From: Dokdonia sp. Hel_I_53
Lineage (GTDB): Bacteria > Bacteroidota > Bacteroidia > Flavobacteriales > Flavobacteriaceae
Reading direction: 5' to 3'
Assembly (NCBI RefSeq): GCF_007827465.1
Contig: NZ_VISL01000001.1
Coordinates: forward strand, 1,817,001-1,881,000
Length of the DNA stretch: 64,000 nt
Positions 1 through 64,000 of this stretch are shown in pieces. Below the pieces are notes generated by a model. That model searched no databases. It was given only the letters and a program-made list of their open reading frames with translations, and was not told the origin of the DNA. The position numbers and the translations under genes are program-made. Every line of letters begins with the position of its first letter. The first letter of the stretch is position 1.

Positions 1-166
1 ATTCTATATCACCTCGCAATACTGGAAGTAAATGATCTAATGCTTTCTGTCCGTCGTGAAAAATTAAAAATCCTTTACAGAAATTTGACATTTTCATTAA
101 GCGCTGTGCGCCAAAAACGAAAATGGGATCATCATCGATTATACATGCTATGTCTATTGGTTTCAT
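1..166 (-). CDS. Response regulator receiver protein (partial, C-terminus outside window)
   Basis: About 55 N-terminal residues are visible, beginning MKPIDIACIIDDDPIFVFGA. The hydrophobic strand followed by three acidic residues (DDD) is the metal-binding start of a CheY-like receiver domain. Its ATG overlaps the stop codon of the upstream histidine kinase (ATGA), so the two are translationally coupled and very likely form one two-component system. The phospho-acceptor aspartate and any output domain lie beyond the window edge, so it cannot be said whether this is a stand-alone receiver or a DNA-binding regulator. Confidence 0.8.
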   Translation of the reverse strand, partial: MKPIDIACIIDDDPIFVFGAQRLMKMSNFCKGFLIFHDGQKALDHLLPVLRGDIE

Positions 167-1656
167 TTTTTTAGATAGATTTTAAATGTTGTTCCTATTC
201 CTTCTTCACTCTCTACAAGTACTTTGCCACCCATAGCTTCTATTTGATTTTTAACTATAAAAAGTCCAAGACCTCTTGAGTCAGGATGTCTATGAAATGT
301 TTTATACATTCCAAAAATTTTACTGCCGTGTAAGTCTAAGTTTATGCCAAGCCCGTTGTCTTTAAAGCTTACTATGGTATAATCCTCACTAATATCTATT
401 TTAATTGTAATGTTTAATACCTCTGTTTGCTTTCTGTATTTAACAGCATTTGTTAATATGTTGAGAAAAGAACTTCGCAAATATTCTGGAATCACTGTAA
501 CTTTAATAGCGTCTTCTTTCGAAAAACTAATATTGCAATTAACTTCATCTAATAATGCTTTTATACTTACAATACTACGTTCTATTTCTTTACATAAATC
601 TACTTCAATATAATCTTCTTTCCTGCAGTTTTCAAAACCAGAAATATCGCTAAGGTTTACAATGGTTTCCTGCAAATTCTTAAACGCTTCCTTTAATAAT
701 GAGAATACCTCAACATCCTTAACTTGTGGTACATCATTTTCAAGGAAACCTAATAACATATCAAGATTACTCGTGTGAGATCTTAAATTATGAGAAACTA
801 TGTGTTTAAAATTTAGAAGTTTATTATTCTTGCTTTCTGTCTCTTCTAAGAGTAGTTCAATCTTTTTATTAGCATTTTTAAGAGAGCTAATATTTGTTAT
901 TTGAGAAATAAAGTAAGACGGTGTTTTATGTTTAGTGCGCACTAAAGAGACAGACAGTATGCACCAAATAATATCCCCAGATTTATGGATATAGCGCTTC
1001 TCAATCTGATAATTATCATCAACACCTGCAAGCAACCTGTTGACATTTTTGAGATCCTTAGCTAGATCATCTGGATATGTTAATTCTTGAAAAGTTCGAG
1101 TTAACAATTCTTCTTCTGTATAACCTAATATGGTAGATAATTGCTTATTGGCCTTGATCCACTTCCCATCTAAGGAAACCAATGCTACGCCATTAGGAGC
1201 ACTTTCAAAAGTTTGTTGAAATTTCTCTTCACTTTGATATATAAGTGCTTCGGCTTTTTTTTGCTGATCTATATCTTGAAAAACACCATATACCTTAACG
1301 CACTTTCCATTATTAAAAACAGGGACCCCTACAGATCTTACCCATTTTTCTTTTCCAGATTTAGTGACTATAATATATTCCTCATCAAATTCTTCACCTG
1401 TTTCAATAGAATTGTTAAAGTCTCGAGAAATTTTGTCCCTGTGAAATCCCTCCTTATAAAAATTTATAGCTTCTTCTATAGAAGGGTCGTAATCTAAACA
1501 AACTTCATGAATTCTTTTTGTAGTATCACTCCACTTAACGGTATTAGATTCAATGAAAACTTCCCAAAGACCCACTGACGCAGCTTTCTGAAGCAATTTA
1601 TAGGATTTTTCCCTTCTTGAAAGAGAAAGTTTTTTAGGGATTTTAAAACTTTTCAT
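163..1656 (-). CDS. Cytoplasmic PAS-domain sensor histidine kinase
   Basis: 497 residues without a signal peptide or membrane segment, so probably a soluble sensor. Two PAS-like domains are visible at about residues 22-132 and 140-262; the second has the typical FESAPNGVALVSLDG start. A coiled-coil linker (about 258-285) leads to an H-box with the phospho-accepting His at about 289 (IVSHNLRSH). The ATPase domain has its N-box at about 399-405 (ILTNAVK), the G1 box DNGLGI near 433 and the G2 box GLGLFIVK near 462. The gene overlaps the response regulator by 4 nt. The signal sensed is not evident; PAS domains of this type bind small ligands, haem or flavin, but no ligand residues can be named from the sequence. 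Confidence 0.85.
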   Translation of the reverse strand: MKSFKIPKKLSLSRREKSYKLLQKAASVGLWEVFIESNTVKWSDTTKRIHEVCLDYDPSIEEAINFYKEGFHRDKISRDFNNSIETGEEFDEEYIIVTKSGKEKWVRSVGVPVFNNGKCVKVYGVFQDIDQQKKAEALIYQSEEKFQQTFESAPNGVALVSLDGKWIKANKQLSTILGYTEEELLTRTFQELTYPDDLAKDLKNVNRLLAGVDDNYQIEKRYIHKSGDIIWCILSVSLVRTKHKTPSYFISQITNISSLKNANKKIELLLEETESKNNKLLNFKHIVSHNLRSHTSNLDMLLGFLENDVPQVKDVEVFSLLKEAFKNLQETIVNLSDISGFENCRKEDYIEVDLCKEIERSIVSIKALLDEVNCNISFSKEDAIKVTVIPEYLRSSFLNILTNAVKYRKQTEVLNITIKIDISEDYTIVSFKDNGLGINLDLHGSKIFGMYKTFHRHPDSRGLGLFIVKNQIEAMGGKVLVESEEGIGTTFKIYLKK

Positions 1657-1787
1657 TTGTATGTTATTCGACTATAACTAATCGGGGGAGTACTTCAACT
1701 TCGTGATTTAATATTAAATATGAAAATGATATATTAAGTTTAATACAATTATAAGTAAATAATCGGTAAAAACAACATTTATATCGA

Positions 1788-2207
1788 TCAAATGCAATAA
1801 TCGAAAATAAATTGTTTACAGTAGGCCTTTATTTCCTCCCTAGCCTTTTCAAAAGCTAATTCAGTTTCTTGAGGTGAACCTTCAAATTTTGAGGGATCGT
1901 AGAAGTCATGGTGCAGCCTTACCGCGTTAGGAGCAGCTATAAATGGGCATTTTTCGTAAGCATGATCACATACCGTAATTATATAATCCCAAGTTACATC
2001 TACATACTCGTTAATGTTATTTGAGGTATGACTTGATATGTCTATTCCATCTTTTTTCATAATAGCTACGGCTCCAGAATTAATCCCGTGGGTTTCTATC
2101 CCTGCGCTATATATATTTGCATTTTTTCCGGTCATTTTTTCTAAATAACCGTGTGCCATTTGACTACGGCAACTATTTCCTGTACAGAGAACTAATATAT
2201 TTTTCAT
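1788..2207 (-). CDS. arsC: Arsenate reductase, low-molecular-weight phosphatase type (thioredoxin-coupled)
   Basis: 139 residues. The N-terminal P-loop CTGNSCRS (Cys8, Arg14) is the CX5R anion-binding site of the low-molecular-weight tyrosine phosphatase fold. The later CDHAYEKCP supplies the two further cysteines used in the thioredoxin-coupled arsenate reductase of the pI258 type, and DPSKFEG contains the catalytic aspartate. It reduces arsenate to arsenite. The start is placed at the ATG directly before KNILVLCTG; a longer reading frame upstream would run into the preceding gene and adds no family sequence. Last gene of the arsR operon. No arsenite efflux pump (ArsB or Acr3) is visible beside it. 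Confidence 0.88.
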   Translation of the reverse strand: MKNILVLCTGNSCRSQMAHGYLEKMTGKNANIYSAGIETHGINSGAVAIMKKDGIDISSHTSNNINEYVDVTWDYIITVCDHAYEKCPFIAAPNAVRLHHDFYDPSKFEGSPQETELAFEKAREEIKAYCKQFIFDYCI

Positions 2208-2222
2208 TTTTTCATTTTTTAT

Positions 2223-2236
2223 GCTTTCGCAAAAGC
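2223..2236. repeat. One-mismatch copy of the iterated palindrome
   Basis: GCTTTCGCAAAAGC differs from GCTTTCGCGAAAGC at one base. It lies in the 38-bp gap between the DUF6428-like gene and arsC. It may be a decayed copy or a precursor. Confidence 0.6.
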
Positions 2237-2245
2237 GTATGCTAC

Positions 2246-2731
2246 TTAACAACACCCACTTCCTGGGGCGCACCCTGCCATTTCTTCTACTTCACTAACT
2301 TGAATACCACATGCTTCTTTTGCTTTACAATCTGTCGCTTGTGAAGTAAGTTTCATCAAAATATTCTTGCCACGCACCTCATAGTCATTTACAAAAAGTT
2401 GTGCCGTATGAAAATTTGCATTGCTATACTCTATTTTAAGTTCGGCATCCATTATATAGGACTTTATAGTCCCTACCTTATTTAAAATACCCATTGCTTT
2501 AAGTGCACTCATAAAAGTAGTTTTCCCAAGCTCGTTAGGGTCTTCCCATAGTTGAACAATGGTTTCTTTCCAAGCATCTACACCTGCTCCACAGTCTACA
2601 GAGTCTACAGTAATGTGCTTTATTTCTGTGATGTGATAATTTGCTCCCACTAATAAATTAGGTGCATACTCAAAGAGTAGTGATTTATCTTGGTGCTGTT
2701 TGAGTATTTGTAAAAATTCTTCAGTTTTCAT
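2246..2731 (-). CDS. DUF6428-like protein of the arsenic operon
   Basis: 161 residues, soluble, no signal peptide. The body begins MKTEEFLQILKQHQDKSL and the C-terminal tail is cysteine-rich (CKAKEACG, then CAPGSGCC), suggesting thiol binding of arsenite or a metal. I relate it to DUF6428 because proteins of this length and tail accompany arsR and arsC in flavobacteria, but this is recognition from memory and not a search result. It lies between the decarboxylase gene (10-bp gap) and arsC. Biochemical function unknown; an arsenic-binding or delivery role is an inference. Confidence 0.65.
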   Translation of the reverse strand: MKTEEFLQILKQHQDKSLLFEYAPNLLVGANYHITEIKHITVDSVDCGAGVDAWKETIVQLWEDPNELGKTTFMSALKAMGILNKVGTIKSYIMDAELKIEYSNANFHTAQLFVNDYEVRGKNILMKLTSQATDCKAKEACGIQVSEVEEMAGCAPGSGCC

Positions 2732-2741
2732 GAAATGTAAT

Positions 2742-4160
2742 TTATTTGTTATTTACTATTTTCCTGATGTTTTCTAAAAGCGCCGCTAGGTGGGTCATGT
2801 TAGTAAATGGATTCATCACCGTCATCCTAAGAAAGAAATCACCTCTTAACCTAGTAGAGACTATGTAAAATATTCCATCTTCAAGAAGAGATCTTCTTAT
2901 GTTTAAGTTTATATCATCTAAATTTCCACCCTTACCTATATGTCGAAAACAAACAATGTTAGATACAGGATCCAGTGCTAATTCAAAATCTTTTTGTTCT
3001 TTTATAAATGCACCAAAATTTATAGCGGTGTCATACAATGTGGTGAGGAAATCTTCAAAGAATTGACTTCCATATGCGTTAATCAGTACATAAAAGCGCA
3101 AGCTCATCATGCTCTTTGTACACTCAAAAGTGCGTTTAGCAAGATTGAACCAGTCAGGATCGTCATTTTTTTCCCAAAGATATTGTGCCTTTTGCTCAAA
3201 AGCAGCATAGCTTGATGTGCTTTTTTTAAATAGAACAGCAGTAGTTATTGCGCTGATCCCCATCATTTTATGGCCGTCAATAATTATAGAATCTGCTTGA
3301 TTAGCTCCATTGAGCAACTGCTTGTACTTTGATGAAAAAATAGCCGCTCCTCCGTGAGCAGCATCTATATGGAACCAAATATTTTTTGCTTTCGCGAAAG
3401 CAGAAATAGCCTCAAGATCATCATAAACTCCAGTACTCGTACTTGGGGCGCTGCCTACAACTGCAATTATTTCAAATCCATTGTTAATCGCTTGAGCATA
3501 ATATGTTTCAAGCAAATCTGTACGCATCTTAAAATTTTTATCTGATGGAATTTTTATAATTCCTCCAGAGCCTAATCCCATAATACGAGCACTGCGATCT
3601 ACACAGTAGTGTGCTTCTTCTGAAACCAAAATGGCTAATTTATGAGTAGCACCTTCATTCCAAACATCGCTAGAAGCTTTTATACTGCGAGCGGCTAACA
3701 GTGCCGTAAGGTTTGCAAGTGTACCTCCTGAAGTCAAAAAGCCATCTCCATTTTTAAAACCCAAAGCTTGGGTAAAAAATTCAATTACAACCCGTTCCAG
3801 AGCTGTAGAGGCAGCTCCCATTTCATAAACCGCCATTCCATTGTTAAGCTGTGCGCTTAGTAAGGTGGCTAGTGCAGATAGTGGTACAGAGGGTGCTACT
3901 TGATGTCCTATGTAGTGAGGGTGATGGGTATGAATGGATCGCTCTATAACCGTCTGAAAGAGCTGCGAGGTAGTGTAGCCTTTTTGTTTGAAATTTTTCC
4001 AAAAGAGGTATTCTTCATCTGGCTCAGACCAGTTAATAACCTTCTCACTCTCCATAGAGACTGTCTTACTTAAATAATCTGATAGTAAGTTAATGAGATG
4101 ATCACCCTCTTCCTTAAAAATGGAACTATCATATACTTTATGCAATAAAGGTGTGCTCAT
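2742..4160 (-). CDS. PLP-dependent group II amino-acid decarboxylase
   Basis: 472 residues. Hallmarks of the aromatic-amino-acid/glutamate/diaminobutyrate decarboxylase family are present: TSGGTLANLTAL at about 143-154 (cofactor phosphate), HIDAAHGG at about 264-271 with the cofactor-contacting Asp266, and the Schiff-base lysine Lys298 in DGHKMM. It should remove CO2 from an amino acid, but the substrate cannot be read from the sequence. It sits 6 bp after arsR and 10 bp before the DUF6428-like gene, so it is co-transcribed with arsenic genes, which is unexpected. Residues AFAKA (254-258) are encoded by a copy of the iterated palindrome. A distant paralogue is at 44702-46150. Confidence 0.85.
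   Translation of the reverse strand: MSTPLLHKVYDSSIFKEEGDHLINLLSDYLSKTVSMESEKVINWSEPDEEYLFWKNFKQKGYTTSQLFQTVIERSIHTHHPHYIGHQVAPSVPLSALATLLSAQLNNGMAVYEMGAASTALERVVIEFFTQALGFKNGDGFLTSGGTLANLTALLAARSIKASSDVWNEGATHKLAILVSEEAHYCVDRSARIMGLGSGGIIKIPSDKNFKMRTDLLETYYAQAINNGFEIIAVVGSAPSTSTGVYDDLEAISAFAKAKNIWFHIDAAHGGAAIFSSKYKQLLNGANQADSIIIDGHKMMGISAITTAVLFKKSTSSYAAFEQKAQYLWEKNDDPDWFNLAKRTFECTKSMMSLRFYVLINAYGSQFFEDFLTTLYDTAINFGAFIKEQKDFELALDPVSNIVCFRHIGKGGNLDDINLNIRRSLLEDGIFYIVSTRLRGDFFLRMTVMNPFTNMTHLAALLENIRKIVNNK
3388..3401. repeat. Iterated palindrome GCTTTCGCGAAAGC, copy 1
   Basis: Exact 14-mer inside the PLP decarboxylase gene, read as AFAKA. The flanks extend the symmetry to T...A (16 bp) but not to the common CGC...GCG form. 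Confidence 0.95.
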
Positions 4161-4166
4161 AATAAC

Positions 4167-4490
4167 TTAGCAACATTTTGCTTTTGTAACATTAAAAAAA
4201 CCATTGAAAAGCTCTTGAACTTGTTCCCACTTAAGGACATCTATACTGTAATATTGTGATTTTCCTTTGAAGTAACTTTTTAAGATTCCAGCCTTTTTTA
4301 TGACTTGTAGGTGTTGAGAAGTGGTAGGTTGTGATAATCTTATTTTATCTGATATATCTTGACATAAGCAACCATCACAATCTCCTATATAATCAATAAT
4401 AGCAACACGAGCGGGATGAGAAAATATTTTTGCCAAATCTGCTATCATATTTGCCTGAGTGGAGTGAATGTGTCGTTTTGTAACGCCCAT
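4167..4490 (-). CDS. arsR: ArsR/SmtB-family transcriptional repressor
   Basis: 107 residues with a winged-helix fold. FSHPARVAIIDYI begins the HTH region and SQPTTSQHLQVIKKAGIL is the recognition helix and turn. Cysteines 38, 41 and 43 (CDGCLC) and a terminal CC pair (106-107) are candidate arsenite ligands; the pattern is not the classical ELCVCDL. It is first in an operon with the PLP decarboxylase, the DUF6428-like gene and arsC, and should release the operator when trivalent arsenic binds. An 18-bp inverted repeat (4526-4543) lies 36 bp upstream of its start and is the likely binding site. Confidence 0.88.
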   Translation of the reverse strand: MGVTKRHIHSTQANMIADLAKIFSHPARVAIIDYIGDCDGCLCQDISDKIRLSQPTTSQHLQVIKKAGILKSYFKGKSQYYSIDVLKWEQVQELFNGFFNVTKAKCC

Positions 4491-4525
4491 AATAATTAAA
4501 CTTTAAACAAAGTTAATTAAAAAAT

Positions 4526-4543
4526 GTAATATAGCAATATTAC
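4526..4543. promoter_or_regulatory. Candidate ArsR operator
   Basis: Perfect 7-bp arms GTAATAT and ATATTAC around a 4-bp centre (AGCA), located 36 bp upstream of the arsR start codon in an otherwise AT-rich stretch. Size and position fit the operators of the ArsR/SmtB family. Autoregulation is inferred. Confidence 0.55.
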
Positions 4544-4558
4544 GATGATAACCTATAT

Positions 4559-4586
4559 TAAAAAAACGCTCAGCATTGCCCAGCGT
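4559..4586 (-). terminator. Rho-independent terminator of the TM2 gene
   Basis: Read on the minus strand: stem ACGCTGGGC, loop AAT, GCTGAGCGT (7 of 9 pairs), followed by a run of T. It is 12 bp after the TM2 gene stop and separates it from the arsR promoter. Confidence 0.7.
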
Positions 4587-4597
4587 CATTTATACTT

Positions 4598-4999
4598 TTA
4601 AAACCAAGGCTTTCTACCTGATTGGTAAGTGTTATAAAATTCGGCATCTGTTTTTGTTAAATATATGACACCTTCTACAATTCCAACAACCCAAGCAATA
4701 CCAGAAGTTATACCACAGGTTACAAAACCTAATAAACTCATTACAAGAAGAACAATCCCTTCTTTTGTATAGCCTAAAATAAATTTATGAATCCCTAGTG
4801 AGCCGAGTAAAATTGCTAGTATTCCAGAGAGTAATTTTTTATTTTCAGTACTATTGGTTGTTTGATTCCAATCTTCTTTAGCTTGATGAAAAGTGTTTTT
4901 TGCCTCTTCTGTAAATTCTCTTGCTTTCTCTTCAAACTGGTCTGCCATTCTCTTTGCATCATTTCCAGTCTTATCTCCTGGTATTTTATCTTCTTCCAT
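4598..4999 (-). CDS. TM2 domain-containing membrane protein
   Basis: 133 residues. The first 55 are charged and helical (EEKAREFTEEAKNTF), probably a cytoplasmic amphipathic segment. The rest is a TM2 domain: two hydrophobic helices (about 58-75 and 80-112) around the short GIHKFILGYTKEG turn. TM2 proteins are widespread small membrane proteins with no firmly assigned bacterial function. It has its own terminator and stands between the arsenic operon and the VOC gene; no functional link to either is implied. Confidence 0.8.
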   Translation of the reverse strand: MEEDKIPGDKTGNDAKRMADQFEEKAREFTEEAKNTFHQAKEDWNQTTNSTENKKLLSGILAILLGSLGIHKFILGYTKEGIVLLVMSLLGFVTCGITSGIAWVVGIVEGVIYLTKTDAEFYNTYQSGRKPWF

Positions 5000-5055
5000 G
5001 GTTTAATGTGTCTTATCGATACTCATTTCTTAAAATTCAAAAATCTATTTTAAAG

Positions 5056-5451
5056 CTATGATCCTTCCTTTTCAAAAGCACTGTCAATAGGCTCCCAAAG
5101 CTCAATCTTATTTCCTTCTGGATCTAAAATCCAGCCAAATTTCCCATAACTATACTCTTCCATTTCACCTATAACCGTAACTCCTTCTTTTTTTAAAATA
5201 GCTAATAAATCTACTAGATTATCTACTCTAAAATTAAACATAAATGGCTTCTCACTAGGTGTAAAGTAATTGCTATCACTAGCCATAGGGCTCCACTGTG
5301 TTGAGCATTTATTGCCATTTTCATCACGCCACCAAAAAGTCCATCCATACTGATCTGTAGGTAGGTCAAGATGTTTTTTATACCACTTTTTTTGGGCATC
5401 AGGATCCTTACTCTTAAAAAACATACCACCTATACCTGTGACTCTTTTCAT
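5056..5451 (-). CDS. VOC (glyoxalase/bleomycin resistance fold) family protein
   Basis: 131 residues from the ATG before KRVTGIGGMFF; a 13-residue longer frame exists but is not family-like. The N-terminal strand with FFKSKDPDAQKKWYKKHL and the C-terminal FGWILDPEGNKIELWEP are characteristic of a vicinal-oxygen-chelate half. The C-terminal Glu of IELWEP is a typical metal ligand. Such short proteins usually work as dimers. The substrate is unknown and the neighbouring DUF4199 gene gives no hint. Confidence 0.8.
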   Translation of the reverse strand: MKRVTGIGGMFFKSKDPDAQKKWYKKHLDLPTDQYGWTFWWRDENGNKCSTQWSPMASDSNYFTPSEKPFMFNFRVDNLVDLLAILKKEGVTVIGEMEEYSYGKFGWILDPEGNKIELWEPIDSAFEKEGS

Positions 5452-5509
5452 AAATATATTATCATTTTTTACCCTAATGAAACAGTTCAAAAACTGTTAG
5501 CTACCTTTA

Positions 5510-6025
5510 CTATATTGTCCTCTTTAAAATAACACCAGAAAGTACCGCGCATAAAGAGCCCAATGTAAATGTCATAAAAAACATCATAGCTCCAGCCATA
5601 AGTGATATTTTAAGTGGACTTATATTTTGATAACTCTTAGATGCATTTTGTGCTTGCTCTATTTTTGACGGAATTCCACTTTCTTCTGCTAGTTGCAGTT
5701 GATAAGCGTTGTAGTCTCGAAAAAAGTCTGGATGTATAAACTGGGTAAATATGACATCGATGAGCGCTATTCCGAGTGCGCCACAAATAGCAATAACAAT
5801 ACCTGTTTGTAAAGCCTGGCTAAAAGTAATTTGCCCAGCATTTACAGTATCTCGTCTATAGGCAATTCCAAAATAGACTAAGGCCACCACCATCCCTATA
5901 ACTGCATACCCTATAAGCTCTTGAGTGCTATAATCAAGTGATTTTCCTAGAAACAATGCTGCCCCAAAACCTATAAACCCAGAGAGAAAAGCAATCATTC
6001 CAAATTTTTTTACAGCTAGACCCAT
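5510..6025 (-). CDS. DUF4199-like integral membrane protein
   Basis: 171 residues with four predicted membrane segments (about 9-27, 37-54, 73-93 and 138-165) and a soluble loop (about 95-135). The layout matches DUF4199, a flavobacterial family of unknown function. It is 30 bp downstream of the hydroxyacid dehydrogenase gene and probably in its transcript. Confidence 0.7.
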   Translation of the reverse strand: MGLAVKKFGMIAFLSGFIGFGAALFLGKSLDYSTQELIGYAVIGMVVALVYFGIAYRRDTVNAGQITFSQALQTGIVIAICGALGIALIDVIFTQFIHPDFFRDYNAYQLQLAEESGIPSKIEQAQNASKSYQNISPLKISLMAGAMMFFMTFTLGSLCAVLSGVILKRTI

Positions 6026-6055
6026 TTTAATATTTAATTTAGGACTTCTAAGTTA

Positions 6056-6994
6056 CTAAAAACGTGCGAGTATTTTATCAACTATAGTTTGAGACAATTT
6101 AACCTTACTCTCTATTGTCCACCCAGCAATGTGAGGTGTAAGTATTACATTATCTTGTTTGATAAGATATTCTAATGGCACAGGTATGCTTTGGTTTCCT
6201 GTAAAAAGATTTTCAAAAGATAAATTTTCATATTCTAAAACGTCTAATCCAGCACCTAATATTTTACCATCCTTCATCGCAGCAACGAGATCTTTTGTAA
6301 CAACTGACTTACCCCTTGCAGTGTTTATGAGATAGAACGCTTTCGCGAAAGCGTTTATAAAATTACTATCTACCATTTGATCGGTTTTAGGGGTCCAAGG
6401 TGTATGTAAACTCAACACATCTGCCTCTTTTTGAAGGGTTGTTAAAGACACTTGTCGAGCGTTTTCATCTCCCAGCCCATTCTTTAGATCATAGCATACT
6501 ACATTGCAATCAAAACCTTTTAATTTCTTTGCAAAGGCTTTTCCCATATTTCCATACCCAATGATCCCAACGGTTTTTCCCTCTAATTCAACACCCCTAT
6601 TCTGCTCCCGGTTCCAATGACCCGCTTTTACCTCTCTATCTGCACGATTAATATTATTGAAAAGATTTAGAAGCATTCCTAATGCCTGTTCTCCTACAGC
6701 ATTTCTATTTCCTTCTGGTGAGTTTATAAGATAAATCCCTTTTTCTTTTGCATATTTAACGTCAATACTCTCTAAACCAGCACCTACACGAGCGATGAAT
6801 TTTAAATTAGTAGCAGCATCTATAAAAAGTCTGTCTATTTTGAATCTGCTTCTTATCACAATGCCATCATACATTCCTATAATCTTCTCAGTCTCTGCTT
6901 TTGAAATTTTATAATTCTCATCATTAGTATGTCCTGCATCTGTAAGTTGATCTACAAGTAGTGGGTGATTTTTATCTAAATGTAATATTTTCAT
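6056..6994 (-). CDS. D-2-hydroxyacid dehydrogenase (NAD-binding), phosphoglycerate-dehydrogenase-like
   Basis: 312 residues. The Rossmann motif GYGNMG is at 146-151 with an acidic strand end (CYDLK) selecting NAD. The catalytic triad of the family is visible: Arg227 in NTARG, Glu254 in VLEYEN and His288 in LTPHIAGW. It oxidises a D-2-hydroxy acid to the 2-oxo acid or the reverse. It lacks the C-terminal ACT domain of long SerA enzymes, so calling it serA is not safe without the rest of a serine operon. The segment AFAKAF near 215 is encoded by the iterated palindrome. Confidence 0.85.
   Translation of the reverse strand: MKILHLDKNHPLLVDQLTDAGHTNDENYKISKAETEKIIGMYDGIVIRSRFKIDRLFIDAATNLKFIARVGAGLESIDVKYAKEKGIYLINSPEGNRNAVGEQALGMLLNLFNNINRADREVKAGHWNREQNRGVELEGKTVGIIGYGNMGKAFAKKLKGFDCNVVCYDLKNGLGDENARQVSLTTLQKEADVLSLHTPWTPKTDQMVDSNFINAFAKAFYLINTARGKSVVTKDLVAAMKDGKILGAGLDVLEYENLSFENLFTGNQSIPVPLEYLIKQDNVILTPHIAGWTIESKVKLSQTIVDKILARF
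6339..6352. repeat. Iterated palindrome, copy 2
   Basis: Exact core in the hydroxyacid dehydrogenase gene, AFAKA frame. The symmetry extends to 20 bp (AACGC...GCGTT). Confidence 0.95.
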
Positions 6995-7039
6995 TAAATA
7001 CTAATTAAAATATAATGTGTATGGTTTTACGTACATTCT

Positions 7040-7444
7040 TCAAAACAAAGCAATGATCTCTTCGGGAACTCTCATGGGTTTACCCTCCGGCATTTTTAAT
7101 AAACACCAATTTGTGATTGCGCTTGCTAAGATTTTATCGTCATCCTTACGACGTATGATTGTATGACGCTCTGAAGTTACGGCAGTGAATTTCTCCACAA
7201 AGGTGGTGACAATGACCTCGTCATTTTGAAAAGCTTCAGACTTATAGGTTATATAATGGTCCTTGACTACCCACACCATTTCATTTTTGGGAATATCTTT
7301 AAAATAGTTTGCTGTGGCTTGTTCCCAATGCTTTGAGGCTGCCGTTTGCACCCACTCTAAATACACCACATTATTCACATGACCTAGCATATCGATGGCA
7401 ATAGCAGGAACTGTAAGGTGATATTCAAACTTTTGCTTTTTCAA
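7040..7444 (-). CDS. Acyl-CoA thioesterase, 4HBT hotdog fold
   Basis: 134 residues. DMLGHVNNVVYLEW (18-31) carries the catalytic Asp18 and the HVNN segment of the 4-hydroxybenzoyl-CoA thioesterase/YbgC type. It hydrolyses an acyl-CoA, chain length unknown. Its ATG overlaps the mgtE stop region by 4 nt (7441-7444), with the thioesterase gene upstream in the minus-strand transcript, so the pair is translationally coupled. Confidence 0.85.
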   Translation of the reverse strand: MKKQKFEYHLTVPAIAIDMLGHVNNVVYLEWVQTAASKHWEQATANYFKDIPKNEMVWVVKDHYITYKSEAFQNDEVIVTTFVEKFTAVTSERHTIIRRKDDDKILASAITNWCLLKMPEGKPMRVPEEIIALF

Positions 7445-8790
7445 AATCCTAAAATTAATTTGGCTATAGAAAAGAACAACAAAATTCCAAAAATATCATT
7501 ACTAGTAGTTATAAAAGGTCCTGTAGCAATCGCTGGATCGATACCTCGCTTATCTAAAATAATAGGAACAAAAGTTCCTACTAAAGAAGCTACTATTATT
7601 ACAGATAGCATCGCTGCAGCAATCGTAATACTTACTAAAATACCAAAGTCAAACACAACTCCAAAGATGATGACCAAAACACCTAAGGCAACACCATTTA
7701 ATAAACTCAAACCTACTTCTTTTAACAAACGATTAAAAAGACTCCCTTTTACATTATCATTTGCTAGACCTTGTACAATAATTGCACTTGATTGTACCCC
7801 TACATTTCCAGCCACCGCCGCTACAAGTGGCGTAAAGAAAAATAGCTCTGGATGTGAACTCAGTGCCCCATCAAAGGCTTGCATAATGTTTACTGCTCCT
7901 AGACTTCCTATCAATCCTAAAACAAGCCAAGGCAGTCTTGCACGCACAAGCTCAACAATCGTATCATCTGCTTCTGCTTCCCCTGTAATACCAGCGGCCA
8001 TCTGATAATCTTTATCTGCTTCGTCTTTAATGAAGTCTACAATATCATCAATAGTAATTCTACCTAGTAATTTTTTCATGTCGTCTACCACTGGGATAGC
8101 CTCAAGATCATACTTCTGCATTAACTTTGCAACATCCTCTGCAGGATCGTTAACATTTACAGCATCTACTTTTGGAATATAGATTTCAGATATTTTTGTT
8201 TGTGCAGTAGAGGTAAGGAGGTCTTTAAGAGATAACCTACCTATCAATTCATCCTCTTTGGTAACTACATAGATAGAATGTACGCGTGTCACCTCCTCTG
8301 CCTGACGGCGCATCTCTCGCACACATCCAGCAACCGTCCAAGTCTCTTTTACCTTAATAAGCTCTTTGGCCATTAATCCACCAGCACTATTTTCATCATA
8401 GAGCAACATCTCACGGATGTCTGCTTTATGCTCTGCATCTTCTATTTGATCAATAACAGCTCGCTGTATATGATCATCGAGCTCTGCAATCATATCTACC
8501 GCATCATCGGTATCCATTTCTTGCACCTCATCTGCAATTTCTTGAGGAGTAAGGTTAAATAGTAATTTCTCTCGGACATCCTCATCCAGCTCCATTAAAG
8601 CTTCAGAAGTTTGCTCACTATCTAGCAGCCTTACAAGATATGCTGCTTCTTCACCATGAATCTCATCAAAAACTTCGGCAATATCTGCGTGGTGCTCACC
8701 ACTCAAGATCTCGCGCAGTGCACTATCGTCCTCATTTGCTATGAGAACTTGAATGTGATCTATAAAGTCTTCTGTAACTTCAAACTGCAT
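7441..8790 (-). CDS. mgtE: Magnesium transporter MgtE
   Basis: 449 residues in the usual order: an acidic, helical superhelix N domain (about 1-125; HHADIAEVFDEI, DDAVDMIAELDD), two CBS domains (about 135-255; VHSIYVVTKEDELIGRLSL and EAIPVVDDMKKLLGRITIDD), a plug helix and five membrane helices (about 285-449). The pore region PLVAAVAGNVGVQSSAI contains the conserved GNxGxQ that binds Mg2+. The cytosolic domains close the channel at high Mg2+. No riboswitch-like leader is obvious in the short upstream region. Confidence 0.93.
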   Translation of the reverse strand: MQFEVTEDFIDHIQVLIANEDDSALREILSGEHHADIAEVFDEIHGEEAAYLVRLLDSEQTSEALMELDEDVREKLLFNLTPQEIADEVQEMDTDDAVDMIAELDDHIQRAVIDQIEDAEHKADIREMLLYDENSAGGLMAKELIKVKETWTVAGCVREMRRQAEEVTRVHSIYVVTKEDELIGRLSLKDLLTSTAQTKISEIYIPKVDAVNVNDPAEDVAKLMQKYDLEAIPVVDDMKKLLGRITIDDIVDFIKDEADKDYQMAAGITGEAEADDTIVELVRARLPWLVLGLIGSLGAVNIMQAFDGALSSHPELFFFTPLVAAVAGNVGVQSSAIIVQGLANDNVKGSLFNRLLKEVGLSLLNGVALGVLVIIFGVVFDFGILVSITIAAAMLSVIIVASLVGTFVPIILDKRGIDPAIATGPFITTSNDIFGILLFFSIAKLILGF

Positions 8791-8815
8791 GATATCCTAG
8801 ATTTTTCGAGCTTCA

Positions 8816-8823
8816 CAAATATA
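8816..8823 (-). promoter_or_regulatory. Candidate -7 box of mgtE
   Basis: TATATTTG on the minus strand, 25 bp upstream of the mgtE ATG, fits the Bacteroidota consensus TAnnTTTG. No matching -33 TTG is found at the usual distance. Confidence 0.35.
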
Positions 8824-8886
8824 GGTAAATACTATGTCTGAGTCGTGTGAAAGAAGATGAATGAAATGCAACTTAAAAAAAAGTAT

Positions 8887-9753
8887 TTACTCAGATTTTA
8901 ATTCGATTTCTATCGATCGCGTAAGGTTTATAAAGTCTTGTACTGATAGCTGTTCTGGGCGCAGGTTTAGGATTTCGCTTTCGCGAAAGCGATCACTCAA
9001 TTCAAACCCCTTGAGACTATTTCTCAACGTTTTTCTACGTTGTTGAAAAGCTGCTTTTACCACTTTGAATAACATGTCTTCACGACAGCCAATGTTCTCA
9101 AAATTTTCTTTTCGCTTTAAGCGTAATACGCCACTATCTACCTTAGGTGGTGGAATAAACACAGTAGGAGGTACTGTAAAAAGATACTCCGCATCATAAA
9201 AAGCCTGCGCTAGTACTGAAAGAATTCCATATGTTTTACTTCCATGACTTGCACAAATACGCATTGCCACTTCCTTTTGAAACATTCCTGTAAATTCTGG
9301 GATACGACATTTGTGTTCAATCGTTTTAAACACAATTTGAGTAGAAATATTGTAAGGAAAATTACCCGTTATAGCTAGTTGCTCATTTGGATATATAGTA
9401 TCCAGATCGTACTTAAGAAAATCTGCTTCTAGCACTGTGAAAGTCTCTTCGTTTAAATTATGTTCTAAAGTGAATGAACTTTGCAAATAGGCTATAGACT
9501 CTCTATCTAAGTCCATTACGGTGAGTTCTACTGGTTTTTTAAGGATGTATTTTGTGAGCACACCTGTTCCAGGGCCTATTTCTAAAACATGTTTGTATTT
9601 CTCTAAGGTAAGTGTGTCTGCAATGTCTAGAGCCACACTCTCATCTCCCAAAAAGTGCTGACCTAGATGCTTTTTTGCCTGCACACCTTGATCTCTAGCA
9701 TTACGGCTAGCGTGTGGCTTTTCAAACTTACGCTTTGCTGAGTATTTTGCCAT
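8887..9753 (-). CDS. rsmA: 16S rRNA (adenine1518-N6/adenine1519-N6)-dimethyltransferase
   Basis: 288 residues. KKHLGQHFL (27-35) is the family N-terminal signature, LEIGPGTG (57-64) the SAM-binding motif I and NFPYNIS (near 130) the catalytic motif IV. It dimethylates two adjacent adenines in the 3' terminal helix of 16S rRNA during small-subunit maturation. About 25 basic residues precede the signature, but the ATG overlaps the upstream stop codon by 1 nt (TAATG), which supports this start. The C-terminal domain contains DRFRESEIL, written by the iterated palindrome. Confidence 0.93.
8977..8990. repeat. Iterated palindrome, copy 3
   Basis: Exact core within rsmA, read as RFRES. The symmetry extends to 18 bp (TCGC...GCGA). 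Confidence 0.95.
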
Positions 9754-10061
9754 TAATGCTGTGATATTAACTCTAATTCTGTTCTAAATGCAACAAATTT
9801 TCCGGCAAATTTATTGGCCGATAATTGCATGCGCTCTTGATCTTCATTATAATAAGCCTCCAGCATTTCTTGACTTGGGCAGCTGTATTGGACACTGTAA
9901 GTTACTCCACCCATGTCTTCCTCTACACGTACTTTTGTCATCAAAGCACTTTGAAATTTTTTAGTTTGAAGTACTTCTGGAATATGTGTTTCCTGCATCC
10001 AGATAAGCCATTCTTTCTCAATTTCTTCTTCTACGTTAATCGTGACATTGTATATAATCAT
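9753..10061 (-). CDS. DUF4286-like protein
   Basis: 102 residues beginning [22 protein letters not shown], a ferredoxin-like alpha/beta protein resembling DUF4286, which is common in Bacteroidota beside rsmA. No catalytic motif is seen. Its stop overlaps the rsmA start, and it follows the TPR gene by 9 bp, so the three form one transcript. Function unknown. Confidence 0.75.
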
Positions 10062-10070
10062 AGTAGTTTC

Positions 10071-11864
10071 TTAATTAATTGCATCTCCCCGCAAGTTCCT
10101 AAATCGTTTCTGTGCTTCTACATAGTAAATACTATCTGCTAAATCAAAGATGATACGCTCATAGTGTTCCTTTGCTTTTTCTGTATTATTAAGAGGCCCC
10201 TCATAGAGTCTTGCAAGTCTATAGTGAGCATCATCTGCTAGAATACCATCACTATAATAAGCGATGATAGTAAGGTAATTTTTTTCTGCTTTTGCAAAAG
10301 CGTTTTTAGATTCGTGTAGTTTTGCCTGTGCAAGTAAAGCCTCATCTTCTATTTTCTCTCCTTTATGCTCCTCTAAAATGTTTTCATAAAGCTGGATGGC
10401 TTCATCTGGCTTGTTTTGATAGGTGAGTAAATCTGCTCTCGCATATTTCTTAAGTGCCGTTTGTAAACTATCATCCATAGAGTTATCACGGATCACTAAT
10501 AGCAACTCTAGTGCGTCATTTGCTATCAATTGAGTATTTCCTCGTTTAAGTACGTCCAGTTGTTGTTCTGCCCAGTCAAAATCACCTTTATAATAACTTG
10601 TCTTGGCTACTTTAAATCTTGCTTCTTGTGAAACAAGGTTATTTTTAATCTTGTTCTGAATTTGAGAATAGTAAATAAGCGCTTGATTGAATTTCTCCTT
10701 AAGCACAAGAATATCTGCCAATTCCATCTTTAAACGAGCTTCATCAAATCGGTTACGGGGTTTTTTAACTTCCTCTCTAAGGTATTTAAAAGCCTCGTCT
10801 GGTTTATCCATATCAAAAGCAACAAAATGCGCATAGTTTACTTGTATAGGAACGGCGTATAAAGCAATATCTGGTTTTTGCAATAATGTTTCAAAACGAC
10901 TTTTTATAAGTTCTTTATCTTGTGTTGTAACCGCCTTAATGATGGCTATTTGTAATAGTTTTTGCTCAGATTCAAACTCAACATCCTCATTAACTATATT
11001 TTCTTTTAGAAAAAGAAGAATTTCTTCTGCTGCCTCATACTCTTTTTCTTCTATAGCAATATCTGCAAGATTTACAAGGCCATTAAAACTCCCATCTGTT
11101 CTTCTGTAGATTGCCTTTTCTTGTACAAAAGCTTTGTGATATTCTTTCTGTTGAATGAAGAGCCAGCTCAACAATTCATTATAAAGCACATTTTGCTCAG
11201 TCTGTAATCGTTTGAGAATGGTTTTTCTAAAAATAATATTTGCATCATTAAGAGGATCTTCATTAATATAGATAGCAAATGTGCGTTGAGCCACCGCCGC
11301 ATAATTAGGGTTTTTATTAATAAGATTGAGGTAAGCATCATACATATTTTTGACTTGACCTAATTCCCCATAGAGTTTTGCCAGCTGTATATTATAGTTT
11401 GCATTTACATTTGCTTTTGCGCCAGCTTCATAAGCTGCGACAGCCTGTTCCAATAAACTATGACTTTGAAATGTAGTCGCCACACGGTGAGTATTCATTG
11501 AGTTATTCACAACACCTTCTATGGCTCTAGCGTAAAATTGTGTAGCTAAGGAATCATTTCCTCTTAACTGTTCGTTATACCCTAATTCAACCAGTAGAAA
11601 TCCTTTATCTACAACTTTAGATAAATAAGATTTGAGTTCGGCTTCTGCCTCTTCGTATTGCTCTATTTGCTGATAACTTTTTACTAATTCTGCTAAGAGC
11701 TTAGGGTTTCCTCGTTCTGTTCTGAGTGCTTTTTGATATAATAAAATTGCTTTTTCATACTCGCCTTGGTCTGCATAGTTACGAGCAAGCTGTCCTGACT
11801 GCGCGTGTATTAAACCGCAACCAAGCACAACCCATAGTAAAAACAAAACAAAATCCTTCTTCAT
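10071..11864 (-). CDS. Secreted tetratricopeptide-repeat protein
   Basis: 597 residues with a signal peptide (MKKDFVLFLLWVVLGCGLIHAQ), so exported to the periplasm or outer membrane face. The mature protein is built of TPR helices from start to end (for example NYADQGEYEKAILLYQKAL, then AKLHESKNAFAKAEKNYLTI and YRLARLYEG). It is likely a protein-interaction scaffold, possibly in envelope assembly; the partner is unknown. It precedes the DUF4286 gene and rsmA. Bases 10288-10301 hold a two-mismatch variant of the palindrome that still encodes AFAKA. Confidence 0.82.
   Translation of the reverse strand: MKKDFVLFLLWVVLGCGLIHAQSGQLARNYADQGEYEKAILLYQKALRTERGNPKLLAELVKSYQQIEQYEEAEAELKSYLSKVVDKGFLLVELGYNEQLRGNDSLATQFYARAIEGVVNNSMNTHRVATTFQSHSLLEQAVAAYEAGAKANVNANYNIQLAKLYGELGQVKNMYDAYLNLINKNPNYAAVAQRTFAIYINEDPLNDANIIFRKTILKRLQTEQNVLYNELLSWLFIQQKEYHKAFVQEKAIYRRTDGSFNGLVNLADIAIEEKEYEAAEEILLFLKENIVNEDVEFESEQKLLQIAIIKAVTTQDKELIKSRFETLLQKPDIALYAVPIQVNYAHFVAFDMDKPDEAFKYLREEVKKPRNRFDEARLKMELADILVLKEKFNQALIYYSQIQNKIKNNLVSQEARFKVAKTSYYKGDFDWAEQQLDVLKRGNTQLIANDALELLLVIRDNSMDDSLQTALKKYARADLLTYQNKPDEAIQLYENILEEHKGEKIEDEALLAQAKLHESKNAFAKAEKNYLTIIAYYSDGILADDAHYRLARLYEGPLNNTEKAKEHYERIIFDLADSIYYVEAQKRFRNLRGDAIN
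10288..10301. repeat. Variant palindrome GCTTTTGCAAAAGC
   Basis: A symmetric two-base variant of the iterated palindrome (both central arms changed), still a perfect palindrome and still read as AFAKA in the TPR gene. Confidence 0.5.
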
Positions 11865-11880
11865 AGCCTTAAAGATAACT

Positions 11881-11914
11881 AAAAACGTGCCATAGCAATC
11901 GCTACAACACGTTT
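11881..11914 (-). terminator. Rho-independent terminator after serS
   Basis: Two stacked stems: outer AAACGTG/CACGTTT and inner TAGC/GCTA with loop AATC. The run of A on its left gives the U-tract for minus-strand transcription. It lies 24 bp after the serS stop and before the TPR gene. Confidence 0.65.
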
Positions 11915-11937
11915 GTTAAGTAGTATTAGTAAAACCT

Positions 11938-13209
11938 CTAGTCAATCATCTCAAAACCGCAATAAGGGATCAACACTTTTGGTATTTTAATTCCTTCTGG
12001 AGTTTGGCAGTTTTCAAGAATACCTGCAAGTACTCTAGGCAGTGCTAAAGCACTTCCATTAAGAGTATGGGCTAATTTGTTTTGTCCATCTTTATCTTTA
12101 AATCGTAGTTTAAGGCGATTTGCTTGAAAGGTTAGAAAATTCGATACAGAACTTATCTCTAGCCAGCGATCTTGAGCTGTAGAAAACACCTCAAAATCAT
12201 AAGTAAGATGTGATGTAAAACCTAAATCTCCACCACAAAGGCGTAAAATTCGATACGGTAATTCTAATTCATCAAGAATTGTTTTTACGTGATCTACCAT
12301 TCCTTCAAGTGCAGCAGCACTTTTATCTGGATGTTCAATACGTACGATCTCTACTTTATCAAATTGATGTAAACGGTTTAACCCCCGTACATGAGCGCCA
12401 TAAGATCCTGCCTCACGGCGAAAACATGGTGTATATCCAGTACACGTAATAGGAAGTTCATCGTGAGAGCGTAAATCTCCACGAAACATATTGGTTACAG
12501 GAACCTCTGCCGTTGGTATTAAATACAAATCATCCTCTGTAATATGATACATTTGCCCTTCTTTATCTGGAAGTTGACCTGTACCAAAACCTGAAGCTTC
12601 ATTTACAAGATGTGGCACTTGATATTCTGTATACCCTGCCTCCGTATTTTTATCTAAAAAATAACTTATTAATGCGCGTTGTAGCTTAGCTCCTTTTCCT
12701 TTATATACTGGAAAACCAGCTCCCGTGATTTTAGTTCCTAACTCAAAATCTATAATGTCATATTTTTTTGCAAGTTCCCAGTGGGGTTGTGCACCATCGT
12801 GTAAAACTGGGACTTCTCCTTTTTTAAAAATCTCTACATTATCTTCATCTGTGTTCCCAAGAGGAACACTATCGTGAGGAATATTTGGCAGTTGGTATAA
12901 TAGACTTTGAAGCTCTTCAGAAGCAGTATTTAATTGCTCTTGTAATGTCTTAGACTGCTCCTTTAAACCTGCTGTTTTCTCTTTAAGGAGATTTGCCTTT
13001 TGGGTTTCTCCAGATTTAAACAACATACCTATTTCTTTAGAAAATTTATTACTATCTGCTAGAACTTCATCTAATTGAGCCTGCGAACTACGGCGCAACT
13101 CATCTGCAGCAAGTACTTTATCCAGTAACGGAGCAGCATCAATATTACGTTTGTGTAACGCTTTCGCGAAAGCGTCCTTATGTTCTCTAATCTGTACAAC
13201 TTCTAGCAT
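11938..13209 (-). CDS. serS: Seryl-tRNA synthetase
   Basis: 423 residues, normal length. The N-terminal helical arm that holds the tRNA variable arm spans about 30-105. The class II core follows with motif 2 (TPCFRREAGSYG) and motif 3 (LNGSALALPRVLAGILE), and the serine-binding TAEVP segment is present. It charges tRNA-Ser. Residues DAFAKALHK near the N-terminus are encoded by the iterated palindrome, within the region before the coiled-coil arm. Confidence 0.96.
   Translation of the reverse strand: MLEVVQIREHKDAFAKALHKRNIDAAPLLDKVLAADELRRSSQAQLDEVLADSNKFSKEIGMLFKSGETQKANLLKEKTAGLKEQSKTLQEQLNTASEELQSLLYQLPNIPHDSVPLGNTDEDNVEIFKKGEVPVLHDGAQPHWELAKKYDIIDFELGTKITGAGFPVYKGKGAKLQRALISYFLDKNTEAGYTEYQVPHLVNEASGFGTGQLPDKEGQMYHITEDDLYLIPTAEVPVTNMFRGDLRSHDELPITCTGYTPCFRREAGSYGAHVRGLNRLHQFDKVEIVRIEHPDKSAAALEGMVDHVKTILDELELPYRILRLCGGDLGFTSHLTYDFEVFSTAQDRWLEISSVSNFLTFQANRLKLRFKDKDGQNKLAHTLNGSALALPRVLAGILENCQTPEGIKIPKVLIPYCGFEMID
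13160..13173. repeat. Iterated palindrome, copy 4
   Basis: Exact core near the 5' end of serS, AFAKA frame; 18-bp symmetry (ACGC...GCGT). Confidence 0.95.
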
Positions 13210-13234
13210 AATAGGATGTTTTAAAAGATGGGTG

Positions 13235-13242
13235 CAAATTTA
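13235..13242 (-). promoter_or_regulatory. Candidate -7 box of serS
   Basis: TAAATTTG on the minus strand, 25 bp upstream of the serS ATG, matches TAnnTTTG. No good -33 element is seen. Confidence 0.35.
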
Positions 13243-13304
13243 AGGAAATGCCAGTAGCTTGGCTATAGAAACCTATTGTTTAGAAATAGAAATTATTAAG
13301 CTAT

Positions 13305-14726
13305 CTATTTAGTACTTTCTTTTTCTTTTGATCGTGCATATTTTTCTACAGAAGGTGACTTCTTATCTAAATATCCATCACTATCTAAAACCCACTCATT
13401 ATGACGCAGGTGATCCCATTTTACACTGGCAAGGTCTACTTCTGGATCAATAAGAAGTTTTGACGGTCGTCCATTCACTCTAACACGGCATTTTACATAA
13501 ATCGCCACATCTTTTCCTAGTGCTTGCTGTTCTCGCTTTACATATTGCGCAAATTGCCAAATAATATCGGGCTTAGACCGAATATTACGCTGTTGATTTT
13601 TGGTTAAATACTCTTTATAATTCAGGACTCTTCTTTTCCCAGTCGCCTTATCTTCCATCGTGAATGTTACTGCACCTCCTTTTGATCGTAACATCATACG
13701 CCAACTAAGACGATGTCCTTCTTCTGTCCATAGAACTTTATCTTTTATAAAATGTTGACGTAGAGGTAACGCTATCTGCACAAGGAAGTAAATTCCAAAT
13801 GCCATGAGCATTAAGTTCTTATAGTGAGGAATTGACACATTGCTATCCTCTAATGTTACTACATCGGTATCGCCAGCATAATAATAAGGTTTCCAGCGAG
13901 TTAAAAAGAGACGGTGAATAGTTTTGGGCTCAAAAAAGAACACACAAAAAGCCAGTGACATATATGGGAAAATCCCTATTTGAAAAACGATGGAGTTGAA
14001 TAGGTGAAAAAAGATAGAAATGAAAAACGCCCATTTTCGAGTACGTTTCCATAGAAGTAACGGAATGATTAATCCGTCAAAAAGTATCCCTACGTATGAA
14101 ATAGTCCAATGTACCCAGCGTTCTTGTAACAAATCACCCACAATTCTATAATCGCTGCGTCCTCGCATTAAAATTTGTGGCACCGTAGCATCTAGCCAGT
14201 CTGGGTATAATTTTGCAATGGAAGCATAGGTGTAAACTATCCATAGTTGTAAAATAATCAAAAGCGTCACCCATCTAGGCATGGAGATGTCTCTTACGCT
14301 TTCGCGAAAGCGTGCATCTATTGAGAAAGCAGCATTTGCAGGGAGAAGGGCCATTATCCATAACAACAACATCAACAAATAGTAATGGTTATTATAGGCT
14401 GTTTTTTGCATTAAATACACCACACTCCACATAATCGCATACCCAATAATGGCTATACGATACTTGTAACCTAGCATTACCATGACACCAAATATTCCCA
14501 TCACTGCAAACCAGCCATACATTTGTGGTCCTGGGCCTGGAAATGTTTGTAGAAAATCAAATCCAATAAAGTTGAATGTAAATTCTGGATTTACAAGAAT
14601 ACGACGCACCCATCCAGTAGCTAGTGCTCCCCATGCTTCGCAGGTAATTAAAAATCCAAAAAATACTCTAAAAACAATGAGAGCGCTATTATCTATTCGT
14701 GTAAAAAGATATTTATCAAGATTCAT
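13305..14726 (-). CDS. HTTM-domain membrane protein (vitamin K-dependent gamma-carboxylase-like)
   Basis: 473 residues. The N-terminal half has about seven to eight hydrophobic helices in the horizontally transferred transmembrane (HTTM) arrangement, starting FTRIDNSALIVFRVFFGFL and including the conserved KTAYNNHYYLLMLL segment. The C-terminal half (about 330-473) is soluble and basic, the position of the extra domain in gamma-carboxylase-like proteins. Bacterial members have no established substrate. The ATG overlaps the ribF stop by 1 nt (TGATG), so it is coupled to ribF. The palindrome encodes DARFRESVRD near residue 140. Confidence 0.8.
   Translation of the reverse strand: MNLDKYLFTRIDNSALIVFRVFFGFLITCEAWGALATGWVRRILVNPEFTFNFIGFDFLQTFPGPGPQMYGWFAVMGIFGVMVMLGYKYRIAIIGYAIMWSVVYLMQKTAYNNHYYLLMLLLWIMALLPANAAFSIDARFRESVRDISMPRWVTLLIILQLWIVYTYASIAKLYPDWLDATVPQILMRGRSDYRIVGDLLQERWVHWTISYVGILFDGLIIPLLLWKRTRKWAFFISIFFHLFNSIVFQIGIFPYMSLAFCVFFFEPKTIHRLFLTRWKPYYYAGDTDVVTLEDSNVSIPHYKNLMLMAFGIYFLVQIALPLRQHFIKDKVLWTEEGHRLSWRMMLRSKGGAVTFTMEDKATGKRRVLNYKEYLTKNQQRNIRSKPDIIWQFAQYVKREQQALGKDVAIYVKCRVRVNGRPSKLLIDPEVDLASVKWDHLRHNEWVLDSDGYLDKKSPSVEKYARSKEKESTK
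14298..14311. repeat. Iterated palindrome, copy 5
   Basis: Exact core in the HTTM gene, RFRES frame, in a loop between predicted helices; 18-bp symmetry. Confidence 0.95.
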
Positions 14727-15670
14727 CAAACAGCTGTATTATCTAATTTAGAAATGTATGCTCTAGAAAAAATCTCGTCTTCTTTCATTGCAGCAACCAG
14801 CTCCTCTATATTTTTAAAAGACTTTTCATCACGTATGCGCTCTAAGAGTTGAATCTGCAGGCTCTTCCCATATAAATCTTCATCAAAATCAAAGAAATAA
14901 GTTTCAATTGTTTGGGACTTTCCACCTACTGTAGGGTTGGTCCCAACATTCATCATTCCGTAAACGGGAGTTTCATTTATTAATGATTGCACTACATAGA
15001 CCCCTTGTGCTGGGATGAGTTTATAATTTTCTTCAACACTTAAATTAGCTGTGGGGAAACCTATAGTTTTACCTATTTTTTTTCCATGAACAACCTTGCC
15101 ATTTATAATAAAAGGAGCTCCTAAGAAGTCATTAGCCCGTTTTATATCTCCGCTGTATAAAGCTTTACGGATTTTTGTAGAACTTATCGCAACGTCCTCT
15201 ATTTCTTGTTTTGAAATTTCTTCTACCTCAAAACCAAGTTGCTTACCAAAACGCTTTAAATCTTCAATATTTGCGTTGCGATTACGCCCAAAACGATGAT
15301 CATAGCCTATGATTACTTTCTTTGCATTCAAAGAATTGACTAATATTTCTTCTACAAATGTCTCTGCGTGATATCTAGAAAAATCTAAGGTAAATGGATG
15401 TATCACAAGGTGATCTAAACCTAGCTCCTCAAGTAATTGAGCCCGCTCATCTATAGTATTTATAAGCTTAATATTGGCGTCTTTTTGTAACACCATTCTT
15501 GGATGAGGGAAAAAAGTAAGCACACAAGATTCCCATCCATTTGTGTGAGCACTCTCATTAAGTTTTTTTATAATCTTACGATGTCCCCTATGCACCCCAT
15601 CAAAGGTGCCTATAGTAACTACAGTTCCTTTTGTAGATGAAAATGTATGTGCGCTATTGTGTGTTTTCAA
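14726..15670 (-). CDS. ribF: Bifunctional riboflavin kinase/FAD synthetase
   Basis: 314 residues. The N-terminal nucleotidyltransferase domain shows GTFDGVHRGH (about 22-31) for FAD synthesis. The C-terminal flavokinase domain shows GKTIGFPTANL and GMMNVGTNPTVGG with the following ETYFFDF. It makes FMN and FAD from riboflavin. The start codon appears to be TTG, 2 bp after the pth stop; no ATG exists between that point and the first conserved motif. Probably translated together with pth and the HTTM gene. Confidence 0.93.
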   Translation of the reverse strand: MKTHNSAHTFSSTKGTVVTIGTFDGVHRGHRKIIKKLNESAHTNGWESCVLTFFPHPRMVLQKDANIKLINTIDERAQLLEELGLDHLVIHPFTLDFSRYHAETFVEEILVNSLNAKKVIIGYDHRFGRNRNANIEDLKRFGKQLGFEVEEISKQEIEDVAISSTKIRKALYSGDIKRANDFLGAPFIINGKVVHGKKIGKTIGFPTANLSVEENYKLIPAQGVYVVQSLINETPVYGMMNVGTNPTVGGKSQTIETYFFDFDEDLYGKSLQIQLLERIRDEKSFKNIEELVAAMKEDEIFSRAYISKLDNTAV

Positions 15671-15672
15671 TA

Positions 15673-16302
15673 TTATTTACCGTTAAAGGCGTTCATTGTA
15701 TTATTTATCCCTGCACTTACAAAAGAGGCTATTACTTCGCAACTCTTATCAAGACGCTCAGGCATTGCTGCTGCTTCTTTTGCATCCCATTCACCTAATA
15801 CATAATCTACTTGACGGCCCTTTGAGAACTGGTCACTTATCCCAAAGCGAAAACGATTATATTTAGTTGTATTAAGCTGTGCTTGTATATCTTTTAATCC
15901 ATTGTGACCTCCGTCAGAACCTTTGGTTTTTACCCGAACGGTACCGAATTCTAGATTCAAGTCGTCAGTAATCACCAGTAAATTTTCTATTAAGATTTTT
16001 TCCTGCTGCATCCAATAACGCACTGCCTTTCCGCTTAAGTTCATAAACGTATTAGGTTTAAGCAATATAACCGTTTTACCTTTTATTTTAGTACGAGCGA
16101 TATCGCCTAGTTTTTCTGTTTCAAATATTATATCATTCGCTTTCGCGAAAGCGTCTAAAATCTTAAACCCAATATTGTGACGTGTATGTTCATATTTGGG
16201 ACCTATATTGCCTAGACCGACAATGAGAAATTTTTTCATAGGATCTACTACAGAAACCTCCTTTGTTGATCTTTTTAAAATTCTACCAAAAAAAGAAAGC
16301 AT
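15673..16302 (-). CDS. pth: Peptidyl-tRNA hydrolase
   Basis: 209 residues from the first ATG; an internal ATG at 16239 (MKKFLIVGLGN) gives 188 residues, the more usual length, so the true start is uncertain. Conserved features are FLIVGLGNIG, the catalytic His in TRHNIGF, and DDLNLEFG with GGHNGLKDI. It recycles peptidyl-tRNA released from stalled ribosomes. First gene of the pth-ribF-HTTM run and separated from rplY by a terminator. DAFAKANDI is encoded by the palindrome. Confidence 0.92.
   Translation of the reverse strand: MLSFFGRILKRSTKEVSVVDPMKKFLIVGLGNIGPKYEHTRHNIGFKILDAFAKANDIIFETEKLGDIARTKIKGKTVILLKPNTFMNLSGKAVRYWMQQEKILIENLLVITDDLNLEFGTVRVKTKGSDGGHNGLKDIQAQLNTTKYNRFRFGISDQFSKGRQVDYVLGEWDAKEAAAMPERLDKSCEVIASFVSAGINNTMNAFNGK
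16139..16152. repeat. Iterated palindrome, copy 6
   Basis: Exact core in pth, AFAKA frame, flanked as CGC...GCG (16-bp symmetry). Confidence 0.95.
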
Positions 16303-16385
16303 TATTTGTTTGTATAAATGTGATTAGTAAGTACGCTCTGGATTTTCTACAAAGTATATTAGTACTATTTGCTATAAAAATAAAA

Positions 16386-16413
16386 AAAGCATCTCGAAGA
16401 ACGAGATGCTTTT
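16386..16413. terminator. Bidirectional terminator after rplY
   Basis: Perfect 8-bp GC-containing stem GCATCTCG/CGAGATGC with loop AAGAA, flanked by A-run and T-run. It is 24 bp past the rplY stop. Confidence 0.85.
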
Positions 16414-16436
16414 GAAATTATAATTGCTAAAGTGAA

Positions 16437-17075
16437 TTAATCTTCCTTTACAGCAGCGACATCATCTGTCTCTGTTGCTGGAACATCTCCTTCTTCACCT
16501 TCTTCATCTTCATCCTCATCATCTACAATTGCAGTACGAGAAGTTCTTACTTGACAAACTACGGTGTTGTCTGGATGCATAATAGTGATACCATCACTTG
16601 CAAGTGCCCCAACATACAATTTATTACCAATTTTAAGTTCAGTAATATCTGCTTCTAAATAATCTGGAAGATTTTTAGGAAGCGCTTTTACACGTAATAC
16701 ACGGTTTGTCTTACGTAAAACACCACCATTACGTACCCCTTTAGAGTTTCCTACAAAGTGTACTGGTATATTCATTGTTACTTCTTTACCTTCAAAAATC
16801 TGGTAGAAGTCAATGTGTAAAATACGATCTGTCACTGGGTGAAACTGTATATCTTGTAAGATGGCAAGGACAGTTACTCCGTCTAATTCAATTTCTACAG
16901 TATGCGCGTCTGGAGTGTAAACCAAATCTTTAAACGCTAGTTCTGGTGCGCTGAAATGTAATGGCTCGTCCCCTCCGTATACTACGCAAGGTACCAGTCC
17001 AGCATTACGTAAGGCTTTTGTAGCTTTCTTGCCTACGCTTTCTCTTTTAGATCCTTGGATCGAAACTGATTTCAT
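16437..17075 (-). CDS. rplY: 50S ribosomal protein L25 (TL5/Ctc type)
   Basis: 212 residues. The N-terminal 5S-rRNA-binding L25 domain ([23 protein letters not shown]) is followed by the TL5/Ctc beta domain ([28 protein letters not shown]) and a very acidic tail ([12 protein letters not shown]). It binds 5S rRNA on the large subunit; Ctc forms are also stress-linked. It follows prs by 27 bp on the same strand. Confidence 0.93.
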
Positions 17076-17102
17076 GTTAAATAATTATAGTTAAAAAAAA
17101 TA

Positions 17103-18044
17103 TTACATAATAAACTTTGATGCTATGCTCGTGTTACTATTCACACGGTGCATAACATCTGCAAAAAGTGGGGCACAGGTTAACACCTTTACCTTATCAC
17201 TTTTATGATCTCTCGGGATTGAATCTGTTACAATTAATTCCTTGAGCTGACTGTTTTCTATTTTCTCGTAAGCGTTACCGCTTAAAATTGCATGCGTACA
17301 TATGGCTCTTACACTTAGTGCTCCTTTCTCCATCATAAGATCTGCTGCTTTCGTAAGCGTTCCTGCAGTATCTACCATATCATCTACAAGCACTACATGC
17401 TGTCCTTCTACATTACCTATGAGCTCCATATGTGATATTACATTTGCTTTTGCTCTTTGCTTGTAGCAAATTACAACATCACTCTCCATCGCCTTACTAT
17501 ATGCATAAGCTCTCTTACTACCTCCCATGTCTGGAGATGCGATGGTAAGATTATCTAGACCTAAATCTTTCAAATAAGGAAGAAAAATAGTAGAGGCAAA
17601 TAAATGGTCTACTGGTTTTTCAAAAAAGCCTTGAATTTGATCTGCATGCAAATCCATAGTTATGATACGCGTCGCGCCAGCAGTTTCTAATAGACTTGCC
17701 ATTAATTTTGCTGCAATAGGGACACGAGGCTTATCTTTACGATCTTGTCTCGCCCATCCAAAATATGGAATCACTGCGGTAATATGCCTTGCACTAGCAC
17801 GTTTTGCTGCGTCTAGCATTAAAAGCATTTCCATCATATTATCTGCAGAGGGCATGGTACTTCCAATTATGAAAACACGAGATCCACGTACAGACTCCTC
17901 AAAAGAAGGTTGAAACTCCCCATCACTATACGTCGATGTGATAATATTACCTAGTGGTTGTCCAAAAGCTTTGGCAATCTTTTCAGCCAGTGGTTTGCTT
18001 TGTTGACAAGCAAAAATCTTCGGTTGTGGTATGCTAGCGGTCAT
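17103..18044 (-). CDS. prs: Ribose-phosphate pyrophosphokinase
   Basis: 313 residues from the ATG before TASIPQPKIFACQQS; an 18-residue longer frame exists but falls outside the family. YFGWARQDRKDKPR is the ATP-binding flexible loop, and VLVDDMVDTAGT the PRPP-binding loop. It makes PRPP for nucleotide, histidine and tryptophan synthesis. It is upstream of rplY in one transcript, a common arrangement. Confidence 0.95.
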   Translation of the reverse strand: MTASIPQPKIFACQQSKPLAEKIAKAFGQPLGNIITSTYSDGEFQPSFEESVRGSRVFIIGSTMPSADNMMEMLLMLDAAKRASARHITAVIPYFGWARQDRKDKPRVPIAAKLMASLLETAGATRIITMDLHADQIQGFFEKPVDHLFASTIFLPYLKDLGLDNLTIASPDMGGSKRAYAYSKAMESDVVICYKQRAKANVISHMELIGNVEGQHVVLVDDMVDTAGTLTKAADLMMEKGALSVRAICTHAILSGNAYEKIENSQLKELIVTDSIPRDHKSDKVKVLTCAPLFADVMHRVNSNTSIASKFIM

Positions 18045-18095
18045 CTTTGTGACAGTTAATGGTTTGAATTTTATATAGTTCTCCCTAAGGAGGTG

Positions 18096-18103
18096 CAAAA
18101 ATA
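18096..18103 (-). promoter_or_regulatory. Candidate -7 box of prs
   Basis: TATTTTTG on the minus strand, about 50 bp upstream of the prs ATG. It matches TAnnTTTG, and a weak CAAA (minus TTTG) lies 24 bp further upstream, slightly beyond the usual spacing. Confidence 0.35.
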
Positions 18104-18148
18104 GTAATTAAAATGAGTGCAGCATCACAAAAAAAGCAGTTTTATAGG

Positions 18149-18176
18149 TTGTAAATCAAATTATTCTTTAATTTTG
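18149..18176 (+). promoter_or_regulatory. Bacteroidota-type promoter of tRNA-Leu
   Basis: TTG (-33) at 18149-18151, 17-bp spacer, TAATTTTG (-7) at 18169-18176. This is the best match to the TTG-N17-20-TAnnTTTG consensus in the window, and it is 33 bp upstream of the mature tRNA. Confidence 0.7.
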
Positions 18177-18209
18177 CAGTCTACCTAATCGTACAGATTA
18201 GTTCCATTT

Positions 18210-18290
18210 GCCGAAATGGCGGAATTGGTAGACGCGCGCGACTCAAACTCGCGTTCCTTTGGAGTGCGGGTTCGATTCCCGCTTTCGGTA
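18210..18290 (+). tRNA. tRNA-Leu(CAA)
   Basis: 81 nt without encoded CCA. The acceptor stem GCCGAAA pairs with TTTCGGT, and the discriminator is A. The D-arm contains AATTGGTAGAC, the anticodon stem-loop CGCGA-CTCAAAC-TCGCG gives CAA, a short variable arm follows, and the T-arm is GCGGGTTCGATTCCCGC. It reads UUG leucine codons. Confidence 0.97.
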
Positions 18291-18296
18291 CAACTT

Positions 18297-18333
18297 AAAA
18301 TCCTTATTCAAAAAATGAATAAGGATTTTTTTT
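18297..18333 (+). terminator. Terminator of tRNA-Leu
   Basis: Perfect 10-bp stem TCCTTATTCA/TGAATAAGGA with an A5 loop and eight T residues, 6 bp after the tRNA. Confidence 0.9.
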
Positions 18334-18372
18334 GACCTTTATTTTAAATAAGCACTTGGATCAACACCTTCT

Positions 18373-18762
18373 CTAGTTTTCCATATCTCTTAATTGTATT
18401 TCTAATGCTTTCGTAGAGAGTTGAACCTCATAAAGTGATAATAATAAAGAGCATAATAAAGCCAGTAAGCTAACACCAAATATCATATTAGCCCAAAACA
18501 GAATCTCGATATAGATTAAAAACATAGTTATCACAGCCAATAAAAAGCTTATGATCGCCATGGCTTGCATGTTTTTTATAATTATGAGTCGTTGCCTTAG
18601 TTTCTTAACCTGTAAGCCTATGTTTTCAGATTCACTGACCTGATAAGCCGCATACAAATTCCTTATCAAAGCAGCTATAGCAAGATATCTGGCGTTATAA
18701 GCGAGCATAGTAAGTGAGATTGCTGGAAACAATAATGCAGGAATACTTAGAGAGAGTGTCAT
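18373..18762 (-). CDS. DUF2721-like membrane protein
   Basis: 129 residues, three hydrophobic segments (about 5-22, 66-86 and 90-112) with a basic loop VKKLRQRLIIIKN between the first and second. Layout and the AYNARYLAIAALIRNL segment fit DUF2721, a small membrane family of unknown function. It stands alone between the tRNA terminator and a divergent small secreted protein. Confidence 0.7.
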   Translation of the reverse strand: MTLSLSIPALLFPAISLTMLAYNARYLAIAALIRNLYAAYQVSESENIGLQVKKLRQRLIIIKNMQAMAIISFLLAVITMFLIYIEILFWANMIFGVSLLALLCSLLLSLYEVQLSTKALEIQLRDMEN

Positions 18763-18939
18763 TTATGATTTTAGGATTTATTTGTTCTAAATATAGCCAT
18801 TGTATAATTCATATTTGTTTGCAATTTATTAAGATGCAGTCACAAACAATGGTTAATTAAAATTTTAAAATACTCCTTCCTAATTATCTTTATAATAGGA
18901 AAATTAAAAGACAGCTAGTCTTTTCAAAAACAGCTTATT

Positions 18940-19260
18940 ATGAAAACGATTCTTATATTTTTGACAGTAATCATGTTAGGGTTTAACTCGACATCAACCT
19001 TGGTAGAATCATACGATATCTCAACAACTAAAGACGTAAATATTTTGACTTTTGACGGTTATGAAGGTGAGTATTTTTTCTTTACAGACCACAATCAAAA
19101 AGCGTTGATTCTTGAAAAAAGTTATCAAACTGAATTAAATAGTAAATTATTAGAAAAAAATAACAACACAGGAAAAAGATTTAGAGTAACTTATTTGGCT
19201 TCAGATATAGAAGAAGATAGCTCAAGTCAAGGAACCATACTTTCGGTAGAAAAAATTTAA
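18940..19260 (+). CDS. Small secreted protein of unknown function
   Basis: 106 residues with an N-terminal export signal (MKTILIFLTVIMLGFNSTST). The mature part has alternating strands (VNILTFDGYEGEYFFFTDHNQKALIL) and ends with a charged region; it may be a small beta-barrel or OB-like domain. It is not recognised as a known family. It has its own terminator and is not in an operon. Confidence 0.6.
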   Translation: MKTILIFLTVIMLGFNSTSTLVESYDISTTKDVNILTFDGYEGEYFFFTDHNQKALILEKSYQTELNSKLLEKNNNTGKRFRVTYLASDIEEDSSSQGTILSVEKI

Positions 19261-19279
19261 AAACGCACTAAAAAACCAA

Positions 19280-19308
19280 AGCCTTTTCATTCCCGAAAAG
19301 GCTTTTTT
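19280..19308 (+). terminator. Terminator of the small secreted protein gene
   Basis: Stem AGCCTTTTC/GAAAAGGCT with loop ATTCCC followed by a T-run, 19 bp after the stop codon. Confidence 0.85.
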
Positions 19309-19382
19309 ATGCCCTAAACTTTTCCTAAAACTCCTAGCGCAAAAGGCTGGCACCTTTATCTTTAAGAAAAAACTAATTACCC

Positions 19383-20426
19383 TTGAAAAAACCACTCCTA
19401 GAATTTACAGATAAAGGCATCTATTGCCCTCCAGCAAAAGTCTATCTCGATCCTTGGAAACCGGTTGACAAGGCACTTATAACCCACGGCCACGCAGATC
19501 ACAGCCGTTGGGGTCACAAAAAATACATTACGCACGAGAGCAACGTCCCTATAATTTTTCATCGTTTAGGAGATATAAATGTTTCTGGAGTACGCTTTCG
19601 CGAAAGCGTAAACATCAACAACGTAAAATTCACCTTTCATCCTGCTGGGCACATTCCTGGTTCTAGTCAAATTCGGGTAGAACACAAAGGGGAAGTTTGG
19701 GTATTCACGGGTGATTACAAAACAGAAAACGACGGAATATCACAACCCTACGAACCCGTAAAATGTGACACGTTTATTACGGAATGTACCTTTGGCTTAC
19801 CCGCTTTTAAATGGACTCCGCAGGATGAAGTCATGCGGGATATCAATGAATGGTGGGCACAAAATAAAGCAGATGGTAAGTGCTCTGTGTTATTTGCCTA
19901 CAGCTTAGGTAAAGCTCAACGATTACTGAAACACTTGGACCCAAACATCGGAAAAATACTTACACATGGCGCGGTAGAAAAAATGACTGCCGTATTGCGT
20001 CCCATGATTGACATGCCTGCGACAGAATTGATTACAAGAGACACGCCAAAGGCAGATTTTAAAGGTAGCCTTGTTATTGCTCCACCGGCAACACACGGCA
20101 GTACATGGATACGTAAAATGGTTCCTTACGTTACTGCAAGCGCAAGTGGATGGATGGCATTTCGAGGTGCACGTAGACGTAGAGCAATAGACAAAGGGTT
20201 TGTAATGAGTGATCACTGTGACTGGCCATCACTATTAGAGAGTATAAAAGAAACGGGCGCAGAAAAAATCATTTGTACACACGGTTACACAGATATCTTT
20301 TCAAAATATTTACGCAGTATAGGATACGATGCGCGCACAGAAGAAACCCAATATGAGGGAGAAAGTATAGATGACAAGAGTAAAGAAGATGAACTTAAAA
20401 GCGAGACACTTGAAACCTCAACTTAA
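19383..20426 (+). CDS. Ligase-associated DNA exonuclease (MBL/beta-CASP-like fold)
   Basis: 347 residues, TTG start. The metallo-beta-lactamase motif THGHADHS gives the zinc ligands His35, His37, Asp39 and His40; later DHCDW and CTHGYTDIF are the C-terminal motifs of the SNM1/Artemis-like nucleases. It corresponds to the family of exonucleases encoded beside an ATP-dependent ligase and an Lhr-like helicase in bacterial DNA damage repair. The ligase gene follows after 26 bp. The palindrome encodes VRFRESVN near residue 72. Confidence 0.88.
   Translation: MKKPLLEFTDKGIYCPPAKVYLDPWKPVDKALITHGHADHSRWGHKKYITHESNVPIIFHRLGDINVSGVRFRESVNINNVKFTFHPAGHIPGSSQIRVEHKGEVWVFTGDYKTENDGISQPYEPVKCDTFITECTFGLPAFKWTPQDEVMRDINEWWAQNKADGKCSVLFAYSLGKAQRLLKHLDPNIGKILTHGAVEKMTAVLRPMIDMPATELITRDTPKADFKGSLVIAPPATHGSTWIRKMVPYVTASASGWMAFRGARRRRAIDKGFVMSDHCDWPSLLESIKETGAEKIICTHGYTDIFSKYLRSIGYDARTEETQYEGESIDDKSKEDELKSETLETST
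19594..19607. repeat. Iterated palindrome, copy 7
   Basis: Exact core in the exonuclease gene, RFRES frame; 20-bp symmetry (TACGC...GCGTA). Confidence 0.95.
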
Positions 20427-20452
20427 TAAAGGGCAAGCCTTAAGATAATTAC

Positions 20453-22108
20453 ATGGAGAAAGTGCAAAATATAGCAACACCACCGTTAACAGAAACTAAA
20501 GAGATTTCGGGTATGCAACTCTTTGCGTCGCTCATTAAGATGCTAGACTCTACCAATAAAACAAACGAGAAAGTAAAAGCTCTAGCCCATTACTTTATAG
20601 AAGCACCAGACACAGACAAAGTCTGGACAATTGCCATACTCTCTCACAGAAGACCCCCTCGCCCAGTAAACACTACCCTGCTTAGAGAATGGGCTAGTGA
20701 GCTTGCAAACATACCGCTGTGGCTCTTTGAGGAGAGCTATCATATTGTAGGCGATCTAGCAGAAACCATTGCGCTTGTGGTTCCCGCGGCTACAGACTCA
20801 TCAGAAAAGTCGCTTACGCAGTTTTTAGAAGAAATGATTGCGCTCAAGAAAAAGAGCGATAAGGAAAAGAAGGAGTACCTCTTTGAAAACTGGGCAAATT
20901 TAAATTACTACGAGCGTTTTGTATTTACTAAATTAATTACAGGTGGTTTTCGTATAGGAGTGAGTCAAAAGCTTATGACAAGAGCGTTGTCTCAAGCAAC
21001 TGCTATAGATGAAGATGAGCTTGCTTATAAATTAATGGGAGATTGGAAACCACAAACCGTCACCTTTCATGATCTTGTGATAGAAGAAGACGCTAGCCAG
21101 CAATACTCAAGACCCTATCCATTTTACCTTGCCTATGCCATTGAAGAAGATCCGGCAGATCTAGGTGATGTAACAGATTTTCTTGCAGAACACAAATGGG
21201 ATGGTATACGCTCACAAACCATTTTTAGAAATGGAGAGATGTATATCTGGTCACGAGGAGAGGAGTTGGTAACAGACAAGTATCCGGAGTTACAGGCTTT
21301 ACTAGAAATTATTCCAGACGGGACCGTTATAGATGGAGAGCTATTGCCATTTTATGACGGACAAATAGGTACTTTTAATGATTTACAACAGCGTATTGGA
21401 CGTAAAACTGTAAGTAAAAAAATGCTCAAAGATGTGCCGGTTATTATCAAGGCATATGACATTTTAGAGTGGGAAGGAAAAGATATACGTGAGACCGCTT
21501 TTGCAAAAAGAAGAGAAATTCTAGAAAAATTATATCAAGATGTAGCCGCAGAAGCACTTCCACTAAGGCTATCAGAAACGTTAGAATTTGATAGCTGGGA
21601 GACAATGGCTATAGAGCGTAGTAAAAGTAGAGAGATGCGTTCTGAAGGTTTAATGATAAAACGTAAGGACAGTCCTTACAGAGTAGGTAGAAAAAAAGGC
21701 GATTGGTGGAAGTGGAAGGTAGATCCGCTCACCATTGATGCGGTTCTCACTTACGCTATGCGTGGCCACGGGAGAAGAAGTAACCTCTTTACCGATTATA
21801 CTTTCGGTTTATGGAATGAAGACAAGAGCGAACTCGTAACATTTGCAAAGGCCTACTCAGGACTAACAGACGCAGAGTTCAGAAAAGTGGATGCTTGGAT
21901 AAAACGCAATACTTTAGAACGGTTTGGTCCCGTGCGTTCTGTTACTCCGCATCACGTGTTTGAGATTGCTTTTGAAGGTATTGCACTATCAAAAAGACAT
22001 AAAAGTGGTATTGCCACTCGCTTCCCGCGTATACTTCGCTGGAGACAAGACAAAAAAATTGACGAGGCAAATAGTTTAGAAGATCTTAAAAGTATGATTC
22101 CGAAATAA
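20453..22108 (+). CDS. ATP-dependent DNA ligase (repair-associated, LigC/cisplatin-response type)
   Basis: 551 residues. An all-helical N-terminal DNA-binding domain (about 1-200) precedes the adenylation domain with the nucleophile Lys248 in EHKWDGIR, motif III-like GTVIDGELLPF, motif IV SEGLMIKR and motif V WWKWKVDP. The C-terminal OB fold follows. It seals nicks with ATP, in addition to the NAD-dependent LigA every bacterium has. Its neighbours, an exonuclease upstream and an Lhr-like helicase downstream, mark it as the ligase of the four-part repair set completed by pdeM. Confidence 0.9.
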   Translation: MEKVQNIATPPLTETKEISGMQLFASLIKMLDSTNKTNEKVKALAHYFIEAPDTDKVWTIAILSHRRPPRPVNTTLLREWASELANIPLWLFEESYHIVGDLAETIALVVPAATDSSEKSLTQFLEEMIALKKKSDKEKKEYLFENWANLNYYERFVFTKLITGGFRIGVSQKLMTRALSQATAIDEDELAYKLMGDWKPQTVTFHDLVIEEDASQQYSRPYPFYLAYAIEEDPADLGDVTDFLAEHKWDGIRSQTIFRNGEMYIWSRGEELVTDKYPELQALLEIIPDGTVIDGELLPFYDGQIGTFNDLQQRIGRKTVSKKMLKDVPVIIKAYDILEWEGKDIRETAFAKRREILEKLYQDVAAEALPLRLSETLEFDSWETMAIERSKSREMRSEGLMIKRKDSPYRVGRKKGDWWKWKVDPLTIDAVLTYAMRGHGRRSNLFTDYTFGLWNEDKSELVTFAKAYSGLTDAEFRKVDAWIKRNTLERFGPVRSVTPHHVFEIAFEGIALSKRHKSGIATRFPRILRWRQDKKIDEANSLEDLKSMIPK

Positions 22109-22192
22109 AATTTTCTTCTCTTAAACGAAAAACGTGGAAAGGTTAATAATATGAAAATGAAATTTCACGATATTCAAGAAATTAAATACTAA

Positions 22193-22609
22193 ATGAAAAG
22201 CGCAATTAAAATATTTCTTTTTGTCATTATAGTAATCATTTTTCATTTCTTAATAGAATTATTATATCGAACAGTTTTATATTCGATAACTAACATTTAT
22301 AATTTTGAAAAGATCCAAAGAATGGCTATTAGAATGAGTTCGTATCATATAGTTTTTAACTTTTTTCAAATACCGTTCTTATTCATATTGTGTTTTAATA
22401 TTAATAAGCTATCAAGAATATTCTTCTTAAATTTTCTATTCGTCCTTTTAATGTGTGTTTTTTGGATACCATCTGGTCCCTTTAATTCAAATTGGTATCT
22501 TAAATATAGGTTCAGTTTATCTTTATCATCGCTTATTTTATTTATAATTTCTATATTTTACCAACCTAGATATTTGCAACTTAGTAATTGGGTTTCTAAA
22601 TTTAATTGA
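22193..22609 (+). CDS. Small four-helix membrane protein inserted in the repair operon
   Basis: 138 residues, strongly hydrophobic, about four membrane helices (6-24, 52-68, 75-92 and 109-124). It is rich in Phe, Ile and AT-rich codons, unlike the genes on both sides. It is not recognised as a known family. Its TGA overlaps the TTG start of the helicase gene by 4 nt (TTGA), so it is coupled to it. Usually ligase and helicase genes of this set are directly adjacent, so it looks like a later insertion; whether it is involved in repair is unknown. Confidence 0.6.
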   Translation: MKSAIKIFLFVIIVIIFHFLIELLYRTVLYSITNIYNFEKIQRMAIRMSSYHIVFNFFQIPFLFILCFNINKLSRIFFLNFLFVLLMCVFWIPSGPFNSNWYLKYRFSLSLSSLILFIISIFYQPRYLQLSNWVSKFN

Positions 22610-25107
22610 CAAAAAAAGACTTACTACATATAGCCGAATCTTGGTTTGAGTCGCAAGACTGGAAACCCTTTCCCTTTCAAAAGCAGACTTGGAAGGCCTT
22701 TCTCTCAGGGAAAAATGGGCTTCTAAATGCGCCTACAGGAAGCGGAAAAACGTATGCGCTTTGGTTTCCTATAGTGTTGAATTACATTAAAAAAAATCCA
22801 GAATATAAAACTAAACACAAGAAGGGATTAAAGGCCATATGGATCACCCCACTTAGATCCCTTTCAAACGAGATCGAACTTTCTGCCACGCGAATAACCA
22901 GTGATCTAGGCACACAAATGACAGTGGGCATTCGTAATGGAGATACCCCACAGTCTGAAAGAGCGAAGCAAAAACGCTCCATGCCTGATTTATTAATTAC
23001 CACCCCAGAAAGTTTGATGCTACTGCTAGCCTCAAAAGGGTATGAAAAAGTTTTCAAAGATTGTAGTGCAATTGTTGTTGACGAGTGGCACGAACTTCTA
23101 GGTACAAAACGTGGAGTGCAAATGGAACTGGCTCTTAGTAGACTCAAGTCCATAGCAAGCGAAATGCGTATTTGGGGTATTTCGGCAACGATTGGTAATT
23201 TAGAACAAGCCAAAGATGTTTTGCTGGGACTTCCCGAAAATCAAACGGAAGATCGTAAAATACTAGATGACCGCTTTCGCGAAAGCGTAATTATCAAAGC
23301 GAACATTAAGAAAAAAATTACCGTAAAATCGATTATTCCAGAAACTATGGAAACCTTTCCTTGGAGAGGTCACCTCGGTATTCACTTGCTCGAGTACGTA
23401 ATCCCGATTATTAACGCCAGTAAAACTACCTTACTTTTTACGAACACAAGAAGTCAGTGTGAGATTTGGTTTCAACGTATTCTTGCCGCACATCCAGAAT
23501 ATGCGGGAGAGATTGCCATGCATCACGGGAGTATTAACAAGGAAACGCGCACGTGGGTAGAAGGCGCCATACGTAACGCCTCTTTAAAAGCTGTAGTGTG
23601 TACGTCAAGTCTTGACTTAGGCGTCGACTTTGCCCCGGTAGAAACTATCATACAGATAGGAGGCCCTAAAGGTGTTGCTCGTTTTTTACAACGTGCAGGA
23701 CGTTCTGGACACAGCCCTGGGAAAGAAAGTGTTATTTACTTTTTACCCACCCACGCTATAGAATTGGTTGAAGCTTCGGCATTACAGCGCGCTGTTAAAG
23801 AGAATACAGTAGAAGATCGTATTCCGTATTTAAACAGCTTTGATGTCTTGATACAATACCTCGTGACACTAGCGGTATCTGATGGGTTTTTACCTGAGGA
23901 TATCTGGCCAGAGATACAAGGAACCTTCTGTTTTCAAGCGATGAGTAAGGAACAATGGGAATGGTGCCTCAATTTCATCACCATGGGTGCTCAATCTCTT
24001 CAGGCTTATGACGAATATAAAAAAGTTGAAATTCTAGAAGATGGACGCTTTAAGGTAAATTCTCGTATGGTGGCTATGCGACATCGTTTACAAATAGGTA
24101 CGATTGTGAGTGATGCTAGCATGCTTGTAAAATTTCAGTCTGGTGGATACATAGGTACTATCGAAGAGTTTTTTGTAAGCAAACTCACTCGTGGTGATGT
24201 GTTCACTTTTTCTGGACGGACATTAGAATTTATTCGGATTAAAAACACAGAAGTACACGTAAAAAATAGCCGCAAAAAAACCAACCGAGTACCCTCCTGG
24301 GCGGGTGGTCGTATGACCTTTAGTAGTCAGATGTCTCAATTATTACGTGAGGAATTGTATACGGGGAATTCGCTTTCGCGAAAGCGATCTCCAGAAATCA
24401 ACGCTTTAGAACATATTTTTCGCCGTCAAAAGGAGGAAAGTATGATCCCAAGTGCTGATCAGTTTTTAATTGAGACTTTCAAGTCCCGAGAAGGGTATCA
24501 TCACGTTTTCTATCCATTTGAAGGAAGATTTGTGCACGAAGCCATGGGAAGTTTGCTGGGATATCGCGTGAGTTTGTTAGATCCAATTACTTTTTCTCTG
24601 GCATTTAATGATTATGGATTTGAGCTGCTTTCTGACCAACAGATCGATATCCAGCAGCTGCTAGACAACGACTTATTTTCAACCGAATATGTACACGATG
24701 ACCTCCAAAATAGTCTAAATGCCACAGAAATGGCACGCCGTAAATTTCGTGATATAGCTGTTATTTCTGGCTTGGTATTCACGGGATTTCCAAACAAACA
24801 AATCAAGCAAAAACACCTGCAAAGTAGTAGTCAGCTATTTTTTGATGTTTTCCGGGATTATGAGGCAGATAATTTATTGTTTCAGCAGGCTTTTAGAGAG
24901 ACCTTTGAGCATCAATTAGAAGAAGGCCGTTTGCAAGAAGCGTTAGAACGCATTGCCACACAAGAAATCGTATGGATGGATTGTGAAAACCCAACGCCGC
25001 TTAGTTTTCCAATTATTACAGACCGCTTACGCGAAAAATTAAGTAGTGAAAAACTCGCCGACCGTATCAAAAAGATGACGGCAAAGTTGATGAAGAAAAA
25101 GAAGTAA
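22606..25107 (+). CDS. Ligase-associated DEXH-box helicase (Lhr-core type)
   Basis: 833 residues, TTG start. Walker A NAPTGSGKT (41-49), DEWHE box (159-163), motif III GISATIG, and motif VI QRAGRSGH are all present, followed by the winged-helix and Lhr-specific region. Lhr-core helicases translocate 3'-5' on single-stranded DNA and unwind DNA:RNA hybrids. Last gene of the exonuclease-ligase-helicase operon. It is the only gene here with two exact palindromes: one read as DDRFRESV near 225, another as SLSRKRSP near 590. Confidence 0.9.
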   Translation: MTKKDLLHIAESWFESQDWKPFPFQKQTWKAFLSGKNGLLNAPTGSGKTYALWFPIVLNYIKKNPEYKTKHKKGLKAIWITPLRSLSNEIELSATRITSDLGTQMTVGIRNGDTPQSERAKQKRSMPDLLITTPESLMLLLASKGYEKVFKDCSAIVVDEWHELLGTKRGVQMELALSRLKSIASEMRIWGISATIGNLEQAKDVLLGLPENQTEDRKILDDRFRESVIIKANIKKKITVKSIIPETMETFPWRGHLGIHLLEYVIPIINASKTTLLFTNTRSQCEIWFQRILAAHPEYAGEIAMHHGSINKETRTWVEGAIRNASLKAVVCTSSLDLGVDFAPVETIIQIGGPKGVARFLQRAGRSGHSPGKESVIYFLPTHAIELVEASALQRAVKENTVEDRIPYLNSFDVLIQYLVTLAVSDGFLPEDIWPEIQGTFCFQAMSKEQWEWCLNFITMGAQSLQAYDEYKKVEILEDGRFKVNSRMVAMRHRLQIGTIVSDASMLVKFQSGGYIGTIEEFFVSKLTRGDVFTFSGRTLEFIRIKNTEVHVKNSRKKTNRVPSWAGGRMTFSSQMSQLLREELYTGNSLSRKRSPEINALEHIFRRQKEESMIPSADQFLIETFKSREGYHHVFYPFEGRFVHEAMGSLLGYRVSLLDPITFSLAFNDYGFELLSDQQIDIQQLLDNDLFSTEYVHDDLQNSLNATEMARRKFRDIAVISGLVFTGFPNKQIKQKHLQSSSQLFFDVFRDYEADNLLFQQAFRETFEHQLEEGRLQEALERIATQEIVWMDCENPTPLSFPIITDRLREKLSSEKLADRIKKMTAKLMKKKK
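23273..23286. repeat. Iterated palindrome, copy 8
   Basis: Exact core in the helicase gene, RFRES frame; 16-bp symmetry. Confidence 0.95.
24372..24385. repeat. Iterated palindrome, copy 9
   Basis: Exact core in the helicase gene, LSRKR frame; 18-bp symmetry (TCGC...GCGA). It is 1.1 kb from copy 8 in the same gene but in another frame. Confidence 0.95.
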
Positions 25108-25127
25108 TAGCCCTACGAAAGTTTGTA

Positions 25128-26030
25128 CTAAAAGTAAATATCTTGCGCCAATCTAAACGTATTTGCGTGTGCGTCAATTATCACTTTTATGTCTCGAGAA
25201 TAGCCACCTCCCATACTGCATTGCACAGGAATTTTTAAATCGTGACAAGTTTGCAAAACAAACCGATCGCGCTCTTTACAACCTTCAATACTACATCCCA
25301 GTTTACCCAATTTGTCACTCGCCAAAATATCAACACCGCATAAATAGAAGATAAAATCTGGTTGTTGGTCTTTGATAAGATTTGGTAATGTTTTTTTGAG
25401 AATAGTGAGATATTCTTCATCACCTGTGTGGGTTTCTAGTGCAATATCAAGATCTGAGATCTCTTTTCTAAAAGGATAGTTTGCCTTACCGTGCATAGAA
25501 AAAGTAAACACCGAATCGTCACCCGTAAAAATCTCTGCCGTTCCATTACCTTGATGAACATCGAGGTCTACAATGAGAATCTTTTTTGCAAGCTCGTTTG
25601 CCTGTAAATATCGCGCAGCAATCGCTTGGTCGTTGAGAAGACAAAACGCCTCTCCGTGATCTGTATAAGCGTGGTGTGTACCTCCCGCAATATTCATAGC
25701 AATCCCATTTTCTAGCGCATAGTGGCACCCATCAATGGTACCTTGAGTGATGATTAATTCTCTATCTACCAGTTCTTTTGAAAGCGGAAAACCAGTTTTT
25801 CGTTGCGCCTTTGGAGTTATTTGTAAACTTTTTAGGTTGGTTAGATATTCTTTGGTGTGACATCTTAGAATATCAATATCATTTGCAGTATTCGGTTTAA
25901 AAAAATTCTCTTCAAAGCAGGTTCCTTCATGTAAGAGTTGGCGCGGCAATAAATCATATTTCTCCATAGGAAACCGATGCCCTTCTGGAAGTGGATGCTT
26001 GTAAATAGGGTGGAATGCGATTTTGAGCAT
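25128..26030 (-). CDS. Histone-deacetylase-family deacetylase
   Basis: 300 residues from the ATG before LKIAFHPIY; the longer frame runs into the intergenic repeat and is rejected. Zinc-site features of the arginase/deacetylase fold are visible: GGTHHAYTDHG, DLDVHQGNG with metal-binding Asp and His, and a C-terminal GGGYS with the catalytic Tyr. Bacterial members act on acetylated small molecules such as polyamines, or on proteins; the substrate is unknown. Convergent with the helicase gene. Confidence 0.87.
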   Translation of the reverse strand: MLKIAFHPIYKHPLPEGHRFPMEKYDLLPRQLLHEGTCFEENFFKPNTANDIDILRCHTKEYLTNLKSLQITPKAQRKTGFPLSKELVDRELIITQGTIDGCHYALENGIAMNIAGGTHHAYTDHGEAFCLLNDQAIAARYLQANELAKKILIVDLDVHQGNGTAEIFTGDDSVFTFSMHGKANYPFRKEISDLDIALETHTGDEEYLTILKKTLPNLIKDQQPDFIFYLCGVDILASDKLGKLGCSIEGCKERDRFVLQTCHDLKIPVQCSMGGGYSRDIKVIIDAHANTFRLAQDIYF

Positions 26031-26052
26031 TATATAATTTATAGTACACAAA

Positions 26053-26060
26053 CAAAGATA
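26053..26060 (-). promoter_or_regulatory. Candidate -7 box of the deacetylase gene
   Basis: TATCTTTG on the minus strand, 22 bp upstream of the ATG, an exact TAnnTTTG match. It borders the first copy of the intergenic repeat. Confidence 0.45.
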
Positions 26061-26069
26061 CAGCCATTT

Positions 26070-26108
26070 GTCATTTCGAGCTTGTCGAGAAATCACATTT
26101 GAGTAAGC
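26070..26108. repeat. Intergenic dispersed repeat, unit A
   Basis: Begins GTCATTTCGAGC and continues to TCGAGAAATCACATTTGAGT. The same unit recurs at 26256-26296 with few changes, and partial inverted copies lie between and after. The 26031-26350 gap holds no gene; it is filled by this repeat cluster. Similar GTCATTTCGAGC elements are scattered in many Bacteroidota intergenic regions (recalled, not searched). Confidence 0.7.
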
Positions 26109-26218
26109 AAACCATCTAACTTAAAAAAATAGCTGTTACTTTAACCCCTCGACAGCATTGAGGTGACTACGGCTAATAAGAAAAATTTAAGTTTTCTAAC
26201 AACTACACTCTTTAGCCA

Positions 26219-26248
26219 CTTGTGTGATCTCTCCTATTGTCGAGATGA
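26219..26248. repeat. Inverted partial copy of the dispersed repeat
   Basis: GTGATCTCTC...TGTCGAGATGACAA is close to the reverse complement of the unit at 26070. The two can pair, forming a long imperfect hairpin across the intergenic region. Confidence 0.55.
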
Positions 26249-26255
26249 CAATCGT

Positions 26256-26296
26256 TCGTCATTTCGAGCCTGCCGAGATATCGCATTTAAGTGAGT
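26256..26296. repeat. Intergenic dispersed repeat, unit B
   Basis: Second direct copy (GTCATTTCGAGCCTGCCGAG...) of the unit at 26070. A further inverted fragment (GTGAGACCTCTCGATAAGCT) follows at about 26313-26332 just before the tex stop. Confidence 0.7.
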
Positions 26297-26350
26297 GCAC
26301 AAAAAAGCTACTTGTGAGACCTCTCGATAAGCTCAATGTGATTAAAATCT

Positions 26351-28474
26351 TTACTTCTCCAACTTCAATTGTATCCTCTTTCTTGCGATATCTACTTCCA
26401 GTACTTTAACGATCACCTGCTGTTGTAAGCTTATGTGTGCCGAAACATCAGAAACAAAACCATCTACAAGGTTTGAAATATGTATAAGGCCGCTTTCTTT
26501 AATACCTATGTCTACAAAGGCTCCAAAAGCTGTTACATTATTTACAATCCCTGGCAGTAACTGTCCAGACTGTACATCTTCTATGGTGCGTATGTTTTGA
26601 TTAAAAGTAAACACCTTTGCTTTTTCTCTAATGTCTAGACCAGGCTTTTCTAGTTCGCTTATAATATCGGTGAGTGTAGGAAGTCCTACCTCATCGATTA
26701 CATATTTTTGAAGGTCTATTGATTTTAGAAGGCTTGTATTTCCTATCATTTCGGCAACAGAGACTTTTTGATCTTTGGCGATGCTTGCAACCAACTTATA
26801 TCTTTCTGGATGTACAGACGAATTATCTAATGGATTTTCGGCACCAGTGATTCTTAAAAAGCCTGCCGCTTGTACGAATGCTTTTTCTCCCAGACGTGGT
26901 ACCTTTTTAATCTCTTGACGTGTTTTGAAGGGTCCTTCGCTTTCGCGAAAGCGTACTACACCCTCAGCCAGTTTTGGTCCAATACCTGACACATAACTCA
27001 ATAGCGGAGCACTTGCCGTATTTATATTCACTCCCACGGCATTTACACAGTTTTCTACCGTTTGATCTAGTGATTTTTGAAGTGCGGTCTGGTCTACGTC
27101 GTGTTGATATTGTCCGACACCTATAGATTTAGCATCAATCTTCACAAGCTCAGCTAGCGGGTCTTGCAACCTGCGACCTATGGAAACTGCGCCGCGTACC
27201 GTCACATCATAATTAGGAAACTCATCACGGGCAATCTTACTTGCACTATAGATAGAAGCACCCGCCTCGCTCACGACAAAAACTTCCATCGCATTCTTAA
27301 AATGGATGCGTTTTACAAGTCGCTCCGTCTCGCGGGAAGCCGTACCATTACCGATGGCAATTGCCTCCATTTTATAAGCATCTGTAAGGCTAGCTATTTT
27401 CTTAATAGCACCTTTTTCATCATTTTTAGGGGCGTGTGGATAAATGGTTTCATTGTGCAGTAGTTGTCCTTGTGCATCAATACACACGAGCTTGCAGCCT
27501 GTCCGAAATCCTGGATCTAGTGCAAGAATACGTTTCTCACCTAGCGGCGAACCAAGGAGTAATTGTTTTAAATTTTTTGCAAAAACCTGAATAGCAGTTT
27601 CGTCTGCTGTTTTCTTTGCTTCAGATAGCGTTTCATTAGAAAGTGCTGGAAATAAAAGTCGTTTGTAAGCATCTTTTATCGCAAGCTCAATTTGAGTGGC
27701 GCTATCGCCGCGAGAGCGTATGAGTTTGCGTTCTATTTTCTCCAGTGCGCGCTCATCGTCTATTACAACTTTTACACGAATGTAGCCTTCACTTTCTGCT
27801 CTTAGAATGGCGAGTAGTCTATGTGACGGACAGCGATTAAGCGATTCTGACCAGTCAAAGTAATCACGGAATTTCTGAGCCTTTTCATCATCTGCCATCT
27901 TCTTAACCACTTTGGTTTCAATGGTGGCAAATCGCTTCAACTGCTCACGTATATTGTTACGTATATCTACACGCTCATTAATCCACTCGGCTATAATGTG
28001 ACGTGCTCCTTCTAGCGCACTTTGTGTATCTGGAACCTCCTTATTAGTATATCGATGCGCTAGTCCTTCCGGGTCTTGCGCATTTTGAGACATAATAATT
28101 TTGGCAAGTGGTTCTAGTCCGTTTACACGTGCTGTCTCGGCCTTCGTTTTACGCTTTTTCTTGTACGGTAAATACAAGTCTTCTAGCGTAGTAAGATCTA
28201 GCGTTTTTTCAATCTTATCTTTGAGTTCGCTAGTAAGAACGTCTTGCTCTTCTAGTGATTTAAAAATTGATTTCTTACGTTTTTCTAAGGTCTCATACTG
28301 TTCTTTGAGCTCGATAATTTTTCCAATCTCCACCTCATCTAATCCACCCGTCGCTTCCTTACGGTAACGCGCTATAAAAGGTAGTGTGCAGTCTTCTGAT
28401 AGGAGATCTAGTGTGTTTTTTACACCTTTTTCTGATAAGCCTGAGCTTTTTATTACGTATTGTAAAACCTCCAC
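26351..28474 (-). CDS. tex: Tex-family RNA-binding transcriptional accessory protein
   Basis: 707 residues. The Tex N-terminal helical region (PFIARYRKEATGGLDE) is followed by the YqgF-like RNase H fold (RILALDPGFRTGCKL), helix-hairpin-helix motifs (VSGIGPKLAEGVV, VPRLGEKAFVQAAGFLRI) and a C-terminal S1 domain (GIVNNVTAFGAFVDIGI). Tex proteins bind nucleic acid and influence transcription and RNA turnover. It lies 4 bp after metG. The palindrome writes VRFRESEGPF between the HhH motifs, where the family commonly has a similar basic-acidic sequence. Confidence 0.92.
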   Translation of the reverse strand: MEVLQYVIKSSGLSEKGVKNTLDLLSEDCTLPFIARYRKEATGGLDEVEIGKIIELKEQYETLEKRKKSIFKSLEEQDVLTSELKDKIEKTLDLTTLEDLYLPYKKKRKTKAETARVNGLEPLAKIIMSQNAQDPEGLAHRYTNKEVPDTQSALEGARHIIAEWINERVDIRNNIREQLKRFATIETKVVKKMADDEKAQKFRDYFDWSESLNRCPSHRLLAILRAESEGYIRVKVVIDDERALEKIERKLIRSRGDSATQIELAIKDAYKRLLFPALSNETLSEAKKTADETAIQVFAKNLKQLLLGSPLGEKRILALDPGFRTGCKLVCIDAQGQLLHNETIYPHAPKNDEKGAIKKIASLTDAYKMEAIAIGNGTASRETERLVKRIHFKNAMEVFVVSEAGASIYSASKIARDEFPNYDVTVRGAVSIGRRLQDPLAELVKIDAKSIGVGQYQHDVDQTALQKSLDQTVENCVNAVGVNINTASAPLLSYVSGIGPKLAEGVVRFRESEGPFKTRQEIKKVPRLGEKAFVQAAGFLRITGAENPLDNSSVHPERYKLVASIAKDQKVSVAEMIGNTSLLKSIDLQKYVIDEVGLPTLTDIISELEKPGLDIREKAKVFTFNQNIRTIEDVQSGQLLPGIVNNVTAFGAFVDIGIKESGLIHISNLVDGFVSDVSAHISLQQQVIVKVLEVDIARKRIQLKLEK
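26939..26952. repeat. Iterated palindrome, copy 10
   Basis: Exact core in tex, RFRES frame; 16-bp symmetry. Confidence 0.95.
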
Positions 28475-28478
28475 ACGC

Positions 28479-30557
28479 TTAACTTATCATATTCCCATTA
28501 ACCACTCCTTCAGTATCAGGATTTACAAAAACCAATTTCCCGCTGGCATCTTCTGTCATTAAGATCATTCCTTCACTCTCTACACCACGTAGTGCTCTAG
28601 GAGCTAGGTTTACGAGTACGGTTACTTGTTTCCCTATTACTTCTTCTGGCGTAAAGCTCTCTGCAATACCAGAAACGATGGTACGTACGTCTATACCTGT
28701 ATCTACCTTTAAGATGAGGAGCTTCTTCGTTTTCTTCATCTTTTCTGCTCCGATGATGGTACCTACTCGCATATCGAGTTTTGTAAAATCATCAAAGGTA
28801 ATTGTGTCCTTTTGTGGCTCTACAACTGCATTTTCGGCAGTGGCTTCTGCTTCGTTTGCTGCTTTGCTTGCTTCTAGCTTATCTAGCTGTACTTGTATCT
28901 GACTATCTTCTATTTTTGAGAAGAGTAATTGAGATTTATTAATGGTGTGACCAGCTGGAAGTAAGACCTCCTTAGATGATATATCACTCCATTGTAATGC
29001 GTTTTCATCTGCACTTGAACTCACATTAAGAATATCTTTCAGTTTTCCGCTTGTATGCGGTAATAATGGCTCACTCAACACAGAAAGTGCAGCTGCTATT
29101 TGTAAGGCTACGTACATTACAGTTTTAGTGCGCTCTTCATCTGTTTTGATTGTCTTCCACGGCTCTTCGTCTGCTAGGTATTTGTTTCCTAGACGAGCGA
29201 GATTCATGAATTCTATTTGGCTTTCGCGAAAGCGGTATTTTTCTATACTGCTACCTATCACTGCAGGATATGCTTTTATAGCATCTAACACTTCTGTATC
29301 TAACGCATTAAACGCACCCGGCTCTGGTATCGAGCCATCATAATACTTGTGGGTAAGCACGGTAACTCTGTTAATGAAGTTTCCGAAAATGGCTACAAGT
29401 TCGCTATTATTTCTAGTTTGGAAATCTTTCCAAGTAAAGTCGTTGTCCTTAGATTCTGGTGCGTTTGCCGTAAGTACATAACGCAACACATCCTGTTGAT
29501 CTGGAAATTCTTCTAGATACTCGTGTAACCATACTGCCCAGTTTTTTGAAGTAGAAAGCTTGCGCCCTTCAAGATTCAAAAACTCATTTGCAGGCACGTT
29601 ATCTGGTAAAATATATTCGCCGTGACCTTTGAGCATCGCAGGGAAAATCAAACAGTGAAAAACGATATTATCCTTCCCGATAAAGTGAAGTAGCTTTGTG
29701 TTTTCATCCTTCCAGTACGGCTCCCAGTCTTTACCCTCACGCGCTGCCCACTCCTTTGTAGAAGAAATGTAGCCTATAGGCGCATCAAACCAAACGTACA
29801 ACACCTTTCCATCTGCTCCCTCAACTGGTACTGGGATTCCCCAGTCTAGATCACGAGTTACGGCACGAGGACGTAGTCCATCATCTATCCAAGATTTGCA
29901 CTGCCCGTACACATTGGTTTTCCAGTCTTTTTTATGTCCTTTTATGATCCACTCTTTAAAGAAGTCATTGTATTGATCAAGCGGTAAAAACCAGTGTTTT
30001 GTTTCTTTAAGTGTAGGTACAGCTCCTGTTATAGCGCTTTTTGGGTTTATGAGATCTGTTGCGTTGTGTGAAGTACCGCAGCTCTCACACTGATCTCCGT
30101 AAGCCTCCTCATAACCGCACTTAGGGCAAGTACCCGTTACAAAACGATCTGCAAGAAATTGGTTTGCCTCTGCATCATACAACTGCTCATTTGTTTCTTC
30201 AACGAACTTACCTTGGTCGTACATATTTTTAAAAAACTCAGATGCTGTATCGTGGTGAATTTTTGCAGAGGTACGTGAGTAGTTATCAAAAGTAATCCCA
30301 AAGTCTTCAAAAGACTTTTTGATAATCGCATTGTACTTATCTACCACATCTTGTGGAGTAACGCCTTCTTTTTTGGCTTTGATGGTGATAGGTACACCGT
30401 GCTCATCACTTCCACAAATAAAAGCAACATCTGCTCCCTGCATACGCTGGTATCTTGCATATATATCTGCTGGAACATACACACCAGCGAGGTGTCCTAT
30501 ATGTATAGGTCCGTTAGTATAAGGTAAAGCGGCAGTAATGGTAAATCTCTGTGACAT
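28479..30557 (-). CDS. metG: Methionyl-tRNA synthetase with C-terminal tRNA-binding domain
   Basis: 692 residues from the ATG before [15 protein letters not shown]; an upstream extension of 44 residues is not family sequence. The HIGH-type motif is PIHIGHLAG, the zinc knuckle is CPKCGY...CESC, and the KMSKS-type motif is KLSTSKNW. The C-terminal EMAP/Trbp111 domain ([17 protein letters not shown]) dimerises and aids tRNA binding. It charges initiator and elongator tRNA-Met. The palindrome encodes [11 protein letters not shown], where the family naturally has a similar RFRE motif. Confidence 0.95.
29220..29233. repeat. Iterated palindrome, copy 11
   Basis: Exact 14-mer in metG, RFRES frame. 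The flanks are GGC...GCG, so only the core is symmetric. Confidence 0.95.
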
Positions 30558-30576
30558 GTAACGTATTTTGAAGCCA

Positions 30577-30584
30577 CAAAAATA
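30577..30584 (-). promoter_or_regulatory. Candidate -7 box of metG
   Basis: TATTTTTG on the minus strand, 19 bp upstream of the metG ATG; it fits TAnnTTTG. No clear -33. Confidence 0.35.
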
Positions 30585-30692
30585 GGTAATTTGAGAGCGA
30601 AATTCTTCTCGATTGACACTGAATAGAAATTTACAGAACTCGAGGTCATAAAAGTAGAATTTATAGTATATTGAATTGTGAAAAACCAACTG

Positions 30693-31592
30693 ATGATTAC
30701 ACCTCCTTCTCTTAAAAAAGGCGACAAAGTTGCTCTAGTGGCTACTGCACGCAAGATAAAATTAAAAGAACTTGACGAAGGGATTGCTTTGCTCAAAAGC
30801 TGGGGGCTCGTGCCTGTGATAGGTAACACGATAGGACTTGAAGATAATCAGTATGCGGGTACTGATGAGCAACGTAGGGCAGATTTTCAAACAATGCTGG
30901 ATAACACTGAAATTAAAGCCATTTGGTGTGTACGAGGAGGCTATGGAACTGTGCGGATTATCGATCAGCTTGATTTTTACAGGTTTGTAAAGTATCCAAA
31001 ATGGATCGTCGGGTATTCTGACGTAACCGTATTGCACAGTCACTTACATAAAATTGGATTTAAAACGATACACGCCACAATGCCTGTATCGCTGGATAAT
31101 AATACCGCTTTCGCGAAAGCGACACTCAAACAAGCATTTTTTGGCAAAAAGCCAAACATTACATATGACACATCAAACACCCTAAACAGACTAGGAACAG
31201 CCTCTGGCGAACTCGTAGGCGGAAACCTGTCTATGTTATATAGCCTTACAGGTAGCAGTTCTAGTTTAGATACGGAGGGGAAAATTCTATTTATTGAAGA
31301 TCTCGATGAGTATTTATATCACATAGATCGTATGATCATAAACCTGAAACGCAATTTCATGCTAGACCATTGTGCAGGAATGATTGTAGGAGGTATGACG
31401 AAAATGCACGATAATAGAATTCCGTTTGGAAAAACAGCTCAAGAGATTGTTATTGATGCGGTAAAGGATTGCAAATTCCCTGTTGCCTTTGATTTTCCTG
31501 CTGGACACGTGGACGATAATCGTGCGTTAATCTTAGGAAGTGAGGTAAGCTTATCTGTAGATAATGCAAACTCTTCATTAATATACCGCTAA
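30693..31592 (+). CDS. Murein LD-carboxypeptidase (peptidase S66)
   Basis: 299 residues from ATG 30693; an in-frame GTG at 30678 would add five. The nucleophile Ser is in [11 protein letters not shown] (about residue 109), and the His of the Ser-Glu-His triad is in [11 protein letters not shown] near the C-terminus. It cuts the L,D-bond of muramoyl-tetrapeptide in cytoplasmic peptidoglycan recycling. The yraN-like gene begins directly at the base after its stop. NTAFAKATL is encoded by the palindrome. Confidence 0.9.
31107..31120. repeat. Iterated palindrome, copy 12
   Basis: Exact core in the LD-carboxypeptidase gene, AFAKA frame; 16-bp symmetry. Confidence 0.95.
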
Positions 31593-31952
31593 TTGACACC
31601 AAAAGAACTAGGCGAATACGGTGAAGAACAAGCAACCCTGCATTTGATTAAGAAGGGTTATAGCATACTTGAGCGTAATTGGTTTTTTGGGAAAAATGAA
31701 ATTGATATTATTTGCCAAAAGGAAGAAAGTACCTTGGTTATTGTAGAGGTGAAAGCAAGAAATTCAGATTTCTTTGGTGATCCGCAGAGCTTTGTAAGTC
31801 CTGGAAAGCAAAAAACAATTATAAAAGTTGCCAATGAATACGTGCTTGAGAACAATCTTGATGTAGAGGTTCGTTTTGATATAATAGGCGTACTCAAAAA
31901 TTCTAAACAAGAACGGTTAGAACATTTTGAAGACGCCTTTTACTTCTTTTAA
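31593..31952 (+). CDS. YraN/UPF0102-family endonuclease-like protein
   Basis: 119 residues, TTG start immediately after the LD-carboxypeptidase stop. GEYGEEQATLHLIKKGY and NEIDIICQKEESTLVIVEVKAR contain the E...D...ExK pattern of a restriction-endonuclease-like nuclease fold. UPF0102 members are proposed to process recombining or damaged DNA, but a role is not established. The gene is convergent with the XRE regulator. Confidence 0.88.
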   Translation: MTPKELGEYGEEQATLHLIKKGYSILERNWFFGKNEIDIICQKEESTLVIVEVKARNSDFFGDPQSFVSPGKQKTIIKVANEYVLENNLDVEVRFDIIGVLKNSKQERLEHFEDAFYFF

Positions 31953-31968
31953 GAAAGTAAGATAGCTG

Positions 31969-32796
31969 TTATGTAGTTATTTGATTTTTTAGTACTTCAT
32001 ACACCTTCAGAATAATAGCTACATTAACCCCCTGTACAAGTATACTGGCTGGCCCACCCACAATAGCAAATAAAATCGTAAGAAGCATTCCACCTATTAC
32101 TATGTGCATAATACCAGAGACTTGCGGTAGTTGCCCAAGACCCTTGAGTTTGAAAAGCCCCCAGCCAAAAAACACATACATAAGCCCTATTATAATACAA
32201 TACACAACTCCATAAGCCTCTTTAGGAATGAGTTGAAATTCAAGATCTATCAAACCATAGCAAGCTAACACGGCATTGATAATAATCAACAGTATGGAGA
32301 TCATTTTAAGAAAAGCGTTTTTGAATAAATTACCTATAAGTACAAAGGACCGCATGTATATACTAAACAACACTATTGAAATTATTCCTAAGATTACTGT
32401 ATATGTTTTCCCAAAGTAATAGGTCTCATCTATTACATAATGCCAGTCGTCTATTGCCTCAAAAACAAATGCAATCATACTTAATATACCAGCAATCCAC
32501 CCTATATGTAGTTGAGTAAATAAAAATGACACATCCTTACTTTCGTCTATCTCCACAAACATTACCTCCTTGACCTTTTTTTCAAAAATGGATTCTTGCT
32601 GCAAATCATCAAGGTCTCTATCCAAAGCAGATAGAATGGTTTTAATAGTATAAACTCTAGGCGTTGTTTCTCCTGCTTCAATACGCTGTATGGTGCGCAC
32701 AGAAATATTGCATTGTTCTACAAGTTCCTCTTGAGTAAGCCCTTTTTGTGTACGTAGTTCTAAAATTTTTTGTCCTAATTCTGGTTGTTTCATCAT
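31969..32796 (-). CDS. XRE-family regulator fused to a multi-helix membrane domain
   Basis: 275 residues. Residues 8-62 are a Cro/C1-type helix-turn-helix (GLTQEELVEQCNISVRTIQRIEAGETTPR). After a charged linker the protein has about six to seven membrane helices (roughly 95-115 to 245-270). It therefore looks like a one-component, membrane-anchored transcription regulator. The ligand or signal is unknown; this architecture occurs in Bacteroidota. An elaborate inverted repeat right before its start suggests autoregulation. No other gene is in the transcript. Confidence 0.75.
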   Translation of the reverse strand: MMKQPELGQKILELRTQKGLTQEELVEQCNISVRTIQRIEAGETTPRVYTIKTILSALDRDLDDLQQESIFEKKVKEVMFVEIDESKDVSFLFTQLHIGWIAGILSMIAFVFEAIDDWHYVIDETYYFGKTYTVILGIISIVLFSIYMRSFVLIGNLFKNAFLKMISILLIIINAVLACYGLIDLEFQLIPKEAYGVVYCIIIGLMYVFFGWGLFKLKGLGQLPQVSGIMHIVIGGMLLTILFAIVGGPASILVQGVNVAIILKVYEVLKNQITT

Positions 32797-32803
32797 AATA
32801 GTT

Positions 32804-32852
32804 TTGTCTTGTAATGATGCGCATCAAATGTACAAGAAGTTATACAAGACAA
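32804..32852. promoter_or_regulatory. Candidate operator of the XRE membrane regulator
   Basis: Perfect 10-bp arms TTGTCTTGTA (32804-32813) and TACAAGACAA (32843-32852), a third half-site TACAAGA at 32831-32837, and between them the perfect palindrome GATGCGCATC (32816-32825). It begins 7 bp upstream of the start codon. Three TACAAGA half-sites are a credible repressor-binding array. Confidence 0.6.
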
Positions 32853-32949
32853 TAGTACTATGGTTTTGAAATAAGTTTAAATATTTAGGCAGTAATTAAC
32901 CCGACATTTGCCCGTCACTTTAGAAAATACAGCACTTTACATGGATCAC

Positions 32950-32963
32950 GCTTTCGCGAAAGC
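32950..32963. repeat. Iterated palindrome, copy 13 (intergenic)
   Basis: Exact 14-mer 7 bp downstream of the LysR stop codon. One flank is broken (ACGC...GCTT). Confidence 0.95.
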
Positions 32964-32970
32964 TTACCCT

Positions 32971-33894
32971 TTAATACGTATTTAACCAACCAAAATGCTT
33001 CTCATTAAGCGCTGTTTTATGCTCTTCAAGAAAAGTAATAAAGGCCTTTGCAGTAGGAGAAAGCTGTTTGCTTTTTTGCCAAATGAGATTCCAGTGTGTG
33101 GTAATAGGCAATCCTTTGCTTGGGATAATTTGGACATCACCACTAATAAGAGCATTTTTAAGCCCCACGAGCGGAAGAATAGAAATCCCTATTCCAGAAA
33201 TTACAGCTTGCTTTACCGCCTCATTTGAGGTAAGTTCTATTTTTTTTCGGGTAGGAAGTTGTCGCTCTGCAATATAATTTTCCATAGATACCCGTGTTGC
33301 AGATCCTTTTTCCCTGTACACCACGGGTAGTTTATCAAAATCTTTTTTTGATATGGTTTTACCAGAGTAGGTGTGCTGCCTTCCTCCAACTAAAAATAAC
33401 TTGTTTGGAATAAGTGTCACTTTATCTATCGCAATGTGTTCTGGAACTACAGATACCAAAGCAAAATCTGTTTCGTTTTTTTCAAGATGACGTATCACTC
33501 TGGTTTTATTTGTAACATCCATTTCTAGATCTACACCAGAGTGCATATTCATAAAGTCTGCGACATAATAAGGCATCAAATACTTACCTGTGGAGACGAT
33601 GGATATTTTTAATTTACCCGACAGCTGACCTTGATAAGCCATCGTTTTGTAATTAATTGCATCAACTTCGGCAATTATTTTACGTGCTGCAGCGGCAATT
33701 TCTTCACCAAAATCTGTTACGAATAATTGTCTTCCCACTACTTCTGTAAGCGGAATAGGGAACTGATTTTGAAAATTTTTAACCTGTATCGAAACCGCTG
33801 GCTGCGTGAGATGTAGCTCTTCAGCAGCTTTTGTAATGCTTTTAAATTCTGTGACTTTCAAGAAGACTTGAAGCTGATGTAATGTATAATGCAT
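32971..33894 (-). CDS. LysR-family regulator, CbbR/CcmR-like by context
   Basis: 307 residues. The N-terminal winged HTH (FKSITKAAEELHLTQPAVSIQVKNFQ) and the two-lobed effector domain (KLKISIVSTGKYLMPYYVADF onward, GIGISILPLVGL) are typical. It is transcribed divergently from the small membrane protein, the conserved small protein and the SbtA-like bicarbonate transporter. LysR regulators of the CbbR/CcmR group control inorganic-carbon uptake elsewhere, so this is its probable target, by inference. The divergent gap (33895-33983) is only 89 bp and AT-rich. Confidence 0.85.
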   Translation of the reverse strand: MHYTLHQLQVFLKVTEFKSITKAAEELHLTQPAVSIQVKNFQNQFPIPLTEVVGRQLFVTDFGEEIAAAARKIIAEVDAINYKTMAYQGQLSGKLKISIVSTGKYLMPYYVADFMNMHSGVDLEMDVTNKTRVIRHLEKNETDFALVSVVPEHIAIDKVTLIPNKLFLVGGRQHTYSGKTISKKDFDKLPVVYREKGSATRVSMENYIAERQLPTRKKIELTSNEAVKQAVISGIGISILPLVGLKNALISGDVQIIPSKGLPITTHWNLIWQKSKQLSPTAKAFITFLEEHKTALNEKHFGWLNTY

Positions 33895-33983
33895 TAATAT
33901 TTTTTATGTAGTTCATTATAAATATAAATAAAAATATATGAACTCTAGCATCCATCTTTGCATCATCAAAACAATGAGAACCT

Positions 33984-34232
33984 ATGATACAAAAACTAAT
34001 AATTGAATCATTTAGAAATGACAGGTACACACCTCAACAGGTCAAGACCAGTATATCTCTAAACTGGACAGCTCTATTATTTGTCTTAAAAAATTTGATA
34101 CTACTCGCTATCCCTATAGTAGCCATTACACTGTCCATATTTTCAGACTACCTGTTTCTTACAGAAATTCTATCTGCTAGTTTGTTAATAAGCCTACTTG
34201 TGTTTATAAACATTGCTAGTAAAGCATCTTAA
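33984..34232 (+). CDS. Small two-helix membrane protein upstream of the bicarbonate transporter
   Basis: 82 residues. A polar N-terminus (about 1-27) is followed by two hydrophobic segments (about 28-50 and 54-78). No known family is recognised. It is first in the plus-strand run divergent from lysR, 28 bp before the next gene, so probably co-regulated with the transporter. Confidence 0.55.
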   Translation: MIQKLIIESFRNDRYTPQQVKTSISLNWTALLFVLKNLILLAIPIVAITLSIFSDYLFLTEILSASLLISLLVFINIASKAS

Positions 34233-34260
34233 TCACTTATTCATTAAAAAAACATTTATT

Positions 34261-34569
34261 ATGAAAACATTACACACAGAAACTGTAACAATAACAAATC
34301 AAAAAATCAATCTAATTGAGGGAGAATTTACAGCAACTGAGGCTGGAGACATCTTACACGCTATGCTTGACAAAAAAATTAACTTTCACAAATTACAACG
34401 CTTAAGTCGTACTGAAGGAAATATAAATGACTCTTGCAAGTACGATAGTGGACGCATTATTGAACTACTAGATGAGAAAGGAAAGCTAAAAGACTTTTTA
34501 ACTAACGTACGTGCAGACGGAGGCAAATTAGAAATAAAAAGTACTGTAGAGATACGTATTAAAGATTGA
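34261..34569 (+). CDS. Conserved small cytoplasmic protein in the bicarbonate locus
   Basis: 102 residues from the ATG before KTLHTETVTITNQ. The sequence alternates strand and helix (INLIEGEFTATEAGDILHAML, INFHKLQRLSRTEGN). I recall similar hypothetical proteins in flavobacteria but no function. In cyanobacteria SbtA is accompanied by the PII-like SbtB of about 100 residues; no PII signature is visible here, so it should not be called SbtB. It lies 31 bp before the transporter gene. Confidence 0.6.
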   Translation: MKTLHTETVTITNQKINLIEGEFTATEAGDILHAMLDKKINFHKLQRLSRTEGNINDSCKYDSGRIIELLDEKGKLKDFLTNVRADGGKLEIKSTVEIRIKD

Positions 34570-34600
34570 TTACCACACGAAGAGCCTAATTCTTTTTTTT

Positions 34601-35563
34601 ATGGACTTACACTTACTCGTCGATAACTTGACAAACCCTGCACTCTTGTTTTTCTTTTTAGGATTACTTGCGGTACAACTCAAAAGTGACTTAGCCATAC
34701 CGCCTAGTTCTTCAAAGTTTATTTCTCTTTACCTTCTACTTTCAATTGGATTTAAAGGAGGACAAGAGCTCGCTCACTCAGCATTTGATATGGAGATTGT
34801 ATGGTCTTTAATTTTTGGAGTAGTTCTTGCTCTTTCAGTTCCCCTTTATGCGTTTTTTACTCTCAAAAAGCGCGTCGGAGTTCAAAATGCCGCAGCCATC
34901 GCTGCGGCTTATGGCTCTGTAAGTGCAGTTACTTTTGTCACAACAGTTGCTTACCTTGATATGGAACAAATCTCATATAGTGGGTATATGGTCGCGGTTA
35001 TGGCCATTATGGAAGCGCCGTCTATTATAATAGGAGTGCTTCTTATGATGCTCTTTACGGCAAACAGAGACAAGACTATCTCTATGGGAAGTATTATTAA
35101 ACACTCTGTTACAAATGGGAGTGTGATATTAATTATAGGAAGTCTCGTCATAGGTTTTATGGCGAGTGACGCACAAGCCCAAGGCATTGCTCCTTTTACC
35201 ACAGATATATTTAAAGGTTTTCTAGCTGTCTTTTTACTAGATATGGGAATCTCAAGTGGTAAAAAAATAGGGACCCTGAAAGAATATGGTGTATTCCCTT
35301 ATGTATTTGCAATCGCCGTCCCTGTTATAAACGGTATCATCGTGAGTTTATTAAGTGGGTTTATTACAGAGTCCGTAGGTAACAGGTTGCTGTTTGCTAT
35401 ACTTGCAGCAAGTGCCTCCTATATTGCAGTCCCTGCCGCTATGAAACTCGCTGCGCCTAAAGCAAACGAAGGCCTATACCTACCTATGGCACTTGCCATT
35501 ACCTTTCCCTTTAACATCACACTAGGGATGCCGCTTTACCTCTGTATTATAAACTGGAGCTAA
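34601..35563 (+). CDS. SbtA-like sodium-dependent bicarbonate transporter
   Basis: 320 residues, about ten membrane helices. The start (LLVDNLTNPALLFFFLGLLAVQLKSDLAIP), the GFKGGQELA segment and the inverted second half (GIAPFTTDIFKGFLAVFLLDMGISSGKK) match the SbtA family of high-affinity Na+/HCO3- symporters. In a heterotroph it would feed bicarbonate to anaplerotic carboxylases. The gene follows two small proteins and is controlled, probably, by the divergent LysR regulator. Confidence 0.85.
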   Translation: MDLHLLVDNLTNPALLFFFLGLLAVQLKSDLAIPPSSSKFISLYLLLSIGFKGGQELAHSAFDMEIVWSLIFGVVLALSVPLYAFFTLKKRVGVQNAAAIAAAYGSVSAVTFVTTVAYLDMEQISYSGYMVAVMAIMEAPSIIIGVLLMMLFTANRDKTISMGSIIKHSVTNGSVILIIGSLVIGFMASDAQAQGIAPFTTDIFKGFLAVFLLDMGISSGKKIGTLKEYGVFPYVFAIAVPVINGIIVSLLSGFITESVGNRLLFAILAASASYIAVPAAMKLAAPKANEGLYLPMALAITFPFNITLGMPLYLCIINWS

Positions 35564-35578
35564 TATATTTTTAATCAC

Positions 35579-35592
35579 GCTTTCGCGAAAGC
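35579..35592. repeat. Iterated palindrome, copy 14 (intergenic)
   Basis: Exact core 15 bp after the transporter stop and 19 bp before the next start; 18-bp symmetry (ACGC...GCGT). Confidence 0.95.
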
Positions 35593-35611
35593 GTACTCAA
35601 TACTTTACTCT

Positions 35612-35923
35612 ATGATTCTCTCACAAAGCAATACCCTAACAGAAGATATAGCAGCAGCGAGAGTCGCACGTTTTACGTCAGATTTTATGTATAGAGACGG
35701 CCGTTTATTGTGTAGAACTAACAATCGCTGGTATCAAATAGAAGACCTCACACTTGTAGAATATTGCAGGCACGAGGGAATGAATGACCCAGGGGATAGT
35801 TCGATTTTATTTTTGATAGAAACTAATGATACTATAAAAGGTTGCCTTACGAGTGCCTATGGTAAGGATGCAGATACAGACCTCATTGATTTTGTAATGA
35901 GCTTAGAAAAGAAAGAGAATTAA
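35612..35923 (+). CDS. Small conserved protein (family often labelled phosphoribosylpyrophosphate synthetase)
   Basis: 103 residues. The segment CRHEGMNDPGDSSILFLIETNDTIKGCLTSAYGKD resembles the roughly 100-residue Bacteroidota proteins with EGMTNPDDNSILYAI and a DAYG box. Those are sometimes labelled phosphoribosylpyrophosphate synthetase but are far too short to be one and lack the PRPP loop. True function unknown. It follows the palindrome after the transporter and precedes yitT by 25 bp. Confidence 0.6.
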   Translation: MILSQSNTLTEDIAAARVARFTSDFMYRDGRLLCRTNNRWYQIEDLTLVEYCRHEGMNDPGDSSILFLIETNDTIKGCLTSAYGKDADTDLIDFVMSLEKKEN

Positions 35924-35948
35924 CTATCTTACAATAAAATCAAAAGGT

Positions 35949-36593
35949 ATGGCGAAGGCATTAAGATCGCTTTCAGAATATGTGCAAATTCTTATAGGTA
36001 TATCTTTAGCTAGTATTGGTCTTAAAGCATTTTTATTGCCTAACGGTTTTTTAGATGGAGGAGCCACGGGTATCGCAATTTTATTGAGTAAAAAATTTGA
36101 CTATAACATTTCATTTCTATTGTTTATCGTGAGTATTCCTTTTTTAATATTAGGGTTCTATAAACTTTCAAAAGCCATTATTCTTAAAAGTTCAATATCT
36201 ATATTGCTACTTGCGATATTAATAGGGCTAGAGTCTTTTCCTATAATTACAGAAGATAAACTGCTTATCGCCATTTTTGGCGGAATGTTTCTAGGTGCCG
36301 GAATTGGTATAAGTATTAGAAATGGCGCTGTGCTTGATGGGTCAGAAATTCTAGGTATTTATGTTTTTGATCTCTTTGGTATAAGTATTGGCAAAACAAT
36401 CCTCGCTTTTAACGTTATACTCTTCGCAATTACCGCTTTAGTATTAAGTATTGAAGTAGCATTGTATTCCATTCTTACATATATCGTTACAGCTAAGTTT
36501 ATCGACTTCTTTATTGAGGGTTTTGAAGATTTTATAGGTATCACGATTATCTCTCCAGAATCAGAAGCTATAGAGCAAAAAATATTAACTTAA
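35949..36593 (+). CDS. YitT-family membrane protein, cut by an in-frame TAA
   Basis: 214 residues before the stop. Five to six membrane helices with family segments GLKAFLLPNGFLDGGATGIAILL, GGMFLGAGIGISIRNGAVLDGSEIL and YIVTAKFIDFFIEGFEDFIGITIIS. YitT proteins continue with a cytoplasmic DUF2179 domain. Here the reading frame stops at TAA (36591-36593) exactly where that domain should continue, and the domain is present in the same frame just downstream. The membrane part may still be made. Confidence 0.8.
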   Translation: MAKALRSLSEYVQILIGISLASIGLKAFLLPNGFLDGGATGIAILLSKKFDYNISFLLFIVSIPFLILGFYKLSKAIILKSSISILLLAILIGLESFPIITEDKLLIAIFGGMFLGAGIGISIRNGAVLDGSEILGIYVFDLFGISIGKTILAFNVILFAITALVLSIEVALYSILTYIVTAKFIDFFIEGFEDFIGITIISPESEAIEQKILT

Positions 36594-36884
36594 CTTGGTA
36601 CAGGTATCACCGTTTACAAAGCAGCTGCTGGTTATGGAAGTACAGGTCAAAATAAGGAGCGTCGAGTTATTCAAACAGTAATTAATCGTATTCACTTGCG
36701 TAAAATTCATAGAATCATTGATGCTATCGATGCAAACTCCTTTATAGTGGAGTTTGATGTAAATAATGTAAAGGGAGGGGTTTTACGGAGATACTTAGAA
36801 AAACATCTAAGAAGTTGGCCAGTATATAAATGCTTTTTATTAGAAAGTGTTTTTCTCCGCTTTCGCGAAAGCGCAAATCTATAA
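36594..36884 (+). pseudogene. Detached C-terminal DUF2179 domain of the yitT gene
   Basis: Same reading frame as yitT, directly after its TAA. It reads LGTGITVYKAAAGYGSTGQ and then a strand-helix-strand domain ending near FDVNNVKGGVLRRYL. This corresponds to the GRGVT...GGYTG domain of intact YitT proteins. The frame runs on to TAA at 36882-36884 and overlaps the convergent beta-barrel gene by 6 nt. No start codon lies near the domain start, so the part is probably expressed only by readthrough, or the TAA is a sequencing or strain-specific change. Confidence 0.7.
36859..36872. repeat. Iterated palindrome, copy 15
   Basis: Exact core in the last codons of the interrupted yitT frame (would read LRFRESANL), 6 bp from the convergent gene end; 16-bp symmetry. 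Confidence 0.95.
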
Positions 36885-37565
36885 ACTCAAATAATAGCCT
36901 AGGTTAAGCCAGAATCTGTGATCTGGAGCACTTGTAAGAAACGAATCAAGACGATAGTCAATACCCAGCTCTACTTTATTTGCATCGTCAAAATAATATC
37001 CAAAAGACGGTACAAGTCTAATCTCAAGATCCGTCTCACTCCCTTGTATAGCGTAAACGTACTCCTGACCTATTTTTAAATATACTTCTCCAGGATCTAT
37101 AAACTCTCCATTAAGGGATATATCTGAGGATAATCTATAGCGCATACGTACCTCAAGATTTTCATTAGGTGCAAAAGTTTGATCCACTCGAAACCGATGT
37201 CCAAGACGGTATCCAAAGTAGGGAGTAGTAAAAGAATACTGCTGGATAAAACGGTGAATCACTGCATCTTCTCGAAAACGCACCAAATACCCGAAACCCA
37301 CCTTTGCATCTACGCCCACAGTGCGAGTCATTACAGACGTAATATCCAGAAGTGAATAAAATATATCTGTTTCACTTTCACCTTCAAAAGTACCTTGAGC
37401 CCACTCAAAACGTGGAGCAATCTCAACATTAATGGCATTTAGAGTAGCTAGCTTTGTGTCTATATTCACTTCTGGAAGAACGCCAATCTCATAAGTAGAC
37501 TGCCCATAACTAGATAAAGGTCCTAATAGAATTAAAAAAATAATATACAGTCTAACTACCTTCAA
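36879..37565 (-). CDS. DUF2490-like outer-membrane beta-barrel protein
   Basis: 228 residues with a signal peptide (MKVVRLYIIFLILLGPLSSYGQ) and alternating amphipathic strands ending in an aromatic/hydrophobic C-terminus (RFWLNLGYYLSL), as in outer-membrane barrels. The pattern of strands resembles DUF2490. Function unknown. Its ATG overlaps the stop of the upstream secreted protein gene by 4 nt, so both are in the mfd transcript. Confidence 0.7.
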   Translation of the reverse strand: MKVVRLYIIFLILLGPLSSYGQSTYEIGVLPEVNIDTKLATLNAINVEIAPRFEWAQGTFEGESETDIFYSLLDITSVMTRTVGVDAKVGFGYLVRFREDAVIHRFIQQYSFTTPYFGYRLGHRFRVDQTFAPNENLEVRMRYRLSSDISLNGEFIDPGEVYLKIGQEYVYAIQGSETDLEIRLVPSFGYYFDDANKVELGIDYRLDSFLTSAPDHRFWLNLGYYLSL

Positions 37566-38161
37566 AATCGCAAGATATTATCTCTCCGTATCGTAATTTG
37601 AGATCGATTAATAAACTGCCCATTGTGATCAAAAAGGATTTCAAACCGCTGTGACTTTTCTCCAGAATTACGTGTCTTTATCACGATTTCATAATAGGGC
37701 TTAAGAACTAGGCCTACTTTTTCTCTTATAAAAAAATCGTAGATATTTAATTCACTATCTATGTACTGTGCTTGTGTCTTTTCAATTTTAAAATAATCAA
37801 ACGCATTGATAAAATAGCGATCTATTTGCTCTCTAGCAAGCACTGGTATTTCAGAATAATCTATCACTACCTCAACATCCTCTAGGACACCTTGAGGTGT
37901 AAATTCTATACTGTAGCGACTACCTTTAAACTTAAACTTTGCTTCAATACTAGCACCATTTTCACCTTCTTCTCTAAGCCACTTGAACTTACGGCTTTTT
38001 TTAAAGTTTGAAATAAAGGCTTTGGCCTTTTGAGGCACCTCACTGTTGTCAATGCGAAATTCTGTTTCTGTCTTAATGATCTCTATCTCTTGCGCAATGC
38101 AAACTACTGTCTGAGTTGAGATGTATAAACACCCTATAAAAATTAAAAAACTACTCCGCAT
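37562..38161 (-). CDS. Secreted protein, PepSY-like
   Basis: 199 residues from the ATG before RSSFLIFIGCLYIS; signal peptide to about residue 24 (VVCIAQ). The mature protein repeats a helix plus strands pattern with QKAKAFISNFKKSRKFKW and later LAREQIDRYFINAF, resembling the PepSY-like domains common in Bacteroidota. No catalytic residues seen. It overlaps the small membrane protein gene upstream by 11 nt and the beta-barrel gene downstream by 4 nt. Confidence 0.6.
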   Translation of the reverse strand: MRSSFLIFIGCLYISTQTVVCIAQEIEIIKTETEFRIDNSEVPQKAKAFISNFKKSRKFKWLREEGENGASIEAKFKFKGSRYSIEFTPQGVLEDVEVVIDYSEIPVLAREQIDRYFINAFDYFKIEKTQAQYIDSELNIYDFFIREKVGLVLKPYYEIVIKTRNSGEKSQRFEILFDHNGQFINRSQITIRRDNILRF

Positions 38162-38297
38162 GATCCTCTTTTTTTGAACGAAACAACCACCCCAGAGGTA
38201 ACCAAATGACAAAGAACAAAAATTTACCTGTAACTAACCCTACTATAGTAATAATGGCAGCGATCATTGCAAGTGCTATTTTCCAAGATTTAGTCAT
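38151..38297 (-). CDS. 48-residue membrane protein overlapping mfd
   Basis: A complete small reading frame, MTKSWKIALAMIAAIITIVG continuing to a basic end (RSKKEDHAE), with one long or two short membrane helices (about 6-40). It overlaps the mfd stop by 8 nt and the secreted protein start by 11 nt, which is what a translationally coupled gene looks like and would be hard to explain as chance. Not recognised as a known family. Confidence 0.65.
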   Translation of the reverse strand: MTKSWKIALAMIAAIITIVGLVTGKFLFFVIWLPLGWLFRSKKEDHAE

Positions 38298-41200
38298 GTG
38301 TTTGAGAGGTCTTTGTTGTAGCTTTTTTAGTGCTTTCTGGCATCAAAGGCCTAAGTAGAGCCACCACATCATTTACCGTTTTTGCATCGTCAGACTTTAA
38401 AAGCAAGCGCAATCCTTTGGACGTTTTCTTCTCTTTAATGGAAATACGAAATGCATTTTCTTGAACGTATTTTAACACACGACCAAAAGCGGGGCTTTGG
38501 TAAAACGGACTTTGTTGATCTGAAATAAAGAAACCTGTGAGCTTCCCATTTTTCATAACTACCTTCTCTAAGCCTATTTTTGTTGCCACCCATTTGATAC
38601 GCACAGAATCTACCAGATCTTCTGCTTCTTCTGGAAGTGGCCCAAATCGGTCTACCAATTTTGCTTCAAAAGCATCTAGCTCTTCTTCGGTTTTTACCTT
38701 ATTGAGTTCTGTGTATAGATTTAATCTTTCGGTTATGTTGTTGACATAATCGTCTGGAAATAGTAAACTAAAGTCTGTATCTATAACAGTGTCTTTAACG
38801 TAATCTTTATCCGCTTTCGCGAAAGCGGAATCCTCATCATACAACTCTGCAAATTCATTTTCCTTAAGTTCATCTATCGCTTCATTGAGAATTTTCTGAT
38901 AGGTGTCAAAACCAATTTCGTTTATGAATCCGCTCTGTTCACCTCCTAGTAAATCTCCGGCACCACGTATCTCAAGGTCTTTCATAGCAATATTAAAACC
39001 ACTACCCAAAACAGAAAATTGTTCCAATGCCTGTATACGTTTGCGGGCATCCTCTGTCATTGCGCTATATGGGGGCGTGATAAAGTAACAGAAAGCTTTT
39101 TTATTACTTCTACCTACACGACCACGCATCTGGTGCAAATCTGAAAGTCCAAAATTATTAGCGTTATTAATAAAAATCGTATTTGCATTAGGTACATCAA
39201 GTCCACTTTCAATAATTGTCGTTGATACTAAAACGTCAAACTCTCCGTCCATAAAAGCGAGCATTTTTGCCTCCAGCGTTTTTCCTTCCATCTGCCCGTG
39301 ACCTATTCCCACCTTAGCATCTGGAACCAAACGCTGTATAAGCCCTGCCACTTCCTTTATATTCTCTATTCTATTATGGATAAAGAATACTTGTCCGCCT
39401 CGTTGTATTTCATACTGTACAGCATCACGTATCACTTCTTCAGAAAATCGTACGACATTACTTTCTATAGGGTATCTGTTAGGTGGTGCTGTAGTGATGG
39501 TACTTAAATCACGGGCTGCCATTAATGAAAATTGTAATGTTCTTGGTATAGGCGTTGCGGTTAACGTGAGTGTATCTACCGTTTCAGAAATGGTTTTCAG
39601 TTTATCTTTTACAGCTACTCCAAATTTTTGTTCCTCATCAATAACTAGTAATCCCAAGTCCTTAAACTTTACGTTCTTACTAGTGAGTTGGTGCGTGCCA
39701 ATCACAATATCTATGGCACCGCTTTCCAGTCCTGCTAGCACCTCCCGTTTTTCTTTTGCTGTTCTAAAACGATTCAGATAATCTACTTTAACAGGAAAAT
39801 CTTTAAGGCGCTCCTTGAATGTTCTTGCATGTTGGTATGCTAGTATAGTTGTAGGTACTAGTACTGCGACTTGTTTGCCTCCATCTACTGCTTTAAAAGC
39901 TGCACGTATGGCAACTTCTGTCTTACCAAAGCCCACATCACCACAAACTAATCGATCCATAGGACGATCGCTCTCCATGTCTCGTTTTACATCTTCAGTA
40001 GCACTACTTTGGTCTGGAGTATCCTCATAAATAAAGCTAGCTTCCAGCTCATGTTGCATATGAGTATCTGGACCAAATGCATGACCTTTTTGCAGTCTCC
40101 GTTTTGCGTATAATTTGATGAGGTTAAAAGCAATATGCTTGACCTTGGACTTCGTTTTGGCTTTTAATTTTTTCCAGGCTTGGCTGCCTAATTTATAAAC
40201 CTGAGGTGGCTTGCCATCTTTACCGTTGTACTTAGATATTTTATGTAAGGAGTGAATACTCAGATATAAAATATCCCGCTCGCCATAAATTAACTTTATA
40301 GCTTCTTGTGGCTTTCCTTCCACCTCAATTTTTTGGAGTCCGCCAAATTTTCCAATACCATGATCTATATGTGTGACGTAGTCACCCACCGAGAGGTGAC
40401 TCAATTCTTTTAATGTTATAGCCTGCTTCTTTGCGTATCCATTTTTAAGATTAAATTTATGGTAACGTTCAAAGATCTGGTGGTCTGTATAAACAGCGAT
40501 TTTAAGATCATTATCAATAAAACCTTGATACAAAGAAAGCACTACTGTTTCGTACTCATTTACAGTATCACTAGCATCGTCAAAAATATCTTGAAAACGT
40601 TTTGCGGCCTGCTCGCTCACACAAGCGATATAATTTTTATATCCTTTTTCCGTATTATCATTTAAGTTAGAAATTAGCAAGTCAAATTGCTTATTAAATG
40701 AAGGTTGCGGTTGTTGTGCAAAAGTCACAATCTCTGTAGCAGAGGCTCCGTCAATTTCATTTGTAAGATCTACAGTAGTGAAAGCGTCTAATTGCTTTTT
40801 TAAGGACTTGCCGTGCATAAAAAGTTCTTCAGGCGAGTTGCGCTTTACTTCAGAATCTAACTTTGAAAAGGCTTCTTCCGCTTTCGCGAAATTCTTATCT
40901 GTACGATCCACAAGTAGTGATCTATTTTTGATAAAAACGACCGTTTTGGGCGAGATATATTCTAAAAAACTCTCTCGAGTTTCCATAAGTGCCTTGTTCT
41001 CTACATTAGGCATTACCGAAATCTTCTTTACTTGACCGGTAGATAGCTGACTTTCGACATCAAAGGTTCTGATACTATCCACCTCATCGCCAAAAAATTC
41101 AACACGATACGGCTCGTCGTGAGAAAAAGAAAACACATCTACAATACCACCTCGCACCGAAAATTCTCCGGGTTCAGTTACAAAATCTACGCGTTTAAAT

Positions 41201-41700
41201 TTATACTCAAAAAGCATCTCATTTACAAAATCTAAGGAGAGCTTGTCGTTTACAGCAATTTTTAAAGTTTGTCTATCTAGCTCTTTACGGGTTACTACTT
41301 TCTCAAAAAGCGCATCTGGATAAGTAACTAAAAGAGCTGGTTTTTTACGTGAGTTTATTCTATTAAGTACCTCTGCCCTGAGCAGTATGTTTGCATTATC
41401 TGTCTCCTCTATTTGGTAAGGACGACGGTAACTACCCGGATAAAACAGTACATTTTCTTCCTTACGGAGCTGTTCTAAATCATTTAGAAAATAGGCCGCC
41501 TCTTCCTTATCATTCATGATAATAAGAAAAGGGGTTTTTGCAGCTTCAAACGACTGACTAATGGTAAAAGACAAGGCTGAACCTATAAGGCCTTTAGCCT
41601 GTACATGCTGCTTATTTTCTTGAGAAATGGCAATGGCTTCCTCTAGTTTTCTTAGTGAAGAAGACTGGGCGAAGTGTTGCGAGAGGGCGTTTTTGCTCAC
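38290..41700 (-). CDS. mfd: Transcription-repair coupling factor
   Basis: 1136 residues. UvrB-like N-terminal region (FLIIMNDKEEAAYFLNDLEQL, GGIVDVFSF), RNA polymerase-interacting domain (VGDYVTHIDHGIGKFGGL), and the RecG-like ATPase with Walker A GDVGFGKTEVA, DEEQ box and RGRVGRSNKKAFCY motif VI. It removes stalled RNA polymerase and recruits UvrA. One exact palindrome (SAFAKADKD) and a half-matching one at 40880-40893 (NFAKAEEA) lie within. First gene of a transcript with three small envelope genes. Confidence 0.96.
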   Translation of the reverse strand: MSKNALSQHFAQSSSLRKLEEAIAISQENKQHVQAKGLIGSALSFTISQSFEAAKTPFLIIMNDKEEAAYFLNDLEQLRKEENVLFYPGSYRRPYQIEETDNANILLRAEVLNRINSRKKPALLVTYPDALFEKVVTRKELDRQTLKIAVNDKLSLDFVNEMLFEYKFKRVDFVTEPGEFSVRGGIVDVFSFSHDEPYRVEFFGDEVDSIRTFDVESQLSTGQVKKISVMPNVENKALMETRESFLEYISPKTVVFIKNRSLLVDRTDKNFAKAEEAFSKLDSEVKRNSPEELFMHGKSLKKQLDAFTTVDLTNEIDGASATEIVTFAQQPQPSFNKQFDLLISNLNDNTEKGYKNYIACVSEQAAKRFQDIFDDASDTVNEYETVVLSLYQGFIDNDLKIAVYTDHQIFERYHKFNLKNGYAKKQAITLKELSHLSVGDYVTHIDHGIGKFGGLQKIEVEGKPQEAIKLIYGERDILYLSIHSLHKISKYNGKDGKPPQVYKLGSQAWKKLKAKTKSKVKHIAFNLIKLYAKRRLQKGHAFGPDTHMQHELEASFIYEDTPDQSSATEDVKRDMESDRPMDRLVCGDVGFGKTEVAIRAAFKAVDGGKQVAVLVPTTILAYQHARTFKERLKDFPVKVDYLNRFRTAKEKREVLAGLESGAIDIVIGTHQLTSKNVKFKDLGLLVIDEEQKFGVAVKDKLKTISETVDTLTLTATPIPRTLQFSLMAARDLSTITTAPPNRYPIESNVVRFSEEVIRDAVQYEIQRGGQVFFIHNRIENIKEVAGLIQRLVPDAKVGIGHGQMEGKTLEAKMLAFMDGEFDVLVSTTIIESGLDVPNANTIFINNANNFGLSDLHQMRGRVGRSNKKAFCYFITPPYSAMTEDARKRIQALEQFSVLGSGFNIAMKDLEIRGAGDLLGGEQSGFINEIGFDTYQKILNEAIDELKENEFAELYDEDSAFAKADKDYVKDTVIDTDFSLLFPDDYVNNITERLNLYTELNKVKTEEELDAFEAKLVDRFGPLPEEAEDLVDSVRIKWVATKIGLEKVVMKNGKLTGFFISDQQSPFYQSPAFGRVLKYVQENAFRISIKEKKTSKGLRLLLKSDDAKTVNDVVALLRPLMPESTKKATTKTSQTHD
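38813..38826. repeat. Iterated palindrome, copy 16
   Basis: Exact core in mfd, AFAKA frame; 20-bp symmetry (TCCGC...GCGGA). Confidence 0.95.
40880..40893. repeat. Half-matching palindrome in mfd
   Basis: GCTTTCGCGAAATT: the last two bases differ, so one outer pair set is lost. Read as NFAKAEEA. A possible decayed or unfinished copy. Confidence 0.5.
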
Positions 41701-41717
41701 GTTATTAGCATTTTATA

Positions 41718-41725
41718 CAAAGATA
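41718..41725 (-). promoter_or_regulatory. Candidate -7 box of mfd
   Basis: TATCTTTG on the minus strand, 17 bp upstream of the mfd ATG. The iterated palindrome (41737-41750) lies where the -33 region would be. Confidence 0.45.
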
Positions 41726-41736
41726 AAGCTGTATAC

Positions 41737-41750
41737 GCTTTCGCGAAAGC
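41737..41750. repeat. Iterated palindrome, copy 17 (intergenic)
   Basis: Exact core between the divergent mfd and oxidoreductase genes, just upstream of the mfd -7 box; 20-bp symmetry (TACGC...GCGTA). Confidence 0.95.
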
Positions 41751-41824
41751 GTAACACTACAATTTACCATTTTCCTAACACCCAAAAAATGAACCCATCA
41801 CTACCTTTATCCAAAAGCAATACA

Positions 41825-43174
41825 ATGGGATTTGAACACTATGATATTTTTGTAATAGGAACTGGAAGTGCTGGTAGAAAAGTGGCTGTGAGCTGTGCTA
41901 AAGAAGGCATGAAAGTCGCCATTGCAGATAATCGTGAATATGGAGGAACCTGCGCAAACAGAGGTTGTGATCCTAAAAAAGTATTATTAAACGCCAGTGA
42001 GATTATAGCTCGCACTACAGATCTGGCAGCCGTTGGTATTACCGAAGTGCCAAAAATAGACTGGCAAGCGTTGCAAAAATTTAAAGAAAAATTTGTGTCT
42101 GCAATGCCCATAAAAACAGAAGAAAGCTTAGAAGAAGTAGGTATTAAAATGTACCACCAATCGCCAGAGTTTCTTGAAGATGGATTGCTTATTGTCGAAG
42201 GTAAGAAAGTAACCTACGATAAAGTGGTAATTGCAACAGGACTCATCCCAAGGCCGTTGCACTTTAAAGGAGCAGAGCTTTTTAAAATTTCAGATGATTT
42301 CTTAGATCTTCCTGAGCTTCCAGATAGTATGATTTTTATAGGTGGAGGTTACATTGCCATGGAGTTTGCACATATAGCGGCAAGGTGTGGCGTAGATGTT
42401 ACCATCATTGAACGAGGTAAAAGCATCTTAAAACATTTTGATGAAAATATTGCTGCGTATCTCCAAAAGATTTCAGAGGATATTGGGGTAAAATTTATTC
42501 TAAACGCCTCTGTTACGGGTGCAGAAATGTTACAAAAAAACACTAGGGTTTATTACGAACAAAATGGTAAGGAAAAAGATGTAAAAGCTATGATGGTGTT
42601 TAACACCTCTGGAAGAGTGCCTTCTATTGAAATGCTTTCTTTAGAAAAAGCAAATATTACCACAACTCCAAAAGGAATTAAAGTGAATAAATTTTTACAG
42701 AGCACCTCAAACCCCAATGTGTATGCATGCGGTGACGTAGCCGACTCTGGTGCTCTACCACTTACTCCGTTATCAAGTAAAGAAGGAAGTCACGTAGCCA
42801 AACAACTTACTTCTGGTAAACATGAAGAATACACCTTCGCTGCCATACCTACATCGGTTTATACAACTCCGCAACTTGCAACTGTAGGATTAACTGAAGA
42901 ACAAGCTAAGGAACAAGACATTGAATATAAAGTGCTCTCAGAACATGTGCCAGACTGGTTTAGCGTTAAGCGTTTAAACTCGCGAGACTATTGTTACAAA
43001 ACTTTAAAGGGTCCTAACGATGAAATTTTAGGCGCAGAAATTCTAGCGCCAGAGGCTAGTGAAATGATTAATTTATTTGCCATGGCGATTCAGCAGAAAC
43101 TAACCTGCACGCAGTTTAGACAGACCATATTTGCTTATCCAACTTTTGCAAGTGATATGCAAAGCATGGTATAG
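41825..43174 (+). CDS. Pyridine nucleotide-disulfide oxidoreductase (glutathione-reductase-like)
   Basis: 449 residues from the ATG before GFEHYDIF; an ATG at 41789 would add 12. FAD-binding GTGSAGRKVA, redox-active pair GTCANRGCDPKKV (Cys-X4-Cys), NAD(P)-binding GGGYIAMEFAHIAAR and the second FAD motif YACGDVADSG are all present. The C-terminal dimerisation domain ends IFAYPTFASDM, with YPT where classical enzymes have HPT, so the catalytic base may differ. The substrate is unknown; it is not safely glutathione reductase, dihydrolipoamide dehydrogenase or mercuric reductase. Confidence 0.85.
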   Translation: MGFEHYDIFVIGTGSAGRKVAVSCAKEGMKVAIADNREYGGTCANRGCDPKKVLLNASEIIARTTDLAAVGITEVPKIDWQALQKFKEKFVSAMPIKTEESLEEVGIKMYHQSPEFLEDGLLIVEGKKVTYDKVVIATGLIPRPLHFKGAELFKISDDFLDLPELPDSMIFIGGGYIAMEFAHIAARCGVDVTIIERGKSILKHFDENIAAYLQKISEDIGVKFILNASVTGAEMLQKNTRVYYEQNGKEKDVKAMMVFNTSGRVPSIEMLSLEKANITTTPKGIKVNKFLQSTSNPNVYACGDVADSGALPLTPLSSKEGSHVAKQLTSGKHEEYTFAAIPTSVYTTPQLATVGLTEEQAKEQDIEYKVLSEHVPDWFSVKRLNSRDYCYKTLKGPNDEILGAEILAPEASEMINLFAMAIQQKLTCTQFRQTIFAYPTFASDMQSMV

Positions 43175-43200
43175 CTTATAGTAGCTCAGCTATGTTTTTT
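43171..43200 (+). terminator. Possible terminator between convergent genes
   Basis: ATAGCT/AGCTAT stem with an 11-nt loop followed by a T-run. It spans the oxidoreductase stop and lies inside the last codons of the convergent HAD gene, since only 1 bp separates the genes. Confidence 0.4.
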
Positions 43201-43832
43201 ATTGTAAGATCTGCTGGTTTAGCTAAAGGGAATTGTTTTTTATTTGGTCTTTCTACAAAACAGGTACGCATTCCGCTATTTTGAGCTCCTAAAATATCCC
43301 AGGCGTGTGAGGCTACTAGCATTGCCTCTTCTGCTTTTACATTTAGTTTTTTTAGAGCCCAAACATATACCTCTGGATCTGGTTTGAACTTTTTTACGGG
43401 TTCTGAACTAAGCATATGATCAAAGAAATGATCAATACCTGCAAATTTTAGCTTTTCTTCTAATGACTGTTGTGATGAATTTGTAAGTGCAACTAGTGTA
43501 AAGCCAGCATCTTTTAAAGATTTCAATCCATCCATAACGTCATCATAGGCGGGTAATTTTTTAAAAGGTTCTATAGTCGCTTTTTGGGCATCTTCTTTAG
43601 AAAGTGCAATGTTATTGATTTGAGCAATCATTAATAATGCACGCACTCCTATTTCACCAAAATCCTGATAACTATCGGTAGCATTTGCCACCAATGAATA
43701 ATGTAGTAGTGTACTAAACCATAAGGGTATGAGTTCATCTCTATCATTTAATGCACTAGCGATATGTTGCTTTAAAGGTTGTAAATCTAATAAGGTTTCG
43801 TTTACATCAAAAAAAAGTGTCGTTGGTTTCAT
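43176..43832 (-). CDS. Haloacid dehalogenase type II-like hydrolase
   Basis: 218 residues. HAD motif I FFDVNETLLDL with the nucleophile Asp9, motif II TNSSQQS, motif III Lys in KKFKPDPEVY, and motif IV VASHAWDILGAQNSG, which is the signature of type II (S)-2-haloacid dehalogenases. It may hydrolyse 2-haloacids or a phosphate ester. It is convergent with the oxidoreductase and downstream of the TspO-like gene. Confidence 0.85.
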   Translation of the reverse strand: MKPTTLFFDVNETLLDLQPLKQHIASALNDRDELIPLWFSTLLHYSLVANATDSYQDFGEIGVRALLMIAQINNIALSKEDAQKATIEPFKKLPAYDDVMDGLKSLKDAGFTLVALTNSSQQSLEEKLKFAGIDHFFDHMLSSEPVKKFKPDPEVYVWALKKLNVKAEEAMLVASHAWDILGAQNSGMRTCFVERPNKKQFPLAKPADLTIKNIAELL

Positions 43833-43847
43833 AGGGATTCATAGGGA

Positions 43848-44648
43848 TTAATTAGATAGTCTTTCTTTCAATTTAATATGTGGAGCAGTCTCCCTATTCT
43901 TATAGGCATGAATACTCACAATGATAAAAAGTATAATCGCACTAGATAGCGCATAATAAGCTATACTCTCATATTGCTCTTGATGTCTTATAAAAATAGC
44001 AACTAGTGCCCAGATGGCCACTGCAGCAAACTCTCTCATATTACGCAGCCAGACCATTAGCACATTTATTAAAACAGCTACTGTAATAAGAACCATTGTC
44101 CATACAATCTCATTAAATTCTGTTCCCGTCCATCCTATGCTAGCAAAAAAAGCAGAAAAATTTGCAATCGTTGCGACAGCTATCCATCCTGCATAGATGC
44201 AAACGGGCCACCATACAAATGCAATTATGGCAATTGGGGCATCCCACCGCTCCATATTTGTACGCCAGACTACCAGAAGTAAACTACACAAAATCCCCAG
44301 CATTATAATCACAGAAAGCCCTATATATTCATAGGTGAAAGCAACAACCCAAGCTGCATTTAAGAAATTTGCGATAGCAAACCACCAACCAGTTTGTTCT
44401 ATAAAGGGTGACTTTTTATTGCTAAAAAAAGCTCTTCTTATCTGAAAAATAGCGTAGCCTACAAGCATGAGAAATATCAATCCCCAAATAGAAAAAGCAT
44501 AGCCCGCGGGTGTAAATAAGTTTTCATATTTATCAGACTGTTCTCCTATAGTAGTGTTATTCCATCGTTGTGCTTGAGACAAACCGTTGACTAAGAGAAC
44601 GAGAAGTACAGAGATAAAATTTACAATTGCGTAGGTTTTCTTCATCAT
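43848..44648 (-). CDS. TspO/MBR-like tryptophan-rich membrane protein
   Basis: 266 residues, about eight hydrophobic segments. The segment WNNTTIGEQSDKYENLFTPA followed by GYAFSIWGLIFL and the Trp-rich helices (FVWWPVCIYAGWIAVATIANF) are those of long tryptophan-rich sensory proteins. TspO family members bind porphyrins and can affect carotenoid or tetrapyrrole regulation; crtY and hemJ are elsewhere in this window but not adjacent. It lies 15 bp upstream of the HAD gene. Confidence 0.72.
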   Translation of the reverse strand: MMKKTYAIVNFISVLLVLLVNGLSQAQRWNNTTIGEQSDKYENLFTPAGYAFSIWGLIFLMLVGYAIFQIRRAFFSNKKSPFIEQTGWWFAIANFLNAAWVVAFTYEYIGLSVIIMLGILCSLLLVVWRTNMERWDAPIAIIAFVWWPVCIYAGWIAVATIANFSAFFASIGWTGTEFNEIVWTMVLITVAVLINVLMVWLRNMREFAAVAIWALVAIFIRHQEQYESIAYYALSSAIILFIIVSIHAYKNRETAPHIKLKERLSN

Positions 44649-44672
44649 ACTTTTTTTTATAAAAGTAAGTAC

Positions 44673-44686
44673 GCTTTCGCGAAAGC
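44673..44686. repeat. Iterated palindrome, copy 18 (intergenic)
   Basis: Exact core 15 bp after the decarboxylase stop and 24 bp before the TspO-like start; the longest symmetry in the window, 22 bp (GTACGC...GCGTAC). Confidence 0.95.
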
Positions 44687-44701
44687 GTACCCAAAATTAT
44701 A

Positions 44702-46150
44702 TTAAGACTTACCTTTTGACGCTAACAACTCATTTGCAAATCCTTCACACAGTGACAAGGTTGCTTTGACATCCTCAAATTTTGTGCGTGGATTTATCAA
44801 GCACATGCGCAATACGACTTGCTTGTTAAGAATTGTTGTCACCAGTTGAGCTTCGCCAGAAGCTGTAACCTTACCCGAAATTTTTTGGTTTAAATTGTCA
44901 AGCTCCTTTTCACTGAAGTTTTCACCAATAGGATTATACCTAAAATTAATAATCGCAAGGGTCGCTGGGGAGACAACCTCCCATTTTTTACTCTTGCGTA
45001 GTAACTTTTCCGTTTTTTCTGCAATGACGATATTATAGGTAATAGCATTTCTAAATGCCTTTAAACCAAAAGTCTTTAAGGACATATAAAATTTCAGTGC
45101 TCTAAAGCGTCGTGTAAGCTGGACACCATGATCGTAAAAGTTTATTTCAGATTCATTTCCTTCGATATCTCTTAAATATTCTGGCTTTTCAACAAAAGTA
45201 CTTTTGAGGTATTTATGATTTCTAATTAAGAGACATCCCATTTCATAGGGTTGGAAAAACCATTTATGAGGATCTACAGTAAGTGAGTCTGCCTTACTTA
45301 CTCCTTTAAGAAGTTGCTTTCCGTTTTTGGCCAAAATTGCAGCACCACCATAAGCGCCATCAATATGAAACCAAAGTTTCTCCTCTTTGCAAATTTTTGA
45401 AATCGCTTCTAGTGGATCTACCGTTCCTGTATTTGTGGTTCCTGCAGTTGCAATCACACAAAACGGATTATAGCCTTCTAGTCTATCTCTGGAAATAGCG
45501 CTCTTTAACTTAATGGTTGAAAATTTAAATTCTGAGTCAGTCGGGATTAATCGTATTTGCTCTCGTGTAAAGCCTATAATGCGTAAGGCCTTAATATTAG
45601 ATGAATGCGCTTGATCCGATAGGTAAATCACAGCATTTGCAAAATTTTCTCCACACATCACACGTCGTGCAGTGACAATTGCAGTAAGGTTTGCCATAGA
45701 GCCACCACTGGTGAAAATTCCGCCTCCTTTTTTTACGGGTAGTCCAAAGATTTTGAGCAGCCAACTGATAGTTACAATCTCTAACTCTGCTGCTGGTGGC
45801 GATTGTGCCCATCCTCCTGAAAATACATTGAAACCCGTGGCAAGCGTATCAGACATTGCGCTTATGTAATTACTTGGGCCAGGTACAAAAGAGTAAAATT
45901 TTGGGTGAGAGACAATAGCACTTTTTTTCATTACTTTTTCAATAACAAAATCTAATACTTCTTGCGGATCTGAAGATTGTTCTGGCGCTTCTTCTAAAAA
46001 TAGAGAATCCATTTCCTCTCGTGTGGCAGAGGCTAATGGAAGTTTTTTATCTTGGGTTTCAAAATGCTCTACTACAGCATCTACAATGCTATAGCCGTAA
46101 GCTTTCATTTCCTCTTTTGATAACTGTAATTTGTCTCTATCCATCAACAT
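44702..46150 (-). CDS. PLP-dependent group II decarboxylase (aromatic amino acid/glutamate type)
   Basis: 482 residues. TSGGSMANLTAIVTAR at about 148-163, HIDGAYGGAAIL near 262-273 and the Schiff-base lysine Lys296 in DPHKWFFQPYEMG, a closer match to aromatic-L-amino-acid decarboxylases than the 2742-4160 paralogue (DGHKMM). Substrate not determined. Two in-frame ATGs are possible (46150 or 46144). Monocistronic or the first gene before TspO-like and HAD genes, with the palindrome in between. Confidence 0.88.
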   Translation of the reverse strand: MLMDRDKLQLSKEEMKAYGYSIVDAVVEHFETQDKKLPLASATREEMDSLFLEEAPEQSSDPQEVLDFVIEKVMKKSAIVSHPKFYSFVPGPSNYISAMSDTLATGFNVFSGGWAQSPPAAELEIVTISWLLKIFGLPVKKGGGIFTSGGSMANLTAIVTARRVMCGENFANAVIYLSDQAHSSNIKALRIIGFTREQIRLIPTDSEFKFSTIKLKSAISRDRLEGYNPFCVIATAGTTNTGTVDPLEAISKICKEEKLWFHIDGAYGGAAILAKNGKQLLKGVSKADSLTVDPHKWFFQPYEMGCLLIRNHKYLKSTFVEKPEYLRDIEGNESEINFYDHGVQLTRRFRALKFYMSLKTFGLKAFRNAITYNIVIAEKTEKLLRKSKKWEVVSPATLAIINFRYNPIGENFSEKELDNLNQKISGKVTASGEAQLVTTILNKQVVLRMCLINPRTKFEDVKATLSLCEGFANELLASKGKS

Positions 46151-46164
46151 TAAATTTAATCTTG

Positions 46165-46172
46165 CAAAGGTA
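46165..46172 (-). promoter_or_regulatory. Candidate -7 box of the second decarboxylase
   Basis: TACCTTTG on the minus strand, 14 bp upstream of the first ATG; matches TAnnTTTG. Confidence 0.35.
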
Positions 46173-46229
46173 GACTATTGCCCAAACCATTAAAAATTGG
46201 TTGTACTTGGATTGCAAATTAATTGTGGA

Positions 46230-46862
46230 TTACTCTACTAATATTACTTCGTCTGGTGTCACGACAAATACCTCATCATGCGCTTCTGGCTCCAATATAT
46301 ATTTACCCGTAAATTCCCCAAAGGCAGGTAAAATAAGTTGATTAGGTTTTTTAAAAAAGCAAGGCATTTTGAGCAATTGCCTACCCACACCTTGTAGTTT
46401 TACTCCTGGGTGAATGTGACCACAAAAATTAAACAATCCGTCCCTTTCTTCTGGAATATGTGTCAATAGGAACGTATCTAAAATGCGTTCTTGAAATATC
46501 TCAATTCCAATACCTGTAAACTGAAGCGGATTAATAATATCATGATTACCTGCTACTAAAGTGATTTTAGCTTCTTGCTGCTCCACCCACTTTTCAAAAT
46601 ACAGCCACTCTGTATTTAATGCCGAATGAAAAAGATCTCCTAAAAAACAAACCTCCTGAGGATTACAGCATGATATTGCAGCATCTAATTGCTCAAAATT
46701 TTTTAAAATAGCTTGTTGTGGCACTGCACTGCCATGTTTTCTAAAGTGCGCCACTTTACCTAGATGTACATCGGCTATAAAGAGAATCTCACGTTGCTCC
46801 CAGTACATAGTTCCAGTAGGCTGAAGTGTAAAAGTATTATTATGAATAGAGATTTTTGTCAC
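46230..46862 (-). CDS. pdeM: Ligase-associated DNA damage response endonuclease PdeM
   Basis: 210 residues from a GTG start. The calcineurin-like metallophosphoesterase motifs are FIADVHLGK, FLGDLFHS, VAGNHD and CGHIHPG. PdeM is the fourth protein of the repair set that includes the exonuclease, ligase and Lhr-like helicase found here at 19383-25107; in this genome it is separated from them by about 21 kb. A longer frame begins at 46919 but would overlap the divergent crtY start, and a -7 box at 46867-46874 would then lie inside it, so GTG 46862 is preferred. Confidence 0.85.
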   Translation of the reverse strand: MTKISIHNNTFTLQPTGTMYWEQREILFIADVHLGKVAHFRKHGSAVPQQAILKNFEQLDAAISCCNPQEVCFLGDLFHSALNTEWLYFEKWVEQQEAKITLVAGNHDIINPLQFTGIGIEIFQERILDTFLLTHIPEERDGLFNFCGHIHPGVKLQGVGRQLLKMPCFFKKPNQLILPAFGEFTGKYILEPEAHDEVFVVTPDEVILVE

Positions 46863-46866
46863 CCTG

Positions 46867-46874
46867 CAAAGATA
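46867..46874 (-). promoter_or_regulatory. Candidate -7 box of pdeM
   Basis: TATCTTTG on the minus strand ending 4 bp before the GTG start. A transcript starting at the usual distance would be leaderless or almost so. Confidence 0.4.
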
Positions 46875-46907
46875 CAGCACTACATCTTTTAGTGGTATCT
46901 TTATCTC

Positions 46908-48053
46908 GTGCAAACTCATTTTGACTATATCATTTTAGGAGCTGGGCTCTCTGGTTTGACAACCGCTATACGCATGTCTCGCGCTCCATTTTTTTCTCAA
47001 AAAAGTATTGCGATTATAGACCAAAATCTTAGCAAAAAGAATGATCGCACTTGGTGCTTTTGGGAAACTAAACCTAGCCTTTATGAAGAGACCGTTTCCT
47101 ATTCATGGAACTCTATTCTTGTAAAAGAAAATAATATTTCAAAACCAATACCCATTGCTCCTTATACCTACAAGAAAATTGAAAGTGCAGATCTATACGC
47201 TTTCGCGAAAGCTGAATTATCTCAACATAAAAACATTTCATTTATAGAAAGTGAGGTCTCTAGTTATACTGAAAATGAAATTGGTGTCACTGTGACAACG
47301 ACTGATAATTCTTTTACTTGCACCCGCTTATTAAGCAGTATTTATAATCCGACAATTCTTAAAAAACAGGATGAAGCGGTAGTTTTACAACAACACTTTG
47401 TTGGCTGGTTTGTCGAGACAAAGGAGCCTGCATTTGATAAAAGCGTTGCAATCTATATGGATTTTAGTGTCGCTCAAGAGGGTAATTGTCGTTTTATGTA
47501 TGTATTACCTACAACAGCAAACAACGCATTGATAGAATACACTTTATTTTCTAAAGACTTACTCCCGCTTTCTGAATATGAAGATGCCATCAAAACGTAT
47601 CTAGCAAATCTCGGGGTATCGGATTATAAAATAACAGCTCGTGAGAAGGGAAGCATCCCTATGACTACCTATGATTTTACACAGCATAACTCTGAGAATG
47701 TTTTACACATAGGTACTGCTGGTGGCTGGACAAAAGCAAGCACTGGGTACACATTTACACATACACTTGAGAAATCTGCCGCGCTTATTACCTTCTTGAA
47801 AAGCGGCAAACCTTTTACCCAATACAAATTAAAAAACCGATGGACTTTTTACGATGAAGTACTTCTCAAGGTTTTGGACCATAAAAATTATTTGGGAAAA
47901 GAGATTTTTACTGGCATGTTTAAGAAAGGAAAAACCGGTCATATTTTTCGGTTTTTAGATGAAGAATCTTCGATATTAGACGAATTGAAAGTTATTCTCA
48001 GTGCACCTAAAATTCCTTTTATTAGAGCAGCCCTTCAAGTTCTTTTTAGGTAG
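46908..48053 (+). CDS. crtY: Lycopene beta-cyclase
   Basis: 381 residues, GTG start. The N-terminal dinucleotide motif DYIILGAGLSGLTTAIRM and the following NDRTWCFWE are hallmarks of the CrtY/CrtL cyclases; GTAGGWTKASTGYTF is the later conserved segment. It turns lycopene into beta-carotene, the precursor of zeaxanthin and of retinal for rhodopsins. No other carotenoid gene is adjacent. Divergent from pdeM with 45 bp between. YAFAKAELS is encoded by the palindrome. Confidence 0.9.
   Translation: MQTHFDYIILGAGLSGLTTAIRMSRAPFFSQKSIAIIDQNLSKKNDRTWCFWETKPSLYEETVSYSWNSILVKENNISKPIPIAPYTYKKIESADLYAFAKAELSQHKNISFIESEVSSYTENEIGVTVTTTDNSFTCTRLLSSIYNPTILKKQDEAVVLQQHFVGWFVETKEPAFDKSVAIYMDFSVAQEGNCRFMYVLPTTANNALIEYTLFSKDLLPLSEYEDAIKTYLANLGVSDYKITAREKGSIPMTTYDFTQHNSENVLHIGTAGGWTKASTGYTFTHTLEKSAALITFLKSGKPFTQYKLKNRWTFYDEVLLKVLDHKNYLGKEIFTGMFKKGKTGHIFRFLDEESSILDELKVILSAPKIPFIRAALQVLFR
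47199..47212. repeat. Iterated palindrome, copy 19
   Basis: Exact 14-mer in crtY, AFAKA frame; the flanks (ACGC...GCTG) do not extend the symmetry. Confidence 0.95.
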
Positions 48054-48069
48054 TAAAATTGGTAGTTAC

Positions 48070-48083
48070 GCTTTCGCGAAAGC
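48070..48083. repeat. Iterated palindrome, copy 20 (intergenic)
   Basis: Exact core between the convergent crtY and TerB/DnaJ genes, 16 bp from one stop and 12 bp from the other; 20-bp symmetry. No other terminator is visible in this gap. Confidence 0.95.
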
Positions 48084-48095
48084 GTATCAATAAGA

Positions 48096-48860
48096 TTACA
48101 TTCCGCGCTCTTTCTGTATTTGTTCATAAGCCTCTTGCACATTTCTGAATTTCTCTTCAGCGCCTTTTTTGTAAGCTTCATCCATATTTACAAGCTTATC
48201 TGGATGATATTTTTTTGCCATGGTTCTAAAAGCTTTCTTCACCTCATCATCACTGGCTGATTTTTCAATTTCTAGGATTTTATAAGCACTGTCTGCCTTC
48301 TTGACAAACATATTTTTGATACTTTCAAAATCTTGATGATTTATTCGAAAATAACCAGCTATGGTACTCAACACATTTACTTCTGGTTGACTCACCTGAC
48401 CGTCTGCTTGAGCTATCCCGAATAAAAAGTGTAAAATTTGTAAACGCACCTCATATCTTGTTCTATTATTGAGGTATGTACATATTCTTGAAGCAGAGAT
48501 TTCTCGATTTTTGATGACCTCATTAAAAGTTCTAAAGGTTGCATTTGCACGTTCCTTACCGTAAGCTCTAACAAAGTATTGACGAGCATAGTCTAACTCA
48601 TTTTGGCTTATTTTTCCATCTGCTTTAATTACTAAAGAGGCAAGGGATAGCAAGTTAAGTTCAAAATCACCAGGTGAAACATTCTGCTGTGTGGCACTTT
48701 CAAAAACATCTCTAAAAGAACGTCTATTTTGACCTCCTTGTGTTTCCGATTTATTAATAAATAAGATGTCGATAGCACTTCCTATGAAATAGCCTATCAC
48801 TGCGCCAAAAAATCCGCGGCCTACAAACCACCCCACGATAGCGCCTATATATTTAATCAT
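48096..48860 (-). CDS. TerB/DnaJ-domain protein (DjlA-like)
   Basis: 254 residues from the ATG before [14 protein letters not shown] glycine-rich hydrophobic N-terminus (about 1-33) is a membrane anchor. A TerB-like helical domain follows (about 60-170; [36 protein letters not shown]), then a C-terminal J domain (about 190-254) with the HPD tripeptide in YHPDKLVNM. This order is that of DjlA, an inner-membrane DnaK co-chaperone. Convergent with crtY. Confidence 0.85.
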
Positions 48861-49032
48861 ATGTATACTTCTTAATATAAACCACAAATTTAATGGTTCT
48901 TCTTAGTTTGACGGTTACGCAATACTATTGTTACGTTTTTTCTTATTCCCTCATAAATCTTAATACAAAACATAAGCCGTTTTGATTATTTACTGCCATT
49001 TTTGCGGTCTTACCAGCAAGGCATCCTTTTTG

Positions 49033-49040
49033 TATCTTTG
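49033..49040 (+). promoter_or_regulatory. Candidate -7 box of the bacilliredoxin gene
   Basis: TATCTTTG, 19 bp upstream of the ATG; exact TAnnTTTG. The nearest TTTG upstream is 28 bp away, longer than usual. Confidence 0.45.
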
Positions 49041-49059
49041 TTTTTAAAATATATTGATT

Positions 49060-49473
49060 ATGTATCCAGCAGATTTAGTAAAACCAATGCGTGAAGACCT
49101 TACCAATAATGGCTTCACAGAATTACATACAACAGACGACGTACACGCTGCCATGAAAAAAGAAGGGACAACCTTAATGGTTGTAAATTCTGTTTGTGGT
49201 TGTGCCGCTCGTAACGCACGTCCAGCAGCAGTTTATGCAACTGCAAATGGGAAAAAGCCAGATAATTTATATACTGTATTTGCAGGTGTAGATGGTGAGG
49301 CAACAGATCTAGCGAGATCTTTCATGGTTCCTTTTCCTCCTTCTAGCCCATCTATGGCATTGTTTAAGGATGGTGAGTTAGTACACATGTTAGAACGTCA
49401 TCATATTGAAGGAAGACCAGCAGAGATGATTGCAGAAAATCTTATGGATGCCTTTAATGAGCACGTAGGATAA
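49060..49473 (+). CDS. BrxA/BrxB-family bacilliredoxin
   Basis: 137 residues from the ATG before YPADLVKPMREDL. The CGC motif in VNSVCGCAARNARPA is the active site of the YphP/YqiW (BrxA/B) family, which reduces bacillithiol mixed disulfides. A second conserved part is FPPSSPSMALFKDGELVHMLERHHIEGR. Bacillithiol or a similar thiol is therefore likely in this organism, by inference. Monocistronic with its own terminator. Confidence 0.92.
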   Translation: MYPADLVKPMREDLTNNGFTELHTTDDVHAAMKKEGTTLMVVNSVCGCAARNARPAAVYATANGKKPDNLYTVFAGVDGEATDLARSFMVPFPPSSPSMALFKDGELVHMLERHHIEGRPAEMIAENLMDAFNEHVG

Positions 49474-49497
49474 CCTTTCTGTTTATAAGAATTATAA

Positions 49498-49528
49498 AAC
49501 CACTCTTTCAAGAGTGGTTTTTTTTATG
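49498..49528 (+). terminator. Terminator of the bacilliredoxin gene
   Basis: 10-bp stem AACCACTCTT/AAGAGTGGTT with a 2-nt loop and a T-run, 24 bp after the stop. Confidence 0.88.
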
Positions 49529-49608
49529 GAGTACCTTTAAATTTGTTTTCCTTACTAATAAGAGTCTCTCTCTTTAATAAGCCTATATTTTTTTTATTTC
49601 TCTGTTTT

Positions 49609-50262
49609 ATGGAACATTCTCAACGTATTATAAACACTATAGCTTTTGTTCAATCTACACTAAAAAACGCAGAAGGTGGCCATGACTGGTTTCATATAGA
49701 ACGTGTGTATAAAAATGCCCTAAAAATAGCGCAAGGAGAACAGGTAAATACGGCTGTTGTAGAATTAGGTGCCTTATTACATGACATTGCAGATTCTAAG
49801 TTTCACAATGGAGATGAAACGGCTGGACCTAGAGTGGCTACAGAATTTTTACTTAGCCAAAATACTGATAGCGCAGTTATTGAACATGTAGTTCAAATCA
49901 TTAAGAACATCTCTTTCAAGGGAGGGAACAAAGCTCAAGAGTTCACATCACCAGAATTAGATGTAGTGCAAGATGCAGACAGGCTAGATGCACTAGGCGC
50001 CATAGGCATTGCACGAACATTCAATTATGGAGGTTATAAAAACAGAAAGCTTTATGACCCATCTATTTCCCCAAAACTGGACATGACTGTGGCAGAGTAT
50101 AAAAAAAGTGATGCTCCTACAATCAATCATTTTTACGAAAAATTATTGCTACTCAAAGACCGTATGAATACACAAACGGGAAGAAAAATGGCAGAGCGTC
50201 GTCATCAATATATGGAAGATTTCTTAACCGAATTCTATAGCGAATGGGAAGGTGAAAAATAA
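49609..50262 (+). CDS. HD-domain phosphohydrolase
   Basis: 217 residues from the ATG before EHSQRIINTIAF; the longer hydrophobic frame upstream covers the previous terminator and is rejected. The metal-binding His and His-Asp pairs are in GGHDWFHIERVYKNA and LLHDIAD, with a later Asp in VVQDADRLDALGAIGIAR. This is the YedJ/PgpH-like HD arrangement for hydrolysing nucleotide or phosphate substrates; the substrate is unknown. Confidence 0.85.
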   Translation: MEHSQRIINTIAFVQSTLKNAEGGHDWFHIERVYKNALKIAQGEQVNTAVVELGALLHDIADSKFHNGDETAGPRVATEFLLSQNTDSAVIEHVVQIIKNISFKGGNKAQEFTSPELDVVQDADRLDALGAIGIARTFNYGGYKNRKLYDPSISPKLDMTVAEYKKSDAPTINHFYEKLLLLKDRMNTQTGRKMAERRHQYMEDFLTEFYSEWEGEK

Positions 50263-50300
50263 AAAGCCTTCTGACCACAAATGGTCAAAAGGCTTTAAAA
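50259..50300. terminator. Bidirectional terminator between HD and S9 peptidase genes
   Basis: AAAGCCTT-TGACCA stem with loop CAAA, then TGGTCA-AAGGCTTT, A-rich on the left and T-run within; it serves the convergent genes on both sides. Confidence 0.85.
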
Positions 50301-50323
50301 TTAATTGATCTTTACAGTTTACA

Positions 50324-52594
50324 TTATTTAAGATGCTCTGCAAAGAAGCCCATCATTGTTTTATACAAATCCAATCGATTTTCTTCTTTTGCAAAACCAT
50401 GACCTTCGTCATATTTCACCATATAAGGTACAGAAACGCCTCTCTCTCTTAGCTGGGCTACAATTTGATCTGCCTCATCAATATTTACACGAGGATCATT
50501 TGCACCTTGCACTACAAAAAGGGGTTTTACAATTTTATCAGTATGTAATGCTGGAGATATCTCGTCCATAATCTCTTGTTCCTCAGGGATTTCAGGATTA
50601 TACCAGATTTTTTCTACGATTGCACGGTAGTTTTCCCAGTAGGGAGGGAAAGTCGTCATGAATGTATTTAAATTACTTACTCCTACATAATCTACTCCAC
50701 AGGCGTACTTTTCTGGGGTCTTCATCATGCCACGCAGTACGGCATAACCGCCGTGACTTCCTCCAAAAATAGCTACTCTATCTTTATCAATACTTCCTTG
50801 ATCGATCACATAATCTATACCGTCCTCAATATCATCCATCACTTTGCGACCTATCTGTCCATATCCACTATTCAAGAATTCTTTACCATATCCTCCAGAA
50901 ATTCTAAAGTTTACGTGTAGCGTCGCATACCCACGACTTGCAAAAAGTTGTGCTTCTTGATTAAATGCCCACGTATCACGCAATCCTTGAGGTCCTCCAT
51001 GAGGATTGACAATCATAGGGACTTTCTCTCCTTTTTTCACTCCTTGAGGCATTGTAAGATATCCATGAATGGTTTTACCGTCCCTGCTTTTAAAAGTAAT
51101 AGGCTCCATTGCTGCCATATCTTTTTCTTTTAAATGAGGTAGCAACTTGTACAATAATTTTACCTGATCTTTCTTTACATCATATAAATGATATTCTCCT
51201 ACAATACGATCACTAGTGAGCATGATCATAAACTTATCCTCCTCATCCGTACGTCCTACGGTAAAAAATTCTTTGTCTCCAAACTCTTTTTTTAATCGCT
51301 TGTGCAATTTTTTATAGGTACTACTCACAGGTACCACTACAGATTTTTCTGCAACATGTGAAAAATAGTCAATTTCGTAATTACGCTTTCGCGAAAGCGA
51401 AATACCACTTACATCATAGGTATCATCTTCATACACCGTTTCGATCACCTTATTTTCTTTTAGGTCAAATCGTTGAATCTGATACTTGTCAGAATCCAAG
51501 TTTGATACTACATAAGCATCGTGCTCGTATGAAGAGTTGTAATCAAATCTTAAAATCCCAAATCCATCACCAAAGGGTACTACCTTTAACTGTTTGAAAT
51601 CACCATCTATATTATATAAAATTTCAGTTTCAATCTCGTTCACTACGCGGGTTATGGCTCTTAAATTTCCATCTTTATCAAAGTCAAAACCTGCTACTGG
51701 TGGGTCTCCCTCCTTTACACTATATAATTTCTCAATAGCTCCGGTCGCAATATTTAATTTATAAGGCTCATTTTGCTTGAGATCATCTTTATTCATCTGG
51801 ATGATAATATTCTTTGGATCCTCTTTTAATATGGCAAGTATATCTACTCTAACACCTTCATACGGAGTGAGATCTTTTTTATTACTTCCGTCTAAGTTAA
51901 CACCATATACATGGTAATTTTCATCACCTTTAGAGTCCTGTAGATATAATAATCTATCCTCACTAGCCCAGTAATGAACCCTAATCACATCTTCGTCTTG
52001 AGCAACAGCTAATGTCTCTTTCTGTGTTTGTGTGTTTTTTAAATATAAATCCTGTTTGCCATTTTCTCTTCGTTTCATATAGGAGATATAATTGCCATCT
52101 GGAGATAATGTGAAACCACTCACCGCAGATTTTTTGAAGTAATCTTCTACGGTATATTTAAAATCTCCTGTTTCCTTAGCGGCAAGTGTAGCAAGAACAG
52201 CATCTGACGAAGGAAGTGCTGGATTCCCTGGTATTGTTTTTTCTGTTTTCATTAAATCTAATGGATAGTCTGTACCTAATTGTGTGTAGGTGCCTGTGAT
52301 TTTATCATTTGTAAGTGTGCCAATATAATTCATTTTGAGCTTTGCACTTGTTATAGATATCTTATTTTCTTCTAGGATTGCACTGTCCATCGGGATATCT
52401 GTCGCTCCTTGTAGGGGTACATCCATCGTTGCCGTTAAATTACCATCTATATTCTTAAAGTTGTAAAGAAGTTCCATTTCCATTCCTTGAACTTTTAAAA
52501 TACCTTTATAAGTTCCTATAAGTTCTTGTCCCATTGCAATTTGGGCAAATGCACCTAGTAAGATGCCGAGTATAAATTTAATTATTGTTGTCAT
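50324..52594 (-). CDS. Secreted S9-family peptidase (prolyl oligopeptidase/acylaminoacyl-peptidase type)
   Basis: 756 residues. Signal peptide (MTTIIKFILGILLGAFAQIAMGQ); a beta-rich N-terminal extension (about 24-115; LIGTYKGILKVQGMEMELLY) not found in simple S9 enzymes; a propeller region (about 140-480); and the alpha/beta hydrolase with Ser in GGSHGGYAVL, Asp in QGANDPRVN and His in DEGHGFAKE. It cleaves oligopeptides in the periplasm. Last gene of a run with three short membrane-associated proteins. SLSRKRNYE is written by the palindrome. Confidence 0.9.
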   Translation of the reverse strand: MTTIIKFILGILLGAFAQIAMGQELIGTYKGILKVQGMEMELLYNFKNIDGNLTATMDVPLQGATDIPMDSAILEENKISITSAKLKMNYIGTLTNDKITGTYTQLGTDYPLDLMKTEKTIPGNPALPSSDAVLATLAAKETGDFKYTVEDYFKKSAVSGFTLSPDGNYISYMKRRENGKQDLYLKNTQTQKETLAVAQDEDVIRVHYWASEDRLLYLQDSKGDENYHVYGVNLDGSNKKDLTPYEGVRVDILAILKEDPKNIIIQMNKDDLKQNEPYKLNIATGAIEKLYSVKEGDPPVAGFDFDKDGNLRAITRVVNEIETEILYNIDGDFKQLKVVPFGDGFGILRFDYNSSYEHDAYVVSNLDSDKYQIQRFDLKENKVIETVYEDDTYDVSGISLSRKRNYEIDYFSHVAEKSVVVPVSSTYKKLHKRLKKEFGDKEFFTVGRTDEEDKFMIMLTSDRIVGEYHLYDVKKDQVKLLYKLLPHLKEKDMAAMEPITFKSRDGKTIHGYLTMPQGVKKGEKVPMIVNPHGGPQGLRDTWAFNQEAQLFASRGYATLHVNFRISGGYGKEFLNSGYGQIGRKVMDDIEDGIDYVIDQGSIDKDRVAIFGGSHGGYAVLRGMMKTPEKYACGVDYVGVSNLNTFMTTFPPYWENYRAIVEKIWYNPEIPEEQEIMDEISPALHTDKIVKPLFVVQGANDPRVNIDEADQIVAQLRERGVSVPYMVKYDEGHGFAKEENRLDLYKTMMGFFAEHLK
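51385..51398. repeat. Iterated palindrome, copy 21
   Basis: Exact core in the S9 peptidase gene, LSRKR frame, in a propeller loop; 16-bp symmetry. Confidence 0.95.
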
Positions 52595-52606
52595 AATATT
52601 ATTATT

Positions 52607-52759
52607 TTAGTGATTAGTGATGTGTATAAGAAATAAAATAGCGATGGCCGTAAGAACACCTATGGTAATCTTACCTATTTGATCAAATCGATATTTTTTA
52701 AAACTCTGCTTAGCGTCTTGCGAGAATGATTTGAGTACTAATTCTTCTGCTGATTTCAT
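52607..52759 (-). CDS. 50-residue membrane protein before the S9 peptidase gene
   Basis: Complete small frame MKSAEELVLKSFSQDAKQSF continuing to a single hydrophobic helix (about 28-46) and ending HITNH. Its stop is 12 bp before the peptidase start and its start is 8 bp after the 64-residue gene stop, so spacing supports a real gene. Not recognised as a known family. Confidence 0.6.
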   Translation of the reverse strand: MKSAEELVLKSFSQDAKQSFKKYRFDQIGKITIGVLTAIAILFLIHITNH

Positions 52760-52767
52760 GAGTGTTA

Positions 52768-52962
52768 CTATTTTTGTGATGTTTTATCTTTAAAAAATTT
52801 TGTAAATAATTGATTATAAAACACATAATACAATGAGCAAAGTAGAATTAATAGCCATGCTTTTGTTTGTATTTTATCTGTAAAAGGGTTTGTACTAACA
52901 AGTTCTGAAGCAACTGCAAACAAAATAATAAAGACAATTCCTAAGGTTCCATTTTTTATCAT
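52768..52962 (-). CDS. 64-residue two-helix membrane protein
   Basis: Two hydrophobic segments (about 5-22 and 35-51) separated by a polar loop, and a basic C-terminus (FFKDKTSQK). It sits 11 bp after the upstream gene and 8 bp before the 50-residue gene. No known family recognised. Confidence 0.6.
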   Translation of the reverse strand: MIKNGTLGIVFIILFAVASELVSTNPFTDKIQTKAWLLILLCSLYYVFYNQLFTKFFKDKTSQK

Positions 52963-52973
52963 ATCTAAATGTT

Positions 52974-53381
52974 TTACTGAATTTGAGCATTTTTAATAAT
53001 AAAAGTTTGGTGGTTTTCAGTACCTACAAACTCTAGTTTGAGTAGATCTAAGTCTTCATATCCCGCAACTTGATTTGCTAAGAGCTCATTGATGCGAGCA
53101 ACCTCTTTTGTAATATTTTCATATTTGCAGTTCACAAGTTCATACTCTGCTTTCTCTGTGGAGAGTCCATCTGTCTTGCTATATTGAATTCCTTGCGCGT
53201 AGATAAATTGATTTATCTCATCACATTGACAATTTGCTGTAAGCGTTTTTTTAATAGCATCTGCTTTACTGCCACTTAGAGCGTCTTTTGCTCCACTTAC
53301 AATTCCTACCAGAAATATTCCTGTAATAAGACCTACAATTAATAGAAGTACGTATTTGATTCCTTTTGTTACTTTTTTCAT
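52974..53381 (-). CDS. Membrane-anchored protein of unknown function
   Basis: 135 residues. An N-terminal membrane anchor (about 9-30) is followed by a soluble domain with two close cysteines (NCQCDEINQF) and a third in LVNCKYE. No family recognised. First gene of the four-gene run ending with the S9 peptidase; a role in that envelope process is only suggested by position. Confidence 0.6.
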   Translation of the reverse strand: MKKVTKGIKYVLLLIVGLITGIFLVGIVSGAKDALSGSKADAIKKTLTANCQCDEINQFIYAQGIQYSKTDGLSTEKAEYELVNCKYENITKEVARINELLANQVAGYEDLDLLKLEFVGTENHQTFIIKNAQIQ

Positions 53382-53518
53382 GGGTTCAGATTTTAAATGT
53401 TATTATGAATGATTTCTGAAACCAAAGATGTGGAGAAAACCCCCTTTTAAAAAGAAAGGCTACCCGATTTTAGGAAAATTAGGGCACCTTTATTTAATTG
53501 TATACGACTGTTATCTAA

Positions 53519-53564
53519 GGTGTTAATTATAATAAGTACGCTTTCGCGAAAGCGCGATAACACC
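53519..53564. repeat. Nested inverted repeat around an iterated palindrome
   Basis: Outer arms GGTGTTA (53519-53525) and TAACACC (53558-53564) enclose the exact palindrome at 53540-53553, allowing a two-level hairpin. Confidence 0.6.
53540..53553. repeat. Iterated palindrome, copy 22 (intergenic)
   Basis: Exact core 61 bp downstream of the AraC-type regulator stop; 16-bp symmetry. Confidence 0.95.
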
Positions 53565-53565
53565 T

Positions 53566-53589
53566 ACCCTAATTTTATAAATTTAGGGT
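53566..53589 (-). terminator. Hairpin after the AraC-type regulator gene
   Basis: Near-perfect 24-bp inverted repeat (ACCCTAA...TTAGGGT, one mismatched pair) 25 bp after the stop at 53615. It lacks a convincing U-tract, so it may be a terminator or an mRNA 3' stabiliser. Confidence 0.45.
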
Positions 53590-53614
53590 TCACAAATGAT
53601 AGAAATGAAGAAAA

Positions 53615-55333
53615 TTACGCTGCTTCGTTAAGCTTTTTGATATAAAAAGAAGGAAGGAGACCCGTATCTTTTTTGAAGTATTTTGTAAACGAGTCTGCGC
53701 TTTTATAACCCAGTTCTGTCGCAATAGAACTGATGGTGTAACTGCGAAATTTTGGATCTTGTTTGAGTCTTACAATTGCATGATTAATACGTAAATCATT
53801 AATGTAAGTGCTAAAATTTTTACCAAACTCTGCATTAATCACCTTTGAAAGGTACGTGGTATTTGTTTTAATACGTTTTGCTACGTTGTGTGCACTGCAG
53901 GCAGGATGTAGAAAATAATTTTGACGCTCTAGTTTTTTGAGACCATCGAGAATTTGTTGCGTTGTTTCTGGATTCATATCAGAGCTAGTTTGCTCTTCTA
54001 GTACCTCATCTTTTGTATCAATGATATCTTTTGGAGCTTTTGCATTATCCACTTTGTCTAGTAAGGTTTTAAACTTTATTTCATTTTCCTTACGCCTCTG
54101 GTTAGTTTTTACTAGACCAACAATTAATAAAATGATTATTACTCCACCAGCAATGCTTCCATACATTAAAAGGTTTTCTTTTCGGGCTTTCTGTTTAGAA
54201 AGTAATTTCAATTCTTTTTGAAAAGAAACTGCATCTTGACGTTTTGATACAGAATAGATATCGCTTTTCATTCTATCAAGCTCACTTGAAGTATTTATAT
54301 ACTTTTCTAGATAAAAGTTTGCACTATCTAAATTACCCAAACCTTTATATGCTTTTGCGGTGAGCTTATAAAGGTCTCCCATTAAACCTTCTTGTTCTTT
54401 TGGCACATCATACTTTCTAAATGCCTTTAAAAAATAATTTACAGAAGCCCTATACTTTTTTTGATTCAAAGCGATCTCACCACGATACCCATTCTCTTGA
54501 AGATGAACGTGTTTTGAATCTATTTTACAAACTGAATCTGCTTTATCAAGGCTTTGTAAAGCGTCCTTAAATTTATTATTACCTATATAGCCATCGGCCT
54601 GCATAAAATACAAGAATTTTACAATACAAGAGTCTGCAATAGAACTCATAATAAGAGCTTGATCAATGTGATACAATGCAGAGTCTGGCTTTTCTAATGT
54701 AAGGTATGCGCTAGTTAATGTATAATGATTTGATACCAAAACACTGTTCTTAAGAGTTCTTAAACTATCTGTTTCTGCTAGAACATTTTGAGATTTAGCA
54801 AGAGCCTGTTTATTTAGGGCTAATCCCCTTTGAATATCTCCAGCACGAGTATTTATAAATGCTATGGTACTAAGAATAGCGCTTTCACCAAAAGCATCAT
54901 TATTATTAACAGCAATTTCTTTAAGCATATTATAGTATTCCAAACTCTTTGACCAGTTTGTGAGCGAAAAATATCCTCCAGCTGCTCTTGCATAGATTCT
55001 TTCTTCTTGGTCAACTAAATTATTGTCAAGAATGAGAGTTATTGCTTGTTGAATTGCCTTTGTAAATTCTTTTTCGTTTTTAAATTTTTCATAGATTCTT
55101 GCTTGAACTTCGTAACCAAATTGTTGTTTCTCTATATCTCTATCTCGACGCGCTTTATGAGAATAAGATAGGGAAGCCTCAAGAGCTAGCGAATCATTTT
55201 TACCAAAGTTTGTAATTATAAGTGATTTTAACTCATCATAACTTTTTGTAGCCAGTGTATCTTGCTGTGCAACACTCTTAATAGCTATGAGTCCAAAAAA
55301 TAATATAGGTAAAATTATACGTAATGATATCAT
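53615..55333 (-). CDS. TPR-sensor membrane regulator with AraC-type DNA-binding domain
   Basis: 572 residues. A signal-like N-terminus (MISLRIILPILFFGLIAIKS) and a TPR-rich periplasmic region (about 70-345) precede one membrane helix (about 388-408; LLMYGSIAGGVIIILLIVGL). The C-terminal 100 residues are an AraC double HTH (HNVAKRIKTNTTYLSKVINAEFGKNF and YTISSIATELGYKSADSFTKYF). This one-protein, membrane-spanning transcription regulator type is frequent in flavobacteria. The target is unknown; the divergent or neighbouring S9 peptidase run is a possibility. Confidence 0.88.
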   Translation of the reverse strand: MISLRIILPILFFGLIAIKSVAQQDTLATKSYDELKSLIITNFGKNDSLALEASLSYSHKARRDRDIEKQQFGYEVQARIYEKFKNEKEFTKAIQQAITLILDNNLVDQEERIYARAAGGYFSLTNWSKSLEYYNMLKEIAVNNNDAFGESAILSTIAFINTRAGDIQRGLALNKQALAKSQNVLAETDSLRTLKNSVLVSNHYTLTSAYLTLEKPDSALYHIDQALIMSSIADSCIVKFLYFMQADGYIGNNKFKDALQSLDKADSVCKIDSKHVHLQENGYRGEIALNQKKYRASVNYFLKAFRKYDVPKEQEGLMGDLYKLTAKAYKGLGNLDSANFYLEKYINTSSELDRMKSDIYSVSKRQDAVSFQKELKLLSKQKARKENLLMYGSIAGGVIIILLIVGLVKTNQRRKENEIKFKTLLDKVDNAKAPKDIIDTKDEVLEEQTSSDMNPETTQQILDGLKKLERQNYFLHPACSAHNVAKRIKTNTTYLSKVINAEFGKNFSTYINDLRINHAIVRLKQDPKFRSYTISSIATELGYKSADSFTKYFKKDTGLLPSFYIKKLNEAA

Positions 55334-55409
55334 AGTTAATGAGTCCCTGTTAATCAGGTTTTGTTACGGAGCCAAATATAGGGAAAGGAAATACGAATGA
55401 TATTAAGTC

Positions 55410-56474
55410 TTAAAACAAACCTAACTGACCTCTATCTGTTCTCACAAAATTTTTTGTAGAAAGTTCAGGAAGTTCTCGATCAGACATATATTTTTTCTTA
55501 GCAATCTCAAACTGTCGGTTTATTTGTGATGCTACAGGACCACTACCTCGCATTCTAGTTTGAAAGGAAGAGTCGTTTAATTGTCCTCCATGAAAAGCCG
55601 CTATTTGATGAAGAATTTTTGCTGCTTTATTAGGCATTTTTTTATAAGCCCAATCTTCAAAAATACTTCCTATCGCTCCATTGAGTCGTACTATGGTATG
55701 GCCGATCTTTAACGCACCACGATCGGATACCTCTTTTACTATAGGCAAGATCTCATGACTGGTAAGCCCAGGAATAACAGGAGCTACCATCACTCCTACA
55801 GGGATTCCTGCTTGAGTTAATTTTTCAATCGTTTCAAGTCTTTTCTTTATCGTTGCCGTGCGCGGCTCAAGTATACGACGCGTTTCTTCAGATAATGTGG
55901 TAATAGAAATCCAAACCATTGCTAGCTGATCTTGAGCTAATGCGGTTAAGATGTCAATATCGCGTTGTACTAGCGCATTTTTAGTGATAATCCCTACTGG
56001 ATTTTTATATTTAAAAAACACCTCTAAAAGGGAGCGGGTCAATTGCAATTTCTTTTCTATAGGTTGGTAGCAATCTGTGTTACCGGAAAGTACAATAGGA
56101 GCTGGATTCCATGACTTTTTTTGAAAAAATTCTTCTAAAAGCTGTATACAGTTTTGCTTTACTAGTATTTTTTGTTCAAAATCTATCCCAGGACCATATC
56201 CCCAGTATTGGTGACTATTGCGGGCATAACAGTAAATACACCCATGTTCACAACCTTGATACGGGTTGAGTGAATAGGACATATGCACATCAGGGCTCTG
56301 TACTTTAGTGACGATTGTTTTTGGGAAAGTAGCTATAAAGTCAGTTTTGGGCTGTTCACTAAGCCCTTCTCTATGTAAGTGCTCCTTATAGTCATCACGA
56401 AATTCATGACTAAGATCGAAAAATTTATTTTCAACCTTCTGTTGCGCTCCTCTGCCAGTAAAACACTCTTTCAT
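55410..56474 (-). CDS. PA0069-family radical SAM protein (SplB-like)
   Basis: 354 residues. The iron-sulfur cluster motif is CEHGCIYCYA (Cys75, Cys79, Cys82), followed by SAM-binding features and a TIM-barrel of about 240 residues (PIVLSGNTDCYQPIE, ISITTLSEETRRILEPR). It is related to spore photoproduct lyase, but this group in non-spore-formers has no confirmed reaction. Monocistronic; the palindrome lies 38 bp upstream of its start. Confidence 0.87.
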   Translation of the reverse strand: MKECFTGRGAQQKVENKFFDLSHEFRDDYKEHLHREGLSEQPKTDFIATFPKTIVTKVQSPDVHMSYSLNPYQGCEHGCIYCYARNSHQYWGYGPGIDFEQKILVKQNCIQLLEEFFQKKSWNPAPIVLSGNTDCYQPIEKKLQLTRSLLEVFFKYKNPVGIITKNALVQRDIDILTALAQDQLAMVWISITTLSEETRRILEPRTATIKKRLETIEKLTQAGIPVGVMVAPVIPGLTSHEILPIVKEVSDRGALKIGHTIVRLNGAIGSIFEDWAYKKMPNKAAKILHQIAAFHGGQLNDSSFQTRMRGSGPVASQINRQFEIAKKKYMSDRELPELSTKNFVRTDRGQLGLF

Positions 56475-56512
56475 ATATTGATAATGAATTAGAACTAGAA
56501 ACTCATTTATAC

Positions 56513-56526
56513 GCTTTCGCGAAAGC
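56513..56526. repeat. Iterated palindrome, copy 23 (intergenic)
   Basis: Exact core upstream of the radical SAM gene start; 18-bp symmetry (ACGC...GCGT). Confidence 0.95.
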
Positions 56527-56611
56527 GTGCTAATCTAGTAGAAGTAAACAAATACTTTTTTAGTATAAAATCCAAATTTAAGTATTATTTCCATATTTCT
56601 AACTTATATCA

Positions 56612-56645
56612 AAAAAACCACAACATAAAGATGTTGTGGTTTTTG
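56612..56645. terminator. Terminator after the enoyl-CoA hydratase gene
   Basis: Stem ACCACAACAT/ATGTTGTGGT with loop AAAG, flanked by an A-run and a T-run, 18 bp past the stop at 56663; it can work in both directions. Confidence 0.88.
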
Positions 56646-56662
56646 TAGCTATGTTATTTTAT

Positions 56663-57436
56663 TTAAAATTCAGCCTTTCTTTTTTCTAAAAAAGCCGTGG
56701 TTCCTTCTACAAACTCATCTGTGCCAAAGCAACCTCCAAATTCTTCTATTTCTGTATCATAACCATCAACGCCGTCTTCATATCCAGCGTTTACAGCATT
56801 AATTGCCGCAGCAATAGCCATAGGCGAGTTGCGCATAATTTTACTAGCTAGTTTTTGAGCCAGTGGAAGTAGCTCTTCCATAGCTACAATATGATTTATA
56901 AGACCGTATTCTAGAGCAGTATTTGCATCTATCATTCCTGCCGTCATTATCATTTCCATAGCACGACCTTTACCTACAAGTTGTGGTAATCTTTGTGTAC
57001 CTCCGTAACCTGGAATTACACCCAAGCTCACTTCTGGTAATCCCATGCGTGCATTGTCACTCGCAATTCTAAAATGTGCTGCCATAGCTAGTTCAAGACC
57101 ACCTCCAAGTGCAAAACCGTTTACTGCTGCGATAACAGGTGTTCCCATTTCTGCCACGTAATCAAACAAAATTTCTTGTCCTTTTCTAGCAAGATCTGCA
57201 CCTTCAGACTCTGAAAATTTTGCAAATTCTGAGATATCTGCTCCAGCAACAAACGCCTTTTCACCACTTCCGGTTACGATAACAACTCTGATAGCTGAAT
57301 CATCTTCCGCTTTCGCGAAAGCGTTATGCAACTCTTCTATAGTCTCCTTATTAAGCGCATTGAGTTTTGACGGACGGTTAATAGTTATGGTATGTATACC
57401 GTTTTCTGTTGTGGAAAGTATGTTATTGTATGCCAT
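56663..57436 (-). CDS. Enoyl-CoA hydratase/isomerase family protein
   Basis: 257 residues, normal crotonase length. The oxyanion-hole segments are GSGEKAFVAGADISEF and NGFALGGGLELAMA; the two catalytic glutamates are plausible at the GGGLELA and LPEVSLGVIPGYGGTQRL segments. It hydrates enoyl-CoA in fatty-acid or amino-acid breakdown. It follows the NtrY-like kinase gene by 24 bp on the same strand, with no clear functional link. NAFAKAEDD near residue 39 is encoded by the palindrome. Confidence 0.9.
   Translation of the reverse strand: MAYNNILSTTENGIHTITINRPSKLNALNKETIEELHNAFAKAEDDSAIRVVIVTGSGEKAFVAGADISEFAKFSESEGADLARKGQEILFDYVAEMGTPVIAAVNGFALGGGLELAMAAHFRIASDNARMGLPEVSLGVIPGYGGTQRLPQLVGKGRAMEMIMTAGMIDANTALEYGLINHIVAMEELLPLAQKLASKIMRNSPMAIAAAINAVNAGYEDGVDGYDTEIEEFGGCFGTDEFVEGTTAFLEKRKAEF
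57309..57322. repeat. Iterated palindrome, copy 24
   Basis: Exact core in the enoyl-CoA hydratase gene, AFAKA frame; 16-bp symmetry. It is the closest pair in the window, 796 bp from copy 23. Confidence 0.95.
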
Positions 57437-57460
57437 TAGTTATGTATGTATAATTAAATT

Positions 57461-58918
57461 TTATTTGGGAAAAATTACTCTAAAAACGGTGCCTTTTCCT
57501 TCTTCTGTGGTAAAGGTAATAGAACCATCATAGGTTTCTACAATATTTTTTACCATGGCAAGCCCTAATCCCATACCACTGCTTTTTGTAGTAAATTTTG
57601 GTTCAAAAATTTTAAGCCTATTTTCCTCAGTAATCCCTACTCCATTATCACTTACACTAATTTCAACATCATTTTCTAAGTCATTGATATCTACAAGGAT
57701 TTTAGGATTTTCTACCAGTTTTGTTGCTTGTACTGCATTTTTCACAAGATTTGTAACCACTCTTATTAATTGTGTTCGATCAAAGTTTGCGTGAATCTCC
57801 TCTTTATTAGATGCAAAGTGAATATATTGCTCATTAAAAATATCTAGAGACAACTTCACAATCTTTGGCACATCAAGCATCTCCGTTTGCTGGGCCGGCA
57901 TATCAGCAAAGTTTGAGAAAGCACTAGCAATGCTACTCATAGTATCTATTTGCTGTATCAGAGTTTTGCTATATTCCTTAATCTTAACATTCACTTCTGG
58001 ATCTTGAGGGTCAAAACGACGTTCAAAACTTTGTACTGTAAGTCGCATAGGTGTTAACGGATTTTTAATCTCGTGTGCCACCTGCTTTGCCATCTCACGC
58101 CAAGCGGCTTCCCGCTCATTTTGGGCAAGTTTTGCCGCACTGCCTTCTAATTGATCAATCATACCGTTATAGGCATTTACAAGAGTAATTAATTCTGAAG
58201 GCAACTCTGTTGTTTCTATTTTCTCATTGCGCTTATCCAGTTGGGTTTCTTTGATGTTGTCCTCAACAGTTTTTAAGGTCTTTGTTATGTATTTTGCAAG
58301 AAAGTAAGCTAGTACAATAGCAAGTATTACGATAAGTATTGTAATGACTACAAGTCGCCATAAAATCTCTCTCATCTCTTTATTAATAAAAGACTCACTG
58401 TCTTCATATTGTATTTCAAGTATGGCTAGAGGCTTATATTTAGGGTCATTTACATAAGAATAAGATAGTTGTTGAGAAATTTGACCGTCAATTTTATTTA
58501 CATAACGCTTGTCTACCTCTGCTTCCAATTGTGCAAGTGTCTCTTTAGGTATTTTTCGCAGCTGTGGACTGTCAAAAAGTTCATTAGTAGACGTAATGAG
58601 TGGATTACCTTCTAAATCATACAACGTTAAATTTTCTCCTTGTACACTGGCAATTTCAAAAATTTCGTCTTTAAAAATTAACGGAATTTTATCTGTTTTG
58701 AGCTCGTAGGTAGTTTTTCTCAAAAAGAAATCAATCATCTTTCTTATAGATGACTCTTTACGTTCTAATCGCTCTTCATTATAATCATTGATTTGTTCTT
58801 TGTATTGAAAAAAAGTAACCAGAGCTATGAGTAAAAATGCTGCAAGGACTAGCCCGAGCATGGAGGTGAATATGGTAGTTCCTAAAGACTTTCGATTAAA
58901 ATTGAGTATACTACGCAT
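57461..58918 (-). CDS. Membrane sensor histidine kinase, NtrY-like
   Basis: 485 residues from the ATG before RSILNFNRK, which overlaps the hemJ stop by 8 nt. Membrane helices at about 17-37 and 185-210 enclose a sensory periplasmic domain; a HAMP-like linker follows. The H-box is QVAHEIKNPLTPMRL, the N-box LVKNAVQATK, and the G boxes DNGVGI and GMGLGLAMVKN. The NPLTPMR sequence is typical of NtrY-type kinases. No response regulator gene is adjacent. Confidence 0.88.
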   Translation of the reverse strand: MRSILNFNRKSLGTTIFTSMLGLVLAAFLLIALVTFFQYKEQINDYNEERLERKESSIRKMIDFFLRKTTYELKTDKIPLIFKDEIFEIASVQGENLTLYDLEGNPLITSTNELFDSPQLRKIPKETLAQLEAEVDKRYVNKIDGQISQQLSYSYVNDPKYKPLAILEIQYEDSESFINKEMREILWRLVVITILIVILAIVLAYFLAKYITKTLKTVEDNIKETQLDKRNEKIETTELPSELITLVNAYNGMIDQLEGSAAKLAQNEREAAWREMAKQVAHEIKNPLTPMRLTVQSFERRFDPQDPEVNVKIKEYSKTLIQQIDTMSSIASAFSNFADMPAQQTEMLDVPKIVKLSLDIFNEQYIHFASNKEEIHANFDRTQLIRVVTNLVKNAVQATKLVENPKILVDINDLENDVEISVSDNGVGITEENRLKIFEPKFTTKSSGMGLGLAMVKNIVETYDGSITFTTEEGKGTVFRVIFPK

Positions 58919-59462
58919 TTGGATTTTTGTCTTGTATTTTTTTGTACAACTTAATCCCAAGCATCAATAATACTGCCAGACCTATTAATCCACCTAGACC
59001 TAATAGCCAGTTTGTTGTACTTTTTGTCACCGCCAGAAAGACAACAGCAAAAAGAATGAGGGTTGCACCTTCGTTCCACAGTCGCATTTGTCTGGACGAA
59101 TACCTATACATTTTTTCTTGTAAACCTCTATGTATGCGCCATGTTTTCCAATGGTATAAAAATAGAAGTGCAATAAAAGCTAACTTTATGTGCATCCAAG
59201 GCGCTCTAAAAAGTGCTGGGTTTATATAAAACATCAATCCGCCAAAAATTACCGTAAGTGCCATGGAAGGTGCTGTAATAATTTTCCAAAGACGGTGCGC
59301 CATTAGACCTAACTGTTTGCCCAATATTTCTTTTTCTGGAGATGATTTTTCACTGGCCTCTATTTGATACACAAATAATCGTGGCATATAAAAAAGCCCC
59401 GCAAACCAAGTGACTACAAAAATTATATGAAGCGATTTAAAATAGAGGTAGTATTCTCCCAT
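58911..59462 (-). CDS. hemJ: Protoporphyrinogen IX oxidase, HemJ (CopD-like) family
   Basis: 183 residues with four to five membrane helices. YFKSLHIIFVVTWFAGLFYMPRLFVYQIE is the HemJ N-terminal signature with the haem-ligand His; LMAHRLWKIITAPSMALT gives another His, and MHIKLAFIALLFLYHWK a third. It oxidises protoporphyrinogen IX in haem synthesis. It overlaps the NtrY-like kinase gene and has a terminator behind the upstream gene. A -7 box ends only 5 bp before its ATG. Confidence 0.8.
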   Translation of the reverse strand: MGEYYLYFKSLHIIFVVTWFAGLFYMPRLFVYQIEASEKSSPEKEILGKQLGLMAHRLWKIITAPSMALTVIFGGLMFYINPALFRAPWMHIKLAFIALLFLYHWKTWRIHRGLQEKMYRYSSRQMRLWNEGATLILFAVVFLAVTKSTTNWLLGLGGLIGLAVLLMLGIKLYKKIQDKNPNA

Positions 59463-59467
59463 AACAT

Positions 59468-59475
59468 CAAAGATA
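59468..59475 (-). promoter_or_regulatory. Candidate -7 box of hemJ
   Basis: TATCTTTG on the minus strand ending 5 bp before the ATG; the transcript would be leaderless or nearly so. The ATG is well supported by the conserved N-terminus. Confidence 0.45.
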
Positions 59476-59492
59476 CAAAGGATTAGAAAATG

Positions 59493-59524
59493 AAAAAGGC
59501 GCAGAATTTCTTATGCGCCTTTAA
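59493..59524 (-). terminator. Terminator of the beta-barrel gene
   Basis: Perfect 9-bp stem AAAGGCGCA/TGCGCCTTT, 19 bp past the stop at 59543. A 24-bp part of it recurs at 60299-60322. Confidence 0.8.
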
Positions 59525-59542
59525 AAATTATTCGAATGCTTC

Positions 59543-60214
59543 CTACAAGAATATGCTTAAGCCTCCATTTAAACCTATATTAGAGAATTTATATTTAGAA
59601 TCAGATTCATCATCAGGATCTTTGATTGAACGATTACTATAAACTGCTTCAACATTTATAGAAATTGTATCATTTAAGAAAAAAGCTGCCCCAGCACCGA
59701 CATTCCATTCAAATGATTGTTGTTTAAACTCATTATCTTGAATGATGGTAGGATCATTGTAACTTGGCTCGATATAAGGGTTACTAGTTTCAGTCTTTAT
59801 AGAACCAAATAATACAGCTATATCTACATATGGACGTATTCTATTGTTTCCTAGATCAAAATAGTAAGTTGCAAAGGGTCCCAAATTTATATAACTTCCT
59901 GAGGATTCAATGCCTCCTGTTTTTGATTCATTTTTTGAAATTGAATAACCTAACTGTACGCCACCTACGAGGTTATCGATAATGAAATAACCAACGGATC
60001 CATTTAAGACAAAACTGCGATTCTCACGCTCACTAAAAGTTTCCCCTTCAAACTCATAAGAAGTTTTTGAAAAATTAAGCCCTCCATTTGTTGACGCTCC
60101 TAATAATAATCTACCTTTTCTTGTCGTATTTTCTCCACTACCACTCTCTTGAGCAGAGAGGCTAATTGTAAATAGAAATAGACAGAGTGCCTTAATTTTT
60201 TTAAATTTTGTCAT
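59543..60214 (-). CDS. Outer-membrane beta-barrel protein
   Basis: 223 residues from the ATG before TKFKKIKALCLFL; signal peptide to about SAQE. The mature protein is a run of amphipathic strands (GRLLLGASTNGGLNFSKTSY, FVLNGSVGYFIIDNLVGGVQLGY) ending GLNGGLSIFL with a terminal aromatic-hydrophobic residue, as in outer-membrane porins of the OmpX/OmpA-barrel type. No ligand known. It is enclosed by two copies of a terminator-derived repeat. Confidence 0.75.
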   Translation of the reverse strand: MTKFKKIKALCLFLFTISLSAQESGSGENTTRKGRLLLGASTNGGLNFSKTSYEFEGETFSERENRSFVLNGSVGYFIIDNLVGGVQLGYSISKNESKTGGIESSGSYINLGPFATYYFDLGNNRIRPYVDIAVLFGSIKTETSNPYIEPSYNDPTIIQDNEFKQQSFEWNVGAGAAFFLNDTISINVEAVYSNRSIKDPDDESDSKYKFSNIGLNGGLSIFL

Positions 60215-60298
60215 TTTTGGTTTTATGATTGAATATTTTGATACAGGTGGCAATTTACAGAATAGTTAGTTTAGTTGACAAAACCATAATAAATAAAT

Positions 60299-60322
60299 GC
60301 GCAGAATTTCTTATACGCCTTT
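60299..60322. repeat. Degenerate second copy of the terminator repeat
   Basis: Shares 23 of 24 bases with 59499-59522 (GCGCAGAATTTCTTAT then GCGCC or ACGCC). Its left arm is changed, so the hairpin is broken. It lies 21 bp after the BNR-protein stop. Confidence 0.7.
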
Positions 60323-60343
60323 TAAAATAATAAACTTCTCAAG

Positions 60344-63300
60344 TTACTCCTTTGCTTCCTCCACAAACAAATAATCTAATTTCAAGCTATTAAATTCTTC
60401 ATTAAACGCAGCTACCTCAGCATCTAGCATATTGTCAAATGTTTCTAGTTCCTTATTAATTTGAGCAGTGAGTTGATTCTTAACGGCTATATCCTGCGCC
60501 GTTGGCGCAAAATCTCCCATCCCTACCAGGCTATTGAGGTGACCAAGTTTGTTAGTTAATTTAATGGGGAAGTTAAGCGGGTCTTGCCCTGATCGGTTTT
60601 TAGTTTGGTATAGCTCCTTTTCAATCTCGCCAAAATTTTCCTGCATTTTTTCAGCTTTTTCACGTAACGCTGTCGTGCGAGCATCATCTTCATATTGCGC
60701 TGTAAAAGATTTCAATTGCTCATTTATCTTTCTAATTTTCTTGATACTTTGGTGTGCACGATCAACCGCTGCATTTACCTCTGTTATAAAAGTATGCTGC
60801 GCTTTCATATCTGCTACAGTTGCCTCTGCATTAGGGTTTGCAAGTATTTCAAAGTTCTCAGTTTGTACTTTCCCGTCAACGTTGAGCGCTACTTTATAAT
60901 TTCCTGGTACGGCTTTAGGTCCGTCTAGACTTGCCCACCATAAAATCATGCCGTCTAGCTTTTCGGCACCATCAATTCTGGTGTCCCAAGTAAAAAGATT
61001 CCCTCCTTTTTTAGCTTTTAATTGTTTGTCTTCCTTTTTTGCAGCGGTATTAAAAGACTGTAATGTATCGCCAGCCATGGTCATATAGGTAAGCGCAATG
61101 GTGTCATTTTCTTTGTCAAAATCTTTCAAATTAAAGTACGTCATCACGCCACTTGGATGATTTGTCCCTTCGGTAAGGCTCTTATTGCCACCACGGCCAC
61201 CCATTCGGTAGGTAGCTTTGGGTTGGAATAATGTATCGGTTCCCGCTTTCGCGAAAGCGGCCTGACGCAACATCCCCAAGTCATCAATAATCCAAAGACT
61301 ACGCCCTTGTGTAGCTACAATAAGGTTGTCGTTCTTAATGGTAAGATCTGTAATAGGAACAATAGGCAGGTTTAACTGAAATGATTTCCAGTTCATACCA
61401 TCATCAAAACTGATATACATTCCGGTTTCTGTTCCTGCGTAAAGGAGACCTTTTTGCTTAGGGTCTTCACGTACAACTCTTGTAAAATGCTCGGCTGGAA
61501 TTCCGTTAGTGATTTTTTTCCATGACTTCCCGTAGTCGGTTGTTTTGTATAAATAAGGTGTAAAATCTCCCAGTTTGTAACGTGTCCCAGCAACATACGC
61601 CGTTCCTTCCTCAAAAGCAGATGGCTCTACACTATTAATCATCATATTTACGGGCATACTCTTAGGGGTAACATTCTCCCAAGACTGACCGCCATTTTGA
61701 GTAACATGTATTAAACCATCATCACTCCCTGTCCACAATAACCCTTCCTTAAGTGGCGACTCTGCTGCTGCAAAAATGGTACAGTAATATTCTACACTCG
61801 TATTATCCTGAGTAATGGGTCCACCAGACGATTTCATTTTTTCTGGGTCATTAGTCGTAAGGTCCGGGCTAATGACTTTCCAGCTCTGCCCTTCATTCTC
61901 ACTCACGTGAACACTCTGTGAGAAGGTGTATAATTTATCTGGGTCGTGTTTTGAGAAAATGATTGGGAAATTCCACTGAAAGCGGTATTTCATATCTTCT
62001 ACACCGTGACCCATAGGGTTGTCTGGCCATACTGAAATAGATCGGACTGTGTTTCTATCGTGATTCACACGCGTTAAGAAGCCATCATAACTACCACCGT
62101 ACACAATCTCATTGTTCTCTGGATCTACAGCAATATGTGCACTTTCACCACCAGCGGTGCTCTCCCAGTCATCCTCGCTAATGCTTCCCCCTTCGGTTCT
62201 ATGCGGAATACGTATCGTACTATTATCCTGCTGCGCCACATAAATTCTATATGGAAATGCATTATCTGTAGTTACTCTATAAAATTGCGCCGTAGGTTGG
62301 TTCATATAAGTACTCCACGAGCGGCCACCATCATAAGATACTTGTGCACCTCCATCATCTCCTATAATCATACGATTAGGATCTTCTGGAGCGATCCATA
62401 GATCATGGTGATCACCATGAGGCGCGTTGTAGGTACTAAATGATTTACCACCATCAGTTGATTTGTGGTAACGCACATTTAATACGTATACCGTATTCTC
62501 ATCTGCTGTGTCTGCATATAAACGAGTGTAATACCAAGCGCGTTGACGTAGCTTACGCTCATCATTAATTTTTTTCCAAGTAGTACCAGCATCTGTAGAG
62601 GTGTATAATCCGCCCTCTTCTTGGTTTTCTACCATCGCATACAGGCGATTACTATTTACTGGAGAAACGGTAATACCCATAATTCCTAAAATACCTTTTG
62701 CAAATCCTTCGTTGGTAGAAATTTCTTTCCATGTCTCCCCACTGTCTGTACTTTTCCATAGTGCAGACCCTTCTCCTCCAGAGCTTAAGCTGTACGGAGT
62801 TCTACGTGCATTCCAAGTAGTTGCATATAAAATACGTGGATTATTTGGGTCAATGATCAAGTCTACAACACCACTGTCTTCATTTGAAAACAGTGTCCTT
62901 TTCCAGGTTTTTCCACCATCAATACTTTTATAAACACCACGCTCTTGTGTAGGTTTATAGATATTACCCAAAACCCCTGCATAGACGATATCTGAGTTTG
63001 TGGGATGCACCCGTATTCTAGGCACATGTCTACTTTCTTTAAGTCCAGACTGCGCCCACGTTTTCCCCGCATCTTCAGATTTCCAAATCCCGTAACCAGA
63101 AGACACATTACCACGCAGAGTTTTTTCACCACCTCCTACATAAATAACATTAGGGTCGCTTTTGGAAACTTCCACCGCACCTATACTTCCGCCAAAGAAA
63201 CCATCTGAAATATTCTCCCATTCTTTACCGCCATTAGTTGTGCGCCATACACCGCCTCCAGTGCTTCCCATATAAAAAAGATCTGGCTGCCCAGGCACTC

Positions 63301-63451
63301 CAGTGACTGCTGCACTACGCCCTCCTCTAAAAGGGCCAATAAGGCGATATTCTAGAGCGTCGTAGGCAGTTTCTTCTTGAGAAGTCTGAGCGTTACTATT
63401 AAATGAAAGACCTACTAATAGGAAACTTATAAGTAAATTAATTTTGCGCAT
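60344..63451 (-). CDS. Secreted BNR/sortilin-like beta-propeller protein
   Basis: 1035 residues with a signal peptide (MRKINLLISFLLVGLSFNSNAQ). Repeated Asp-box motifs (STDSGETWKE, STDGGKSF, SYDGGRSW, TDYGKSWKK, SFDDGMNWK) form one or two propellers of the VPS10/sortilin or exo-alpha-sialidase-like fold over about residues 30-720; the C-terminal 300 residues are a helical/beta region of unknown function. Often named glycosyl hydrolase, but the catalytic residues of a sialidase are not evident, so a binding or peptidase-accessory role is equally possible. Confidence 0.82.
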   Translation of the reverse strand: MRKINLLISFLLVGLSFNSNAQTSQEETAYDALEYRLIGPFRGGRSAAVTGVPGQPDLFYMGSTGGGVWRTTNGGKEWENISDGFFGGSIGAVEVSKSDPNVIYVGGGEKTLRGNVSSGYGIWKSEDAGKTWAQSGLKESRHVPRIRVHPTNSDIVYAGVLGNIYKPTQERGVYKSIDGGKTWKRTLFSNEDSGVVDLIIDPNNPRILYATTWNARRTPYSLSSGGEGSALWKSTDSGETWKEISTNEGFAKGILGIMGITVSPVNSNRLYAMVENQEEGGLYTSTDAGTTWKKINDERKLRQRAWYYTRLYADTADENTVYVLNVRYHKSTDGGKSFSTYNAPHGDHHDLWIAPEDPNRMIIGDDGGAQVSYDGGRSWSTYMNQPTAQFYRVTTDNAFPYRIYVAQQDNSTIRIPHRTEGGSISEDDWESTAGGESAHIAVDPENNEIVYGGSYDGFLTRVNHDRNTVRSISVWPDNPMGHGVEDMKYRFQWNFPIIFSKHDPDKLYTFSQSVHVSENEGQSWKVISPDLTTNDPEKMKSSGGPITQDNTSVEYYCTIFAAAESPLKEGLLWTGSDDGLIHVTQNGGQSWENVTPKSMPVNMMINSVEPSAFEEGTAYVAGTRYKLGDFTPYLYKTTDYGKSWKKITNGIPAEHFTRVVREDPKQKGLLYAGTETGMYISFDDGMNWKSFQLNLPIVPITDLTIKNDNLIVATQGRSLWIIDDLGMLRQAAFAKAGTDTLFQPKATYRMGGRGGNKSLTEGTNHPSGVMTYFNLKDFDKENDTIALTYMTMAGDTLQSFNTAAKKEDKQLKAKKGGNLFTWDTRIDGAEKLDGMILWWASLDGPKAVPGNYKVALNVDGKVQTENFEILANPNAEATVADMKAQHTFITEVNAAVDRAHQSIKKIRKINEQLKSFTAQYEDDARTTALREKAEKMQENFGEIEKELYQTKNRSGQDPLNFPIKLTNKLGHLNSLVGMGDFAPTAQDIAVKNQLTAQINKELETFDNMLDAEVAAFNEEFNSLKLDYLFVEEAKE
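61245..61258. repeat. Iterated palindrome, copy 25
   Basis: Exact core in the BNR gene, AFAKA frame, between the propeller and the C-terminal region; 18-bp symmetry (CCGC...GCGG). Confidence 0.95.
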
Positions 63452-63529
63452 TGTTTGCTATGGTGTTGATTCTGAATTAGAAATTTACAGAATTCTTATG
63501 AATGGCAGAAATGCGGTTGGGTATTTAAC

Positions 63530-63543
63530 GCTTTCGCGAAAGC
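63530..63543. repeat. Iterated palindrome, copy 26 (intergenic)
   Basis: Exact core 3 bp after the MATE transporter stop; 16-bp symmetry. Confidence 0.95.
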
Positions 63544-63546
63544 GAA

Positions 63547-64000
63547 CTAGGCGTCAGAAGCTACGACCAAATTCTTTTTTACATCCCGTCTTAAAAAATA
63601 TGCTGTTACAAGCGTAGACAAAATATCTGCAATAGGGAAGGCTATCCAAACCCCCCAAACGCCGAAATAGCGTGGTAATAGAAGTATAAGAGGTATGAGA
63701 AAAAAACCTTGTTTGCTCAAACTTAAAAACAAAGCAGGAACAGCTTTTCCAATAGCTTGAAAATAAACCCCTCCTATTAACTGAACAATAATCACCGGTG
63801 TCGCTGCAAATACCCATCGCAACGCATCTGGCGTACGATCTAAGAGTGCAGCATTATCTGTAAGGGTCTTTGCCGTAGCATTTTGATCGCTTATAAACCA
63901 GGACACAAAAAATCCTGGAAAAAGCATGATTACCGTAAAAATCATAAGTGCAAGAGCACCACCATATTTGATAGAGATATTAATACTTTCTCTCACTCTC
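63547..64000 (-). CDS. MATE-family efflux transporter (C-terminal part)
   Basis: About 151 residues, frame open at the window edge. Four hydrophobic helices with a loop AATPVIIVQLIGGVYFQAIGKAVPALFLSLSK and the LPRYFGVWGVWIAFPIADI segment match the last helices of MATE (NorM/DinF-type) Na+ or H+ coupled multidrug exporters. The N-terminal two thirds and the start codon are outside the window. Confidence 0.85.
   Translation of the reverse strand, partial: RVRESINISIKYGGALALMIFTVIMLFPGFFVSWFISDQNATAKTLTDNAALLDRTPDALRWVFAATPVIIVQLIGGVYFQAIGKAVPALFLSLSKQGFFLIPLILLLPRYFGVWGVWIAFPIADILSTLVTAYFLRRDVKKNLVVASDA

Follow-up and report, generated by a model that had tools for sequence, protein, structure and literature searches.

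A strict 14-bp palindrome iterated throughout Dokdonia genomes and its possible role as a DNA-uptake tag

What is the perfect 14-bp palindrome GCTTTCGCGAAAGC doing 26 times in the window, the whole 64-kb stretch of Dokdonia DNA analysed here? A sequence-only reading had listed the copies and offered several roles: a binding site of a nucleoid or segregation protein, a methylation site, an uptake tag or a motif driven by mismatch repair. The feature is real and the observation right: each of the 26 copies lies exactly where it was placed, and 100 dinucleotide shuffles of the window gave no copy. The extension to a 16-mer by CGC...GCG flanks, counted in 22/26 copies, was equally correct, as were the mean spacing of 2.4 kb and the minimum of 796 bp. 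One count needed amending: TCGCGA, reported once outside the motif, occurs there twice, at 40884 and 42980.

The palindrome across the genome

The motif is not confined to the window, since the genome it comes from (2.93 Mb, one contig) holds 700 copies of GCTTTCGCGAAAGC, against none of the reversed pattern. This amounts to 239 per Mb, or about one per 4.2 kb; density is 4.1 per 10 kb in the window versus 2.4 per 10 kb in the whole genome. An 864-kb sample contains 196 exact, 27 one-mismatch and 37 two-mismatch copies, where Markov models of order 1-4 predict 0.0015-0.0115. As a control, 12 permuted palindromes were counted in the same 864 kb, each giving 0 exact and 0-1 one-mismatch copies. 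Over-representation thus lies far above base composition and is genome-wide, as in DNA-uptake sequences. With its flanks the motif forms a 20-bp dyad, TAY-GCTTTCGCGAAAGC-RTA, in which the central 14 bp hardly vary; past about 4 bp the flanks of the copies have nothing in common.

A GC-rich palindrome over-represented through the whole genome could also be a by-product in the manner of HIP1, if a methyltransferase marked the site and methyl-directed mismatch repair created and kept the motif, a model set out for cyanobacteria (PMC4390886). A repair-range effect would likewise give exclusion of neighbouring copies below about 1 kb. However, none of the four DNA-methyltransferase Pfam families tested is common to all 11 motif-bearing genomes examined: PF00145 occurs in 3/11, PF01555 above cut-off in 2/11, PF02086 in 4/11 (a weak fragment in the genome studied here) and PF02384 in 9/11. 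No HIP1-type cognate enzyme emerged among them, which weakens the proposed role as a methylation site. The unit of 14-20 bp also exceeds the usual length of methyltransferase sites, and 196/265 TCGCGA occurrences sit inside the full unit. We consider a HIP1-like origin improbable.

Sites, spacing and conservation

Copies in the window occur within genes and between them, and their fate in the aligned stretches of related genomes (relatives) could be followed one by one. Three lie where relatives could not be aligned, inside genes for a PLP-decarboxylase (3388..3401; gene 2742-4160), a 2-hydroxyacid dehydrogenase (6339..6352; gene 6056-6994) and an rRNA adenine dimethylase (8977..8990; gene 8887-9753). 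Near the 5' end of the seryl-tRNA synthetase gene (13160..13173; gene 11938-13209), the motif is exact in 2/2 alignable relatives. It is exact in 4/4 relatives in an HTTM/gamma-carboxylase-like gene (14298..14311), the peptidyl-tRNA hydrolase gene (16139..16152), a gene without a Pfam match at 1e-5 (19594..19607; gene 19383-20426), the gene of a ligase-associated DEXH helicase (24372..24385) and an LD-carboxypeptidase gene (31107..31120), and in 5/5 in the lycopene cyclase gene (47199..47212). The aligned place carries 2-3 mismatches in 4/4 relatives for the other copy in the DEXH helicase, near its start (23273..23286). Three of four relatives are exact, and the fourth has one mismatch, in a Tex-like gene (26939..26952, frame FRES), the methionyl-tRNA synthetase gene (29220..29233) and an S9 peptidase gene (51385..51398, frame LSRK). 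In mfd (38813..38826, frame AFAKA), 3/5 relatives are exact and 2/5 differ by one mismatch; the sister genus (G210) also has AFAKA at this place. The same frame recurs in an enoyl-CoA hydratase gene (57309..57322), with 2/2 relatives exact, and the copy in a large gene with a sub-threshold F510_1955 glycosylhydrolase match (61245..61258; gene 60344-63451) is exact in 1/1.

Between genes, the copy adjoining a LysR-type gene (32950..32963) and the one with tandem genes on either side (35579..35592) are exact in 4/4 relatives. A probably intergenic copy, covered only by a 62-aa ORF (36859..36872), is exact in 1/3 alignable relatives. Another (41737..41750) falls in the gap separating mfd from an oxidoreductase gene, or else within the 5' end of the oxidoreductase ORF, and is exact in 1/1. 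At 44673..44686 the palindrome reaches 22 bp (GTAC...GTAC); here the aligned place is gapped in 3/3 relatives, as it is in 1/1 for the copy between convergent genes (48070..48083). Finally, intergenic copies at 53540..53553, 56513..56526 and 63530..63543 are exact in 1/1 relatives, not alignable and not alignable, respectively. The sole one-mismatch variant in the window, GCTTTCGCAAAAGC, is at 2223..2236. An Rfam search of the window matched only a tRNA.

It is because same-place copies stand unchanged in related species that we take the signal to be real. Throughout the coding comparisons the motif was exact in 176/233 cases, versus 17% of in-gene controls, and the codons of conserved residues inside it were identical in 409/412 cases versus 266.9 expected, the species pairs not being independent. 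Against the sister genus, 13/16 comparisons (three distinct sites) were exact versus 4/610 controls; the 4/4 sites compared between Dokdonia and Nonlabens were unaligned. We conclude that the palindrome is a lineage-specific, genome-wide DNA signal that is maintained as DNA sequence in Dokdonia. As with DNA-uptake sequences, positions are permissive while the tag itself is conserved.

Spacing is far from random. The Dokdonia sample has no copy pairs less than 500 bp apart (20.7 expected) and 5 less than 1 kb apart (41 expected), and counts per 20 kb are underdispersed; five other Dokdonia have 6 close pairs versus 24.6 expected. In Dokdonia, copies thus exclude one another below about 1-1.5 kb and are placed roughly every 4 kb, and this even spacing with its deficit of close pairs is again found in DNA-uptake sequences. 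Intergenic copies make up 96/196, though non-coding DNA is 11% of the sequence. Median distances are 41 bp from gene 3' ends and 90 bp from starts, figures that carry no control.

This placement bears on two further explanations. A recombination, replication-restart or segregation signal of the Chi or KOPS kind could be genome-wide, strict and conserved, and a palindrome could serve either replichore by acting both ways. Yet exclusion below 1 kb and a strong intergenic preference are unexpected for such signals, and 14 bp is long for Chi, so that we give this reading little credence. A transcription terminator, RNA hairpin or mobile repeat (REP/MITE) would agree with a possible hairpin and with half of the copies being intergenic, often by stop codons; but the other half lie within genes, no common sequence extends past the flank of about 4 bp, and what is conserved is base identity, not pairing. 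An intrinsic terminator is not supported, as a T-run within 10 nt downstream appears in 8/190 half-views. This last family of explanations is very improbable.

Possible readers of the motif

A protein that reads the dyad could be an abundant chromosome-organising or division-coupling factor comparable to Noc, MatP or SlmA, with a dimer loading at each dyad and selection for even coverage. The perfect two-fold symmetry and 20-bp footprint, the even spread of sites round the sampled chromosome and their conservation site by site all speak for it. Sites of such proteins are usually degenerate, however, and degenerate sites are few here. The genome has no extra ParB/Noc paralogue, its one ParB_N match being what most motif-poor genomes also have, and canonical parS is separately present near the GC-skew minimum of the sample. 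A ParB or Noc reader is accordingly not supported. A mark of the origin-terminus axis was also set aside, as the density trend is not significant (Spearman -0.26, P 0.09, sign towards the origin). While the ParB/Noc form of the suggested nucleoid or segregation role is thus unlikely, its wider form stays a rival, to which we assign a rather low probability.

The remaining candidate of the sequence-only reading, the uptake tag, has the strongest support among the roles it named, judged by strictness, spacing, permissive sites and conservation. Its description of a genome-wide, iterated element unlike CRISPR, REP or transposons holds, and so, at the level of description, does the likeness to HIP1 or a DNA-uptake sequence; of the roles it attached, the methylation site has lost ground and a ParB/Noc reader is unlikely.

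We now propose, tentatively but as a serious prospect, that the motif is a self-recognition tag of natural transformation, a DNA-uptake sequence. A putative receptor at the surface or in the periplasm, probably dimeric in view of the dyad's two-fold symmetry, would favour fragments bearing the dyad. These would recombine back into the chromosome, so that tagged alleles would spread and mutated tags would be mended from kin DNA; upkeep would be a molecular drive, with or without benefit. If a single tag per fragment suffices, nearby extra tags would bring no gain, hence the close-range exclusion. Tags would come to rest at the least harmful places: between genes, by stop codons, in signal peptides and in tolerant loops.

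All 13/13 Dokdonia genomes searched carry the motif, at 369-905 copies each. Similar numbers occur in the sister genus (408 copies) and in Nonlabens (578 and 664), against 0-19 in the other members of Flavobacteriaceae that were searched. In an mfd tree built by a quick method, G210 adjoins Dokdonia and Nonlabens has no resolved placement. No analogous 14-mer rose above 3 copies in 16 motif-poor genomes of 16 genera (20-kb samples, with 55 kb taken from G096; low-complexity words were left out), while the same comparison gave 12-13 copies of the motif in samples of 60-80 kb from G210 and Nonlabens. Within Dokdonia, copy count grows with genome size (Spearman 0.75); motif density drops in the two 5.5-Mb genomes, yet the count goes on increasing with size.

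Scarcity of the motif in acquired DNA was only partly borne out. Two motif-sparse islands (L106 and L109) carry R-M, Gabija-like and SIR2-HerA genes, and no copy occurs in a pair of related Nonlabens phages; but the six stretches with 2 copies or fewer include two of ordinary core genes (L113 and L127), and one phage contig has 6 copies in 27.9 kb. A plasmid search with one window protein as query gave no match.

As to machinery, ComEC is present in 23/23 genomes, and a type IV filament locus encodes an ATPase, a platform protein, a secretin and a pilin. The sole Pfam match of this pilin is ComP_DUS, at 27.1 bits and below the 27.3 cut-off; its best PDB match is a PilA major pilin, its predicted model is poor (pLDDT 55.5), and it has 9 relatives among the matches listed. 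Close homologues of the filament ATPase occur in motif-poor genera (among the best 120 of 8000 listed). No examined gene tracks the motif, because both ComEC and the filament ATPase are also found in motif-poor Flavobacteriaceae. Our literature search found no demonstration of competence for Dokdonia or Nonlabens. For Riemerella, of the same order, uptake is described as requiring proteins of unknown function (PMC8459023). In Riemerella columbina, placed in Flavobacteriaceae by the authors, a competition assay favours own DNA; that study lists k-mers only to 10 bp, the top ones A/T-rich, and establishes no tag (PMC7965970).

The motif might then be, going by the literature searched, the first uptake sequence of Bacteroidota and the first palindromic one: a 20-bp dyad bound by a dimeric receptor, part of a type IV filament or else of some outer-membrane machine not yet known, with a single origin or spread within the group of Dokdonia, its sister genus and Nonlabens, and keeping gene flow inside that group. 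We advance this fuller picture with some reserve. The literature search found no description of the 14-mer, nor of HIP together with Flavobacteria.

To our knowledge, few groups have yielded iterated signals of genome-wide extent. The Dokdonia motif stands out for its strictness, its even spacing and its conservation at individual sites, and the divide between genera with the motif and relatives lacking it is sharp. Should it prove to be an uptake tag, self-recognition in Bacteroidota transformation becomes directly testable; otherwise, its several hundred fixed sites per chromosome point to a protein not yet known. In both cases, it offers a clean example for how a long palindromic tag arises and persists.

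Comparison with known systems

The Dokdonia motif shares with cyanobacterial HIP1 and the alternate HIPs a GC-rich, palindromic sequence and iteration across the whole genome, within coding and non-coding DNA alike. It differs from HIP1 in sequence (GCGATCGC has 0 copies in the window) and in length, and from HIPs in that a cognate methyltransferase common to all motif-bearing genomes was not found (four Pfam families, 11 genomes) and in density, 239 per Mb against 1000-2000 per Mb (PMC4390886). With Noc sites, parS and matS it shares the form of a palindromic, dimer-type chromosomal site. Those number in the tens and are confined or degenerate, whereas the Dokdonia motif counts hundreds of even, strict copies and has parS and ParB present separately.

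Known DUS and USS are asymmetric and 9-12 bp long, unlike the perfect palindrome of 14-20 bp seen here. The Dokdonia motif is also sparser, at one per 4.2 kb against about one per kb, and the host of this candidate tag belongs to Bacteroidota. In common with Neisseria DUS and Pasteurellaceae USS, it is strict, has many copies with relatively even or fragment-length spacing, prefers intergenic and permissive places, and is kept while its surroundings vary; DUS and USS are, in addition, described as poor in acquired DNA (PMC2397512, PMC7811141). The Neisseria DUS in particular is reported with similar spacing, conservation and permissive placement (PMC2397512). Altogether, the motif stands closer to the DNA-uptake sequences of Neisseria and Haemophilus than to HIP1 or the sites of nucleoid proteins in its strictness, spacing, permissive placement and conservation.

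Copy number and spacing

We show that the palindrome GCTTTCGCGAAAGC is a maintained genome-wide DNA signal. All 26 exact copies located in the window by the sequence-only reading were recovered at the same positions, and 100 dinucleotide shuffles of the window contained none. As that reading had proposed, the copies extend beyond the window: the 2.93-Mb single-contig genome holds 700, and 0 of the reversed pattern. In an 864-kb sample of this genome (40 stretches of 20 kb plus the window) we counted 196 exact, 27 one-mismatch and 37 two-mismatch copies, where Markov backgrounds of order 1–4 predict 0.0015–0.0115 exact ones. Twelve permuted palindromes gave 0 exact and 0–1 one-mismatch copies in the same sample. 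TTCGCGAA occurs 232 times there, in 231 cases as TTTCGCGAAA and in 196 as the complete 14-mer.

Copies keep apart from one another. Considering all pairs in the sample, 0 lie within 500 bp (20.7 expected), 5 within 1 kb (41 expected) and 13 within 1.5 kb (61 expected); copies per 20 kb have a mean of 4.25 and a variance of 2.14. Intervals below 1 kb are similarly few among the first 100 copies of the whole genome (2 of 99 against 20.1 expected) and the first 97 listed for D. sinensis (2 of 96 against 19.8), as are pairs below 1 kb at the window's locus in five other Dokdonia (6 against 24.6). The samples from Nonlabens (0 against 2.5) and G210, a genome of the sister genus (0 against 1.4), are too small to count for or against such spacing. 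Copy density was not significantly correlated with distance to the GC-skew minimum (Spearman −0.26, P 0.09). With copies so spaced, a recombination signal seems an improbable reading.

Taxonomic range and conservation

On an mfd tree the window groups within Dokdonia, Flavobacteriaceae. The motif is present in 13 of 13 Dokdonia genomes (our own and 12 others; 369–905 copies each), and seven genomes named Dokdonia, partly overlapping these, hold 610–878. Within the family, 61 of 299 genomes have at least one match, and hundreds of copies occur only in Dokdonia, g19 (inferred to be Nonlabens; 578 and 664) and g199 (G210; 408). The tree makes G210 the sister of Dokdonia and does not place Nonlabens. 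Low-count genera include g85 (16 and 19 copies) and g60 (17 and 1), the remainder having at most 9. None of the eight genomes searched from other families of the order carries the motif. Across the phylum set, 22 of 395 genomes match and only our own has hundreds; eight genomes outside the family have one copy apiece, which is chance level, since the reversed control, counted from the table, gives one match in each of 14 genomes.

Alignment of the window with 60 kb from each of five Dokdonia relatives placed 21 of the 26 sites in at least one, 18 of them exact in at least one. Across eight genomes taken in ordered pairs, the site could be aligned in 334 comparisons (279 exact, 28 with one mismatch, 11 with more, 16 gapped) and not in another 555; column identity is 94–99% in the motif and 66–96% in the flanks. 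For coding sites we used protein-guided alignment, with same-phase windows in the same genes as controls. Of 233 ordered comparisons within Dokdonia, 176 were exact, 20 differed at one position, 18 differed at two to ten positions and 19 were unaligned; among the control windows 1493 of 8797 were exact. Between Dokdonia and G210, 13 of 16 were exact (three distinct sites; controls 4 of 610), and between Dokdonia and Nonlabens 4 of 4 were unaligned (controls 4 of 156). For conserved residues, codons within the motif match between species in 409 of 412 cases, where the rate for those residues in other parts of these genes would give 266.9. The species pairs are non-independent, but this is a large effect. 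The motif is thus under selection or drive as DNA. That the motif is a HIP-type product of repair appears to us unlikely.

Using two simple custom gene callers, we placed 95 or 96 of the 196 copies between genes, which make up about 11% of the sequence (P 4e-39). Their median distances, uncontrolled for gap structure, are 41 bp to gene 3' ends and 90 bp to starts. In-gene copies encode AFAKA (59), LSRK (22) or FRES (20), several AFAKA copies lying at signal-peptide-like places. Intergenic copies prefer T (85%), A (63%) and C (75%) or T (22%) as flanks; the element is therefore the dyad TAY-GCTTTCGCGAAAGC-RTA. The Nonlabens flanks depart a little from this pattern (C or T at −2, C 96% at −1; 13 copies), a variation resembling a dialect. 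A T-run seldom follows the motif (8 of 190).

Acquired DNA and phages

All six sparse 20-kb stretches of our genome sample (at most two copies) were each scanned in part. L106 (386250–406249) spans most of a 20-kb copy-free interval and bears an island (ORFs 7568–19998) with a Zot-like gene, an Eco57I/MmeI-type enzyme and a Gabija-like OLD-nuclease/UvrD pair; the island has 0 exact copies, and the whole stretch three one-mismatch copies. L109 (606000–625999) carries adjoining SIR2 and HerA genes and a protein with NADase-translocation and Hint/intein-type domains, while L122 and L139 contain very large surface-type genes. Contrary to expectation, two of the sparse stretches carry ordinary genes: a histidine operon in L113, a class I tRNA synthetase and UvrC in L127. 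Core genes are also what two copy-dense stretches, L119 and L130, contain.

The closely related Nonlabens phages P12024S and P12024L have 0 copies against about 6.4 expected in each. A viral-contig scan with the 16-bp form of the motif (CGC...GCG) returned 41 stretches on 30 contigs, some being chance matches in GC-rich DNA. IMGVR_UViG_3300040781_000495 (L201, L218, L221), a phage contig with portal, terminase, tail-sheath and baseplate genes, has 6 copies in the 27.9 kb examined, close to host density.

In low-count genomes we inspected 39 copies (20 stretches, 11 genomes), assigning gene types from peptides without a family scan. By this reading about 25 lie inside efflux/TolC-like, P-type ATPase or Fur-like genes, and an identical 933-bp motif pair recurs across different genera. 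Given these shared gene types and the common pair, many low-count copies seem to have arrived by lateral transfer, the probable donor being the motif-bearing group.

Stretches L081–L096 hold motif-bearing efflux, P-type ATPase and Fur-like genes common to several motif-poor Flavobacteriaceae genera. Three genomes (G138, G121, G221) encode a ParB_N protein of 599–616 aa some 6–21 kb from a motif copy, which suggests conjugative elements. In L167 (G221, 20 kb), 10-mers with TTGGCCAA are repeated in 5, 4 and 4 copies; TTGGCCAA may be another, weaker iterated palindrome.

Candidate readers and known uptake systems

Our genome has one ParB_N match, and canonical parS is present in the sample; a site for a chromosome protein is a possible but rather doubtful role for the motif. 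PF00145 occurs in 3 of 11 motif-bearing and 6 of 12 motif-poor genomes, PF01555 (over cut-off) in 2 and 4, PF02086 in 4 and 3, and PF02384 in 9 and 12, respectively. ComEC is found in all 23. A type II/IV filament locus at about 1.550–1.562 Mb (L252:12533–20000 and L122:1–4208) comprises T2SSF, PilO, secretin, T2SSE, a prepilin peptidase and several pilin/prepilin-like genes. Two genes of the locus contain motif copies (L252:14942, L122:3372); the prepilin peptidase, matched just under its cut-off, carries a copy. The sole Pfam match of the pilin at L122:3774–4208 is ComP_DUS (27.1 bits, cut-off 27.3). Its best PDB match is a PilA major pilin and its structure model is poor; it is therefore a lead, not a receptor.

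By analogy, we tentatively favour an uptake tag over the other readings, on the likeness to Neisseria DUS and the findings in Riemerella. Riemerella columbina prefers its own DNA, with no tag established there (PMC7965970), and a screen in R. anatipestifer found proteins of unknown function required for transformation (PMC8459023). For the Neisseria DUS, published work reports spacing that follows the length of conversion fragments, permissive locations, strong conservation and rarity in acquired DNA (PMC2397512; PMC7811141). Although such rarity is only partly matched in Dokdonia, the pattern of its motif is like that of the Neisseria DUS.
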